Positions 1-64,000 of a stretch of DNA of 64,000 nucleotides are shown one piece after another (positions within the stretch are counted from its first letter, which is position 1; each line of letters opens with the position of its first letter). This stretch comes from Scilla litardierei (Eukaryota; Streptophyta; Magnoliopsida; Asparagales; Asparagaceae), in assembly GCA_030789695.1 (NCBI GenBank), contig CM061141.1, forward strand, positions 199,877,600 to 199,941,599, in the 5' to 3' direction. The notes below the pieces were generated by a model. That model was not told the origin of the DNA. It ran no database searches and was given only the letters and a program-made list of their open reading frames with translations. The position numbers were made by a program, and so were the translations under genes.

Positions 1-1
1 C

Positions 2-1873
2 AAGGGTCTCGGATGTGTGTTGCATCAGCACGGGCACGTTGTGGCTTATGCGTCTCGTCAGCTCAAGGTTCATGAGAAGAATTATCCGACGCATGATTTG
101 GAATTGGCTGCCGTTGTGTTTGCTCTTAAGATTTGGAGGCACTTCTTGCTGAGTGAGAAAGTGAAAATCTTCACCGATCATAAAAGCTTGAAGTATATTT
201 TCACTCAGAAGGAGCTCAACATGCGACAGCGTCGATGGTTGGAGCTTATGGCGGATTACGAGATTGATTTGCAGTATCACCCTGGCAAGGTGAATGTGGT
301 TCCAGATGCTTTGAGTAGGCTTCCCGCGGTGATGATGTTGACCTCGCAGTGGAGATTGCAGCAGGATTTTTGCGAGTCTGGAGTGGAAATTGTTCTTCCT
401 GGGGAGGCTTCTTCGTTGATGTACATGCAGGTACAGTCGACGATCGTGGATCGGATTAAGGCTGGCCAGGCCGGAGATCCGAAATTGGTAAGGATTCGAG
501 GGCAGGTGGAAACCGGTCTGCGGACTGACTTTTTGATTCATGCGGATGGCTCGCTGAGGTTTGGAGCCAGGTTGTGTGTGCCAGCTGGGGATATCAGAGA
601 GGAGTTGATGGTGGAGGCACACAGTTCACCGTATTCTGTGCATCCTGGTGGCACCAAGATGTACCAGGATCTTCGTCTGAATTATTGGTGGCATGGTATG
701 AAGAGGAGTGTGGCTCGGAGTGTGGCCAAGTGTTTGGTTTGCCAGCAAGTGAAGGCGGAGCATCAACGTACGGCTGGGTTGCTACAACCGCTTCCGATTC
801 CGGAGTGGAAGTGGCAGCACATCACTATGGATTTCGTGACTGGAATACCTCGGAGTCCGAAGCAGAATGACGCGATTTGGGTGATCGTGGATCGGTTGAC
901 CAAATCTGCGCACTTTATTCCGTTCCGAGTGGGACAGTCCACGGAGGTGCTAGCGAGGAGATATATGGAGGAAATCGTGCGACTTCATGGAGTCCCCGTG
1001 AGTATCGTGTCGGACAGAGACACGAGGTTCACATCTCAGTTTTGGCAGAGTTTGCAGAAGAGTTTGGGTACGCGTCTGAGTTTCAGCACGGCGTACCATC
1101 CGCAGACGGATGGCCAGTCCGAGAGGACGATTCAGATTTTGGAAGACATGCTGAGGGCGTGCATGTTGGATTTCAAGGGTTCGTGGGAGGACCATCTGCA
1201 TTTGGTAGAGTTTTCCTACAACAACAGCTTCCAGGCGAGTATTGGCATGGCGCCATTCGCCGCTCTTTATGGGAGGAAATGTCGATCGCCATTGAGTTGG
1301 GATGACGTTGGTGATCGGGAGTTGTTGGGACCTGAGATGATCGTGGAGGCCGTGGATATTGTCAGGAATATTCGGGAGAGGTTGAGACTTGCTCAGGACC
1401 GTTTTAAGCATTGGGCGGATGCTAAACGTCGTCCTTTGGAATTTCAGCCGGGCGACCATGTGTTCTTGAAGATTTCCCCGAATCGCGGTGTGATTCGTTT
1501 CGGGAGGCGTGGGAAGTTGAGCCCGCGATACATTGGACCATTTGATGTTTTGGAGAGGGTTGGCGAGGTAGCTTATCGCTTGGCCTTGCCGCCGTCTTTG
1601 GAAGGAGTTCACAATGTTTTCCATATGTCGCAGCTTCGTCGATACATTAGCGACCCATCTCATGCCGTGGATTTCTCGGAGATCGCCGTTCGCTCAGATT
1701 TGACGTATGACCAGCTTCCAGTGCAGATTCTGGACAGGCGTCAGAAGTCGCTTCGAAACAAGGTCGTCAATCTTGTTAGAGTGATGTGGCGGCACGGTTC
1801 GCCGGGAGAGTCTACTTGGGAGAGAGAAGATGAGATGCGAGAGCGCTACCCACTTTTGTTTCCGGACTCGTGA
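2..1873 (+). CDS. Gypsy pol, C-terminal part: RNase H, integrase, chromodomain-like tail (partial)
   Basis: The frame is open from base 2 and is 5'-truncated by the window. The first ~100 residues are the retrotransposon RNase H ([14 protein letters not shown], then the [16 protein letters not shown] linker). An HHCC zinc-binding domain follows (Cys pair [11 protein letters not shown]), then the integrase core with [10 protein letters not shown] (first Asp), [10 protein letters not shown] (second Asp) and [15 protein letters not shown] (Glu). The C-terminus carries a GPF/Y-type stretch ([15 protein letters not shown]) and a chromodomain-like tail ([13 protein letters not shown] ... [10 protein letters not shown]). 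No stop or frameshift interrupts it, so this part looks intact. The natural stop is TGA at 1871-1873, just before the polypurine tract. Integrase would insert element cDNA in the nucleus; chromodomain tails guide insertion to heterochromatin in this lineage. Confidence 0.93.
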
Positions 1874-1911
1874 GTATTCGGAAATTCCGAGGACGGAATT
1901 TTTCTTAAGTT

Positions 1912-1919
1912 GGGGAGGA
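1912..1919 (+). other. Polypurine tract of TE-A
   Basis: GGGGAGGA immediately precedes TGTAACG, the first bases of the LTR. It is the expected primer for plus-strand DNA synthesis. TE-E has the same tract before its LTR at 45966. Confidence 0.8.
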
Positions 1920-2210
1920 TGTAACGACTGCTTTTCATGTATCTGGATTTAATATAATATAATATATGTTTTGGTGGATTTTCTCCTCTTGTGTGGTTTT
2001 CGTCTTCGTAGATTTCAATTTTCGATCGATTCGTCGTATTTTCTCGTTTCTTCCGTAGGATTGTCGATTTCGAAGTATGTCATTCGTGACGGACTTCATA
2101 TCGGTCGTATCTAACTAATAGATCAAGCCTAGAAGTCTTAGAAATCGATACCGGGGCCCCGCGCTCCGTATCGGTACTTTTGGTGCTCATTAGCCGGTGT
2201 AAGAAGGGCC

Positions 2211-2607
2211 ACCGACCGACTAGATGACGATCCAGTCGGTCGGCAAACCTTCTTGGACCGACTAGTGTGCTATCTAAATTTCTTAGAGGTTACTGTTTAT
2301 CGTTAGTCGGTCTAAGAACGTTGGTTGACCGACTAGGTTGCAAACTAGTCGGTCGGCAATGCTTCTTTAACCGACTAACTCTTTAAATTATTTTGACACT
2401 AGTTACTGTTTACTCTTAGTCGGTCTAAGAACGTTCATCGACCGACTAGATGATAAACTAGTCGGTCAGTATTTGTTCATGGACCGACTAACTCTAAATC
2501 CTATTTTCGTTCAGAAGTTACTGTTTACACTTAGTCGGTCTGCGCTGGTCGACCGACCGACTAGTTGCCAAACTAGTCGGTCAGTGGTTGTTCTTTGACC
2601 GACTAGT
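2211..2607 (+). promoter_or_regulatory. ACCGAC/GTCGGT palindrome array in TE-A LTR
   Basis: I count 15 GTCGGT or ACCGAC cores here. Each full unit is a nested palindrome: TTAGTCGGTC, ~17 nt, GACCGACTAG, ~8 nt, CTAGTCGGTC, ~17 nt, GACCGACTAA. Units recur at about 114 bp (starts near 2303, 2417 and 2531). The array ends ~40 bp before a TATA box, so it occupies the proximal promoter. ACCGAC is the core of the plant DRE/CRT element bound by DREB/CBF AP2/ERF factors; that function here is inference. Confidence 0.8.
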
Positions 2608-2648
2608 CTGTGTTAAAACCCTAATTTCTGGGCAGCTGCCAGCTCAAC

Positions 2649-2656
2649 CTATAAAG
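2649..2656 (+). promoter_or_regulatory. TATA box of TE-A LTR
   Basis: CTATAAAG lies ~40 bp after the ACCGAC array and just before a pyrimidine-rich, AAACCCTA-containing stretch that looks like a plant transcript leader. Position within the LTR fits the U3/R boundary. Confidence 0.65.
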
Positions 2657-4318
2657 ACCCAACCCAAACATTTTCATCTTCTCCAACACGACCCTAAACC
2701 CTAGTTTCTTCCCCTCTAAGCCCCCATCTCCCTCCAAGCTTCAATCCTTCATTCCAAGCCCTAAATCCATCATCCAATCCATCCATTCACTCATTCCACC
2801 ACTCATCTTCCCCAAATCTCCATCAAAACCCATCAAATCCCCAAAATCCCCCAAAACCCTAGTTTCCCCAAATTTCTCCAATCTTTTCCAGATCTGATCC
2901 TAGGGTTCCCCGGAGTGTTTCTTCCGCCTCCTCTCGGTAAGAAATCAATCTACCGTTGTTTTTATATCTTATTGTAATTTTTATGAAACCCTAATAAAAT
3001 ACTTGTGTTTTGTTGAATGTTCCCCATAATAGCGATTCCCCGTAGGCTAGCTTCCGCGGAACGAACTTTCGTAACCGTCATCCCCGGTGTTAGGCAAGTG
3101 AAACTTGCCACTTAGGGTTTAGGCCATGTTTTAGGCCATTTGCTTGTTGTAGGCGTAAAAGAGGCTAGGCGACGAAATGATACTCGCCTAGGCGCAAATT
3201 GGGGAACTAGTTTGACAACGAAGCTAGTACCGACCTTTAGCATGTTGCACAATTATCATGTCATGTTTACTTTCAATTAACGGTACGCGAATATGTTCAT
3301 GTCATTGCATTTCGCCTGTCACGTCTAATTCACTAAACGGTACGCAAATAAATTGTCATGACCTCGCATTCTTTAGGTGTTGCTGTGATTGCGTAGCTTT
3401 GCTACGATACTTGTGTTCCTGGCTCGTGATCAGAAGCGAGCATAATGAGTTGCTAACCCCAACGCTCGGAATGTATTGAATTGTGAACTAGGAATGCGAG
3501 CTCAATGTGCGGGGCAACCCTAGGCTCACTAGATGAGCTCAATGTGCAGGGACCCCAGGCTCCATATCGTGTGGGTATTGGGTAGTGTTTAGTGCCGATC
3601 GGTCTGAAATGCTATGCCATTCAGCGAAGGGCTTAAACACCTACAAAATGTGAATTGATTGAATTGATAGTAGCTTGGCTACTCTTGTCTTGTCCCGATA
3701 AATTGTTCACTTGAACAAATTGTCTTGGCATGTTTTAATTGTGCACTCATGTTATAACTGCCATGTCATGCATACTAAACTGCTAGGTTGCTAGTTGCCT
3801 TACCTTCAGTTTCCTTGCCCAAGTCTGTTTAGACTTGCTGACATGTGCCCCTTTACTCTTTTGGGTGACACATGTTAGATCCTGAGCCCGAGTACCTTGT
3901 TGAGGACGAGGTATTAGCTGACGCCGAGCCCGAGCCTGTGCTTGACGGGGTGTACGTGGACACTGGGGACCAGTCCTAGTGTTTTCATTGTGTTCCCCTT
4001 TTGTTAGACAGTTGTTTTGTTATCGGTGCGTAGCACCTATACTTTGTTATATTTGTCTTTTGTTTGGCCTTGTTCTGGACCTTAGACTCTTTTCTTTTAG
4101 CCTGGTGGCTTTTCTGTGATGTTGAATACTATCGTGGACAAACTTTGGGATTGGTATTTCTTATCCGTCTCTTATTATTATTATTGTTGTTGTTTCGTTT
4201 GCAATTACAGGGACCTGCTTTTACTAAATTGACGCTTATCGGGTTGGGGCTTCACCGCTCCACTCCCGTGCGGACCTTCCCACGTCTCGCCTCCATTTTA
4301 GGGAAGCGGGTCGTGACA

Positions 4319-5890
4319 CGACGGGCAAAATTACCACCGTCGTGCGCGTCGTGTGCGGGCAAACGCACAATTGTGGAGCAATTTACAGCCATGAGCACGA
4401 CGGGCCAAATTACCCCCGTCGTGCGCGAGGGGGAAAACGCAATCTGTAAAGCAATTTCCATCCGAGCGCACGACGGTCAAACTTACCCCGTCGTGCGCCT
4501 GGGTTAAAACGCCTCGTGTGGAGCAATTTCCATCCGAGCGCACGACGGAAAAAATTAACGCCGTCGTCCGCGGGGGTTAAAACGCACAAGTGTGCAGCAA
4601 TTTCCATCCGCGCGCACGACGGGCAAAATTACCCCCGTCGTGCGCGTCGTCCGCGGGGCTTAAAACGCACAAGTGTCGAGCAATTTCCATCCGCGCGCAC
4701 GACGGGCAAAATTACCCCCGTCGTGCGCGTCGTGTGTGGGCAAACGCACAAGTGTGGAGCAATTTACAGCCGTGTGCACGACGGGCCAAATTACCCCCGT
4801 CGTGTGCAAGGGGGAAAACGCAATCTGTAAAGCAATTTCCATCCGCGCGCACGACGGGCAAACTTACCCACGTCGTGCGCGTGGGTTAAAACGCCAAGTG
4901 TGGAGCAATTTCCATCCGAGCGCACGACAGCCAAAATTAACCCCGTCGTCCGCGGGGGTTAAAACGCACAAGTGTGCAGCAATTTCCATCCGCACTCACG
5001 ACGGGCAAAATAACCCCCGTCGTGCGCGTCGTCCGCGGGGGTTAAAACGCACAAGTGTCGAGCAATTTCCATCCGCGCGCACGACGGGAAAAATTACCCC
5101 CGTCGTGCGTGTCGTGTGCGGGCAAACGCATAAGTGTGGAGCAATTTACAGCCGTGCGCACGACGGGCCAAATTACCCCCGTCGTGCGCGAGGGGGAAGA
5201 CGCAATCTGTAAAGCAATTTCCATCCGCGCGCACGACGGGCAAACTTACCCTGTCGTGCGCGTGGATTAAACTGCCTAGTGTGGAGCAATTTCCATCCGA
5301 GCGCACGACGGACAAAATTAACCCCGTCGTCCGCGGGGGTTAAAACGCACAAGTGTGCAGCAATTTCCATCCGCGCGCACGACGGGCAAAATTCCCGCGT
5401 CGTGCGCGGGGCTTAAACGGACAAGTGTGGAGCAATTTCCATCCGGGCGTACGACGGGCAAAATTAACCCCGTCGTTCGCGGGGGTTAAAACGGCTAGTG
5501 TGAAGCAATTCACATCCACGTGCACGACGGGCAAAAATAACCCCGTCGTGCGCGTCGTCCGCGGGGCATAAAACGCACAAGTGTCGAGCAATTTCCATCC
5601 GCGCGCACGACGGGCAAAATTACCCCCGTCGTGCGCGTTGTCCGCGGGGCTTAAAACGCGCAATTGTAGAGCATTTTCCAGCCGCGCGCACGACGGGCAA
5701 AAATACGCCCCGTCGTGCACGGGGGTTAAAACGCCTAGTGTGAAGCAATTTCCATTTTCGCGAACGACGGGCAAACTTACCCCGTCAGGCGCGTCGGTTA
5801 AAACGCCTATTGTGCAGCAATTTCCATCCTAGCGCACGACGGGCAAAATTAACCCCGTCGTGCGCGGGGGTTAAAACGCCTAGTGTGAAG
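4319..5890. repeat. GC-rich palindromic tandem array, left part
   Basis: About 20 units of roughly 74-83 bp. Each unit has a 12-bp near-perfect inverted repeat, GCGCACGACGGG / CCCGTCGTGCGC, around an AT-rich loop (CAAAATTAC), followed by a spacer of the type TTAAAACGC..AAGTGTG.AGCAATTTCCATCC. A higher-order repeat of ~381 bp is visible: the variant GCAATTTACAGCC occurs near 4378, 4758 and 5140. Long overlapping ORFs on both strands arise only because the repeat lacks stops. The array is interrupted on the left by TE-A and on the right by TE-B. Confidence 0.93.
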
Positions 5891-6312
5891 TGTTGAATAT
5901 TGGACTCCCCGGATTTGGTTTTGATGATGAGCAAACATAAATAATCCATGAACTAACAATTTGTGATCGCAGTTTTGGAGATCGTCGCCAATTTCACGAG
6001 AACATTCAAAGCGACATCTCAACACTTCCCAAAGCTCGTATTCATGCCTAAAGCTTCGTTGAAGCTCTTGCGCCATTTTGGAAGTTATGAAGAATCAATC
6101 GAAGCTCTCGAAGACCGTTTATTAAGGTTTTATTTATAGTCTTTTAGCTTCGATATATAGAATGTTAAGCCTTGAGTATATCTTACGTTTCTATCTTCAT
6201 TACGCTCATTTCGTAGCTCTAGGATTCTTGCACAAGTTCATTCTAACTTCCTCGAAGCGTCGCGCTTCGATTCGGACTTGTTTGTGCATGTTAGTTGGTA
6301 CAAGAACAAGTA

Positions 6313-6829
6313 CTGACCGACTAGATAGTGATCTAGTCGGTCGGCAACTCTTCTTGGACCGACTAGTTTGATTCCTTAATTTCTTGGACTTTAATGTTTA
6401 CAGTTAGTCGGTCTACGTTGACTCACCGACCGACTAGTTTGTGAACTAGTCGGTCAGTGATGCTTCTTTGACCGACTAGTTGTGACTTACTGTTCATGCT
6501 AAATTTCTCCTAAGCTACTGTTTATCGTTAGTCGGTCTAAGAACGTTTGGTGACCGACTAGTTGACAATCTAGTCGGCCAACTTTTGTTCTTGGACCGAC
6601 TAAGTCAACTTGTGTTCAGACTATTTCATTTTGCCTCTTAGTCGGTCTACGTTCATTGACTGACCGACTAGTTGTGAAACTAGTCGGTCAGAAAGTCTTC
6701 TTGGACCGACTAGATTTCTAGGTCTGAAATTCTATCTCTTCTCAGATCTTCACTTAGTCGGTCCATGCTGTTTGACTGACCGACTAGTTGATGAACTAGT
6801 CGGTCAGTGATTGTTCTTTGACCGACTAA
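6313..6829 (+). promoter_or_regulatory. ACCGAC/GTCGGT palindrome array in TE-B 5' LTR
   Basis: Five units (the first partial) with 19 ACCGAC/GTCGGT-type cores; one has decayed to GTCGGC. Unit spacing is ~110-116 bp (starts near 6413, 6529, 6639 and 6754). Spacers as well as cores match the Gypsy LTR arrays: TACTGTTTATCGTTAGTCGG near 6512 also occurs in TE-A near 2291. The array ends ~55 bp before the TATA box. A matching array is at 17031-17548 in the 3' LTR. Confidence 0.85.
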
Positions 6830-6883
6830 TTCTCACAGATTTCTATCCGTTGGAGAATGACCTAACTTGTTTTTATGGGACCC

Positions 6884-6890
6884 TATAAAT
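6884..6890 (+). promoter_or_regulatory. TATA box of TE-B 5' LTR
   Basis: TATAAAT in the context CCCTATAAATACG, ~55 bp downstream of the ACCGAC array. The 3' LTR has TATAAAT at 17602-17608, with one upstream substitution (CCT to CTT). Confidence 0.7.
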
Positions 6891-7648
6891 ACGAACCTAG
6901 GTCATTTCTATCTAGGTTAGAGCTTCCATTCAGAGATTCATTGAGATCAAAAGAGATAGCCATTCTCACTCTAATCTAAAGCTCTCTTCCTCACAAGAAA
7001 CCCATTCTCTCTCATTTCTAGATCTAGAATCCATCTAGAGAGAAGGTTGTTCTTGGTGAGCTCTTCAAGCTATTGCTTGATCCAAGTCTCCAAATCATCC
7101 CTAGGCACCGATTGATGGTCATTTCCTTGGTGCTAGGTCTTGGTGACTTCATCTTCCTCAAATCCTTCATTTCACCATTTGGGTAAGAAAAACTCAAGGT
7201 ATAGGATTTTGTGGTAAGATTGTTTATTTCATATTAAACTCTTTAATATTGCTTTGTGATTCTCTAGGTTGTGAGAGAAGGTTGTGATCCCGGGTTGTGG
7301 GATTCACGTTTGCTATTGCATGTATGATTTGATCTTGTGAAGGTTTTTCACAAGATATTCATAGTGGAAATCTTGGGTTAGGGTTTCTAACCTAAGTATC
7401 CGGAGGGGATCCGGGTGGTTGGGACGTAGGATCACCGGGAACAAGTCGGGGAGACTTGGGTGGATCCGAACCCATTAACATCATTTGTTTGCATTGTTAA
7501 TTTTGTTGTTGTCATTCAATTTAAGCTTCTGCAAATTGATTTGGTAGTTGTTTGCAATTTAATTTGGAATTATACTCCTTATTATTTTAAAGTACTATTC
7601 ACCCCCCCCCCTCTAGTACTTGTGCAGTAGCTGGTAGGGCATTACATT

Positions 7649-7661
7649 TGGTATCAGAGCC
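7649..7661 (+). other. Primer binding site of TE-B (initiator-Met tRNA)
   Basis: TGGTATCAGAGCC, complementary to the 3' end of plant initiator methionine tRNA, starts two bases after the 5' LTR. This primes minus-strand DNA synthesis. It is a primer site, not a tRNA gene. Confidence 0.9.
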
Positions 7662-7673
7662 AGATACTCAGCT

Positions 7674-9914
7674 ATGTCTGCCAACGACAACAAGACCGTG
7701 CCTCCACCTTCCAACTATGACACCTTCAGGAACCGTGAAGGAGCATCTTCGGTGATGGAAGGACATTCCTCTACGAGGCCTCCATTCTTCAACGGTACCA
7801 ACTATGGGTATTGGAAATGCCGGATGGAAACCTTCCTCCAGAGTGCATCCTTATGGAGGACTACAATGAAGGAGTACATCGAACCCAAAGAAGAAGACTT
7901 TGAGAAATGGACTACCGCGGAGGTCGCCGCGGAGGTAAGCAATGCCAAGGCAATGAACGCCTTGCAATGCGCATTGGAGCCCGAGGATTTCAATAAGATA
8001 TGCCCATGTAAGAGTGCATATCAAATTTGGAACTCCCTCCTCATTCTTCATGAAGGGACGAGTAGGGTAAGAGACTCTAAACTCGTAGTCGTAAACAAAG
8101 ATTACGAAATGTTTCATATGCAACAGGGCGAGAAGATGAAAGAATATTACGCTCGCTTCGTTGACGTAATAAACGAGTTAGAGGCCCTCGGCAAGACCTA
8201 CACTCAAAAGGAGAAGTGCTTAAAGCTTATTGAAGGACTTCCCTCTTCTTGGGAAAAACGTACCTTCGCCATCGAGGAAGGTAATGACATGAACAAATAT
8301 ACCGTAGTTCAACTAATGGGTACTTTGATGTCATACGAGGTACGCAAAGATAGCAAGGTGAAGCTACAAGAAAAGATGAAGTCATATTTGAACCTAGATG
8401 CGCCTAAGAAAAAGGCGATTGCATTCAAGGCGGCTTCATCCACCTCTACCGATGATGAGGACTCGGAAGAAGAAATGGACATGGAATCCATTGCACTCAT
8501 GGCAAAGAAGTTCAATCGCTTCTTCCGAAAGGGTAACTTCAAACAAAAATCTAAGTTTACTTCTACTAACGCCTCTCCACCTTTGTGCTTTAAATGCAAT
8601 AAGCCAGGACACATCAAAGCGGATTGTCCTCAAAACAAGCAAAAGGAGAAGTGGAAGGCGCCGAAGTTCGACAAGTCAAAGAAGTACAAAAAGGGGTATA
8701 AAAAGGGACTTGTCGGAGCAACATTCACCGACTCCGAGGATTCCTCAAGCGGAGAGTCGGATGATGAGAAAGTGGAGCAAGCGCACATGTGCTTCATGGC
8801 AAGAGAGGAGCATGATCAAGGATCTTCCTCCTCCGATGATAGCGACGACGAAGGCGATGAGGTAACGATGGATGATCTTAGGGATGCTAACTCTCATTTA
8901 TGGTCTAAATACACAAAATTAGTATATCGATATACTAAAGTAAAAGATGACCTAGCTAGCATTCAAACCTCACCTAAGACTATCATCACCAACAACGACA
9001 CCGTTGTTGAAGAGTTAAGAAATGAGATTGTTAATCTCAAATCTAAACTTGAACATGTTAGCATTGATGATCCGGAAGAACATAGGATAGCGGATTTAAC
9101 TTCTCAAAACTCGACTTTGAGTATTGAGAACGAGAATCTTAAATCTCGTGTTTATGTGCTCACATCGCAAGTATCCACTTTAGATACTTCTATGAGTTCT
9201 CTCAAAGAGAAATATGAGAACACATTAGGCCGAATCAATAGATTCAATAAGGGTAAGGACCATTTGGATAAAATCCTAAGTGACTTACTTCCGGCCAATC
9301 ACCACATTGGTTTGGGGTATACGATGGGATGTCCATCCAAAGCGGCCACTACCTTTGTTAGGCCAACTTCCGGTGACTCAACGAGTGGTAGCAAACACTC
9401 TATTGGTAGTTCATCTACCAATGGTGCTTCCACCTCGTCCACACCCTCTTTTGGAAAGAAACCCACTTTGGGTGGACCTCCAAAGAAGGGGCATGCTTAT
9501 ATGTACACCAATAACATGCCACGTAGGAACACACGTCCTACTCCACCATCTCACACATATGATGATTTCTATGCTACACGTTCACGGGCACATGCACACC
9601 ATGTGAGACACCCTCACGCATGTGTTCCCACACATGCATATGTTCACCCACCTCATCGTATGAATAATTCTCGTCATGCACCATTCCATCATGTTCCGTA
9701 TGCCTATCCACGTCATGCATCACGTAGAAACCAACAACGCATGCATGCACCCAATAGGATTATGGCTCCCAAAATTTTTACTATTTGGAGCCCAAAGGAC
9801 ACAAGCATGGAAGAAAAACAAGTATATATGAATGCTTATTTTTCGGATGTTGTGCATAGTAGAGATTATGTGGGGAAGTCAAAGTCCAATTGGACTTGGC
9901 TTCCAAAGGTCTAA
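7674..9914 (+). CDS. TE-B gag (746 aa; capsid/nucleocapsid)
   Basis: The first ATG lies 12 bp after the primer binding site. Residues ~35-235 are a Copia gag domain of the UBN2/Retrotran_gag type (PFFNGTNYGYWKCRMETFLQ near the start). A CCHC zinc knuckle CFKCNKPGHIKADC spans residues 305-318 and would bind genomic RNA. Acidic and Ser-rich stretches follow, then a heptad-like coiled-coil segment (~430-530), a Ser/Thr/Gly-rich linker, and a His-rich segment (~625-695) of unknown role. Frame stops at TAA 9912-9914. Pol resumes in the same frame at 9969, and a 60-bp intron-like segment lies between, so Gag-Pol may need splicing or some recoding event. Length is typical for large SIRE/Maximus gags. 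Confidence 0.9.
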   Translation: MSANDNKTVPPPSNYDTFRNREGASSVMEGHSSTRPPFFNGTNYGYWKCRMETFLQSASLWRTTMKEYIEPKEEDFEKWTTAEVAAEVSNAKAMNALQCALEPEDFNKICPCKSAYQIWNSLLILHEGTSRVRDSKLVVVNKDYEMFHMQQGEKMKEYYARFVDVINELEALGKTYTQKEKCLKLIEGLPSSWEKRTFAIEEGNDMNKYTVVQLMGTLMSYEVRKDSKVKLQEKMKSYLNLDAPKKKAIAFKAASSTSTDDEDSEEEMDMESIALMAKKFNRFFRKGNFKQKSKFTSTNASPPLCFKCNKPGHIKADCPQNKQKEKWKAPKFDKSKKYKKGYKKGLVGATFTDSEDSSSGESDDEKVEQAHMCFMAREEHDQGSSSSDDSDDEGDEVTMDDLRDANSHLWSKYTKLVYRYTKVKDDLASIQTSPKTIITNNDTVVEELRNEIVNLKSKLEHVSIDDPEEHRIADLTSQNSTLSIENENLKSRVYVLTSQVSTLDTSMSSLKEKYENTLGRINRFNKGKDHLDKILSDLLPANHHIGLGYTMGCPSKAATTFVRPTSGDSTSGSKHSIGSSSTNGASTSSTPSFGKKPTLGGPPKKGHAYMYTNNMPRRNTRPTPPSHTYDDFYATRSRAHAHHVRHPHACVPTHAYVHPPHRMNNSRHAPFHHVPYAYPRHASRRNQQRMHAPNRIMAPKIFTIWSPKDTSMEEKQVYMNAYFSDVVHSRDYVGKSKSNWTWLPKV

Positions 9915-9968
9915 CTTTTGAGGACCCAATGACCCTGGGTACCATGATATGAAAGTTTCTATCTTTAG
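9909..9968 (+). other. Intron-like 60-bp segment between gag and pol of TE-B
   Basis: The segment starts GTCTAAC after AAG and ends CTATCTTTAG before GTAATC. It is exactly 60 nt, so its removal joins gag to pol in frame. It holds four in-frame stops in 20 codons (first at 9912), unlike the clean ORFs on each side. The acceptor is good; the donor (GTCTAA) is weak, and 60 nt is near the lower limit for plant introns. Alternatives are stop-codon recoding or a decayed coding segment. Confidence 0.4.
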
Positions 9969-12900
9969 GTAATCAAGGAAAAGAAAAAGAAAAGGAGCAA
10001 CAAATTTAAATTTAGCTCCAAAGGGAATTGGATACTCGATAGCGGGTGTTCAAAACACATGACGGGTGACGCTCGATTGCTCTCCGGAGTGGTTCCCATT
10101 GCGAATGGAAACCGCGTCGTATTTGGAGGCAACGAGAGCGGAACCATCGTCGGTGTTGGTAAAGTGGGTAACCCTTCTAAACCCTTAATTAGTGATGTCT
10201 ATCTTGTTAATGGTATAAATCATAATCTTATTTCAATAAGCCAACTTTGTGACAAAGGTTACAAAGTTAGCTTTGCGAAAGGATTATGTCATATTTCAAA
10301 TGATAATGATAAATTATTATTTTCCGGCACACGCCATAAAGATATTTATATTTTGGATCTTCCTAAGTCATATGAACAATGTCTCGTTGCCAACACAAGT
10401 GAACAACACTTATGGCATCGACGCTTTGGACATGTGAACTTTGGAACACTTTATAAACTTTCGAAATTAAATTCCATTAAAGGTTTTCCGAAGCTCGTTT
10501 TCGAAAAGAAAAGTTTTTGTGATTCTTGTCAACGTGGCAAGCTTCCTAAATCTTCATTTAAACCTAAGAAAAGCATTTCTACGAAACGGCCACTAGAGCT
10601 ATTACATCTAGATTTATTTGGGCCAACTAGAGTTGCTTCCTTAGGAAATGCAAGATATGGACTAGTCATCGTTGATGATTATTCAAGATTTACATGGGTA
10701 TTTTTCTTATGTAATAAAAATGAAGCTTTTGAAAACTTCACAATATTTGTGAAGAAAGTACAAAATCTCATCGGAACCACCATTGTCACTATTCGTAATG
10801 ATCATGGGGGTGAATTTGAGAATGAGTCTTTCTCAAATTTTTGTGATGATCTTGGAATTACTCACACGTTTTCTTTCCCTCGCGCACCTCCTCAAAATGG
10901 TGTTGTTGAGAGGAAGAATAGAACGCTTGTGGAGTGTGCTCGCACTATGCTCGAAGATAGTCAACTTGGTTATCAATTTTGGGCGGAAGCGGTACACACC
11001 GCTTGTTATGTGTTTAATAGAATACTTTTGAGGCCCGGCACCAAACAAACTTGCTATGAATTGTTGTTTGGTAGATTGCCTCAAGTTAAACATTTTCGTG
11101 TTTTCGGCGCAAAATGTTTTATTAAAAACACATATGATAATTTGGACAAGTTTGATCCGAGATCGGATGAGGGGATATTTGTTGGGTATTCCTCACGTAG
11201 CAAAGCCTACCGGATATACAACAAAAGATCCTCTACGATCGAGGAATCACTTCATGTCTCTTTTAATGAGAATTTTACTACTTCTAGAATTTCAAATGAT
11301 AATGATTCTATGGATGTTTTATGTGATTCATTTGAAAATTCTAAGTCTATTGATTCAATTGATTCTATTGAGACTAACCCGACTAATGAAGTTGGTGAGA
11401 ATGTGCCTAGTGATCAAGGTATTCCCAAGCGGCTTCATACCGTTCGCGACCATCCCCATGAGCAAGTTATTGGCAATATTAATGATAGTGTCAAGACGAG
11501 ATCTCAAGTCCACCACTTCGCCAATTGTGCCTTTGCCTCATCGATAGAGCCAAAGAATATCGTTGAAGCGTGCGAAGATAGTGCTTGGATCCTTGCCATG
11601 GAGGAGGAACTCATTCAATTCGAGAGGAATGAGGTATGGGAGCTTGTTCCTTTGCCATCGAAGAACCACACCGTCATAGGGACAAAGTGGATCTTCAAGA
11701 ACAAAACCGACGAAAATCAAGTCGTCGTCTGGAACAAAGCTCGGTTAGTAGCTCAAGGCTATCGCCAAGAGGAAGGTATCGATTTCGAAGAATCCTTCGC
11801 TCCGGTAGCTAGATTAGAATCAATTAGACTTTTATTGTCCTATGCATGCCATAAAAATTTTAAGTTATTTCAAATGGATGTTAAAAGTGCATTTTTAAAC
11901 GGAGATGTCGTTGAGGAAGTTTACGTTTCTCAACCTCCGGGCTTCATAAATGAAAAATTTCCAAATCATGTTTTTAAACTAAAGAAAGCTCTTTATGGTT
12001 TGAGACAAGCTCCTCGAGCTTGGTATGATGACCTAAAGAATTTTCTTTTGGATTTGAATTTTAAAATGGGCGAAGCCGATTCTACACTTTTTGTTAAGCA
12101 TGCGAATAATGATATTTTATTAGTTCAAATTTATGTTGATGATATCATTTTCGGTGCTACTAACTTCACTCTTTGCGAAGAGTTTTCTAATGTTATGAAG
12201 GAACAATTTGAGATGAGCCACATAGGCGAACTCAAATATTTCTTAGGTCTCCAAATTCGCCAATTGAACGATGCAATCTTCATCCACCAAACGAAGTATA
12301 CGGTGGAGTTGCTTAAGTGATTTGGAATGGAAAGTGCTTCCGGGAAAAAGACTCCAATGAGCACGACTACGCATCTTGACAAGGATACGGGCGGTAAGGA
12401 TGTAGACATTCGTCTATATCGAGGTATGATAGGTAGTTTACTTTATCTTACCGCAAGTAGGCCCGATATTATGTTTGCCGTATGCATATGTGCTCGTTAT
12501 CAGTCTCAACCTAAGGAGTCTCACTTAGTAGCGGTTAAGCGTATTTTCCGTTATCTAAGTTACACTTTAGATTTTGGATTACTTTATCCGAAATCTAGCA
12601 CGTATGAGTTAGTCTCATACAGTGATGCCGATTATGCGGGATGCAAATCCGACAGGAAAAGTGCTAGTGGCACTTGCCATTTTCTAGGAAATTCTCTTGT
12701 CTCTTGGTTTTCCAAGAAGCAAAATTCCGTATCACTTTCAACCACCGAGGCGGAATATATTGCCGCTGGTGCCGCTTGTGCCCAGGTTCTTTGGATGAGA
12801 CACACTTTGAAGGATTTTGGTATTCACTGTGATACTAGCCCTATCATGGTGGATAACCAAAGTGCTATCTGTCTTTCAAAGAATCCGGTGCACCATTCCC

Positions 12901-13082
12901 GATCAAAACACATAGATGTCCGACACCATTTCTTAGATGATCATGTTGCTAAAAAGGACATCATTTTAGTGTACGTTGAAACCCAAAAGCAAATCGCCGA
13001 TATTTTCACGAAACCCCTAAAGGAGGACTCCTTTGTGCGGTTGCGTCGAGAATTGGGGATTATGGGTGAATCCGAGATATAG
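9969..13082 (+). pseudogene. TE-B pol: protease, integrase, RT, RNase H, with one internal stop
   Basis: Copia order is clear. The protease has [12 protein letters not shown] at ~10035. The GAG-pre-integrase zinc region (LWHRRFGH ... [10 protein letters not shown]) is near 10411-10545. The integrase core has Asp in LHLDLFGP, Asp in RNDHGGEFE and Glu in [16 protein letters not shown] has [11 protein letters not shown] and the catalytic YVDD at 12132-12143. RNase H contains YSDADYAG, STTEAEYIA and DIFTKPL. A single TGA at 12318-12320 interrupts the frame after VELLK; the frame continues unchanged to TAG at 13080-13082. CGA to TGA by C-to-T change is the simplest origin. Apart from that stop, reading is intact, consistent with youth. 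The reading frame upstream is open from 9969, after the intron-like segment. Confidence 0.92.
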
Positions 13083-13326
13083 GATTCATATTTGAACTCA
13101 ATTATCTTGCATGCTATTATATTTTGCGATATTTCATTCATGCTAGATTTATTGAATTTTTGGGAATTTTATGTGATATGTTTGAATTTATGATCGAATT
13201 CGTATTTCAATGTCGTATTTAAGATTTCGACGTTTTATGGGGTAATTTAGATGACTAATGAGAGTGTTAAGATGTTTCATCCAAGTGGTTTGTGAAGAGA
13301 AATCAATTATCAATTTTTGGACTCTT

Positions 13327-13711
13327 CTAGTCGGTTTCAGTTCATTTGTCAACCGACTAGATGCTCATCTAGTCGGTCAGCAAGTGAACTCAGACCGACT
13401 AGATCAAGCTTCTATCTCACTCTTATCTTTCTCTTTCTTTAGTCGGTCACAGTACACATACCGACCGACTAGATTGAAAACTAGTCGGTCAGTGAATATA
13501 CTGCGACCGACTAAATCTAGCACTAAAAATTCCTGTTTGCCCCTGTTTCGACTTAGTCGGTTCAAGCTCATTGACCGACCGACTAGATCGTAATCTAGTC
13601 GGTCAGTGCTTGAACTGTGACCGACTAAGTGGGTTAGGGCAAATGCGTCTTTTCCAGATCTCGACCGACTTAAACTCATTTCAGTCGACTAAAACTCCTT
13701 TTAGTCGGTCT
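13327..13711 (+). promoter_or_regulatory. Internal ACCGAC/GTCGGT array of TE-B, upstream of ORF3
   Basis: Three full nested-palindrome units plus a degenerate fourth (14 cores) lie between pol and ORF3, ~300 bp ahead of the ORF3 ATG. The architecture equals that of the LTR arrays but spacers are not identical to them, so this is not a simple recent LTR copy. 13712-14016 is a pyrimidine-rich leader with several CTAGGGTTT (telo-box-like) motifs, typical of plant 5' UTRs. I see no clear TATA box. A promoter for a subgenomic ORF3 transcript is inferred. Confidence 0.6.
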
Positions 13712-14016
13712 CTTTCTAAGCTCAAGCCCGAAAACCCCAAACCCCCTCCGAGCCTCTTCAACTTCCCGTCGACTCCGGCCATTACTCCGGCCATCCCCGC
13801 CGTCCGCCGTCGTCGCCTCCTCCTCCTAGGTATCTCCCTCCTCATCCTAGGTCGATTCCTACTCTAGGGTTTGTTTTACATCTCTTCTAGGGTTCTAGAT
13901 CCTAGGGTTTCTAGTTTTAACCTAGGGCTTGTGTTTCGGATTCTCTCTTCTAGGGTTTGTGCCAGGTTGTTTTTGATCCTCCGTGATCGTTTGGTTGTAC
14001 TCGTCGTGCCTCGACC

Positions 14017-15657
14017 ATGGCAAAGACGAGGATTCCTATCACCTCTTCTGGGGCTTCTCCCATGACTGTAGGACCTTCCGACCCTAGGAATCCCTCTAAG
14101 CCTAAACGTCGTGCCAAATCAACCCAAGCTTCTCCGTCTTCGCCTCCTCTGAAGAAGCAGAGGACGTCGACAGTCAAACCCCGCAAATCTAAGACCAAAA
14201 AGCCCATACTCCACACTCCCTCTACTCCTCCCGATTACGATTCTGAGTTTGTGCCTGAGGATGAGCCAGGCCATAGGGAACCCACTCCTCCACTTCGTCC
14301 TAGGACTCGCCAGCCAAAGGGAAAGGGCCCAATGCCAGCGGGGGGTGTTGACATATCGTTGTGTCGCGATGACCCTATGTGTCTCGCGGCCTACAACCGT
14401 ATTGAACACTGCCTGATGTTATTGGAGCACTACGTCCAGTTTTCTGATTTCCTTGGCTTAGCTGACCTACTCTCCTATAGTGGTCTCCTTGATTATCTCC
14501 GATTCGACCCCAAGGCCAATCCCAAACCATATCCTCGCCTTGTGAAATTGTTCTACGCCAATCGCGTTCGAGGCCAGTACGATGTCAGTCACTCCATTGA
14601 GACTACTGTCTTGGGAACTCCTATAGTTCTCACGGCAGAAATCTTGGGGGAGATTCTTGGCTGTTCGTCGTGTGGTCTCCTTCCTTCGGACATTTCCGTC
14701 GATGACATTTCTTCCTTGGATCAGTCAGTTCTTTCAGATATCTTCCAGGTTATCCCCTCCGCATTCATTGGTGTTCCATCGAAATATTTCAAGCCGAATG
14801 CGTGGGTCCTTAACCTGATCTTGAAGTCTTGCCTACTCCCTAAGTATGGATCATCTTCACTTCCATCCCAGCCGTTCTTGAAATTGATCTATGCTCTTTT
14901 CTTGGGATGCGAGATTAATTGGGCTCGCGTGATACTCGATAAGATGGACTCTTTCGAGTGTATACACAAGACCAATAAATCTGCGCATATTCCATACCCT
15001 TGTCTGTTGACCCTCGTGTTTCGTCATTTCCGAGTCACTCTCCCTCCTGACGATGAGCGTCCCTTGGGTACTCCTCTAAACGCGACGGTCGTGAAGAAAT
15101 CTTTAGCGGCGCTTCGTCACGTGCAGAGGTCTACAGCATCTGCTTCCCAGTCCATTCCGTCAGCTGCTGCAGCCTCCACTCCTCCTGCTACTTTAGACGA
15201 TGTCGTACGCCTACTTCGTCAGCACGACTCACGTTTGGCTCGTACTGAGGAGGTAGTCTGCCGTATGGCTCGTATGATGGGGATTGATCTTCCTCCTTCA
15301 GTTTCTGAGGCCGAGGAGATGGACGATGAGGAACTTGACGAGCTTGTCACTTCCTTAGCCCGTGGCGATGAGGCCACTGCTGCTGCTGCTGCTACCACTT
15401 CAGCTCCTGGAGATGGCACCACTTCCGGTGCTCCAGAGACGTCTGCTTCAGCACTTCAGACTTCTGAGTCTGCTGCTGACCCTGTTACCGAGCCTGCTGA
15501 TATTCCTGTTGACACATTTGCCGTCGAGCCCGTCGTTGACGTCTCGACTCCTGCCCCGACGATTCCATCTGTTGAGACACCTCTACTCCCTGCAGAGCCT
15601 GAGTCCACTCCGTCGACTGGACCCACGGACACTGCAGATCCAGCCACTTCCTCGTGA
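14017..15657 (+). CDS. TE-B ORF3 (546 aa), putative plant transposon protein domain / env-position ORF
   Basis: An uninterrupted ORF after pol and before the 3' LTR, the place of the so-called envelope-like ORF in SIRE/Maximus elements. Residues 1-105 are basic and Ser/Pro-rich (PKRRAKSTQ, KSKTKK), resembling a nuclear localisation region. Residues ~120-330 resemble the 'putative plant transposon protein' domain (YVQFSDFLGL, RLVKLFYANRVRG, AEILGEILGC), recognised from memory. A Ser/Thr/Ala/Glu-rich low-complexity tail follows. I see no signal peptide or convincing transmembrane segment, which argues against a membrane envelope. The function is not known. Start: ATG in ACCATGGC, a good plant context. 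The ACCGAC array upstream may drive it. Confidence 0.75.
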   Translation: MAKTRIPITSSGASPMTVGPSDPRNPSKPKRRAKSTQASPSSPPLKKQRTSTVKPRKSKTKKPILHTPSTPPDYDSEFVPEDEPGHREPTPPLRPRTRQPKGKGPMPAGGVDISLCRDDPMCLAAYNRIEHCLMLLEHYVQFSDFLGLADLLSYSGLLDYLRFDPKANPKPYPRLVKLFYANRVRGQYDVSHSIETTVLGTPIVLTAEILGEILGCSSCGLLPSDISVDDISSLDQSVLSDIFQVIPSAFIGVPSKYFKPNAWVLNLILKSCLLPKYGSSSLPSQPFLKLIYALFLGCEINWARVILDKMDSFECIHKTNKSAHIPYPCLLTLVFRHFRVTLPPDDERPLGTPLNATVVKKSLAALRHVQRSTASASQSIPSAAAASTPPATLDDVVRLLRQHDSRLARTEEVVCRMARMMGIDLPPSVSEAEEMDDEELDELVTSLARGDEATAAAAATTSAPGDGTTSGAPETSASALQTSESAADPVTEPADIPVDTFAVEPVVDVSTPAPTIPSVETPLLPAEPESTPSTGPTDTADPATSS

Positions 15658-16608
15658 TCGCTGTTCCGAGGACTCTCCACTACGCTTTGGATGATATACC
15701 TTAGTGAGAGTATTTTTGGGTTAGGATAGAGTATGAGGGTTATGATATTTTGATGTATTTTGGATGCTGTCGATGATGTTGTTATATTTCGATGTGGATG
15801 ATGATGTTGTACTTATTTTGATGTGGATGATGATGATGTATTTCTTTTTGATGGGTATGTTGCATTTGATGTATCGATATTTTTGCTGGATGTACTCATG
15901 ATGTTATCATTTATATATATACATCGTCGTTCTCTTTGTCTTAATTCGTCGTGCACATTTAATATTCGTTCAATGCATGTAATATGTGAATTCGTCGCTC
16001 GACGCATGCAAACTTGGTTAAATAGATTTAAATTCTATAATTGTATAGAATTGTTTTCCATGCACAAATTTAGCCAAGAATATTGAATATTGAAGAGTAT
16101 GTTTCTTTATTCAAGAAATGAATAATTATTTGGTATTTTTGATGATTTTGATTATTTTTTTGATCATGGACATTTTGGCACACCTTGATTTGATTTCCAC
16201 ATTTTTCCCTTGGTGTCAATTTGGTCCATCGTCATTGTCTACGACTCCCGCTGTTGGATTTTCCATTTCCTAGTTGTTGTCGTTGTATGCCCCCCATTTT
16301 TGGGATAATGCCAAAGGGGGAGAGATAATGATAATAAATAGCGCAAATGAAAATTTAACTCAATTTCCAAGAATCTAATTTGATGTGTTAGATTCAGGGG
16401 GAGTTACGATATATATAAGGATTTTCAAAATCCGATATTTCAAAAATCGATTCTCTTTATTTATCTTACTCGTTTGCTTGATGCAATTCATATATATTCA
16501 TTTTGGAATTAACGTGTCATCAATGCAGGGGGAGTAAGTATTTTACATTTGAATCATTATTTTTTATTATTATTTATGTTGGTTTGTCATCACCAAAAAG
16601 GGGGAGAA
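15658..16608 (+). other. TE-B 3' noncoding region with four polypurine tracts
   Basis: AT-rich, without a credible ORF. Four GGGGGAG-type tracts are present, at ~16312-16324, ~16396-16403, ~16527-16534 and 16594-16607. The last (CAAAAAGGGGGAGAA) abuts the 3' LTR and is the functional polypurine tract; the others may be auxiliary plus-strand primers or fossils of earlier 3' ends. Confidence 0.7.
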
Positions 16609-18361
16609 TGTTGAATATTGGACTCCCCGGATTTGGTTTTGATGATGAGCAAACATAAATAATCCATGAACTAACAATTTGTGAGCGCAGTTTTGAAGAT
16701 CGTCGCCAATTTCACGAGAACATTCAAAGCGACATCTCAACACTTCCCAAAGCTCGTATTCATGCCTAAAGCTTCGTTGAAGCTCTTGCGCCATTTTGGA
16801 AGTTATGAAGAATCAATCGAAGCTCTCGAAGACCGTTTATTAAGGTTTTATTTATAGTCTTTTAGCTTCGATATATAGAATGTTAAGCCTTGAGTATATC
16901 TTACGTTTCTATCTTCATTACGCTCATTTCGTAGCTCTAGGATTCTTGCACAAGTTCATTCTAACTTCCTCGAAGCGTCGCGCTTCGATTCGGACTTGTT
17001 TGTGCATGTTAGTTGGTACAAGAACAAGTACTGACCGACTAGATAGTGATCTAGTCGGTCGGTAACTCTTCTTGGACCGACTAGTTTGATTCCTTAATTT
17101 CTTGGACTTTAATGTTTACAGTTAGTCGGTCTACGTTGACTCACCGACCGACTAGTTTGTGAACTAGTCGGTCAGTGATGCTTCTTTGACCGACTAGTTG
17201 TGACTTACTGTTCATGCTAAATTTCTCTTAAGCTACTGTTTATCGTTAGTCGGTCTAAGAACGTTTGGTGACCGACTAGTTGACAATCTAGTCGGTCAAC
17301 TTTTGTTCTTGGACCGACTAAGTCAACTTGTGTTCAGACTATTTCATTTTGCCTCTTAGTCGGTCTACGTTCATTGACTGACCGACTAGTTGTGAAACTA
17401 GTCGGTCAGAAAGTCTTCTTGGACCGACTAGATTTCTAGGTTTGAAATTCTATCTCTTCTCAGATCTTCACTTAGTCGGTCCATGCTGTTTGACTGACCG
17501 ACTAGTTGATGAACTAGTCGGTCAGTGATTGTTCTTTGACCGACTAATTCTCACAGATTTCTATCCGTTGGAGAATGACCTAACTTGTTTTTATGGGACC
17601 TTATAAATACGAACCTAGGTCATTTCTATCTAGGTTAGAGCTTCCATTCAGAGATTCATTGAGATCAAAAGAGATAGCCATTCTCACTCTAATCTAAAGC
17701 TCTCTTCCTCACAAGAAACCCATTCTCTTTCATTTCTAGATCTAGAATCCATCTAGAGAGAAGGTTGTTCTTGGTGAGCTCTTCAAGCTATTGCTTGATC
17801 CAAGTCTCCAAATCATCCCTAGGCACCGATTGCTGGTCATTTCCTTGGTGCTAGGTCTTGGTGACTTCATCTTCCTCAAATCCTTCATTTCACCATTTGG
17901 GTAAGAAAAACTCAAGGTATAGGATTTTGTGGTAAGATTGTTTATTTCATATTAAACTCTTTAATATTGCTTTGTGATTCTCTAGGTTGTGAGAGAAGGT
18001 TGTGATCCCGGGTTGTGGGATTCACGTTTGCTATTGCATGTATGATTTGATCTTGTGAAGGTTTTTCACAAGATATTCATAGTGGAAATCTTGGGTTAGG
18101 GTTTCTAACCTAAGTATCCGGAGGGGATCCGGGTGGTTGGGACGTAGGATCACCGGGAACAAGTCGGGGAGACTTGGGTGGATCCGAACCCATTAACATC
18201 ATTTGTTTGCATTGTTAATTTTGTTGTTGTCATTCAATTTAAGCTTCTGCAAATTGATTTGGTAGTTGTTTGCAATTTAATTTGGAATTATACTCCTTAT
18301 TATTTTAAAGTACTATTCACCCCCCCTCTAGTACTTGTGCAGTAGCTGGTAGGGCATTACA
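16609..18361 (+). repeat. 3' LTR of TE-B (1753 bp)
   Basis: Matches the 5' LTR (5891-7646) with about nine substitutions I can see and a shorter poly-C run. Includes its own ACCGAC array (17031-17548) and TATA box (17602-17608). It ends ATTACA at 18361, followed by the TGAAG target duplication. Confidence 0.96.
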
Positions 18362-18366
18362 TGAAG
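18362..18366. repeat. Right target-site duplication of TE-B (TGAAG)
   Basis: TGAAG repeats 5886-5890 exactly. Without TE-B, the array reads AGTGTGAAGCAATTACC, as in the intact unit near 20070-20085. Confidence 0.95.
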
Positions 18367-20690
18367 CAATTACCCCCGTCGTGGGCATCGTGCGCGGGAA
18401 ACGCACAAGTGTGGAGCATTTACCAAACGTGCGCACGACAGGCAAAAATTACCCCCGTAGTGCGGGAGGGGTAAAACGCAACGGGTAAACCAATTTCCAT
18501 CCGTGCGCACGACGGGCAAAATTCCCCCGTCATGCGCGGAGCTTAAAACGGACAAGTGTGGAGCAATTTCCATCCGGGCGCACGACGGGCAAAATTAACC
18601 ACGTCGTCCGCGGGGGTTAAAACGCACAAGTGTGAAGCAATTTCCATCCGCGCGCACGACGGTCAAAAATAACCTCGTCGTGCGCGGCGTCCGCGGGGCT
18701 TAAAACGCACAAGTGTCGAGCAATTTCCATCCGCGCGCACGACGGGCAAAATTACCCCCGTCGTGCGCGTCGTGAGCGGGCAAACGCACAAGTGTGGAGC
18801 AATTTATAGCCGTGCGCACGACAGGCCAAATTACCCCCGTCGTGCGCGAGGGGGAAAACGCAATCTGTAAAGCAATTTCCATCCGCGCGCACGACAGGCA
18901 AACTTACCCCGTCGTGCGCGTGGGTTAAAACGCCTAGTGTGCAGCAATTTCCATCAGAGCGTACGACAGGAAAAAATTACCCCCGTCGTACGCGGGGGTT
19001 AAAACGCACAAGTGTGAAGCAATTTCCATCCGCGCGCACGACGGGCAAAATTACCCCCGTCGTGCGCGTGGGTTAAAACGCATAGCGTGGAGCAATTTCC
19101 ATCCGAGCGCACGACGGACAAAATTAACCCCGTCGTCCGCGGGAGTTAAACCGCACAAGTGTGCAGCAATTTCCATCTGCGCGCACGACGGGCAAAAATA
19201 ACCTCGTCGTGCGCGTCGTCCGCGGGGGTTAAAACGCACAAGTGTGCAGCAATTTCCATCCGCGCGCACGACGGGCAAAATTACCCCCGTCGTGCACGTC
19301 GTGTGCGGTCAAATGCACAAGAGTGGAGCAATTTACAGCCGTTCGCACGACGGGCCAAATTACCCCGTCGTCCGCGAGGGGGAAAACGCAATCTGTAAAG
19401 AAATTTCCATCCGCGCGCACGACGGGCAAACTTACCCCGTCGTGCGCGTGGGTTAAAACGCCTAGTGTGGAGCAATTTCCATCCGAGCGCACGACGGACA
19501 AAATTAACCCCGTCGTCCGCGGGGGTTAAAACGCACAAGTGTGCAGCAATTTCCATCCGCGCGCACGACGGGCAAAATTCCCGCGTCGTGCGCGGGGCTT
19601 AAACGGACAAGTGTGGAGCAATTTCCATCCGGGCGCACGACGGGCAAAATTAACCCCGTCGTTCGCGGGGGTTAACACGGCTAGTGTGAAACAATTCACA
19701 TCCGCGCGCACGACGGGCAAAAATAACCCCGTCGTGCGCGTCGTCCGCGAGGCATAAAACGCACAAGTGTCGAGCAATTTCCATCCGCGCGCATGACGGG
19801 CAAGATTACCCCCGTCGTGCGCGTTGTCCGCGGGGCTTAAAACGCACAAGTGTATAGCATTTTCCAGCCGCGTGCACGACGGCCAAAAATACACCCCGTC
19901 GTGCACGGGGGTTAAAACACCTAGTGTGAAGCAATTTCCATCTGCGCGAACGACGGGCAAACTTACCCCGTCGGGCGCATCGGTTAAAACACCTATTGTG
20001 CAGCAATTTCCATCCTAGCGCATGACGGGCAAAATTAACCCCGTCGTGCGCGGGGGTTAAAACGCCTAGTGTGAAGCAATTACCCCTGTCGTAGGCGTCG
20101 TGCGCGGGAAACGCACAAGTGTGGAGCATTTACCAAACGTGCGCACGACAGGTAAAAATTACCCCTGTAGTGCGGGAGGGGTAAAATGCAACGGGTAAAC
20201 CAATTTCCATCCGCGCGCACGACGGGCAAAATTCCCCCGTCGTGCGCGGGGCTTAAAACGGACAAGTGTGGAGCAATTTCCATCCGGGCGCACGACGGGT
20301 AAAATTAACCACGTCGTCCGCGGGGGTTAAAACGCACAAGTGTGAAGCAATTTTCATCCGCGTGCACGACGTGCAAAATAACCCCCGTCGTGCGCGTTTT
20401 CGGCGTGGCTTAAAACGCACAAGTGTAGAGCTTTTTCCAGCCGCACGCACGAAGGGCAAAAATACGCCCCGTCGTGCACGCGGGTTAAAACACCTAGTGT
20501 GAAGCAATTTCCATCTGCCCGTATGACAGGCAAAATTTTCCCCCGTCGTGCGCGTCGTGCGCGGGGCTAAAACGTACAAGTGTGGAGCATTTTCCATTCG
20601 CGCGCACGACGGGAAAAATTACCCCCGTCGTGCGCGTCGTGCGCGGGGCTTAAAAAGCACAAGTGACAAGTGTGGTGAAATTTCCATACG
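18362..20690. repeat. GC-rich palindromic tandem array, right part
   Basis: About 30 more units of the palindromic repeat seen at 4319-5890. 19242-20073 is nearly the same sequence as 5055-5885; after subtracting TE-B plus one target duplication, these are ~1.71 kb apart, the same spacing as the GAAGCAATTACCCC variant at 18363 and 20075. This suggests a ~1.7-kb higher-order repeat. Units decay toward the right end; beyond ~20690 the DNA is AT-rich and unrelated. No coding function. Confidence 0.93.
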
Positions 20691-20789
20691 AAGGTAGCAA
20701 TATGGGTAAACATATCTTTTAATTTCTTAGAACAAGTGATTATTTTGCACAAAACCTAACATCAATTTTATACCGAATTTTTTTCAATA
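20691..20789. other. AT-rich boundary sequence
   Basis: Short AT-rich stretch between the palindromic array and the foldback region. Nothing recognised. Confidence 0.5.
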
Positions 20790-21645
20790 TCAACATTTTT
20801 GTTGTCCCTTTTTACTCGGTGACGTGCATTATAAATTGATTTGCATGGAATGTTGGACTTTCAAAATCTCAGCCGGCCTCAGCGTGCTATTTGCCAAATC
20901 TCTCAATGATCCATCTCCATTCCCTGCTACTGCCCTTCATCGGAGTAGCCATCGACATAATTAGCAGCTTGATGGTTGTGCCTGCCCTCAACGACTGTTA
21001 ACCTTCACTCCTCACCGCCAACGCCGACGCCCACCATTACCACGCAATGAGAACATACATTGACACTTCTTGGTTTTAACTGGCCTGTCGGTCGTTTTTT
21101 CCTTTCGGTGTCACCTGTAAACCTCGCTTCTTTCACATGCAAAGTTGTTTACTTTGCATGTGAAAGAAGCGGGGTTTACAGGTGACACCGAAAGGAAAAA
21201 ACGACCGACAGGCCAGTTAAAACCAAGAAGTGTCAATGTCTGTTCTCATTGCGTGGTAATGGTGGGCGTCGGCGTTGGCGGTGAGGAGTGAAGGTTAACA
21301 GTCGTTGAGGGCAGGCACAACCATCAAGCTGCTAAATATGTCGAGGGCCATTCCGATGAAGGGCAGCAGGAATCCTATCGGAAGTTTTACATGCAAAGCG
21401 ACAACATTCTTGTTGTCCCTTTTTACACGGTGACGTGCATTCTAAATTTATTTGCATGGAAGGTAGGATTTTCCTACAGGACTGTCAAAATTTCAGCCGG
21501 CCTCAGCGTGCTATTTGCCAAATCTCTCAATGATTCCATCTCCATTCCCTGCAACTGCCCTTCATCGGAATGGCCCTCGACATAATTAGCAGCTTGATGG
21601 TTGTGCCTGCCCAACTGCCCTCAATGACTGTTAACCTCCACTGAA
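20790..21645. repeat. Foldback with ~225-bp arms plus a direct third copy
   Basis: Arms at about 20920-21145 and 21151-21373 are reverse complements with few differences and a 5-bp loop at 21146-21150 (TGTTT). A direct copy of the left arm and its upstream flank (20790-21010) recurs at 21400-21640, starting CAACATT.TTGTTGTCCC. No transposase ORF or obvious terminal motif. A transcript would form a long, near-perfect hairpin. Could be a foldback element, an inverted-repeat small-RNA source, or a breakage product. Confidence 0.85.
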
Positions 21646-21885
21646 CGCTGGATTTTTTTTCGACATAAATAGTACCTTGGATTTTTGTACCTTCTCGAGC
21701 AATCTCAACCGTATCTACATGCATGTAAAATCACCAAATTTCTACATCATTTTCCACCCAATTGAATAAGAATTACACCTATAGTGTATTTAAAAGTATA
21801 TACTTACCAAATGGAATACCTCGAAAATCCCTACTTTCACACCCAAGAAAGGAAGAAAATGCTCATGTATCCTAGAAGGTCCGCT
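21646..21885. other. Unassigned AT-rich sequence
   Basis: No ORF, repeat or motif recognised. Confidence 0.4.
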
Positions 21886-21998
21886 GACCGCTGAGATCTT
21901 CTGTGAAGATTTGAAGGTGCATTTTGGTTGCAAATGCTACTACGCTGACCGCTGAGATCTTCTGGGAAGATTTGAAGGTGCATTTTGGTTGCGAAGTT
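21886..21998. repeat. Tandem duplication of ~57 bp
   Basis: The block starting CGCTGACCGCTGAGATCTTC (about 21886 and 21942) is present twice in tandem, each ending GTGCATTTTGGTTGC. Origin unknown. Confidence 0.8.
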
Positions 21999-22210
21999 AG
22001 ACTGATTTCATTGGAGTCATCTTCTACCGCCATCCCATTCTCTTTACAGGCATCTACATCATGAAGGAAATGGTCCACATTGAAATAGCAGGAGTAACTT
22101 TCAATTTTATCTTCCATTTACCATGGTATATTTCTACATCAAACAGAACGAAGCAATGGTTAGAATTTGTCCGGTTAAACTGAGAAACAAATATATTGTA
22201 AGAAAAATAT

Positions 22211-22515
22211 GTAGAATACCGTGGCTATACGAGGAAGATCCGAGAAGCAGAATACTTGGCAGATGTAATTGAAACCACTGTGGCGCGACCTCGGTAGTAA
22301 TCGCTGTTGCCGGTTGCTCCCGAAGGTTAACACAGCAGCCCCTGGCCGCGTCCACACTTGACTACGTAGAATACCGTGTCTATACGAGGAAGATCCGAGA
22401 AGCAGAATACTTGGCAGATGTAATTGAAACCGCTGTGGCGCGACCTCGGTGGTAATCGCTGTTGCCGGTTGCTCCTGAAGGTTAACACAGCAGCCCCTGG
22501 CCGCGTCCACACTTG
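22211..22515. repeat. Tandem duplication, period 155 bp
   Basis: GTAGAATACCGTG starts at 22211 and again at 22366; both copies run to GCGTCCACACTTG with only a few differences. The sequence is GC-richer than its flanks (GGCGCGACCTCGG) and could be a captured gene piece, but no product was recognised on either strand. Confidence 0.8.
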
Positions 22516-22990
22516 GCCAGAGACTTTGGATTTTGCACAGTATAGCTACCCAGGAGAACGAGATGAAGCACAGAAGAATTTTTGGAGGAAGCAATTTTTC
22601 CGTGTATTTTCTTGAGGAAAGCAGTGGGATATAAATAGAGTTCAAAAAATAGCTGTTATGAATTCAAACAGTCAAATATTAAACGAGTATTAAAATAGGC
22701 TTTGAATGCTGTGTATTAAACCGAGGCTTTAACTGCGTATTTATTGAGATGTTTTGAATGCTGCAATCAAATTAGCAGTTACCAACATTTTAGAATGAGA
22801 CGCCATTTATTATAGACGATTTGGACTGCCCATGGATGAGGATGATACTACAGTTGATTTACTGTGAGTCATGGAAAGAACCCGTGAGTCTACAGTTGTT
22901 GAGCTCGTGAATATACAATATATACAGATGTTGCGGTGTGAGTAATTTTTGTGGGTAATCTCAAACACAAAGCGAAATTTTTGAGGGCGT
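22516..22990. other. Unassigned AT-rich sequence
   Basis: No gene recognised. A 'tgaatgctg' phrase recurs, otherwise featureless. Confidence 0.4.
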
Positions 22991-22999
22991 TCACGGTCA

Positions 23000-23711
23000 A
23001 TTTATAGTGAAATTGACCATTCAAATTGATGAGTATAAGTCCGTTATCCTATAGCTAGCCCTTCATTGCAAACATTTACGTAGACAATCATATATATCAG
23101 TTTGTAAGAGCATAGGCTAATGAATCAGTTTGGGTCTGTATCAGTATGTACATCAATATAGTTGAATTCGATTGAATATGCCTTCAGCTTGAATAAGTAT
23201 CAAATTTAATTTTAAAGTTTGCATGTAGTTTCTGAGTCAGAGTGAATAAGTATCCGGTTTAATCTACAATGTTTCCAGATTGAACAAGTATAATAAGACT
23301 TAAATCTAAAAGCTTACATGTAGGCTTGATTGGGAATCAGAATAAGTATGATTACATTTATTCCCGTGGTCGTGTTGAGAAAATTTGTCATCGATGAAAC
23401 ATCAGCTTAACGCGCACAACGAGTAAATTCTGCTGGTTGTGCGCGTTAAACAATTGTTCATAAAATACCTTAGATGCTCAAAGCGAACAGCTGGCTCTGG
23501 CTGTGCTTGTTGTGCACTTTGCGCAATTAAAGTAACCATTATAAATATCATCAACGCGCACAACGGCCATAAATTAGTTGGTACTGGGCGTTTAGCAATT
23601 ATGTAAGCGGCTATTAATTTTTCCAGCTCACGTCCCACCGACCGGTCAAACATTCTTGAGAAATGCACATGTCTGGTATCAATCAGCTGTAGATTTACGA
23701 ATAGTCTTTTG
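23000..23711. repeat. Dispersed segment family R, copy 1 (cut by TE-C)
   Basis: Shares blocks with the 31.5-42.8 kb mosaic: CCATTCAAATTGATGAGTAT near 23019 (also ~33446), CAGTTTGTAAGAGCATAGGC near 23099 (also ~31563, 36311, 39609 and 42648), and hairpin motifs of the type CGCGCACAACG...TTGTGCGCG near 23411. The last is a diverged form of the palindrome in the 4.3-20.7 kb array. TE-C inserted at TTTTG 23707-23711; the family continues at 31544. Confidence 0.75.
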
Positions 23712-24314
23712 TGTAGGATCCTGCCAAAACAGAGTTAGGATCGATAAATGAAGTTAAGACTTACGCTTGCGTATGCGGCACGGTAGTCTACGAACTTCGC
23801 CTTCGGATTCGCCACGACGGATCGAGTCTACTCACGAACGGAGTAAGGCTACTAAATCCACAATCTAAATCTCTACTTTAGATTAAGAACTTGGATAGAG
23901 GAAGAGAAAGGATTTCTGCAGAGCTTCGCTATGATGAAGATGCATGCATGAATTTCATGCAAAAGGTGTAAGAAATGGCTTACCCTTGGGTCTTATTTAT
24001 AGCCCCCAAGGTAGTTATTTTAGGGTAAGTTGTTCCTTTGGAACAACTTAATTAAGGTGTACCATGATACATGGCACATTATAAGCTTAAGTTGTACCAT
24101 ATGCATGGTACAACATAAGCTTAAGATATTCCCCCTTTATTAGCCATATGTCGCATGCACTTATGCATATAATGCGACTTTCCCACTCATCCAGAGATCC
24201 TCTCCGCAAGGGAACAGATTCCCTTTGTACACGATTTCGTGTACGCGACGTTCGAGGTCCGTATTCCCTCGTACATCCCCCACAAGGGTGTACAAACGTC
24301 TTCCATATCCAACA
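23712..24314 (-). repeat. 3' LTR of TE-C (603 bp)
   Basis: Near-identical to 30936-31538. On the minus strand it reads TGTTGGATATGG to GGATCCTACA, with a TATA box in GGGGGCTATAAATAAG near 24000. A 44-bp element at 24081-24124 has GTTGTACCAT and ATGGTACAAC around ATGC, flanked by direct copies of ATAAGCTTAA. Confidence 0.95.
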
Positions 24315-25360
24315 TCTCCCACTCACACTTGAGGGGATTGTAAGAGAACGTCTTTCCCTTAGTTCTTTCATCTATCATACCGAGAAATAGACCGTGCGAC
24401 CGTCATGCGCGTAGAGTCTGTTGTTGTGCACTTGTTAGAGATACACAACGACCTCGAAGGTGCAAAGTTGAGTAGTTCAACGCATGCTTTACCCTAGATT
24501 ATTTCTTCACATTTCTTGTACTTTATATTCAACAATTGAATCCCATCTGGATTACAATTGGCTGGCCAGCTTTGAATCATTAAAGTCAAAATGCGAATAT
24601 GAAATCAATCTTCCTCTTCTTGCGAACCTTCTGATCTTGACTTGATTCGCTTTTCTAACGTGCCCCGCCGAGCCGAATTACCATAGCCCATTAGTAACAC
24701 GCTAAGATAGCGATCATCTCGTCAAATCTAAAGGAACCAATTGGAGTCCTTGAGGGTAAGAGTTAAGACCTGTATGGCCTTTGAGTCTCACATGATAGCA
24801 AACACTATTGCTTCTAACTCAGTGGTCGAAATGCATACGTGGTATGAACACGTATTACAACATCACTCCTTTCCCAGGGAGAGTATGTCTTAATGATGTT
24901 GTACGGATGAAAGATCAGACACCACAGTGCCTATCTTTTGAGTCCCCTTACTACTCAGGAAATATTCCCGGACTCTCATCCTGCATAAGACAGATAGGAT
25001 TATAAAATCCAATGAGATCTTTTTATCCTTGTGATACAGATCTCAGATCTTTTGTAAGCATCCATATGATGCAGATCTTTCATTCGACTATCTTTGTTAA
25101 AGTCATGACTCTAAATCATTCGTCTAATGATTTTGACTTTAAACTAGTCTCATCTCTATCTTATCCATCTGATAAGATAAGGCGGTTGCTCATGTGAGAG
25201 AGCCAACCTTAATCTGTCCGACATACACACAATTCAGCTGAGATTTCAAAAAATGTACACAAACATTTCTTTAAGAAATTCATATGCAATGCTTGAAAAA
25301 GAACTTATTCTTTTATTAAATTTGATCTTTCTTAGACATAGGAATATATATTGGTACAAC
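24315..25360 (-). other. TE-C 3' noncoding region and polypurine tract
   Basis: About 1 kb between the pol stop and the 3' LTR. The minus-strand sequence AGTGTGAGTGGGAGA at 24315-24329 abuts the LTR and is the likely polypurine tract. No ORF recognised in the rest. Confidence 0.65.
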
Positions 25361-28085
25361 TCAGCTCATACGCAATCCTTGGGATGATAAGTGTTTATAA
25401 AACACATTTCTGGGGATCGCTTTCGTAAGCTGATCCACTATCATCTCATGCGTAGATATGTACCTTATGTCTACCTTCTTGGTTTTATCATAGTCTTTTG
25501 CAAAACTGCAGTTCCTTTAAGATACTGCATTATCCTCTTAACCGCTTTCCAGTGTTCTTGCCCTGGGTTGGATTGGTAACAGCTTACCATTTCCAACGGC
25601 AAAACAGATGTCCGGTCTCGTACACACCATAGCGTACATAAGACTATCAACTGCACTGGAATATGGAACTTTTTCCATAATTTCCTTTTCCTTTTGGTTC
25701 TTTGGACACGATTCCAGATATAAATTATCGCATATGCTTATATGAATATAAATGGACTTGCAGTCCTGCATATTAAATCGTTCTAGACCCTTCTTTATAT
25801 AAGTCTCCTGTGAAAGAGAAAGAAGTTTCTTCGAACGATTCCTTGAAATCTTAACTCCAAGGATATATGCGGCTTTTCCTATGCCTTTCATCTCAAATAC
25901 TGATGAAAGCCAAGCCTTGATACTCATCACAAAGCCCTTGTCATTTCTGGCTATTAAAATGTTATCTACATATAGAGACATGATAATATACTTGCTTTTA
26001 TTCCTCTTGATATATACTCAGTTATCTTCATCAAGCATGGAAAAATCCATTTGATAAGACAACTTCTTGAAATCGTATATACCATTGCCTCGAGGATTAT
26101 TTAAGACCATATATGGACTTACGAAGTTTACAAACCTTATGTTCGTTTCCTTATTTTACAAACCCTGTTGGTTGTTCCATATAGATCTCCTCGTCCAATT
26201 CTCCATTGAGAAAGGCAGTCTTTACATCCATCTGATGTAATTCGAGGTATAAGCAAGCTACCATTGCCAGAATCATGCGAATCAAGGTAAAACGTACAAC
26301 AGGTGAGAAGTTTTCTTCGTTGTCTATCCCTTCCTGTTGCGTAAAACCTTTCGCGACAAGGCGAGCTTTATATCTATCTATAGAGCCATCAGCCTTATGC
26401 TTGATCTTGAGAACCCATTTGTTCCCAATTGCTCTATGTCCTCTGGGTGAGTTAACTAAGTCCCAGACTTGGTTAACTTTTATGGATTTCAATTCCTCCT
26501 ACATCGCTTCCATCCATTTGTCTTTTGCAGGGCATGATTCGGCATATTTGAGATTCTTCAAGTCCTTGTTGACTCGATTTAAGATCAATTCTAATATCAC
26601 TCCCACTTGAAATGTTTTTAGAATTGCTCCCACTTGGATCATTATTCCCGTATGGAATAGGATAATCGTCATTCGTATAATCCATTGGTGAAGGTTGAAA
26701 AGAATTTTCGTTTTCTTTTCACCAAGAATTTCTCCCACTCGAATGAGGTAATCCTTTTTGATCATAAATCTCAAAATAGAGATAAGTCCTGACTTATCTC
26801 GCCCTGTCTTGGAAACTCGTTTTCCAAGAAAGTGACATCCTTTGACTCAAACTCAATTAGCACACCATTGTCTTCCTGATTAACAAAAACATAACCTTTG
26901 GAGTTTTATGCGTATCGTTTAAAGATACATTTCCTTCCCCATGGCCCAATTTTGCCATACTTATTGGAGGAAATATGTGCGTTGAATGCACAAACTCAAG
27001 GTAAAAATGTTTAAGTCAGGAGACCTTTGGTTCCACAACTCATAAGGAGTGGAGCTAACTGACTTCGAGGGTACGCGGTTTAAAATGAAAACGGTTGTCA
27101 ATAATGCATCACCCAAAAGGTGATTGGCAAGTTAGCTTGCGCCATCATTGAACGGACCATTTTTCATTAAAGTCCTATACCTCCTTTCTGCAACACCAAT
27201 TTGTTGAGGAGTATAAGGCATAGTTACCTGATACTATGCCTTTTTCATCACAAAGTTCCTTTAAACTTGTTGATTGATATTCACCGCCCCTATCGGTTCG
27301 CACGACCTTAATCTTGCGATCTAATTGATTCTCCACTAAACTCATATAGTTTTTAAAGCAGGTTTAGTGCTTTCACTTTTGTGGGATATCAAATAGATAT
27401 GACCGAATCGGGTGAAATCATCAATAAAAGTGATGAAATAGGACTTCCCGCGTCTTGTCTTGACATTCATCGGACCACATATGTCCGAATGGATAAGCTG
27501 TAATGGAACCTCGGCCCTTGTGCCGGTTCCAAACGGCTTGCGACAAGATTTCCTCACAAGGCAATGTTTGCAGATCGACATTTCAACCTTTGAAACATTG
27601 GATAGAAGGCCACGTTTGGCAAGTCTACCCAAACGCGTTGGTCCAATATGACCAAGCCTTGTGTGCCAACAAATTATATTAGACTCATTAGTCAAAGAAT
27701 TTGTCACAAGGAAATTTTTATTACATGAGGAATTATACATTGTACTTATTACAATAAATCCTTTGAAACACAAACCCAGTACCAATAAAGGAATTATTAC
27801 AAAAATAGGTCCATATTACAAACATGAAGGAACCATCTATTAACCAAGACCTAATAAATTGACCACAGTTTTAATATTCCTTTGAATATATGGAATGAAG
27901 AGAACATCATGAAGTAGGATAGTGCGGCCGTTGTCCAAGACAAGCTTGCGAGTCCCAACGCCTTTCACTTCAACACGTGTGTTGTTTCCTACATTGATCC
28001 ACTTCATTCCTTGGGTATCCGGTGATACTCCACGAAGGACCGTCTGTCCTTTGCTATGTGGTCGGTGGCACCTGAATCAATTATC
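25361..28085 (-). pseudogene. TE-C pol, degraded
   Basis: Pieces appear in Copia order on the minus strand: protease DSGATDH near 28060-28080; GAG-pre-integrase with LGHIGPTRLGRLAKRG and CKHC (27342-27785); integrase core IDDFTRFGHIYLIS and DRGGEYQS (near 27290); RT with DRYKARLVAKGFTQQEG and MDVKTAFLNGELDEEIYMEQ (26151-26492); then YVDN at 25961-25972. The second Asp of the catalytic YVDD is Asn. Stops and shifts break the stretch 25980-26150. RNase H is mostly deleted: a WKAVKRIMQYLKGT segment (25500s) passes almost directly to a C-terminal VDQLTKAIPRN segment ending at 25361. Precise lineage within Copia is not resolved. Confidence 0.88.
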
Positions 28086-29003
28086 CCAAAAATGGATTAG
28101 ATTCCACAAGAAATAGTGAACTAGAAACACATATGTAACTAGTATTACAAGTTACCTCGTCACTTCCACTCGTACACGAATGAGCATAGTGACCGAGCTT
28201 GTTACACTTGAAGCACTTGATCCTTTTCAAGTCTTTCTTCTTGTGCAATTTCTTGTGCCCACCCTTATGTTTGGGTTCCTTGGTAGACTCAGGTTGCTTA
28301 TTACGTTCATTAGAAGACTTCGAACGATCTTTACGTTTCTTTCCCCCGTGTGAGGAACTAGCAACCATGTGCACTTCTGCACTTGGCTTGGCAGCCGCAA
28401 GCCGCTCTTCCTCTAATTCGAGGTGCTTGGAAACATCGTTGAAGGTCTTTATGCTCTCATTATGAGTGAGATGCATCTTCATCTGATCCCACCCATTTGG
28501 TAGGGAACGTATGACTGCTTGGATTTTTGCTCATCTGTGAGCACATGACCTGCGTCCTTTAACTCCGAGATAAGGTTCGCCATATGTCGCAGATGTTTCC
28601 CTATGGAATGATCTGGACGTTTCTTATATGTATCGAACCTTATAGTTAAGGCGCGAAGTTTGGACACCGATGTGCCACCGAACTTCTCCTTTAGCTTGGA
28701 CCATATGTCCATGGCTAGGTCATGTTCCCGGAAGATGCACATTATGTCATCAGCCATACTACTTAATAACGTAATGCGCGCTATCTTATTCTTCCGAGAT
28801 CAAGCATCAAAAGCTTCCTTGTCTCGTCGGTGTTGGGCCGTAGTGCCCAACTCGAGTTCAATCATAACGTTCTTTAGAGTTTCGAGCACTTCTTGCTCCT
28901 CTAGAACGTATTGTATCTTTATGGACCAAAGTTTGTAATTATCGCCGTTGAGTTTTTCACCTCTGTTTAACTCAGCGACGATATTCTTTGAAGCGGAAGA
29001 CAT
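28086..29003 (-). pseudogene. TE-C gag, degraded
   Basis: Minus-strand start ATG at 29001-29003 (MSSASKNIVAELNRGEKLNG). The N-terminal Copia gag domain has YKLWSIKIQYVLEEQEVLET. An in-frame TGA lies at 28800-28802, and a one-base slip in an A run near 28525 shifts the frame. The zinc knuckle CFKCNKLGHYAHSC lies at 28174-28215 after a Lys/His-rich stretch. Not translatable as a whole. Confidence 0.87.
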
Positions 29004-29470
29004 TTTACTTTTAAAATGCTGCAAAAGACACAAAACCGAAGGTTCGATCAAAACATTGCATAAAAATTCTTAAAATATAACTCCCACTTGAAATGATAAT
29101 AGAGTATCCCATTTGGATAGTTCTAAAAATTCAAATCCCACTTGGAATTATATTATATTTGATAAGTTACTTTCGAAAAATATTGAAGATGTTGTTCTAG
29201 AATCGAAAAGGTCTCTATGATTCCAATCACCATCTAGAACAACCTTCAATATTCCCCCATCACTTATCAAACAATAGTACTCTTATAGTACTAGCAGCGG
29301 AAAACGAGTATTTGATAAGTTACTTTCGAAAAATATTGAAGATGTTACTCTAGAATCGGAAAGGTCACTATGTTTCCAATCACCATCTAGAGTAACTTTC
29401 AATTTTTCTCCCTCACTTTATCAAATGTTAGTACTCTTATAGTACTTTGCAGCGGAAAAGCGTTTTTGAA
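29004..29470 (-). repeat. TE-C leader: ~170-bp duplicated block
   Basis: Two copies of a block containing GATAAGTTACTTTCGAAAAA (about 29161 and 29311), each followed by a variant of CCAATCACCATCTAGA and a 'tagtactcttatagtact' phrase. It lies in the long untranslated leader between primer site and gag. Confidence 0.75.
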
Positions 29471-29489
29471 AACGTATTTTTCAAAACGA

Positions 29490-29740
29490 ATTTAAAATAC
29501 ATTGGCTAATCTCCGTAGAGTAGAGCACAACGTCATAAGTTCATTGGCTAATCTCCGTGGAGTAGAGCACAATGACATGGCTAATCTCGCATGAAGTAGA
29601 GCATTACGGCTAATCTTCAAGGAGTAGAGCACAATTACATAAGTACATTGGCTAATCTCCGTAGAGTAGAGCACAATGACTTAGCTAATCTCACATGAAG
29701 TAGAGCACTATGGCTAGTCTTCAAGGAGTAGAGCCCAATG
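29490..29740 (-). repeat. TE-C leader: TAGAGC tandem array
   Basis: Seven or eight units of the form GGCTAATCT....GAGTAGAGCACAA, 25-40 bp each, with alternating CTCCGTGGAG, CTCGCATGAAG and CTTCAAGGAG variants that repeat in order, indicating a three-unit higher-order duplication. No coding sense. Confidence 0.8.
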
Positions 29741-29949
29741 AAAAAACTTCATTTAAAACGTTAGTCCCGTATGAACTAGTCGGCACTGTGGTTAGCCCCG
29801 TATGGGCTAATCGGCACATTCGAGTTTGACCAAGGCCTTTTGTCACCCCGTATGGGTCAGTAGGCAAGTTTGCAATCGATTCAGGCCTTCTGCCAGATTG
29901 GTCGACCAAAAACACCAAATTGGTCGACCAATTTTTCGAAATGCAACTT

Positions 29950-30440
29950 CTCCCGGCCAGGGCATCTGCCCTGGCCGGGGCTTGGCCAAGGGCCGGCCAG
30001 GGCCTCTGCCCTGGCCGGCCAGGGGCCCTGGCCCCCTCGGCCAGGGCCGGCCAGGCCCTGGCCTCTGCCAGGGCCGGCCGGCCAGGCCACTGGCCGGGGC
30101 CAGGGCTCCTGCCCTGGCCTCAGCCAGGCCCTGGCCTGAGGCCAGGGTGCCGGCCCTGGCCTCTGCCAGGGCCGACAGGCCGGCCCTGGCCTCTGCCAGG
30201 GCCGGCCTGGCCCTGGCAGTGGCCAGGGCGCCGGCCCTGGCCTCTGCCAGGGCCGGCAGGCCGGCCAGGGCCGGCCTGGCCGGCAGGCCTTGGCCAAGGC
30301 CGGCCACTGCCGGCCTGGCCTTGGCCGGCCACTGCCGACCTGGCCTTGGCCGGTCATGGCTTGGCCATGGCCGGCCATGGCCAAGGCCATTCGGCGTTGG
30401 CCGGCCATGGCCCCTTTGGCCATGGCCGGCCACCCCCTTT
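29950..30440 (-). repeat. TE-C leader: CTGGCC/GGCCAG low-complexity array (~490 bp)
   Basis: Almost purely G+C, built from GGCCAGGGC, CTGGCCGGCC and GCCGGCC words, many self-complementary. It sits in an otherwise AT-rich element, between primer site and gag, so it is part of the genomic RNA leader. Long Gly/Pro/Ala/Arg ORFs on both strands are compositional artefacts. Confidence 0.85.
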
Positions 30441-30714
30441 GAATGGGGTTGTCGCACTTATTCCTCCCCCTTGATGGGGTGGTCGCCGGTGGTTATTGGC
30501 CGTAGCCAACCCCCTCCGCTTGAGGAGGGGGGGTGCATGGCCTTCATAGCCCATTTGGCCATGGTGCACATGTACCAAATTTCCTCTTACCCGATGGAAA
30601 TAACTACCATCATCTTCCTCGATGAAGCACCCGTTCGTCGATGAAGCACCCGTTCGTCGAGAAATTAGTTATTTCCTAATGGCCGTGTGCCAAAAATGAA
30701 AAATAACTTACTAC

Positions 30715-30880
30715 GTGAACGGTCGGTTCTTCCCGTCACGGAGAGTTCCTACCATATCCGTAATGATAGGATACCCTAACGTGAAAAGAACAACCGCTGC
30801 GTTCTCTCCGTCACGAAGCGTTCCTACTATATCCGTAATAGTAGGAGACCCATTCGTGAAAAAGACAACGACACGTTCAT
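30715..30880 (-). repeat. TE-C leader: ~80-bp tandem duplication next to primer site
   Basis: Two imperfect copies of a block with CCGTCACG.AG.GTTCCTAC..TATCCGTAAT (about 30733 and 30809). Adjacent to the primer binding site. An 18-bp duplication GATGAAGCACCCGTTCGTCG lies nearby at ~30621-30660. Confidence 0.75.
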
Positions 30881-30921
30881 AGTTTCGACGGGGCGGTGGT
30901 TTGACCGGGGCGAACCCATAT

Positions 30922-30934
30922 GGCTCTGATACCA
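30922..30934 (-). other. Primer binding site of TE-C (initiator-Met tRNA)
   Basis: Minus-strand TGGTATCAGAGCC starts one base inside the 5' LTR boundary. Complementary to the initiator Met tRNA 3' end; it fixes the element's orientation. Confidence 0.9.
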
Positions 30935-30935
30935 A

Positions 30936-31538
30936 TGTAGGATCCTGCCAAAACAGAGTTAGGATCGATAAATGAAGTTAAGACTTACGCTTGCGTATGC
31001 GGCACGGTAGTCTACGAACTTCGCCTTCGGATTCGCCACGACGGATCGAGTCTACTCACGAACGGAGTAAGGCTACTAAATCCACAATCTAAATCTCTAC
31101 TTTAGATTAAGAACTTGGATAGAGGAAGAGAAAGGATTTCTGCAGAGCTTCGCTATGATGAAGATGCATGCATGAATTTCATGCAAAAGGTGTAAGAAAT
31201 GGCTTACCCTTGGGTCTTATTTATAGCCCCCAAGGTAGTTATTTTAGGGTAAGTTGTTCCTTTGGAACAACTTAATTAAGGTGTACCATGATACATGGCA
31301 CATTATAAGCTTAAGTTGTACCATATGCATGGTACAACATAAGCTTAAGATATTCCCCCTTTATTAGCCATATGTCGCATGCACTTATGCATATAATGCG
31401 ACTTTCCCACTCATCCAGAGATCCTCTCCGCAAGGGAACAGATTCCCTTTGTACACGATTTCGTGTACGCGACGTTCGAGGTCTGTATTCCCTCGTACAT
31501 CCCCCACAAGGGTGTACAAACGTCTTCCATATCCAACA
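30936..31538 (-). repeat. 5' LTR of TE-C (603 bp)
   Basis: Identical to 23712-24314 except one base seen by eye. Carries the TATA box (minus strand, near 31224) and the 44-bp hairpin element (31305-31348). Followed by the TTTTG target duplication. Confidence 0.95.
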
Positions 31539-31543
31539 TTTTG

Positions 31544-32839
31544 TATATTCACGAGAACCCCTCAGTTTGTAAGAGCATAGGCTAATGAATCAGTTTGGAT
31601 CTGTATCAGTAATTCAGTATGTATATCAATATATTTGAATGGCCGGGTAATTTTCAAAATGTCATCAATTTGAATATGTATGAGATTTAATCTAAAATTT
31701 TGCATGCAGTTTCTGAATTCGATTGAATATGCCTTCAGATTGAAAAGGTATCAGATTTATTTTTAAAGTTTGTATGTAGTTTCTGAGTCAGAGTGAATAA
31801 GTATCCGGTTTAATCTACAATGTTTTCAGATTGAACAAGTATAATAAGACTTAAATCTAAAAGTTTGGATGTAGGCATGGTTGGGATTCAGATTAAGTAT
31901 GATGAAATTTGGAATTTGATTGATTCACTGCGGTGGCGCGCAGTGGGAGTAAACTTATAGCATCTCACAAATATGATCAAAGAGCAAAACGGTCAAATTT
32001 ATTCCCATGGGGGCGTTGAGCAAATTTGTCATCGACGCAACTATAGAGCTTAACGCGCACAACGGGCATAATTCTGCATGTTGTGCGCTTTGCACAATTA
32101 TGTTAGCCATAACAAATTTGATGAACGCGCACACCGGCTCAAAGTGAACACCTGGCGATACTTGTTTCTGCATACATTGTTAATCTAATACATTGTTTCT
32201 GCATGAAAGAAAACTATAAATAATATTATTCTTCAATGTTAATTTTTTTATTTTTTAATTATTTAGTATTTCTTGTAATGTTGTAAATATTTTAAAATTT
32301 GCTCGAAAAATATCCAATATTGGTCTCAGGTAGTATGTATAATTGAGATATTTCCATCGGTACTAAACTTATTAAATTTGGTCATGTGCCTTGTAAAATA
32401 CATTTGTAATAAATAGCCGTTACCAAGCTATGACGGTAATAAACGCAACGAAGGGCTGATATCAATTATCCGTTGTGCGCGTCGTGCGCGGTGGTTAAAA
32501 GTCATAGTGTGAATCAATATCCATCCGTTGTACACACACGGTCTCACATCTGAGGACTCCACAATCCACATTACACACAAGGGCTTATAGTGGAACCAAT
32601 TAAACCGCACTCACAACAGAAACAATTTGATTGTTTTTGTTGCGCTGGAAAATAAATAATTTTTCGAGTGTTCGACGGAGAGTAATTCAAGGCGCAAAAC
32701 GGTTCGGTATCCTTGTCGTGTGGGGAGAGTAATTTGCCTCTTTTTCAGCTGAGCCTAAAATACTTAGGATTACGCGTTTTTCTCGGTGGGATTACGCGTT
32801 GAGTAAATAAGATGTTCATTCCCGAGATCCTTAGCATTA
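31544..32839. repeat. Segment family R, copy 2
   Basis: Starts in the CAGTTTGTAAGAGCATAGGC block (31563) and continues with CGCGCACAACGGGCATAATT hairpin blocks (32056). 32175-32839 is repeated at ~37690-38340. At 32455-32530 lies a degenerate unit of the GC-rich array (TTGTGCGCGTCGTGCGCGG, then GTTAAAAGTCATAGTGTGAA, then ATCCATCC), linking this mosaic to the array at 4.3-20.7 kb. No gene recognised. Confidence 0.75.
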
Positions 32840-33481
32840 CTGTAGGATAACGGACTTAATACTCATCAATTTGATCGGTCGTTTTTCACTATAAATGGAC
32901 AGTGAATGCCGTGAATGCCCTGGAGAAGCGTATGAAATCGGAGGACTACAGGCTGATGCAATCGCCTCCCGAATATGCTTCTCTCCCTGGTCTGCGAAGA
33001 GAAGAATGGCCCCCCGGGCCTTTGTGCCCTGGTTGGCTGCTCTGGGTCAATTAGGTTGGCGGTGCATGGCTACCGTCTCTCTGAGGCATAAGTACTCCCT
33101 TCTGTTCTTTTCGATCTCTTGGCTCGCAGCCAAATTGGTTAAATCTGACTGTGGATGAAGCAGATCATAATTGTCCCTTTCGTCCTGGGGATTTCCAATT
33201 TTGGCTGCGAGACAAGAGATCGAAAAGAACAGGAGGGAGTGCTTGTGCCTCAGAGGGCCGGTAGCCATGCACCGCCAACCTATGTGACCCAGTGCAGACA
33301 TCCAGGGCGCAAAGGCCAGGGGGGCCATTCATCTCTTCGCCTAGTGGGATAGGAGCATATTCGGGAGGCGACAGCATCAGCTTGTAGTCCTCCGATTTCA
33401 TACGCTTCTCCAGGGCATTAACGGTCCATTTAGTGTGAAATTGACCATTCAAATTGATGAGTATACTCCGTTATCCTACAG
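32840..33481. repeat. Large inverted repeat, arms ~290-300 bp
   Basis: Left arm 32840-33138 and right arm 33195-33481 are reverse complements at roughly 90% by eye, with a 56-bp spacer. Arms contain coding-like sequence (minus strand ALEKRMKSEDYKLMLSPPEY), product not recognised. A further partial copy of the arm lies at 38364-38640 and shorter ones at ~36190-36290 and ~42530-42620. Possibly a captured gene exon that was duplicated head to head. Confidence 0.85.
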
Positions 33482-34063
33482 CGAGCCCTAATGCCTTACG
33501 CGTACGATAGAAATGGACGATGGAATTCAACCAGTTATCTTTTCACGTAAAGCTAAATGGTTGATGTTGGAAACTTACGCAATGGTGGTAATAAACGCAA
33601 CAAAGGGCTATCGTCCATTTATAAACATGCATGCCCGATGAATGCCTTCCATATGTGAGCATTTCGCCTTCCACTCCTCGACTATACACTCCATATCCAT
33701 CTCCTCTTTATAAACTCCATCCAAACCATTAAATCCTTCATCATTTCACTATACCTCGTCTATGACACACAAACACTCCCTCCTGTCCTTTCCGATCGCG
33801 AAGACAAAAAGCTCATTCTATTTGTTATGCAACCATTTGGTGTTGTTCGACGCCTCATGTGAATCGGAGTTCCTCGGTGTCTTTGAAACGGCTACATACC
33901 CGACTGCAGGTTACACCGACGCATGCTATGACTACACTCATATCCAGCCGATGATGGCAGAAAATCGGCAACGACGGTAATAAACGGAACGAAGATGGTC
34001 GCCCGATGAACTCGCGGAAGTTGACGGGGAAGCACACAGATCACACCGACAATCACATGTTTC
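33482..34063. repeat. Unique spacer and direct repeat of 39383-39608
   Basis: 33838-34063 (TGTTGTTCGACGCCTCATGT ... CAATCACATGTTTCAG) is repeated with few changes at 39383-39608. 33482-33837 is AT-rich and unassigned. Confidence 0.75.
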
Positions 34064-35450
34064 AGTTTGTAAGAGAATATGCTAATGAATCAGTTTGGAT
34101 CTGTATCAGTATGTACATCAATATATTTGAATGGCTGGGTCATTTTCAAAATAACATCAACTAGAATATGTATGAGACTTAATCTACACTTTAGCTAAAC
34201 GCGCACAACGGGCATAATTCTGCTGGTTGTGTGCGTTTAAGTATGATGAAATTTGGAATGTGATTGATTCACTACGCTGGTGCGAGGTGGAATTAAAATT
34301 ATAGCATCTCACAAATATGCTCAAAGCGCAAAACGGTCAAATTTATTCCCGTGGGGGCGTTGAGCAAATTTGTCATGACTTTAGCTAAATGCGCACAACG
34401 GGCATAATTCTGCTGGTTGTGCGTGTTTAACAGTTTAAATATGATGAAATTTGGAATTTGATTGATAACTGCGGTGGCGCGCAGTGGGAGTAAAATTATA
34501 GCATCTCACAAATATGCTCAAAGCGCAAAACGGGCAAATTTATTCCCGTGGGGGCGTTGAGCAAATTTGTCATCGACGTAACTTTTGCGTAACGCGCACA
34601 ACCGGCATAATTCTGCATGTTGTGCGCTTTGCGCAATTATGTTAGCCATAACAAATTTGATGAACACGCACACCGGGTCAATGTGAACATCTGGCGATAC
34701 TTGTTGTGCGCTTTGAGCAAATTTTTAAACCATTAAAAATTTGCTCACCGCGCACAACGGCCAAAATATAAATTTTGCCAGCTCACTTGCCACTGGTCAT
34801 ACATTCTTGGGAAAATCATATGTCTGGTATCAATCAGCTGTAGATTCACGAGCACCCTTCTGTAGCTTGACGGGGTCTTCGATGTAGCCACACAGTTAAT
34901 ATGGTACTGCAGCAGTCACATCCTCATTGACTCATCTGTGTTGTGCGCATTGAGCAATTCCCATTTTCCATGCGTTTTGCGTGAGGATCAATTATAATAG
35001 TTTCTCTCTTCTGTATTATTTAGCCCGGGGTGCGTGTCGAATAAAATGTATTAAAAAATCTTAGTGGAGAGTAGTATTGTCGGGAGTAATTTTCCTATTA
35101 GCATCAATTTTGATCAAGGCGAAAAATCGATGAGTTTCCTTGTTATGCGCGGAGAGTAATTAACCAATTTTGATACAGATGCTAAAATAATTGGGATAAC
35201 GCGATTTTCGCGTTGGTATTCCGTGGTTTGCACGTTGAGTAAATAATTGTTGATTCCCGAGATCCATTGCATTACTGTAGGATCAAGGACTTATTATACG
35301 CTTCATTTTGATTGCTCCAATTCCCCTATAAAATTGGCGGACAAGGAGCACTCATCTTCTCACAACTTCATCTACTTTCTTCCATCATCATCTTCTTTAT
35401 TTGCCCCCACAACCTTCCTATTGAAACAGTAAGTCCTTCAGCTGTTCGTG
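34064..35450. repeat. Segment family R, copy 3
   Basis: Runs from CAGTTTGTAAGAG through several CGCGCACAACGGGCATAATT hairpins, then AGCTGTAGATTCACGAGCA, a GATCAATTATAATAGTTTC site (the empty site of the MULE found in copy 5), to a GCGGACAAGGAGCACTCATC block near 35338 and GTCCTTCAGCTGTTCGTG at 35433. No ORF of interest. Confidence 0.78.
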
Positions 35451-35924
35451 CATGCTTGATATAGATATCAGATATGGACGATAGCATTCATTCAGCTGTT
35501 CGTCCATTTATAATCAGGCATTCCCGAAAAAGGGTTTCCATATGACCGTCCCCGACACTGGGCACCCAGGTCAACCGCCCAAGAAGTACTGGTCAGGGGG
35601 ACATAACCAGCACATTGTGTCAAGTATGATACATACTTGACAGCCGGTTACAACGACGCGTGCAATGACGACACTCCTATCATGGTTCACTATTGCCGAC
35701 AGTCGGCAACGACGATAATAAACGTAACGACGATGGTCGACCGAGGTAACTAGATGGTTATAGATTGTTATGGACGCCTCCCCCAAGCTTTTAACAGTTC
35801 AGTTTTTTGCTTTTAGCGATCGAGGATCATCTCATCCTTCCTAAGATCATCGAACTTTGTCCGCTCCTTCGGAATACCCTTCAAGATTGAAGCACGAACA
35901 ATGTCCTCGGGCCCAGGAAGTATC
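35451..35924. repeat. Insert with segment inverted relative to 41980-42061
   Basis: 35459-35540 is the reverse complement of about 41980-42061, while both follow the same GTCCTTCAGCTGTTCGTG block. 35541-35924 has short coding-like stretches but nothing recognised. Confidence 0.65.
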
Positions 35925-36148
35925 GAAATTACTGTAACCATTGATCCAGACGTTCTAGAATGCTTCGTTGGATGCGAGCCGTTGCGCCCGCCAATGTTCC
36001 AGGTACAAAAATCCATGTTTTTTTTACTTATTGAATTTTCAATAAGTTAAAAAAACATGGATTTTTGTACCTGGAACATAGGCGGGCGCAAGGGCTCGCA
36101 TCCAACGAAGCATTCTAGAACGTCTGGATCAATGGTTACTGTAATTTC
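35925..36148. repeat. Near-perfect foldback, 111-bp arms, 2-bp loop
   Basis: 35925-36035 and 36038-36148 are reverse complements with three mismatches and no indel. Arm tips (GGATGCGAGCC...CAATGTTCCAGG) relate to sequence near 42415-42440 in the F-box/FBD-like fragment, so the arm is probably a captured gene piece that folded back. The symmetry without indels suggests recent origin. Confidence 0.9.
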
Positions 36149-36304
36149 ACCATATTCACACTCGATTGTTCTTCATTTTCTTATTCAATTTGGATTCGAA
36201 CCAAGAGATCGGAAACAAAAGGAGGGATTGCTGTTGCCTCAGAGGGACGGTAGCCATGCACCGCCAACCTATGTGACCAAGGGCCGCCATCCAGGCTTAA
36301 TCAT
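36149..36304. repeat. Partial arm of the 33.1-kb inverted repeat
   Basis: Contains CCTCAGAGGGACGGTAGCCA and CCGCCAACCTATGTGACC, as at ~33250 and ~42565. Confidence 0.6.
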
Positions 36305-37545
36305 ATGTATCAGTTTGTAAGAGCATAGGCTAATGAATCAGTTTGGATCTGCATCAGTCTGTATGTACATCAATATATTTGAATGGCTGGGTAATTTTCA
36401 AAATGTCATCAATTTGAATATGTATGAGATTTAATCTAAAATTTTGCAAGCAGTTTCTGAATTCTATTGAATATGCCTTCAGATTGAAAAGGTATCAGAT
36501 TTATTTTTAAAGTTTGTATGTAGTTTCTGAGTCAGAGTGAATAAGTATCCGGTTTAATCTACAATGTTTTCAGATTGAACAAGTATAATAAGACTTAAAT
36601 CTAAAAGTTTGGATGTAGGGTTGGTTGGAATTCAGACTAAGTATGATGAAATTTGGAATTTGATTGATTCACTGCGGTGGCGCGCAGTGGGAGTAAACTT
36701 ATAGCATCTCACAAATATGCTCAAAGCGCAAAACGGTCAAATTTATTCCAGTGGGGGCGTTGAGCAAATTTGTCTTCGACGTAACTTTTGCGTAACGCGC
36801 ACAACCGGCATAATTCTGCATGTTGTGCGCTTTGCGCCATTATGTTAGCCATAACAAATTTGCTGAACGCGCACTCCGGGTCAAAGTGAACATCTGGCGA
36901 TACTTGTTGTGCGCTTTGAGCAATTTTTTGGTACTGAACGTTGAGCACTTATGTAACGGCTATAAATTTTTCCACCTTACTTGCCACCGGTCATAAATTC
37001 TTGGGAAAATCATGTGTGTGGTATCAATCAGCTGTAGATTCAGGAGCAGTATTTTCTTATTCACGAGCAGCCTTCTGTAGCTTGACGGGGTCTTCGATGT
37101 AGCCACACAGTAAATATGGTACTGCCGCAGTCACATCCTCATTGACCCATCTGCGTTGCGCGCATTGAGCAATTCCCGTTTTCCATGCGTTTTGCGCGGT
37201 GATCAATTATAATAGTTTCTCTCTTCTGTATTATTTAGTCCGGGGTGCGTGTCGAATAAAATGTATTAAAAAATCTTAGTGGAGAGTAGTATTGCTGGGA
37301 GTAAGTTTCCTATTAGCATCAATGTTGATCAAGGCGAAAAATCGTTGAGTTTCATTGTTATGCGCGGAGAGTAATTAACCTATTTTGATCCAGATGCTAA
37401 AATAATTGGGATTACGCGATTTTCGCGTTGGTATTACGAGGTTTGCACGTTGAGTAAATAATTGTTGATTCCCGAGATCCATTGCATTACTGTAGGATCA
37501 AGGACTTATTATACGCTTCATTTTGATTGCTCCAATTCCATATAG
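36305..37545. repeat. Segment family R, copy 4
   Basis: Same order of blocks as copy 3: CAGTTTGTAAGAG (36311), CGCGCACAACCGGCATAATT (36796), AGCTGTAGATTCAGGAGCA, the uninterrupted GATCAATTATAATAGTTTC site (37200), and ATTGCATTACTGTAGGATCA (37482). Confidence 0.78.
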
Positions 37546-38649
37546 CAACTCCACCACAAATCTCTAAAACCCCCCTTTCAAAATGGAATATCTCTAAAAG
37601 ATGCTATTTTTGAGGATGGGCAACTCCAACCCACCATCTTCAAATCCTATTTTCTCTTTGTTTAAGCTTTACTAATGAAAAATATTTATCATTATAATGG
37701 GTTAATCTAATACATTGTTCCTGCATGAAAGAAAACTATAAATAATATTATTCTTCAATGTTAATTTTTTTAATTTCTAAGTATTTAGTATTTCTTGTAA
37801 TATTGTAAATATTTTAAATTTGCTCGAAAAATATCCAATATTGGTCTCATGTAGTAGGTATAATTGAGATATTTCCATCGGTACTAAAATTATTAAATTT
37901 GGTCACGTGATTTGTAAAATACATTTGTAATAAATAGCCGTTACCAATCCATGACGTTAATAAACGCAACAAAGGGCTGATATCAATTAGCCGTCGTGCG
38001 CGTCGTGCGAGGTGGTTAAAAGTCATAGTGTTAATCAATATCCAACCGCTGTACACACATGGTCTCACATCTGAGGACTCCACATTACACACAAGGGCTT
38101 ATAGTGGAACCAATTAACCCGCACGCACAACAGAAACAATTTGATTGTTTTTGTTGCGCTGGAAAATAAATAATTTTTCGAGTCTTTGACGGAGAGTAAT
38201 TCAAGGCGCAAAACGGTTCAGTTTCCTTGTCGTGTTGGGAGAGTAAATTGCCTCCTTTTCAGCTGAGCCTAAAATACTTAGGATTACTCGTTTTTCTCGG
38301 TGGGATTACGCGTTGAGTAAATAAGATGTTCATTCCCGAGATCCCTAGCATTACTGTAGGATAAATGGATCGTGAATGCCGTGAATGCCCTGGAGAAACG
38401 TATGAAATCGGAGGACTACAGGCTGATGCAGTCGCCTCCCTAATATGCTTCTCTCCCTGGTCTGCGAAGAGAAGAATGGCCCCCCAGGCCTTTGTGCCCT
38501 GATTTGCTGCTCTGGGTCAATTAGGTTGGCGGTGTATGGGTACCGTCTCTCTAAGGCACAAGCACTCCCTCCTTTCTTTTCGATCTCTTGGCTCACAGGC
38601 AAATTGGCCAAATCTGACTGTGGATGAAGCAGATCATAATTTTATCATA
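37546..38649. repeat. Repeat of 32175-33138 region
   Basis: 37690-38363 copies 32175-32839, including the degenerate GC-array unit (GTCGTGCGCGTCGTGCGAGG at ~37993). 38364-38640 copies the left arm of the 33.1-kb inverted repeat (GCCCTGGAGAAACGTATGAA). 37546-37689 is AT-rich and unassigned. Confidence 0.72.
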
Positions 38650-39290
38650 ATGCAGAAGCTGGAAGTTTGGAACCTGTGCGGAAACACAAAAGGCATGGTT
38701 GTCTCAGATTTCCAGAAAATCAAATGATGTGAAGAGTCACACATCCATTTCCTCGTCCGAACAGATGATGTTGATGATGCTCAAGTAAAGCGACAGAAAT
38801 TACAAAACAAGCAGGGAAGTGACTGTAATGACACGCCAATGACGGCATGTCGCGCCTTTGAACTATTTGAATTGGAAAATGTTTTGAACTATTTGAGTCT
38901 TTGGATAATTATCGGAGGAAGCCATCTTATGAACACTTTTCCTTGTGTATGCGTGTGCGGAGGCCCATGTCCAGTAGTGCACATATCATATTGGTCTCTT
39001 ATATTGGTCTCTTACAGGCGGTGAAGATCTTCTCTGGATTAAGCTTTTACTTCACCGATCAGTTCGAGCCTCCTTAAAGGGGCTTCCTCGAAAAGGTGGA
39101 TCTAGCTGTCGGTCGAACCGTCCGGAAGAATGTTGACCTGGTGATGGACGCATCAAATGCCAGTGTGTTCTCCGTAGGATCCGCCTTCATTGTCTACAAC
39201 GAAGATCCTCCACCTATGTGCGCCTTAGCAGATCTTGAGGAGGTTGTAACGAAGAGATGCGACGAGGTTGGGGCCGCATGCAGGGTTTAG
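38650..39290 (+). pseudogene. Captured gene fragment, probable BRCT-domain exon(s)
   Basis: Two exon-like pieces. The first, open through 38711-38869, reads ...VRTDDVDDAQVKRQKLQ and TACRAFELFELEN. The second follows an acceptor TCTTACAG at 39010-39017: reading from 39018 gives IFSGLSFYFTDQFEPP, an in-frame TAA (39075-39077), then GFLEK, DLAVGRTV and FIVYNEDPPP to TAG at 39288-39290. The pattern (Leu-x-Phe-Tyr-Phe, then Gly-x-x-x ... Gly-Arg-Thr-Val) resembles the start of a BRCT domain such as those in plant BRCA1/BARD1-type proteins. Identification is from memory and uncertain; a phosphopeptide-binding DNA-repair protein would be the source. Flanked by family R segments, so most likely transduplicated. 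Confidence 0.45.
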
Positions 39291-39608
39291 TATTCTCTTA
39301 CTGGAACACATCGCCGCATGCAGTTCTGCATCTGAGCTTGTAAGTTGTTCAAAGACCAGCGGTGTTTAGTATTTTGATCTGTTGGTGTTGTTCGACGCCT
39401 CATGTGAATCGGAGTTTCTCTAGGTGTCTTTGAAACGGCTACATACATGACTGCACGTTACACCGACGCATGCTATGACTACACTCATATCCAGCCGATG
39501 ATGGCAGAAAATCGGCAACGACGGTAATAAACAGAACGAAGATGGTCGCCCGATGAACTCGCGGAAGTTTACGGGGAAGCACGCAGATCACACCGACAAT
39601 CACATGTT
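39291..39608. repeat. Direct repeat of 33838-34063 with short leader
   Basis: 39383-39608 matches 33838-34063. 39291-39382 unassigned. Confidence 0.7.
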
Positions 39609-42060
39609 TCAGTTTGTAAGAGCATAGGCTAATGAATCAGTTTGGATCTGTATCAGTATGTACATCAATATATTTGAATGGCTGGGTCATTTTCAAAATA
39701 ACATCAACTAGAATATGTATGAGATTTAATCTACACTTTAGCTAAACGCGCACAACGGGCATAATTCTGCTGGTTGTGCGTGTTTAAGTATGATGAAATT
39801 TGGAATGTGATTGATTCAATGCGCTGGTGCGTAGTGGAATTAAAATTATTGCAATTCATAAATATGCTCAAAGCGCAAAACGGTCAAATTTATTCCCGTG
39901 GGGGCGTTGAGCAAATTTGTCATCGACGCAACTATAGAGCTTAACGCGCACAACGGTCATAATTCTGCATGTTGTGCGCTTTGCGCAATTATGTTAGCCA
40001 TAACAAATTTGCTGAACGCGCACACCGGGTCAAAGTGAACATCTGGCGATACTTGTTGTGCGCTTTGAGCAAATTTTTAAACCATTAAAAATTTGCTCAC
40101 CGCGCACAACGACCAAAATATAAATTTTGCCAGCTCACTTGCCACTGGTCATACATTCTTGGGAAAATCATATGTCTGGTATCAATCAGCTGTAGATTCA
40201 GGAGCAGTATTTTCTTATTCACGAGCACCATTCTGTAGCTTGACGGGGTCTTCGATGTAACCACACAGTTAATATGGTACTGCAGCAGTCACATCCTCAT
40301 TGATTCATCTGCGTTGTGCGCATTGAGCAATTCCCATTTTCCATGCGTTTTGCGCGATGATCAATTATAATAGTTGAGTGCTGTTAGTTGCACCGCAAAA
40401 TCTTATGAATTCACTACACTTTTATTTACAAGTTTGCCATTATAAAATCTCTTATGGTTGCACCACAAACTCTTACGCGGATGTACTTTTTTACCCTCAA
40501 ACTTTTTTACCCACCGTCTGGTCCGGCGTCGGCTGCTTCGACAACCTGCAGGCCTACAAGCACTTCAAGTCCTGCCAACTTCTCGGAGAAGACGTCGTCA
40601 TAGTATTCCTCCACGAGGGAGGCTCATCTCTGGCATCCCGGCAGTCATTAGTATCGAGGAAATTCATGCAGTTGAGAGGTACAAATAATGAAGTTTCTTT
40701 TCTGGATTTGCAACATCAAACCATGTTCTGAATGGAATTACATGAAACCAAGTTCTGAATGGAATTACATGACATTTCTTTCAAACTTGCTCTCATTTTT
40801 ACCTTCTAAGCACAGATCACGCCATGATGTGTACAAAATGCAGGAAAAACTCAATCTTGTGGGATCAACAAACTGATTACACTGAAAGATATATCTAGAA
40901 TCCAAAAGGTAACAGTGGGGAGCCCCGAAGCACCTGGTCATGATATATGCGAGAGATCAGTCAAGTCCCAAAGACATGAAATTTTCGTCCAATTTCATGG
41001 AACACTGTAATATTCAACCGTCGGCATCAATAGACAAATTGTATGTCGCAAATGCACGATTTAGAAAATAAGCATCAGAACGACACAGCGCACGGAGATC
41101 CGAGCGACCACATCTCCGGATCCGAGCGACCACATCCGGGCTTGCAGCAATTAGAAGTTTCAGGCCAATTTCCTGGAACTTCTTTATTTGTACACTTGTT
41201 TCGTTCAACCACATCTCCGGCATCTCCGGCATCCGCGAGCTCGGGATCGGAGAAGCCCTTGCGGCGGAGGGGGGCAACGTGGGAGGGGGACGAGGGAGGA
41301 GGAGGAGGGCGCAAGAATAATCTCTCGAAGAGGGCGTTGAGGAGGAACATGGAGATGTGACTCGGCGCTGTGCATCTTTCTCCTTGGGAAGAGAAAGGAG
41401 GGGGGCAAAAAAGTCAATATTTTTGATGGAAAAAAATATGTGCGGTGAAATAAGGTGTATGGTGTATTCAGAAATAGATGTGGTGCAATTAACAGCACTC
41501 ATAATAGTTTTTCTCTTCTGTATTATTTAGCCCGGGGTGCGTGTCGAATAAAATGTATAAAAAAATCTTAGTGGAGAGTAGTATTGTCGGGAGTAATTTT
41601 CCTATTAGCATCAATGTTGATCAAGGCGAAAAATCGATGAGTTTCCTTGTTATGCGCGGAGAGTAATTAACCAATTTTGATCCAGATGCTAAAATAATTG
41701 GGATTACGCGATTTTCACGTTGGTATTCCGCGGTTTGCGCGTTGAGTAAATAATTGTTGATTCCCGAGATCCATTGCATTACTGTAGGATCAAGGACTTA
41801 TTATACGCTTCATTTTGATTGCTCCAATTCCCCTATAAAATTGGCGGACAAGGAGCACTCATCTTCTCACAACTTCATCTACTTTCTTCCATCATCTTCT
41901 TCTTTATTTGCCCCCCACAACCTTCCTATTGAAACAGTAAGTCCTTCAGCTGTTCGTGGAAGGCGAAATCCTCACATCTGGAAACCCTTTTTGGGCATGC
42001 CTGATTATAAACGGACGAACAGCTAAATGAATGCTATCGTCCATATCAGATATCTATATC
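39609..42060. repeat. Segment family R, copy 5 (split by a MULE)
   Basis: Same block order as copies 3 and 4. The GATCAATTATAATAGTT site is interrupted by the element at 40376-41500 and resumes as ATAATAGTTTTTCTCTTCTG. Downstream, 41590-41957 matches 35090-35450. 41980-42061 is inverted relative to copy 3. Confidence 0.8.
40376..41500. mobile_element. Non-autonomous Mutator-like element (1,125 bp), possible Pack-MULE
   Basis: Terminal inverted repeats GAGTGCTGTTA(G/A)TTGCACC, about 22 bp, with a perfect 9-bp target duplication ATAATAGTT (40367-40375 and 41501-41509). Nine-bp duplications are the MULE hallmark. Paralogous empty sites lie in the same window at ~34995 and ~37210 and lack the insert. 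No transposase. The interior has two GC-rich coding-like stretches: 40500-40690 (plus strand) and 41080-41350 (minus strand, Pro/Arg-rich start MFLLNALFERLFLRPPPP). These may be captured gene pieces; no product recognised. Confidence 0.85.
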
Positions 42061-42470
42061 ATGTCCGTTACTCTGTGGTGTCTCTTGCCGAAGATGAAAG
42101 AACTCACCCTCAGATGGATACCCTGCACAACAACGACGTTTTCAATCCTGTCATGCTTGCTGAATAGCTGCCCGAACCTGGAGGATCTAGTCATTGGAGT
42201 AAGTACAAATTTTCTAATTATTTCCTCTGAATAATTCAAAACTACGTATGTATGTATGATGGCATTAAGCATTCTGTTTTGTTACCAGGATGAAATGTTT
42301 GATTTTCCAGACCCGGACGCTTCAGCGCTAGAATACTGGGATCAGCAGATGCCTTCGGATTGCATGACAAATACGCTGAGCACGGTAACTGTAAACGTGG
42401 TTGATGTACACCGCAAGGGCTCGCAGCCAATGAAGCATTCGAGAACCTCTGGATCGATGCTAAAATGAAT
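42061..42470 (+). pseudogene. Captured F-box/LRR/FBD-type gene fragment with intron
   Basis: Exon 1 (42061-42198) reads LLPKMKELTLRWIPC and LLNSCPNLEDLVIG, the last leucine-rich repeat of plant F-box/FBD/LRR proteins. An intron 42199-42288 begins GTAAGTAC and ends GTTACCAG. Exon 2 resumes in the same phase with FDFPDPDASALEYWDQQMPS and DCMTNTLSTVTVNV, resembling the FBD domain start (W...P.C....L..V). The end is scrambled after ~42400. No start, F-box or C-terminus, so it is a fragment. Source genes are substrate adaptors of SCF ubiquitin ligases; this piece cannot act so. Presence of an intron shows DNA-level, not RNA-mediated, capture. Confidence 0.6.
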
Positions 42471-42499
42471 TTCACCTTTTTTCGTATTCCGACGAGATT

Positions 42500-42790
42500 C
42501 TTCTTCATTTTATTCTTCAATTTGGATGCGAGATAAGCGATCGAAAACAACAGGAAGGAGTTCTTGTGCCTCAGAGGGACAGTAGCCATCCACCGCCAAC
42601 CTATGTGACCAAGGGCCGCCATCCAGGCTTAATCATATGTATTAGTTTGTAAGAGCATAGGCTAATGAATCAGTTTGGGTCTGTATCAGTATGTACATGA
42701 ATATAGTTGAATTCGATTGAATATGTCTTCAGATTGGTTGTGCGCGTTAAACCATTGTCTATAAAATACCTTAGATGCTCAAAGCGAACA
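42500..42790. repeat. Segment family R, copy 6 (cut by TE-E)
   Basis: Carries the CCGCCAACCTATGTGACC block, then TTTGTAAGAGCATAGGC (42648) and TACCTTAGATGCTCAAAGCGAAC (as at 23467), and stops at the TE-E boundary. Confidence 0.7.
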
Positions 42791-42832
42791 TGTCACGCCC
42801 CGCTTCCCAAAAATATGGAGGCGAAGCGTGAA
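42791..42832 (-). repeat. Inverted copy of the TE-E LTR terminus
   Basis: TGTCACGCCCCGCTTCCC... is the perfect reverse complement of 48345-48386. It abuts pol directly. It gives the truncated element terminal inverted repeats beginning TGTCACG. Confidence 0.95.
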
Positions 42833-45800
42833 GAAGGTGGTGTTCGAGATTCCCGGACATCCAGTGTTTGAGTTCAGCCGTGGTAGCAGTTCGATTGGTC
42901 CGGTCAGGTTTCGGGCCAAGCCGGTGGAGGCTGTGGCTATGCTGATGGAGCAGGGTAGGCCTGCTGTGGTGCGTGAATTTGATGACGTCTTCCCCGAGGA
43001 GATGTCTGGTCTGCCGCCCGATCGAGCTCTAGAGTTTTCTATCGATCTGATTCCGGGGGCGCAGCCCATTTCAAAGGCACCTTATCGGATGGCTCCAGCG
43101 GAATTGGAGGAGTTGCGGAAGCAGCTGGATGAGCTCTTGCAGAAGGGTTACATAAATCCCAGTGTGTCTCCGTGGGGAGCACAGGTCTTGCTGGTGAAGA
43201 AGAAGGACGGTTCGCGTCGTATGTGCATGGATTATCGAGGGCTGAATGCGGTGACTGTAAAGAATAAGTACCCATTGCCGCGGATTGATGATATTTTTGA
43301 TCAGCTGGGAGGATCGAGAGTATTTTCCAAATTGGACCTGAGGAGTGGATATCACCAGCTGAAGGTGAGGAAAGAGGACATTTCGAAGACGGCGTTCAGG
43401 ACGAAGTATGGTCACTACGAGTTCGTGGTTATGCCTTTTGGTGTGACCAACGCGCCCGCAGTATTTATGAACCTGATGAATTTGATCTTCTATGACTACC
43501 TAGATAAGTTTGTCGTTATCTTCATTGACCACATTCTGATCTATTCTAAGTCAGAGGAGGAGCATGCGTCACACTTGAGGACAGTATTGGAAATTCTGAG
43601 GAGGCATCGGTTGTATGCCAAGTATTCGAAGTGCGAGTTCTGGCTGGATAGAGTGGCTTTTCTGGGGCATGTGGTGACTGGTGATGGGATTTCGGTGGAT
43701 CCCGAGAAGATCAAGGCCATCAGAGAATGGCCGGTTCCACAGTCAGCGACTGAGATCAGGAGTTTTCTTGGGCTTGCAGGTTATTATCGGCGTTTCATTA
43801 AGGATTTCTCCCGGATTGCCGAACCGATGACTAAACTGACGAGGAAGGATATACCGTATGTTTGGTCCGATGCTTGTATGGAGGCCTTCTCTGTTCTGAA
43901 GGAGAGATTGACGACTGCACCGGTTCTAGCAGTGCCTGATCGTAGTGGAGGATTCGAGATCTTTTGTGATGCTTCTGGCAAGGGTCTCGGTTGTGTGTTG
44001 CACCAGCATGGGCATGTGGTTGCGTATGCTTCTCGTCAGCTCAAGACTCATGAGAAGAATTACCCGACGCACGACCTGGAGTTAGCAGCAGTCGTGTTTG
44101 CACTCAAGATTTGGAGGCACTTCCTGCTGAGTGAGAAGGTGAAGATCTTCACCGATCACAAAAGCTTGAAGTACATTTTTACACAGAAGGAGCTCAACAT
44201 GCGACAGCGTCGATGGTTAGAGCTCATGGCAGATTATGAGATCGAGTTGCAGTATCACCCGGGAAAAGTGAATGTGGTTCCGGATGCGCTGAGCAGACTA
44301 CCAGCGGTGATGATGTTGACTGCACAGTGGAGGTTGCAGCAGGATTTCTGTGAGTCTGGTATTGAGATTGTACTTCCTGGAGAGGCTTCGTCGTTGATGT
44401 GTATACAGATACAGTCGACGATCGTGGATCGGATCAAGGCAGGACAGGTTGGAGATTTGAAGCTGAAGAGGATCCGTGAGCAGGTAGAAGCCGGTCTGCG
44501 GACTGACTTTCGGATTCATGAGGATGGCTCGCTGAGGTATGGAGCCAGAGTTTGTGTGCCAGCTGGAGACATCAGAGAGGAGTTATTAGCTGAGGCACAT
44601 AGCTCGCCGTATTCTGTGCATCCTTGTGGCACCAAGATGTATCAGGATCTTCGTCTGAACTATTGGTGGCATGGCATGAAGCGGAGCGTGGCTCGGAGCG
44701 TAGCCAAGTGTTTGGTCTGTCAGCAGGTTAAGGCGGAGCATCAGCGTACGGCAGGGTTGCTACAACCGCTTCCGATTCCGGAGTGGAAGTGGCAACACAT
44801 CACTATGGACTTCGTGACTGGACTACCTCAGAGTCTGAAGCAGAATGACGCGATTTGGGTGATCGTAGACCGATTGACCAAATCCGCGCACTTTATTCCG
44901 TTCCGAGTAGGACAGTCCACTGAGGTACTAGCAAGGAGATATATGGAGGTAAATCCTTTTACTTTCCATTTCTATTTCCTTTTCCTAGAATAGTTAGTGA
45001 TTTAACGTGTCCGTGCAGGAGATCGTTCGATTGCATGGAGTCCCTGTGAGTATCGTGTCGGACAGAGACACGAGATTCACATCTCAGTTTTGGCAGAGTC
45101 TGTAGAAGAGCTTGGGTACGAGTCTGAGTTTCAGTACGGCGTACCATCCGCAGACAGATGGCCAGTCCGAGAGGACGATTCAGATCTTGGAGGACATGCT
45201 GAGGGCGTGCATGTTGGACTTCAAGGGTTCTTGGGAGGATCATCTCCACCTTGTTGAGTTTGCCTACAATAACAGCTACCAGGCGAGTATTGGCATGGCG
45301 CCATTCGCCGTGCTATACGGGAAGAAATGTCGATCGCCACTGAGCTGGGATGACATTGGAGACAGGGAGCTGTTAGGGCCAGAGATGATTGTGGAGGCAG
45401 TGGATGTTGTGAGGAACATCCGGGAGAAGCTGAGAATTGCCCAGGACCGTTTCAAGCATTGGGCTGATGCTAAACGGCGACCTTTGGAGTTTCAGCCTGG
45501 GGATCACGTTTTCCTGAAGATCTCTCCGAATCGGGGAGTTATCCGATTTGGAAAGAGAGGCAAGCTGAGTCCGAGGTACATTGGGCCGTTTGACATCCTG
45601 GAGAGAGTTGGAGAGGTGGCTTATCGCTTGGCGTTGCCACCGTCACTGGAGGGAGTTCACGACGTATTTCACATATCTCAGCTACGTCGATACGTCAGTG
45701 ATCCGTCCCATGCTGTGGATTTCTCGGAGATCACGTTTCGTCCGGATCTTACCTATGACCAGCAGCCAGTTGAGATTTTGGATCGACGACAGAAGCAACT

Positions 45801-45924
45801 GAGGAATAAGACCGTCGACTTGGTTCGAGTGCAGTGGCGGCATGGTTCACCTGGTGAGTCCACCTAGGAGCGTGAGGATGATATGAGAGAGTGCTTCCCG
45901 CACTTGTTTTCGAGTAGTGGTTGA
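42828..45924 (+). pseudogene. TE-E pol (RT, RNase H, integrase), inactivated
   Basis: The frame starts within the protease-RT linker. RT has [37 protein letters not shown] and [11 protein letters not shown]; the catalytic box reads FIDH (His codon 43530-43532) where FIDD is expected. RNase H has [14 protein letters not shown]. The integrase zinc and core motifs match TE-A. A 70-bp intron-like insert splits the core at 44951-45020. CAG has become TAG at 45103-45105, and TGG has become TAG at 45865-45867; both fit deamination of methylated C. The reading would end at TGA 45922-45924. Not functional. Confidence 0.9.
44951..45020 (+). other. Intron-like 70-bp insertion in TE-E integrase
   Basis: Compared with TE-A (ATATATGGAG|GAAATCGTG at ~960), TE-E has ATATATGGAG|GTAAATCC...TGTCCGTGCAG|GAGATCGTT. 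The insert begins GTAAAT, has a pyrimidine-rich middle, contains a TTAGTGATTTAAC stretch suitable as branch region, and ends GCAG. Removal restores the exact TE-A junction. It shows no terminal duplication typical of a transposon. Confidence 0.75.
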
Positions 45925-45965
45925 TGTTGATTCCGAGGACAGAATCATTCATAAGGTGGGGAGGA

Positions 45966-48386
45966 TGTAACGACCGGTGTTTGTAATATATATATTTTAA
46001 CTGATTAATATTGAATTTCTCCTCCTTGTATGTTTCCTCGATTAAATCCTCACATTTTAGCTTAATAACGCCGTAATTCTAGAGTTAGGATGATCCTAGA
46101 AGCCATGGAAACTTTCCCGAAGCTTCGCGCTTCGTTTCGGCACTTCTGGTGCATCTTAGTGGTTCACGAAGGGGAACCAACCGACTAGAATGAGATCTAG
46201 TCGGTCGGCAATCCTTCATGGACTGACTAGTTCAACGTATTAAAAATAGCTGAGTTACTGTTTGTCGTTAGTCGGTCTAAGTTCAACCTTCGACCGACTA
46301 GTTCTCAAACTAGTCGGTCAAGCATTGTACTCAGACCGACTAATTCTGAGTTTCACTGAACAGTAGAGTTACTGTTTGTCGTTAGTCGGTCTAAGAACGA
46401 TTTCCGACCGACTAGGTTGCAAACTAGTCGGTCAGCTGTTGTTCTTCAACCGACTAATCCTTGTACAGTCTTTTCTACAGTAGCTACTGTATATTTTTAG
46501 TCGGTTAAGAGTTGCTCTTCAACCGACTAGTTCTAATTCTTATCATTTAGCTTTTGGTTGCCTTTTAGTCGGTCAACGTTGGTCGACCGACCGACTAGTT
46601 CTTAAACTAGTCGGTCACCAGTTGCGCTCTGACCGACTAAAGTAGTCGACCTGTACCAAACCCTATTCTCGGTTTGTCATTTAGTCGGTCTACGTTAGGT
46701 GACTGACCGACTAGTTCTTAAACTAGTCGGTCAACCACTCTTCTTTGACCGACTAGTTGACCTCGAAACCCTAGATCTATTTTTAGCCGCCGTTCTTATT
46801 TCTTTTTAATCCGTCGTTTCCTTCATTCATCATTCATTTCTTTCTGAGCTAAGATCATTCACAAATCATCCCTAATCTTCCCCAAAACATTTCTTTCATC
46901 CTCGGAGGTTATTTCTCACCGTATCTTGCGCCGGATACCGATCTAGGTCACCGAGATCCCGTTTCCGGCCATAGTTTCCCGGGATCGTTCTTCGTCACCA
47001 AATCAAGATCCGTTTTTGGTGTCTTCCATCTGCTACACTACGGTTAGTAATCCTAATCTTGTAACCTCTAATAACCCACACTGTAAACTAGAAACCCTAA
47101 TTGAAAATGGATTATTAGACATAAGATTTCAATGCAAAATGATTTAGAATTTCCGTCTAATCTTTATTTTTACCATAAACAGCGAATTCATCTACCGTAG
47201 GACATCGTTCTCGTTACTCACGTCGATCAACAATTCGGTACCAGGCAAGTGAAACTTGCCAACACTTCTTAGGGCCATGTTTTAGGCCAATTCTTTGTAC
47301 TAGCGTGAAAGAGACTAGATCGTGAAATGATAGCGATCTAGGCGCAACTTTGAGATCTAGCTTGACAACGAAGCTAGATCCGACACCTTGATATATCATT
47401 CATGCATTGATAATTGCCATGTTTAAATTCCTTTAACTGTACGCACTTGAATTGTTAACTGCCATGCATTGCATCTTACATGTCATCCTAGTTAAACTTG
47501 CATCGTAGCACACGCTACACTACATGTACAAAATCCATGTTTCCGTGTTACCGGCTAGGCACCCGTTATGCGGGCATAACCCTACGCCATCCGTGGTAAA
47601 AACACTTCCTGGCTCGTGATCCAGAAGCGAGCATTTCGTGTTCGGGGGTAATGCCCTGGCTCGACACACGTGGAGGGGTAGGGATAAACGATCACTTGAG
47701 CGTAAGAGTTGGCCCGTACAGCCACTCTAGCCAAAGGGCGGAATCTCTGTGCACGACGTGATTACAATTCCAGTACTTGTCTTTTACTTGTTTACTTGCC
47801 ATGCCATGTTACTTGCCATGCCATGCTATTTGCCATGCTATACCATGTCATACTTTACTTTAGAACTGTTAGGTTGCTTCCTTTTTATAGTTTCCTTGCA
47901 CAAGTCTTTTTAGACTTGCTGACATGTGCCCCTTCTCTTTGGGTGACGCATGTTAGTTGCTGAGCCAGAGACAGTTGCGGAGGGTGACGAGTTCGTGGAG
48001 TTCGTGCCCGAACCTGTTGGTGACGTGGAGTACGAAGATACCGGTGATCAATCTTAGAGATCTTCCGTACTTTTCTTTGTTAGCTGTGGTTGTCGGTGAG
48101 TAGCACCGTTTTGTTAGTTTCTTTTGGCCGTGCTGGGCCTTGTACTTTTGACTCTTTTGTTGCCTGGTGGCATTTCTGGTTGCGGACTTTTGTTGGACTA
48201 TGAGTTGGATGAATGCTATATTATTCGCCTCTTTTGCTATTATTATTATTGTTGTTCTGAGTCACATTACAGGGACCTGCTACTTCATTTTGTTTGACGC
48301 TTATCGGACTTGCGGCTTTGCAGCTTCAAGTCCGTGCGGACCTTTTCACGCTTCGCCTCCATATTTTTGGGAAGCGGGGCGTGACA
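45966..48386 (+). repeat. 3' LTR of TE-E (2421 bp)
   Basis: Starts TGTAACGACC after GGGGAGGA and ends GGGGCGTGACA. Layout parallels TE-A: ACCGAC array (46176-46758), GGCAAGTGAAACTTGCC (~47244), CTGGCTCGTGATCCAGAAGCGAGCA region (~47609), ACTTGCTGACATGTGCCCC (~47915), and the GGGACCTGCTACTTC block (~48270). Confidence 0.92.
46176..46758 (+). promoter_or_regulatory. ACCGAC/GTCGGT palindrome array in TE-E LTR
   Basis: I count 20 cores in about five and a half units; one unit is reduced to its outer pair (46499-46530). Spacers again include GTTACTGTTTGTCGTTAGTC as in TE-A and TE-B. It is longer than the TE-A array, so copy number varies within the family. No strong TATA box follows; 'CTATTTTTAG' near 46776 is the nearest candidate. 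Confidence 0.8.
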
Positions 48387-48811
48387 AAAGGGGTAATATC
48401 TTAAGCTTATGTTGTACCATGCATATGGTACAACTTAAGCTTATAATATGCCATGAACGATGGTACACCTTAGTTAAATTTTTCCAAAGGAACAATTACT
48501 CCTAAAATAACTACCTTGGGGGCTATAAATAAGACCCAAGGGTTAGCCATTTCCTTACACTTTTGCATGGTATTCTTGCCTTGCATTTCATTCTAGCGAA
48601 GCTCTGCCGAAATCCTTCTTCTCTCTTTATCCAAGTTCTTAATCTAAAAGTAGAGATTTAGATTGTGGATTTAGTAGCCTTACTCCGTTCGTGAGAAGAC
48701 TCGATCCGTCGTGGCGAATCCGAAGGCGAAGTTCCTAGACTACCGTGCCGCATACGCAAGCGTAAGTCTCAACTTCATTTATCGATCCTAACTCTGTTTT
48801 GGCAGGATACA
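48387..48811 (+). repeat. TE-C-family LTR remnant, plus orientation
   Basis: Resembles the reverse complement of the TE-C LTRs from AAAGGGG.AATATCTTAAGC through the TATA box (GGGGGCTATAAATAAGACCC) to GGCAGGATACA. The first ~185 bp of the LTR are missing at the TE-E junction. Several substitutions show that it is older than TE-C. It abuts Helitron coding sequence. Confidence 0.88.
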
Positions 48812-48841
48812 ACACAGTTATCGAAGTCAACTTTGAGAACA

Positions 48842-51800
48842 CATCTTTTTGGAACATGTTATTTGCAAGGAAAAGTAAAATTGCCGAAACTTAATGAACC
48901 CCCTCCAGCACTTCGATAATTATATGATGGTGACAGTGAGGCATCAAAATCATTTCGATTGTATACTCGGGAGTATAATGCAGCTAATGCATTTACCAGC
49001 ATTGGTGTGACAATGGATCAAAGATTGATTGCTGGCAGAGGCCCGAACATATTTACTATTCATGGAGAATTACGCCATCGAACAGGATCACTTCTGCCCC
49101 AACCGGATCAAACAACAAGTTATTGTCAACTTTACATATATGATCCGGATTCTGCTATGGAGTTCCGAAGTAATAGAAATCCACATTTGAGCAAGGCTGT
49201 CTTACAAATTATTCAAAATTGTTTATCGGGCATAAATCCATTCATCAAACTATATTGTCAGGCGTATTCTGTTTTATCTCAAGCAGATTCATGTGGTCAT
49301 GATCTTCCTGTATATCTGCATTACAATTCAACCAAGGATCGTCGCCGTTATAACCTCCCAACCGTAGATGAGATTGTGGTTATTTTACCTGGCGATGGCT
49401 ATCGACCTTCCGGGATGCGAGATATAGTTTTACATCTTCGAGGAAATCATCAATTAATGCAAATCAATGAAACTCATCCTGCATACTTACCATTACACTA
49501 CGTCTTATTATTTCCTGATGGTCAGCTTGGATGGGAACCTGAGTTGAAGCAGTGGGATCCAGTTCAAAACATATCCTGAAGTAGACGCCTGACCATGTGT
49601 GAGTTTTATAGCTACCGTCTGTTTGAAAGACAGAACGAGTATTCTTCAATTTTGAGAGCTGGAAAGTTATTCCAGGAGTTCATAGTTGATGCTTGGGCAG
49701 TAATTGAGCAACATCATTTGACATTCATCAAACTTAATCAACGAAAACTCTGCTCAGAGCTCTATCAGGGTCTTGCAGATATCGATGCATATGCCAGATG
49801 CGACCAAATTGGACAGCGCATGATACTTCCTTCATCTTTCAGTGGCAGTGCACGTCACATGTTTGAAATATTTCAAGACTCGATGGCTATCACACGTTAT
49901 AACCAGCACCCGGATATTTTTCTTACCATGACCGCTAATCCAAAGTGGCCAGAAATTACTTCGGCTCTACTGCCCAATCAAAAGGCTACCGACCGTCCAG
50001 ATTTAGTCGCACGTGTATTTGAGTTAAAAAGAAAGGCTTTGATGAAGGAGATTGATGGTAATGATGTATTTGGAAAGAAAGTAGCACATGTATTTACAAT
50101 TGAATTTCAGAAACGAGGTCTTCCACATATGCATGCTCTTTTCTTTCTTCGTGGACCCGATAAGATTCATACATGTGATCAAGTGGATAGAATTGTATGT
50201 GCTGAATTTCCTGATCCTGCTCAAGATCCTGCATTATTCGATACTATGTCAAAATGTATGGTACATGGACCATGTGGTGATCGGAATCCAAATGCTTCAT
50301 GTATGGAAAATGGTAAGTGTACTAAGAAATACCCTCGAAATTATGCAGATGCAACAACCTTGGATCATGATGGATATCCTATTTACCGTCGTCGTAGTAC
50401 TGGGTATCTATATACTGTAAGGGGGCATCAGGTTGATAACCGAGATGTTGTGCCGCACAACAGGTATCTCTCAAGGCGCTTTAACTGCCACATTAATGTC
50501 GAAGTTTGTGCTGGGATAAGATGTGTGAAGTACATTCATAAGTATATTTATAAAGGTCATGATCGGACCACAATGGTATTAGGCGCAGTAAATGAGATCC
50601 AACAATACCTTGATGCAAGATATATTGGACCACCTGAGGCTGCCTGGCGAATATTTGAGCATCCTTTGCATCAAGAGATTCTGTCAGTTCAAAGATTGAT
50701 ACTTCATTTACCAGGGCAACACCGTGTTATTTTTGATCCAGATGTAGATGTAGATGCAATAAGGTCTAGGGCTGAAAATGATAAGACAACTTTAACTGAA
50801 TTTTTTACATGTTGCGCTTTACATGAGTCTGCACATGATCTCACATATCAAGAATTTCCTCAAAAGTTTGTGTGGCATTCGTCAACAAAGGTCCGGACTC
50901 CAAGACAATCTAGATATGCAATTGGCATAATGTATTTTGCCTCCCCTAATTCTGGTGAGAGATTTTATCTACGGTTGCTACTAACAGTTGTTAAAGGGCT
51001 AACATCGTGGGAAAATTTACGCACATTCAATTGTATCGAGTACCCTACATTCAAAGCAACATGTATTGCAAGAGGTCTTCTTAAAGATGATTCCGAGTGG
51101 AGACAATGTCTTTCCGAGGCTTCAATTATGAAAACAGGATATCAATTACGAAGACTGTTTTGTATTATTCTTATCGAATGTGTGCCGATCGACCCCCTTG
51201 CATTATGCAATAAATTTTCAATGCACATTTGCAATGATCTTCCACATAAATTACAAAATTTATTTGCAATTTCTACCCCAACTCAAGGCCAACTTGAAGA
51301 TTATGGATTATTCCTTATCAATGAATTGCTTGAGGAGTACGGTAAGTGTCTATCCGACTTTCCACCAATGCCACTTCCTGCTGGAGATTGGAATGCAATT
51401 GTTGGCAATAGATTGTTGCATGAACATCATGAACTTATAAATAAAGCGAAACAATTGGATGCACAAAAAGACATTGATTGCCTCAATGATGCATAACGCA
51501 ATGCTTATTCAGCAATTACTTCATCAGTATTTGAAAATAAAGGTACTACATTCTTCTTGAGCGGTGGTGCTGGAACTGGAAAGACTTTTTTGTACAATGC
51601 AATAGCAACAATGTTGCGTAGTCTTGGAAATATAGTTATCACCGTCGCATCTTCCGTTATTGCATCATTGCTACTTAGCAGAGGTCGGACTGCACATTCC
51701 ACATTTCGTATCCCGTTAGATGTGCATGATACTTCAATTTGTAATTTTAGTAAGCAATCCATGCAAGCTCAATTATTCAGAAAAGCAAAACTTATAATAT

Positions 51801-52937
51801 TGGATGAAGTACCTATGCAACATCGGCACTGTGTTGAGGCAGTGGATCGATCGTTACAAGATATGTGTGATAACCCCAGAGCATTTGGTGGTATTACTGT
51901 TGTTCTTGGTGGGGATTTCCGACAAATCTTGCCTGTCATACCAAAGGGGGTTCGAGAAGAAATTGTTGGTGCCTCATTGAGACGATCTGTATTATGGTGC
52001 TCTGTACAAGTTTTGATCTTGGATCAAAATATGCGGTTAAATAACTCATCTGTTGAGAATGCAAATTTTGCAAAATTTATTTTGGAGGTATTTTATTTCA
52101 TGCCTAATTTAATTTTACTTACTATTTTTATCTTAGCCATTCCTTCACTAAAATTATATCTATATGTATTAGGTTGGGAAAAATCCTACAGAAGTGGTAG
52201 AACTTCCTTCTAACATATTCAGGTGCACGGATTTAAACGAGTTAATACTTCGAATTTATCCGCAGCTTGATATTGAGGGTGTCGTGACTCCGGCATACCT
52301 TACTGAACGAATAATTCTTTCTGCACGGAATGATGATGTTACTTTTATAAATACTGTTGCATTAAACATTTTTCCGGGACAGAATATTACGTATCAAGCT
52401 GCAGACAGTTTTTCTGAAAATGATGAAACCGATCTAACCATTATGAATAGATATCCAACTGAGTACATAAACTCTTTGGATCCTCCTGGGTTGCCACAAT
52501 TTACACTTGAACTTAAGGTTGGTTGTCCTATTATTTTATTACGAAATATTGCACCTAAAGACGGGCTCTGTAATGGCACTCGATTGATGGTTGTCAGATG
52601 TGCATCACGTGTCATTGAAGCTCAAATTTTAAATGGGGATAAAGTCGGTTGTTTTGTGTTTATTCCAAGAATATCTTTGTCACCATTGGCTACAGAATTA
52701 CCTTTTCATATGACAAGAAGGCAGTTTCATGTCCGTGTGACATATGCTATGACGATTAATAAAGCCCAAGGAAAATCTGTAAAATTCGTTGGAGTTGATT
52801 TGCGGACCCCAGTTTTCAGTCATGGACATCTTTATGTTGCACTTTCAAGGTGCACATCTTTTGATCGTGTATGTGTCCTTCTTCAGCCCAACATAAATAA
52901 CACAGTAAACATCGTTTACCCAGAAGTTCTGCTATGA
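48842..52937 (+). pseudogene. Helitron RepHel protein (HUH Rep + PIF1-like helicase), three stops
   Basis: The frame begins in the N-terminal region (FGTCYLQGKVKLP). A Helitron-like N domain spans to ~49579. The HUH motif is LPHMHALFF (HMH at 50126-50134). The tyrosine region is KYIHKYIYKGHD (~50529-50564). The PIF1-type helicase has Walker A GGAGTGKT (51563-51586), Walker B ILDEVPM, and [10 protein letters not shown]. After an 86-bp intron, the C-terminal helicase motifs are [22 protein letters not shown] and YVALSRC; it ends at TGA 52935-52937. In-frame stops lie at 48917, 49577 and 51494; otherwise the frame is continuous. Rep would nick and join ssDNA, and the helicase unwind it. Decayed but fairly recent. 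Confidence 0.92.
52087..52172 (+). other. Intron in Helitron-1 helicase
   Basis: Donor GAG|GTATTTTA, acceptor TATGTATTAG|GTTGGG, 86 bp, AT-rich. Splicing joins AKFILE to [14 protein letters not shown] in frame, matching the expected helicase continuity. Confidence 0.8.
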
Positions 52938-53060
52938 TTTCCAATGTATGATAAAAATTGTATGTAAATTTTTTAACTTTCTTCTTTACATTGTTTTATT
53001 TATATTATTTGTTTAAATGATCTTTTAAAAAATTATTATCGATTGTTGTCTAACATGCAG

Positions 53061-53848
53061 GTATATCATTATCATACGTTACCAAGCTTTAAAATGTGGA
53101 CCCACATTACCATATATGGCAGGGTAAGAAATTTTTTCCTTTACTACATTTCATTGCATGACTTAATAGTTTTCGGTATGCATTGTTTGATAAAATATAT
53201 TGGTTTGTATTTTTATATAGATAGATGATGATGCAGATTTGGCAAAAACTGTAAGTTTCTTATCATAATTCTACATTATATTTTTAATCTACTATGTTTG
53301 CATTAATATTTTTCTTCTCACATGTTCTATTACTTCAAAACAATCACATAAATGTCAGGCTACGGGGTTATATCAGATTTTGGTTTGATAAGGTATGCAT
53401 ACCGTTACAAACATTCCCATTTTGAAATTAAAAATTAGTGACTGTTTATTATTATTATTATTTCCAGTAAATTGCTAAAAGAACTTTACAAGCAACGGCG
53501 ACGAGTCACATTGAAGACAAAGCAATCTTCTTTTCCGAGGTAATATAAAAATCTTAGATTTTGTTTTTCAAAATATCCTGTTCATTGACCATCCAAATAC
53601 CTTTTTTGTTATAGAAGTGGAAGATGGTTCTTGCCGAGCTTGCTTAGTTCCAGAAAGCACGCCATCCACCACTCCAACGAAAAAAGGTAAATAAATGTAT
53701 AAATTTAAATTTTTCCATATTATCAAATATATATTAATTTTTTAAGAAATTTATGTTCTTAATTTATCTAGGTTATTGCTCATCCTATTAACTCTCCACT
53801 TTGGATTGAGCTTGACACGCCATCTTTTTATAATGTGATGATGAAAAG
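53061..53848 (+). pseudogene. Exon-like islands downstream of helicase (captured gene fragment, unidentified)
   Basis: Five islands bounded by GT-AG signals: 53061-53123, 53221-53250, ~53359-53392, 53468-53539, 53615-53686 and 53772-53848. The first joins the second in phase (...THITIYGR then IDDDADLAKT; donors GTAAGA and GTAAGT). The last three are all phase 0 and join as ...SHIEDKAIFFSE, KWKMVLAELA, then VIAHPINSPLWIELD. Stops TAA at 53468 and TAG in the next island show decay; the ~53359 island does not fit cleanly. The protein is not recognised. It could be a captured host gene or an accessory Helitron gene. Confidence 0.5.
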
Positions 53849-55876
53849 GTTTTCTGCTTAAACATGATGAAGGTAATAAAAGTGAGTTGTACAAAGTAAT
53901 TAGATATATCTTCGTTTCTAATTTTTCTGTTCTAATCTATGATTTTATTTTTTATTTTCAGGACACACGGCACTAGCTTCATATGTAAATTTTGTTGGTT
54001 TTAAATGCATGTGTGAGAGATGGTGTTTTTGAAGTTGGACTGCATGGTTCAATCCAAAATGTATTTTTGTGTATATTTGTTCATAGTTAAGGGTTTTTTC
54101 TTTTAGCATATAGTTTAGGTTGTGTGATATTATAAGTCGATGTACTTAGCCCACAAGCATAGCCAGAAAGCTGAAAAGGAAATCCAAAAAATCTTTGCCA
54201 GCTTCAGCCAAACAGCACTCTCTTCATCCCGTTGTCTATCATATGCTTTAGATAAATGAACAAAACATGTGAATCATGAAGTCTCAATTTTGGGGTGAAT
54301 GTTGTTTGAATTTGCTCCCCTTTTTAACTAAAGCAGGTCACTGATATTGTTTGACTATGGAGATGTATAAATACTATGAATTAACCTTTAGACCTGCTTT
54401 AGCTCATTTTTTGTTTTTACCTTTTGATTATGTTTCTGTTGGCTAACGATAATGTTGGTTTGCTTCTCCATGGTTTAAAGTGTGGAGAGTTACAAAGAGG
54501 CCATGTCATAATTAATATTAGAAAACAATTTGTCTGCCAATTTCTCAATATTGTATCATTGGCTATAAAAATTTCTAATTTAATGGAGAAATGTTCTGTC
54601 TGATTTTAAAATCATGAAATGTGTTCTTTTTCTTATCATGTGTATGTTACAGATGCCATTAATAGATTAAATTATGATTTTTTCTTTAGATTATTGGACA
54701 TTAGAATTAGTTCATAGGTCAATTAGACATTAGAATGTTACAGATGAGTTATCATGGGCTAGAAAAATTCTCTTTTATGCATTAATCATTTCGTTATAGC
54801 TGGTTCCTTGGTTTATCTCGATTCAGTTGCTTCGGTACTCAGCGAACTACTAGCTAACTAGGGATCGCTCCAATGGCGGTATGATTCCAGGATCTGGTTT
54901 TTTTCGATGCCATATCACTAAATCTTTCTCTGACTATTTCTCATCATTGTATCATAGGCTTAAAATCATGAAATATGTGTTCTTTTTTCTTATTCTAATT
55001 CTTTTAATCTGTGTTTGTTACAGATGCTTTAGAATGCCTATTTTTTTTCAATATAATTATTTGAACATGGATATCTACAACTCGATCGATACTGATAACT
55101 GGTGAATAATTTCCAAACGATTGAAATCAAATTCTTGATGCTTTGTTTAGGTTTTTATGGAGAACTTTAAATTTTGGGTTGTTTTATTTGGCAATTCTGT
55201 TCATTTTGGTTTATAGAGCAAGGATTTTATTGTTTTTAAATGTGAAATACCAATCGTTGATGTCAAATTCTTGACGTTGTAATTTGAGAGTAGATGACGA
55301 CGTGGTATTTGAATTGCTTGAAGTGAATTTTAAGGAATTATGATGAAATAATTGTCTTAATGTTGACACCTAGAGAAATTTTTTTTTGATTTGATGTAGT
55401 TTTGGGGGTTACAATATGCATGTCTATAGTTAAAACTTGACGTGAGGTGTATGTTCTGCTGGTTACATGGATGGTGGTTCATGTAGAGAAGACGATGAGC
55501 GATCTCTTGATCAGGACGGACTAGACGATGCGACTTGATCAATATTGATCACAGGTGAATAATTTCAAAATGATTGAAATTTCTTGGGATGAGCTAAATT
55601 ATGGGTGATCTAAGATTTTGAGGGGGAATCGTAACTGAACCGCGTCGAAGGCGCCCGTTAAATTTTTTTAACCAATTTGTTGTTCTGCAGCGTAGGCGTC
55701 TGCGCCGAATTTATTGTTCTGCGCTGAAGGTGCATGCGCCGATTTCGTTGTTCCACGCCGAATGCGTCTGTGTCGCTAAATATTTTTACGCTAATTTGTT
55801 GTTCCGCGCAATTTTGACCGTGGAAATAATTTTTTGGGGAACAAAGATTTTGCGGGGGAAAATCTTAATTGAACCA
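53849..55876. other. AT-rich Helitron-1 interior
   Basis: About 2 kb of AT-rich sequence. Two loosely related stretches mention 'atcatgaaat.tgtgttctttt' (~54612 and ~54965). From ~55600 a Helitron-type subterminal region is visible: repeated GTTCYGCGC...CGTCTGCGCCGA motifs and GGGGGAA tracts. No ORF supported. Confidence 0.55.
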
Positions 55877-55902
55877 TGCCCGCGGGCACAGGGTATGACT
55901 AG
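55877..55902 (+). other. Helitron-1 3' terminus (hairpin + CTAG)
   Basis: TGCCCGCGGGCA (perfect palindrome), CAGGGTATGA, CTAG, then T. The hairpin is the rolling-circle termination signal of Helitrons, and insertion between A and T is typical. Confidence 0.85.
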
Positions 55903-55916
55903 TATATATATATATA
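55903..55916. repeat. (TA)7 tract at LINE-A 3' end / Helitron-1 junction
   Basis: Seven TA dinucleotides separate Helitron-1 from the 3' end of LINE-A. Confidence 0.9.
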
Positions 55917-57983
55917 GACAAGTAAATTAGTATCTTTATTAAAAATAAAGCAAAACCAAACAAAACATACACTATGGGGCACATGCTAGGGATCAGAAAA
56001 AGTGGGGATAGGGCATAAGCGTCGTCACCCAATACAAGCTAACACCCCACCAGATACACCCATGTGCTAAAATTGTACAAAAATTGATAACACTATACTA
56101 GGTATCTGGGTATCAATTGTCCGTGAAACCCCAGTTTGCAAAGATGGTTGCCCCCTGATGGTCACGGTCCAAATCACGCAAGGATATATTTACATCTGCC
56201 GAGATAGCTTCAAATAGCCTTTCTTTGCCTACTCCTATTCCTGCAAATATTCAGCTGTTATGCTGCTTCCAAATATGCCACGCCATGCATGCCAGTGCCG
56301 TTTTTGCTAAAATGCCCACACAGTCCTTCTTATTATAGAGAGAGAGAATGAGATCTCCCAACCCAAAAAGGGTAAATGGGAAAGGGAGATTGATGTTCAG
56401 CTTAAGAAGGCTTTTGCAAAGGATAAAACGACTGTAAGGACATTCAAAGAATAGATGATTTAAACTCTCTAAAGCCCCTCCATCACATAAAACACAATTT
56501 TGACTGGTAGAAGTTTCCCACTTAAGAAGAATGTCTCTAGTTAAGAGTCTGCCTTAGAAAGCACACAGAAGAGTAATAGCCCACTTGGGAGTATGATAGC
56601 TATGCCAGACACCATGATAGTAGGCGAAAGGGGTACTTCGGGAGCGAGTACCTTCCCATGCATCACGAAAAGAGCAAGAAGTGCCAGGGATCCAAGCCCA
56701 AGTATCAGGACCTGGGGAAAGGTGAAATGACTGTAGCATGGGAATAATAGAATGAGTGTAGGGGTCATCCTTCCAACCATTAGGGGTCCAGTAGTTGCTA
56801 ACCAAAGCATTCCCATCACCTAGCAGCACTTCCTGAAGGAGGGAAAGAGGTCCACATGGCAACCAATTATCATACCAAAATGAACTTGTGGTACAGTCTC
56901 TAACTACTCGCTTAATTAATTTCTGAGATGTACTGCGATTTTGCAGTAGGAATTTCCAAGTACCAGAGCAAGAGGGAGTGAATTTCGCATTGTAAAATCC
57001 ATTCGTTCCTGTTAAGTAGTGCTGCTTCATGTAGCATGCCCATGGCTCGTCAGATGAGAGGAGCCTCCAAGTAAGCCTAACTCCAGAAGCCCCGTTGAGA
57101 TCAGAGATCAATCTAAGCCCCACTCCTCCCTCCTCCTTAGGGGTGCTAACTCCATCCAAGCCCAAGAATGCTGATTCCCCCATATGAACCTCATACAAGC
57201 TGATGATATAGTACGCAGAACAGAGGGGGGAATCCTGAAGGCATACATCCAGAAAGCCACCATACCATAGATAACAGTATACTCCAATTCAATCCGTCCA
57301 GAGATGGAAAGTAGAGAGGAAGACCAACCCTGAAGTCTCCTTTTGCATTTATCAACCAACCGAGATGATTTTGGATAATTAGACGATAAAGGTAAGCCAA
57401 GTTAAACAGAAAGGGAGGATACCTTCTTTATTCCAAGAATAGATGCAATGGAACTAGCATTACGAGTACCTTTGCTGATGGCTGAGCTCTTATCCCAATT
57501 CACATGAAGCCCAGTAAATAGGTTGAAGTTTACTAACAAATTTTGCAGGCCCACAAAAGGGTAATTATTCACACGGCAAAAAACCAAAAGGTCATCAGCC
57601 AATAATAAGTGGGAAATAGATCCTGATCTCTGCATAAGTTGAATTGTACCCAAAGATTTTGCATCAGCCATTAATAGAGAGAAAGATTCCATCACAAGCA
57701 CGAAGAGATAAGGGGATAGTGGATCACCCTGTCTTAATCCTATATTTGAAGTAAAATATCCTGCAGGGGACCCATCAACAGAACTGAAATAGTAGGGGAT
57801 GAGATGCATTTAGAAATCCAGTTAATAAACTTGACATGAAAACCCATTTGGTGCATCATATAAAGGATGAGCTCTGTTGACACTGTCAAATGCCTTTCTG
57901 ATATCCAACTTCAAACATGCTCTGGATCCCATAGGGTTACTGAAATCTTGAATCTGTTCATGGGCTAGAAGGGCACAGTCTGA
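55917..57983 (-). mobile_element. LINE-A: 5'-truncated L1-type retrotransposon, minus strand
   Basis: The minus-strand copy starts inside RT at ~57983 and ends at a (TA)n tail at 55903. An AATAAAG-type signal lies near the 3' end (minus strand, about 55938). No endonuclease or ORF1. About 75-80% like LINE-B by eye at protein level. Confidence 0.88.
56110..57983 (-). pseudogene. LINE-A RT (C-terminal half) and zf-RVT region
   Basis: From the truncated 5' side: DCALLAHEQIQDFSNP, KAFDSVNRA, then GLRQGDPLSPYLFVLVME and the catalytic LADDLLVFCR (Phe replaced by Leu before Ala-Asp-Asp). Thumb region: CKRRLQGWSSSLLSISGRIE. The zf-RVT region has GTWKFLLQNRSTSQ and FWYDNWLPCGPL. Frameshifts near 57810, 57400 and 57200 and a stop near 56554 break it. 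The frame recovers as LLTRDILLKWETS and CVLCDGGALESLNHLFFECP. Confidence 0.85.
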
Positions 57984-57993
57984 ATATATATAT
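57984..57993. repeat. (AT)5 tract between LINE-A and LINE-B
   Basis: Marks both 5' ends. It is followed by an 18-bp copy (57993-58010) of LINE-A sequence 57937-57954. Confidence 0.85.
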
Positions 57994-60736
57994 TACTGAA
58001 ATCTTGAATCAGTCAGTTGGCTGAGGCTATGGATATTGAGGAATCCAATCTTAGGCAGAAAAGTAGACAAGATTGGTTACACCTTGGGGATCGTAATTCC
58101 AGATTCTTCTATACGGCCATGAGGGCTAGGCAGAGCCACAATAATCTTGAGCATCTCATCTCCGCCAATGGCTCTAGTAACAATACCATTGATATGCTCA
58201 AATCTGAAGCCCCTGGGTTTTATTCTAATCTCTACAATCAGACGGACTATTGGAGTGTTTTTCCCTGTCTTACTCCTAAAAGACTGCTTACCAAAAATGC
58301 TGCTGATTGGGTTGAGAGACCGGTGCTTCCTGATGAAGTTAAAAAAGCTGTTTTTCAAATTGGGGTTGACAAGGCCCCTGGTCCTGATGGCTACAATGGG
58401 TTCTTCTATCAAAACTCGTGGGACGTCATTGGGGGTGATGTCACCTTAGCTGTTCTCAATTTCTTCAAAACCGCGAAGATGTATAAACAGATTAATCACA
58501 CTTTTCTTACTCTTATCCCTAAGAGTATTAATGCTTCTGATCTGGGGGATTACAGACCGATATCCTGCTGTAATGTTTTATACAAGATTATTAGCAAAAT
58601 ACTTTGCAATCGGCTAAAGAGGGCGGTTATTGAGCTTATATCCCCCAACCAATCGGCCTTTCTCCAAGACCGCCTCCTTGCTGATTGTGCTCTGCTTGCC
58701 CATGAGCATATTCGGTGTTTTAATAATCCTATGGGGGCCCGGGCCTGTCTCAAGCTTGACTTGCGCAAAGCTTTTGATAGTGTTAACAGAGAATTTGTAT
58801 ACTTCATGCTTCATCAGATGGGTTTCAAGCACAAATTTATCAGTTGGATCTGTGAATGCATCTCTACCCCCTCTTTCTCTGTCATGATTAATGGTTCCCC
58901 CTATGGTATGTTCCAATCTAATAGGGGCCTAAGGCAGGGTGATCCTCTATCCCCCTATCTCTTTGTGATTGTCATGGAGACTTTCTCATTGCTTATGGCG
59001 AGGGCCAATATCATGCACATCATCATGCCTATGAAAAGAGTTGGGGCTGTCACCCATCTTCTCTTTGCGGATGACTTACTGGTTTTCTGTCGGGCTAATC
59101 CTAAATCTCTTGAGGGTCTGAGGGACCTTCTCTCTGTTTTCAAGTCATATTCTGGGCTTGAGGTGAATTGGAATAAAAGTGCTGGTATTTTCAGCAAAGG
59201 TACTATGGGGCCTGGTGGCCTTGCTGACATTCTGGGCATCCGTAGAGTGCAATATTTAACTACGTACTTGGGGCTCCCTCTCTCTACTAAATATCCTAAC
59301 GCTGCTATGTATGGCCGCCTGGTTGACAGATGCAAAAGCAGATTGCAGGGATGGTCCTCATCCCTTTTATCCATTGCAGGGCGTATTGAGCTTGTTAAAT
59401 CAGTTATCTATGGCATGGTTGGGTTTTGGATGCAAGCCTTTAATATACCAAAGTCCGTTCTTAACTCGCTCAACTCCATGAGCAGAAAATTTATATGGGG
59501 GGAAAAACCATCTTTGGGCCTGGAATGATATGTGTGCCCCCAAGCAGGAAGGGGGGGTGGGGATCAGAAGCTTTACAGATTTAAACAAAGCATATGGTAT
59601 TAAACTCACATGGCGCATGCTTACTCATAAGGGTATCTGGGCTTCTTATATGAGGAGCCATTACACTAGTAATATGGGGTTTTTCCTGGCCAAGTCTCAT
59701 CCTATGCAGTCTGGAACCTGGAAGTTTCTTCTACATTGTCGTGAATACACCAAAAAACTTACCAAACGCAATGTTAGAGATGGTTCTTCTACGCTCTTCT
59801 GGTATGACAATTGGCTCCCTTGTGGGCCCCTTTGTGACTCTTATGTTGTCCCTATTGGGGAAGAGCAGAGCAGGGTTAGTGACTATTGGGCGAATGGGGG
59901 TTGGACGGTCTGTAGCTCTCTTCTTCCTATCTGGCATATTATTAATACGGTCACTCTGATCGTGGGCAGCGATTCTTGGGCCTGGGTTTCCAAAACCCCT
60001 TCTCTTCACAATGAATGGGATGGTTCTCATGCTATAAAGCCACTCTTTCCCTATTACAAGGTGGTCTGGTTTCAGGGGCACATCCCTAAGATGGCTATCA
60101 CTTTATTACGAGCTTTTCACGGGAAACTGCTTACCCGTGATAAGCTCGTGCAATGGGGAGTGCCTACTTCACCCTACTGTGTTTTATGTGCTGATAATAT
60201 TCATGAAAGCATGGATCATATATTTTTTGATTGCCCCTATACTAATTACCTCCTCTACAGGAGTTTCCTTAAATTGGGGGTCACAACTAACTTACCCTCT
60301 ACTCTGGCTGGTGTTGGCGACCTGATACTCACTCTTTTTCATGGGAAGAAAAATGTGGGAAGATTGGCCAAAGTTGTTTTGGCTGTGTTGACTTGGCATA
60401 TCTGGCGAGAGAGGAACAGAAGGATCTTTGAAGGGAGCAATCAGATGTAGACTCTCCTTTTTGAGAATATTGCTGACGATATCAGAATCGCCCTGAGGAA
60501 AACTGAGTGGGACCGTGATGATGATATGGTGGCTCTTTCAAATTGGGGCCTGATTGACTAGCTTGGCTATCATGTATTTTTTGGTTCTTATTTGACCCTA
60601 CGGATAGCGGAAGGTGTCATGTATCGGTTGGGATGAGGGCGCCTGTGCTCTTGACCCAAAGTTACACACATCCTTCTTCCATCCGTGAGCGTCTTGTATT
60701 TTTCATATGACTCAATAAAGATAAAGCATATTCTCC
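57994..60736 (+). mobile_element. LINE-B: 5'-truncated L1-type retrotransposon
   Basis: Contains all of RT and the zf-RVT C-terminus but no endonuclease. It ends with CTCAATAAAGATAAAGC (poly-A signal) and a (AT)7 tract at 60737-60750. Confidence 0.9.
58011..60561 (+). pseudogene. LINE-B RT and zf-RVT, one frameshift, one late stop
   Basis: Open at the start with RQKSRQDWLHLGDRNSRFFY, typical of the endonuclease-RT linker of plant L1 ORF2. RT motifs: KAPGPDGYNGFFY, LIPKSINASDLGDYRPISCC, CLKLDLRKAFDSVN, GLRQGDPLSPYLFV and FADDLLVFCR (~59064-59093). A frameshift just before 59528 separates the zf-RVT part (59530-60450), which has GTWKFLLHCREYTKK, LFWYDNWLPCGPL and a Cys/His knuckle PYCVLCADNIHESMDHIFFD. 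TAG at 60448-60450 stops it (likely TGG originally); the frame runs on to 60561. It would copy its RNA by target-primed reverse transcription if intact. Confidence 0.9.
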
Positions 60737-60750
60737 ATATATATATATAT
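60737..60750. repeat. (AT)7 tract between LINE-B and LINE-C
   Basis: 3' tail of LINE-B and 5' boundary of LINE-C. Confidence 0.9.
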
Positions 60751-62467
60751 GGCCTCCTTCTCTGTCATGGTAAATGGTTCCCCAGCAGGTTTCTTTGGTG
60801 GAAACAGAGGTCTCAGGCAAGGTGACCCGCTCTCCCCCTACCTCTTTGTCATTATTATGGAATGTTTTACTCTTCTTCTTGCCAAGGCGCTCACTAAAGG
60901 AAGCATCCACCCCATGCGACGTGCTAGCTCTATTTCCCATCTGCTTTTTGCAGATGACTTATTGGTTTTCTGTCGAGCCAACCAAAAGTCCTTCAGGGGT
61001 CTTAAAAATTTACTTCATGACTTCCATCACTTCACTAGCCTTGAGATCAACTGGGACCAGATCATATCCATGTTTAGCAAAGGTGTCAAAAATCCGAGTG
61101 ACCTTGCAGATTTATTGGGAGCTAAGCAAGCATGTACTATTACTTCGTATCTGGGCCTACCCCTTTCTCCTAAGTACCCTAGAGCTCAGTTGTACAACCG
61201 ACTTATTGATAAATGCAGGAAACGTCTTAGTGGCTGGACCTCATCTATGTTATCCCTAGCTGGACGTACGGAGTTAGTAAGAACAGTAATTTATGGCATG
61301 ATTAACTTCTGGATTCAAGTCTACAGATTCCCAACTACTGTGCTCCGTACCTTAACTTCTATGTGCAGGAAATTTATCTGGGGGACAACTAAGGCTTGGT
61401 CTTGAAATGAAATTTGCAGACCAAAGGAGGAAGGAGGTGTTGGCCTAAGACTTCTTATGGACTTGAACATTGCTACGGGAGTTAAGCTTACTTGGAGATT
61501 TCTTAATTCTCGAGGGCTCTGGGCGGAGTACATGCGTGGCAAATACAAGAAATCGGATTGTTTCTTTGAAACCTCTGCCTCGGCCACTCAATTGGGTACA
61601 TGGAAATTCTTACTCCACTGTAGAAGCCGGTCTGAGAATTTAATCAAGAGGAAAGTAGGAGATGGGAAAGATACACTATGTTGGCATGATAATTGGATAC
61701 CGTGTGGACCCCTTAAGGCCCTATACAATATTCCTGATGGGTCTAGTAAAAAGCGAGTTTCTGATTATTGGAATGGCTCCTCCTGGAATGAAAATACTGA
61801 AATACAACAACTTAAGCCCTTGTTGCAACCCCAGGTTATTACTTCTATGGCTGACACCTGGGAGTGGAACTTAGGTGCGGCTGTAAATCACAATGTATCG
61901 GCATTCAAACAGGTCTGGGATTCTGTCCGGTTGAAATCTTCTCCATTTCAATTTTTCAACCTTGTATGGTACAATAAACACATACCCAAGTTCTCTCTAA
62001 TTCTGCTCCGGGCTTTCACCAATAAGCTTTTAACTAAGGTCCGGTTGGAAAATTGGTGTGCTCTCTCATCTGATTGCTGCGATCTGTGCATGGAGCAGTG
62101 CCCCGAGACTATTGAGCACCTTTTCTTCCTCTACCCCTATTCTAATTACATCATGCGAAGAGCTCTCCTCAAGCTAAGTACTTCGGGGCCTGCGGTTCTC
62201 TCTCTATCAGAGATTGGCGTATTCTTTTTGGCGAATTATAATAAGAAAGGAATGCTCGGGCACCTTGGTAAATTAGTCCTAGCGGCACTTGTGTGGCACC
62301 TTTGGCGTGAGCGCAATAGACGGGTATTTGAGAATAAGAAGAGGTCCAAGATAACCCTATTTAATGAAATTGAGTCGGACGTGCGAATTATTCTACGCAA
62401 CACTGATGAGGTGGAGGATGAAGCTGCATCTGTGTTTGACAATTGGGATATTCTTGATAAAGGATGA
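60751..62467 (+). pseudogene. LINE-C RT (C-terminal half) and zf-RVT, one stop
   Basis: Begins FSVMVNGSPAGFF with GLRQGDPLSPYLFVIIME, FADDLLVFCRANQKS, and thumb region KCRKRLSGWTSSMLSLAGRT. One TGA at 61403-61405 (probably TGG) interrupts it; the same frame continues with RPKEEGGVGLRL, GTWKFLLHCRSRSEN, CWHDNWIPCGPL, the knuckle CCDLCMEQCPETIEHLFFLYP, and WHLWRERNRRVFE to the natural stop at 62465-62467. Confidence 0.9.
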
Positions 62468-62671
62468 AATTCCTCTAGCTTAGGGCTTAGTGTTCGGATT
62501 TTTCCGTGTATATTGTTTATGTTTTGTGGTTCTGGGTTTGGATGTCGAACTGGTTGATCTAGGGTGACGACGCTTGTGTCCTCTCCCCTAGTCACTTGTT
62601 CTGTCAACCTCTATTCAGGCCACTGTGTAATCTTTGTTTTTGACTTTATATATATTCTAACTTACCTTGCA
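60751..62671 (+). mobile_element. LINE-C: 5'-truncated L1-type retrotransposon
   Basis: Starts mid-RT directly after (AT)7 and ends in an AT tract at 62672-62682, next to Helitron-2. It is a different subfamily copy from LINE-B, not a tandem duplication. Confidence 0.9.
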
Positions 62672-62682
62672 ATATATATATA
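62672..62682. repeat. (AT)n tract at LINE-C 3' end / Helitron-2 junction
   Basis: Alternating AT of 11 bp followed directly by CTAG of Helitron-2. Confidence 0.9.
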
Positions 62683-64000
62683 CTAGTCATTACCCGTGCC
62701 CATAGGGCACGGTTTATTTAATGGCTGAGTTTTTCTCCCCCACAAATTTCAAGTTCCCCCAAATTTCAAGTTTTCCCACAAAATTTCAAGTTTCCCCCCA
62801 AATTTTACTTTTCTCCCAAAATTTAAGTCCCCCCAAAATTGTCATTACCACCTAGGACAAACTTGCCACGTAGGACAAAGCTTTGTCCTAGTAGGATAAG
62901 ATTCAAAATCTTCAAAGAACTGGAAAAAAAATGGTCGGAAGGGGTGAGAATAAAAAGTGTGGGTGGGTGTGTGGGGAGGGTCCATGGGCAAAAATACAAA
63001 AACCGGGTTTGTAAGTGCAAAATTCCCCACCTCCTCTTTTATCCCTCAAAATCTCATCTCGTATATTTTCTCTTATCCAATTTCCCTGTTTTATATAATA
63101 GATATCCAAATTCTCTTATCCAATTTCTCATGTCCAAATTCTCTTATCAATTTCTCTTGATAACATCCATCTTTTATATAATAGATATCTCTTATCCAAT
63201 TTCTCTTGTCCAATATCTCTTATCCAATTTCTCTTGATAACATCTCTCGTTTGTAATATAGATATCTCTTATCCAATTTCTCTTGATAACATCACTCTTA
63301 TCCAATTTCTATTTTCCAATATCTCTTATTCAATTTCTCTTGATAACATCCCTCTTTTATAATATAGATATCTCTTATCCAATCTATCTTGTCAAATATC
63401 TCTTATCCAATTTCTCTTGATAACATCCCTCTTTTATAATATAGATATCTCTTATCCAATTTCTCATGTCCAATATCTCTTATCCAATTTCTCTTGATAA
63501 CATCCCTCTTTTATAATATAGATATCTCTTATCCAATTTCTCTTGTCCAATATCTCTTATCCAATTTCTCTTGATAACATCCCTCTTTTATAATATAGAT
63601 ATCTCTTATCCAATTTCTCTTGATAACATCACTCTCTTATAATATAGATATCTCTTATCCAATTTCTCTTGTCCAATATCTCTTATCCAATTTCTCTTGA
63701 TAACATCCCTCTCTTATAATATAGATATCTCTTATCCAATTTCTCATGTCCAATATCTCTTATCCAATTTCTCTTGATAACATCCCTCTTTTATAATATA
63801 GATATCTCTTATCCAATTTCTCATGTCCAATATCTCTTATCCAATTTCTCTTGATAACATCCCTCTTTTATAATATAGATATCTCTTATCCAATTTCTCT
63901 TGTCCAATATCTCTTATCCAATTTCTCTTGATAACATCCCTCTTTTATAATATAGATATCTCTTATCCAATTTCTCATGTCCAATATCTCTTATCCAATT
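62683..64000 (-). mobile_element. Helitron-2 3' end, minus strand, runs out of the window
   Basis: On the minus strand the end reads CCGTGCCC-TAT-GGGCACGG (hairpin 62694-62712), GTAATGA, CTAG (62686-62683), then T. It resembles the Helitron-1 terminus (TGCCC...GGGCA, GGTATGA, CTAG). Subterminal DNA (62713-62830) has repeated CCCC(C)AAATTTCAAGTTT words. A perfect 20-bp palindrome TAGGACAAAGCTTTGTCCTA is at 62871-62890. No coding sequence in the visible part. Confidence 0.82.
63040..64000. repeat. Minisatellite, ~78-bp period, in Helitron-2
   Basis: Units of ~77-78 bp built from ATAGATATCTCTTATCC, ATTTCTCTTGTCCAATATC and TCTCTTGATAACATCCCTC, with starts near 63443, 63519, 63595, 63722, 63800, 63878 and 63955; one ~48-bp short unit starts at 63595. 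Units before 63360 are more diverged, and the repeat becomes regular toward the right edge of the window. Within a unit, TCTCTTATCCAATTTCTC appears twice, so a ~27-bp subrepeat is visible. Confidence 0.9.

Follow-up and report, generated by a model that had tools for sequence, protein, structure and literature searches.

LTR retrotransposon superfamilies are regarded as distinct lineages, each with control regions that evolve fast and on their own. A 64,000-nt stretch of the Scilla litardierei genome (hereafter the window) raises the question of how the LTRs of two of them, Gypsy and Copia, come to carry the same palindromic array. A sequence-only reading had suggested that a U3 cassette passed between the superfamilies. 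Our analysis supports this proposal, and the homology is seen again elsewhere among the Gypsy and Copia insertions of this genome; the cassette is homologous by descent and probably crossed the Copia/Gypsy boundary to become a putative enhancer array in both groups of LTRs.

The array unit is a rigid 74-bp inverted repeat of four 9-bp arms (TAGTCGGTC/GACCGACTA) with the layout arm9-14-arm9-10-arm9-14-arm9. TAGTCGGTC occurs 37 times and GACCGACTA 39 times in the window, against dinucleotide expectations of 0.13 and 0.10. The layout holds in each of the 17 window units that were read, apart from unit 1 of the elements TE-A, TE-B, and TE-E, whose first arm is decayed; with unit-1 first arms left out and up to 2 mismatches allowed, 199 of 200 outer arms lie at the exact offset. 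Unlike this fixed arm spacing, the linkers between units vary from 34 to 51 bp. The arm is conserved at all nine bases, final TA included, and far better than the spacers. Every array named in the sequence-only reading was present, although the limits of the arrays had to be corrected to those given below; the spacer string TACTGTTTATCGTTAGTCGGTCTAAGAACGTT, said to be shared by TE-A and TE-B, is exact in both (from 2291 and from 6516, respectively).

All features described here lie on the + strand. TE-A enters the window from the left, where its remainder lies, with an RNase H/integrase ORF of pol (1-1900) that is colinear with the Gypsy order, as read from the ORF (of these two window Gypsy elements, TE-E was the one scanned with Pfam). 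Its 3' LTR (1920..4318, TGTAACGAC...GTGACA) follows the PPT GGGGAGGA and contains a cassette 5' flank homologous to the Copia flank (2070..2190, boundary approximate), an array of four 74-bp units (2191..2605, first arm of unit 1 decayed), and a TATAAA at 2650..2655, 44 bp past the array. TE-E retains a pol remnant of two ORFs (42765..45867) in the Gypsy order of RT, RNase H, and integrase (RVT_1 at 144-303, RNase H at 367-491, Integrase_H2C2 at 603-657). Its 3' LTR (45966..48386) carries the flank (46036..46155; the match with TE-B runs over 46036-46170 and 6170-6306) and an array of five units (46156..46755) plus an extra half unit (46498-46529). The Pfam scan of Gypsy pol matched SH3_Tf2-1 and gave no match to the Chromo model; the array-bearing Gypsy elements may be chromovirus-like (Tekay/Del-like). 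Another Gypsy element, L041, combines gag and pol with an array in each LTR; its two LTRs are 99.0% identical over 1,462 aligned bases, one of them being cut by the end of the sequence stretch.

TE-B is a Copia element of the Sirevirus type. Its 5' LTR (5891..7646, TSD TGAAG) is followed by TTTGGTATCAGAGC, which we take to be the PBS. Then come gag (7638..9914, a stop-to-stop ORF with Retrotran_gag_2 and zf-CCHC), pol (9969..13082), and an env-like ORF (13987..15657) that matches Pfam Transposase_32, a putative plant transposon protein, and for which a search for relatives found none. The pol region shows the Copia order, integrase before RT (rve at 207-307, RVT_2 at 554-782), and consists of two adjoining ORFs in one frame, so that a stop interrupts it. 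The 3' LTR (16609..18361) is 99.3% identical to the 5' LTR, and each contains a five-unit array (6292..6828 and 17010..17546); in the 5' LTR the array is preceded by the cassette flank (6152..6291, boundary approximate) and followed after 55 bp by a TATAAA (6884..6889). A fifth array, of three units (13328..13627), lies outside the LTRs between pol and the env-like ORF, with the same spacing and different spacers and linkers. Four copies of the PPT AGGGGGAG cluster near the 3' LTR, the last ending 2 bp before it at 16609, and TE-B thus shows the Sirevirus arrangement of multiple AGGGGGAG copies, the last of which begins 10 bp before the 3' LTR, along with CGG-CCG clusters upstream of TATA and of env. 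Its attachment site, AA/TG, is not the Sirevirus 5'-AT/TG-3', of which the AT is reported in 20 elements (PMC2829016); this is one base at one junction, and the other tested Sirevirus features are present.

The arrays had been described as preceding the TATA region, which holds for TE-A and TE-B but not for TE-E. By a loose pattern, applied without a chance control, a TATA-like box lies at most 110 bp 3' of the array in 23 of the 24 arrays examined, TE-E being the exception, and the distance in these 23 is 44-75 bp. The inner palindrome occurs 238,470 times in exact form across the 3.68-Gb genome, against 0 for the control. With exact patterns, 3'-LTR junctions had the arm core at the expected offset in 10,116 of 11,317 cases for Gypsy and in 2,730 of 3,074 for Sirevirus. 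Arrays were read in 16 Gypsy LTRs, from a sample made up of the first 0.8 Mb of one contig and chosen places. Rearranged and nested copies, such as L064, also occur in the genome.

How far does the similarity between the superfamilies extend? When five Gypsy LTR sequences were compared by BLASTN with five from Copia, some of them partial, the best match fell inside the cassette in all 25 pairs (top match 637 bp, 76%, E=1.9e-114). After masking of the units, the flank match persisted in 13 pairs (best 101 bp, 77%, 4.6e-16; none in the reversed control), whereas 12 pairs, including every pair with TE-A or L025, gave no match. Gypsy-Copia identity, set against one letter shuffle per pair, was 19% in the 5' U3 (20 pairs; 24% shuffled), 55% in the flank (25 pairs, lowest 47%; shuffled mean 28%, maximum 40%), 79% in unit 1, and 23% in the 300 bp downstream (22% shuffled). 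The homology, whose 5' edge lies near -120 to -140, therefore comprises about 120-140 bp of 5' flank and the array, and the background-level similarity on both sides agrees with the earlier view that these LTRs are otherwise unrelated. The upstream homology of about 50 bp proposed before is real, but its extent was put too short: TE-B and TE-E match over 135 bp, made up of some 120 bp of flank and the decayed beginning of unit 1, with a score of 62 against at most 33 in 2000 shuffles. The upstream flank of TE-A and TE-B taken alone is weak, being matched by 93 of 2000 shuffles.

Trees of single units and of whole cassettes differ. Gypsy and Copia units interleave; their grouping follows position in part, clearly so in unit 1, and does not follow superfamily, and a tree forcing the Gypsy units together was rejected (p-AU 0.005), although no branch is strongly supported. 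The nearest unit is out of position for A2 (E3), A4 (B5), and B2 (B5 of the same array), and the actual order of the units falls within the best 2 of 24, 3 of 24, and 5 of 120 permutations without being the single best. The interleaving arises in part from first units that match each other and from some later units that match their positional counterparts, so the array probably had several units already before the move between superfamilies. Whole cassettes, in contrast, separate by superfamily, with support of 99/99 for full arrays (18 rows), 95/91 for 23 rows, and only 90/88 for a shorter stretch of flank, unit 1, and linker 1; Copia, E, L025, and the A group join in a near-polytomy. One old exchange would therefore suffice, rather than continuing swaps. 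Gypsy families differ from one another in pol at a dS of 1.2-2.6 (222-240 codons), indicating that the cassette is constrained or homogenised and that its identity is no clock.

Most likely, then, judging from sequence comparison, one superfamily took a control switch from the other long ago, in either direction. The cassette of about 440-800 bp, composed of the 120-140 bp 5' flank and 3-6 units, would have crossed the boundary as a multi-unit block, most simply once, by recombination or RT template switching between elements. The crossing would be about as old as the split among the sampled Gypsy families, and the cassette would since have been inherited and amplified in both superfamilies. 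We propose that the array is an enhancer whose arms, (G/A)ACCGACTA, each serve as a half-site for a DNA-binding protein of the host; like arms recur every 42 bp, or four helical turns, which would place them on the same face of the double helix. The presence of ACCGAC in the arm makes an AP2/ERF factor of the DREB/CBF kind the first candidate binder, a possibility that we rate as rather unlikely in itself, and the DRE/CRT core RCCGAC is kept in 133 of 138 outer arms (Gypsy 65/69, Copia 68/69). The conservation of nine arm bases exceeds what the DRE core requires, so a different factor, or one encoded by the elements, is possible.

Alternatively, the array could work mainly through RNA or DNA hairpins, as a small-RNA source or in packaging or structure, without the action of a transcription factor. 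Folding of four tested units gave -39.9 to -46.5 kcal/mol (z -7.7 to -11.5), the 14-bp spacers pair slightly more within a unit than with other units of the same array (6.86 versus 6.30 of 14 positions; 0 of 2000 permutations, for 112 units of which many are near copies), and palindromes of maize Sireviruses are small-RNA hotspots (PMC5311732). However, the extra pairing is small and is absent within TE-A and TE-B on the window units alone, and conservation falls mostly on arms and spacing, with a narrow distance to the TATA-like box, for which promoter function at the DNA level is the better fit. We consider this explanation unlikely, although the units, folding as strong RNA hairpins, may be a source of small RNAs.

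There is a smaller chance that the Gypsy and Sirevirus lineages each captured flank and array from a host promoter or a third repeat. Such independent capture predicts the same pattern of homology and accords with the clean Gypsy/Copia split of the cassette tree, but 16 of 17 array clusters in the first 0.8 Mb of C1 (grouped by eye, one left out of the assignment) were in Gypsy (9) or Sirevirus (7) LTRs, and a non-exhaustive search saw no free source copy. Slightly less probable still is a repeated, continuing exchange in which RT template switching or gene conversion would shuffle the U3. The interleaved unit trees would suit it, as would the identity of the best Gypsy-Copia pair (75% over flank and two units), which exceeds that of the most distant Gypsy-Gypsy pair (59%), but the sampled Gypsy cassettes stay on one side of every cassette tree, including that of the shortest stretch.

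Convergence, in which both LTRs gained sites for the same factor independently and only the arms are alike, is highly improbable. The excess conservation of the arms over the spacers, the rigid spacing, and the several linkers whose similarity is not above shuffles would be expected from it. Against it, the flank and some linkers align across superfamilies, as had been argued from shared spacers, and the flank matches survive masking; linker 1 is 39 bp in TE-A, TE-B, and TE-E, with 28/39 identities between A and B (0/5000 letter shuffles); and the three elements have unit 1 in common, decayed first arm included, at 68-74% over 38 spacer positions. An assembly or nesting artefact, a Sirevirus fragment inside a Gypsy LTR, is refuted by the 10,116 Gypsy junctions and by the arrays in both LTRs of L041, although the rearranged and nested copies, such as L064, count in its favour.

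Returning to a cassette that crossed the superfamily boundary, two very abundant LTR families of one plant genome share the same control block. The U3 is a mosaic here, with a block conserved across superfamilies amid background similarity, despite a Gypsy pol dS >1, and regulatory modules rather than whole elements would become a unit of inheritance. That the multi-unit enhancer cassette, once passed between Copia and Gypsy, helped both to spread under a common host activator is a tentative reading to which we give a little less than an even chance. If it is true, one trans factor would switch on both unrelated superfamilies of the 3.7-Gb genome, and one small-RNA population could silence them together. 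The system offers a natural test of whether promoter capture explains amplification bursts, and, given how little the half-site, the spacing, and the distance to the TATA-like box vary, a direct search for the binding protein is possible.

On the Copia side the array is of a known kind, since it matches the palindromic repeated motif (RM) of Sireviruses. This RM has a CGG-CCG core; its many copies occupy the LTR's upstream half, a short way before the TATA box, and another cluster precedes the env gene (Bousios et al. 2010, PMC2829016). The TE-B array resembles it in all these respects and shares the half-site core CGGTC/GACCG with the RMs of Osr10, Osr8, and Vitis (PMC2829016). The arrays described here do not fit the compact RM form of Table 3 in that paper, whose symmetrical subunits touch or are separated by a few bp: within the fixed four-arm unit of 74 bp, gaps of 10 or 14 bp separate the half-sites, compared with 0-4 bp as read from the table sequences (PMC2829016). 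The RM was called Sirevirus-specific and absent from classic Ty1/copia elements, and the paper mentions 'gypsy' three times, always on other matters (PMC2829016). In contrast, our motif is also found in Gypsy LTRs with flanking homology, and a restriction to Sireviruses is contradicted by the 10,116 exact Gypsy junctions, out of 11,317, that have an arm core where the array lies; a literature search for CGG-CCG palindromes in Gypsy found no report. Maize Sirevirus LTRs likewise have a palindrome-rich cis-region with strong secondary structure, described as a small-RNA hotspot in papers citing Bousios 2016 (PMC5311732, PMC10760457). A maize Copia palindrome is also the most abundant motif in structured Helitron regions, a case of a shared motif for which the available text describes neither flanking homology nor Gypsy carriers (PMC10760457). 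The arms contain ACCGAC, like the DRE/CRT motif G/ACCGAC of DREB/CBF factors (PMC9171204), but differ from it in their nine conserved bases and fixed inverted array, and their binding is putative. Finally, complex Triticeae elements arose by RT template switching (Sabot and Schulman 2007, PMC1950507), a recombination of LTR retrotransposons during reverse transcription such as may have acted here; there, two parents fused into one large daughter, whereas here an internal U3 cassette would have crossed between superfamilies and is found at many loci.

The window holds five arrays of the palindromic motif within a 3.68 Gb genome assembly. Four of them lie in LTRs, one in each of the Gypsy elements TE-A and TE-E and one in each LTR of the Copia element TE-B; the fifth lies between the TE-B LTRs, upstream of the env-like ORF. 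TE-B was assigned to Copia on the order of its domains (integrase precedes RT) and a gag with a zinc knuckle. Its LTRs are 99.3% identical and flanked at both ends by the TSD TGAAG, the polypurine tract AGGGGGAG is present four times, and the LTR end is rich in C; all of the Sirevirus features tested were found except one base of the attachment site. Among the 120 matches listed, its Copia pol relatives reach at most 62% identity, and those with a named organism are from plants, which, with the kinds of element present, points to a plant genome. The env-like ORF (13987-15657) matches Pfam Transposase_32, and no relative of it was found at E 0.001 among 8000 candidates scored. A minisatellite (4317-5887 and 18399-20665; periods 73 and 382), whose unit includes the itself palindromic CACGACGGGCAAAATTACCCCCGTCGTG, surrounds TE-B.

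The gene order of TE-E (RT-RNase H-integrase) is that of Gypsy, TE-A has an ORF colinear with that of TE-E, and the LTRs of both start with TGTAACGAC after GGGGAGGA. These two LTRs have diverged: besides the cassette, islands at 2979-3284 and 3761-4318 keep 62-80% identity, and the stretches between conserved islands show 40-48%. Elsewhere in the window are ORFs that we take to be Helitron-like (49580-52937) and a very GC-rich GGCC tandem array within an open frame (29994-30432).

The repeated unit is a 74-bp inverted repeat with four 9-bp arms, TAGTCGGTC-14-GACCGACTA-10-TAGTCGGTC-14-GACCGACTA, in which like arms are 42 bp apart, a period that would correspond to about four helical turns. The comparison covered 24 arrays, each from a different LTR (16 Gypsy and 8 Copia; L045, L048b, L050, and L053 omitted). 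With up to 2 mismatches allowed and the first arms of unit 1 uncounted, 199 of 200 outer arms keep the exact offset, the remaining one being shifted. The linkers between adjacent units vary from 34 to 51 bp, two longer gaps reflecting a missed unit. In 16 cassettes (L045 and L048b omitted), all nine arm positions are at least 91% conserved, position 1 being the loosest (G to A), and the outer arms, which played no part in unit finding, retain RCCGAC in 65/69 Gypsy and 68/69 Copia cases. The placement of the array before the TATA region, proposed in the sequence-only reading, holds for most LTRs but not for TE-E: by a loose pattern with no chance control, a TATA-like box lies 44-48 bp past the array in 15/16 Gypsy LTRs, TE-E being the one without, and 55-75 bp past it in 8/8 Copia LTRs.

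A genome-wide count gave 238,470 exact copies of the inner palindrome and, with up to 3 mismatches allowed, 48,535 of a 35-bp block from unit 1; both controls, reversed in the case of the palindrome, gave 0. Among twelve loci fetched for the block, the LTR start was of Gypsy type in two and of Sirevirus type in ten. For Gypsy, 11,317 PPT-LTR junctions matched exactly, and an arm core lay 270-300 bp past 10,116 of them; two loci counted as apparent exceptions (L074 and L075) both proved, on reading, to contain arrays. For one type of Sirevirus junction, also matched exactly, an arm core lay 385-415 bp past 2,730 of 3,074. Over the initial 0.8 Mb of contig C1, 16 of 17 array clusters, grouped by eye, were assigned (nine to Gypsy and seven to Sirevirus LTRs, leaving out a cluster at 562.5 kb), with five single palindromes inside Sirevirus-like pairs uncounted. 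Both LTRs of L041, a Gypsy element that has gag and pol, contain the array. On this LTR context, a stray satellite was rejected as an explanation.

Several individual loci deserve description. Of the uncounted palindromes, the one at C1:259460 (L040) lies between pol and env. At about 1680-2605 of L064, a rearranged Sirevirus copy, the array stops within unit 2 and is followed by an inverted LTR stretch, after which pol is in forward orientation. L048 (C1:719200-726200) is of Sirevirus type, with a 787-aa gag-like ORF and LTRs about 5.4 kb apart, between which nothing matching pol or env of TE-B was found; it is perhaps a gag-only family with the same cassette. Between the two array-bearing Gypsy-type LTRs of L042 (C1:55000-61000) there was no match to the Gypsy or Copia proteins of the window, making this locus a candidate non-autonomous element. 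A palindrome scan of viral contigs returned two contigs with one palindrome each and no arrays.

Convergence, with similar binding sites arising separately in the two superfamilies, was weighed by comparing the sequences around the arms. Across the Gypsy-Copia pairs of ten representative LTRs (eight of the eighteen cassettes omitted), identity averages 19% for the 5' U3 (shuffled 24%; 20 pairs) and 55% for the 140-bp flank (minimum 47%, shuffled maximum 40%; 25 pairs). Unit 1 reaches 79%, and the 300 bp downstream of the array only 23% (shuffled 22%). In 13 aligned rows (L045, L048b, L050, L041, and L053 omitted), Gypsy-Copia homology fades 120-160 bp upstream of unit 1, beyond which Copia-Copia identity is still 60-95%. 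When five Gypsy LTR sequences were compared with five Copia ones by BLASTN, some of the sequences being partial, the best match fell inside the cassette in 25/25 pairs (top match 637 bp, 76%, 1.9e-114). With all units masked, the flank match persisted in 13/25 pairs (reversed control 0); the 12 pairs without a match include those with TE-A and L025.

The upstream homology that the sequence-only reading suggested for TE-B and TE-E is borne out. For TE-B and TE-E, 135 bp align upstream of intact arms with a score of 62, against a maximum of 33 in 2000 dinucleotide shuffles, and the TE-A/TE-E score of 46 was reached by 0/2000; the TE-A/TE-B score is only 25, reached by 93/2000. Among the linkers, linker 1, 39 bp long in TE-A and TE-B, has 28 identities (0/5000 letter shuffles), but several others are not significant. 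Downstream Gypsy-Copia flank matches in the window are unconvincing, with scores equaled in 35/1000 and 83/1000 shuffles, and the best are short and away from the arrays. The flank, linker, and masked comparisons led us to reject convergence, even though several linkers and 12/25 masked pairs are unmatched, and they bear out a U3 cassette common to Gypsy and Copia.

The first units of TE-A, TE-B, and TE-E (A1, B1, and E1) group at 68-74% spacer identity, with the first arm decayed in all three. Further matches join B3 with A3 and E3 (71%), B4 with E6 (74%), and A4 with B5 (74%) and E5 (68%); A2 also goes with E3 (71%), and B2 with another TE-B unit from the same array, B5 (71%). Strict unit order has modest support, the observed value being reached by 2/24, 3/24, and 5/120 permutations. 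In a unit tree, a check proposed beforehand, keeping the Gypsy units together costs 34 log units (p-AU 0.005); the rows are short, two branches are long, and no branch is strongly supported. Whole cassettes do split by superfamily, with support of 99/99 (18 rows, full arrays), 90/88 (flank, unit 1, and linker 1), and 95/91 (23 rows, flank and two units). The last tree omits second LTRs of the same element, near copies (L045, L048b, L050, and L053), and L069, in which unit 1 is out of register; L074 and L075 are also outside the trees. Ongoing swapping between the superfamilies, which the unit tree alone might suggest, is unsupported because the cassette trees divide in this way. Taken together, unit matching and whole-cassette trees indicate that, most likely, the array already had several units when it crossed between the superfamilies, that it did so a single time and in one piece, and that Gypsy and Copia have each passed it on by descent from then on.

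Rooting for the direction of the exchange led to a near-polytomy where Copia joins the Gypsy branches E, L025, and A (23-row tree), and the midpoint root serves for drawing only. Over the flank and two units, the closest Gypsy-Copia pair is 75% identical, above the 59% of the most divergent Gypsy-Gypsy pair. Gypsy pol dS among array-carrying families is 1.2-2.6 (222-240 codons), a range that shows saturation. The exchange would thus be about as old as the split of the Gypsy families, provided that Gypsy and Copia copies of the block evolve in the same manner, a date that is rough because of constraint on the cassette.

Position, spacing, and arm conservation suggest that the array acts at the DNA level as a promoter or enhancer. 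As the arm includes ACCGAC, which fits the DRE/CRT core G/ACCGAC given in PMC9171204, a DREB/CBF-type activator is our first, though tentative, candidate; the binder may instead be another factor or one encoded by the element. Four units tested fold strongly as RNA (-39.9 to -46.5 kcal/mol, z -7.7 to -11.5), and in a larger set of non-independent rows the agreement between the two 14-bp spacers of one unit is slightly greater than with spacers taken from other units. For these reasons hairpins may also have a part to play beside the promoter role, one possibility being that they give rise to small RNA. Covariation in the 17 units of the window is weak (within-array, 875/20,000 permutations), with none inside TE-A and TE-B.

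Maize Sirevirus palindromes are described as a small-RNA source in PMC5311732, and a maize Copia palindrome is also placed in Helitrons in PMC10760457. Palindromic CGG-CCG repeated motifs upstream of the TATA box and of env are known from Sirevirus LTRs (Bousios et al. 2010, PMC2829016), where the text consulted terms them Sirevirus-specific and does not mention them in Gypsy. In the literature covered on palindromes or cassettes across superfamilies, which takes in few subscription papers, a Gypsy cassette of this kind was not reported. On this literature, the motif class is known, and what is new is its carrier, Gypsy, and the evidence of transfer.
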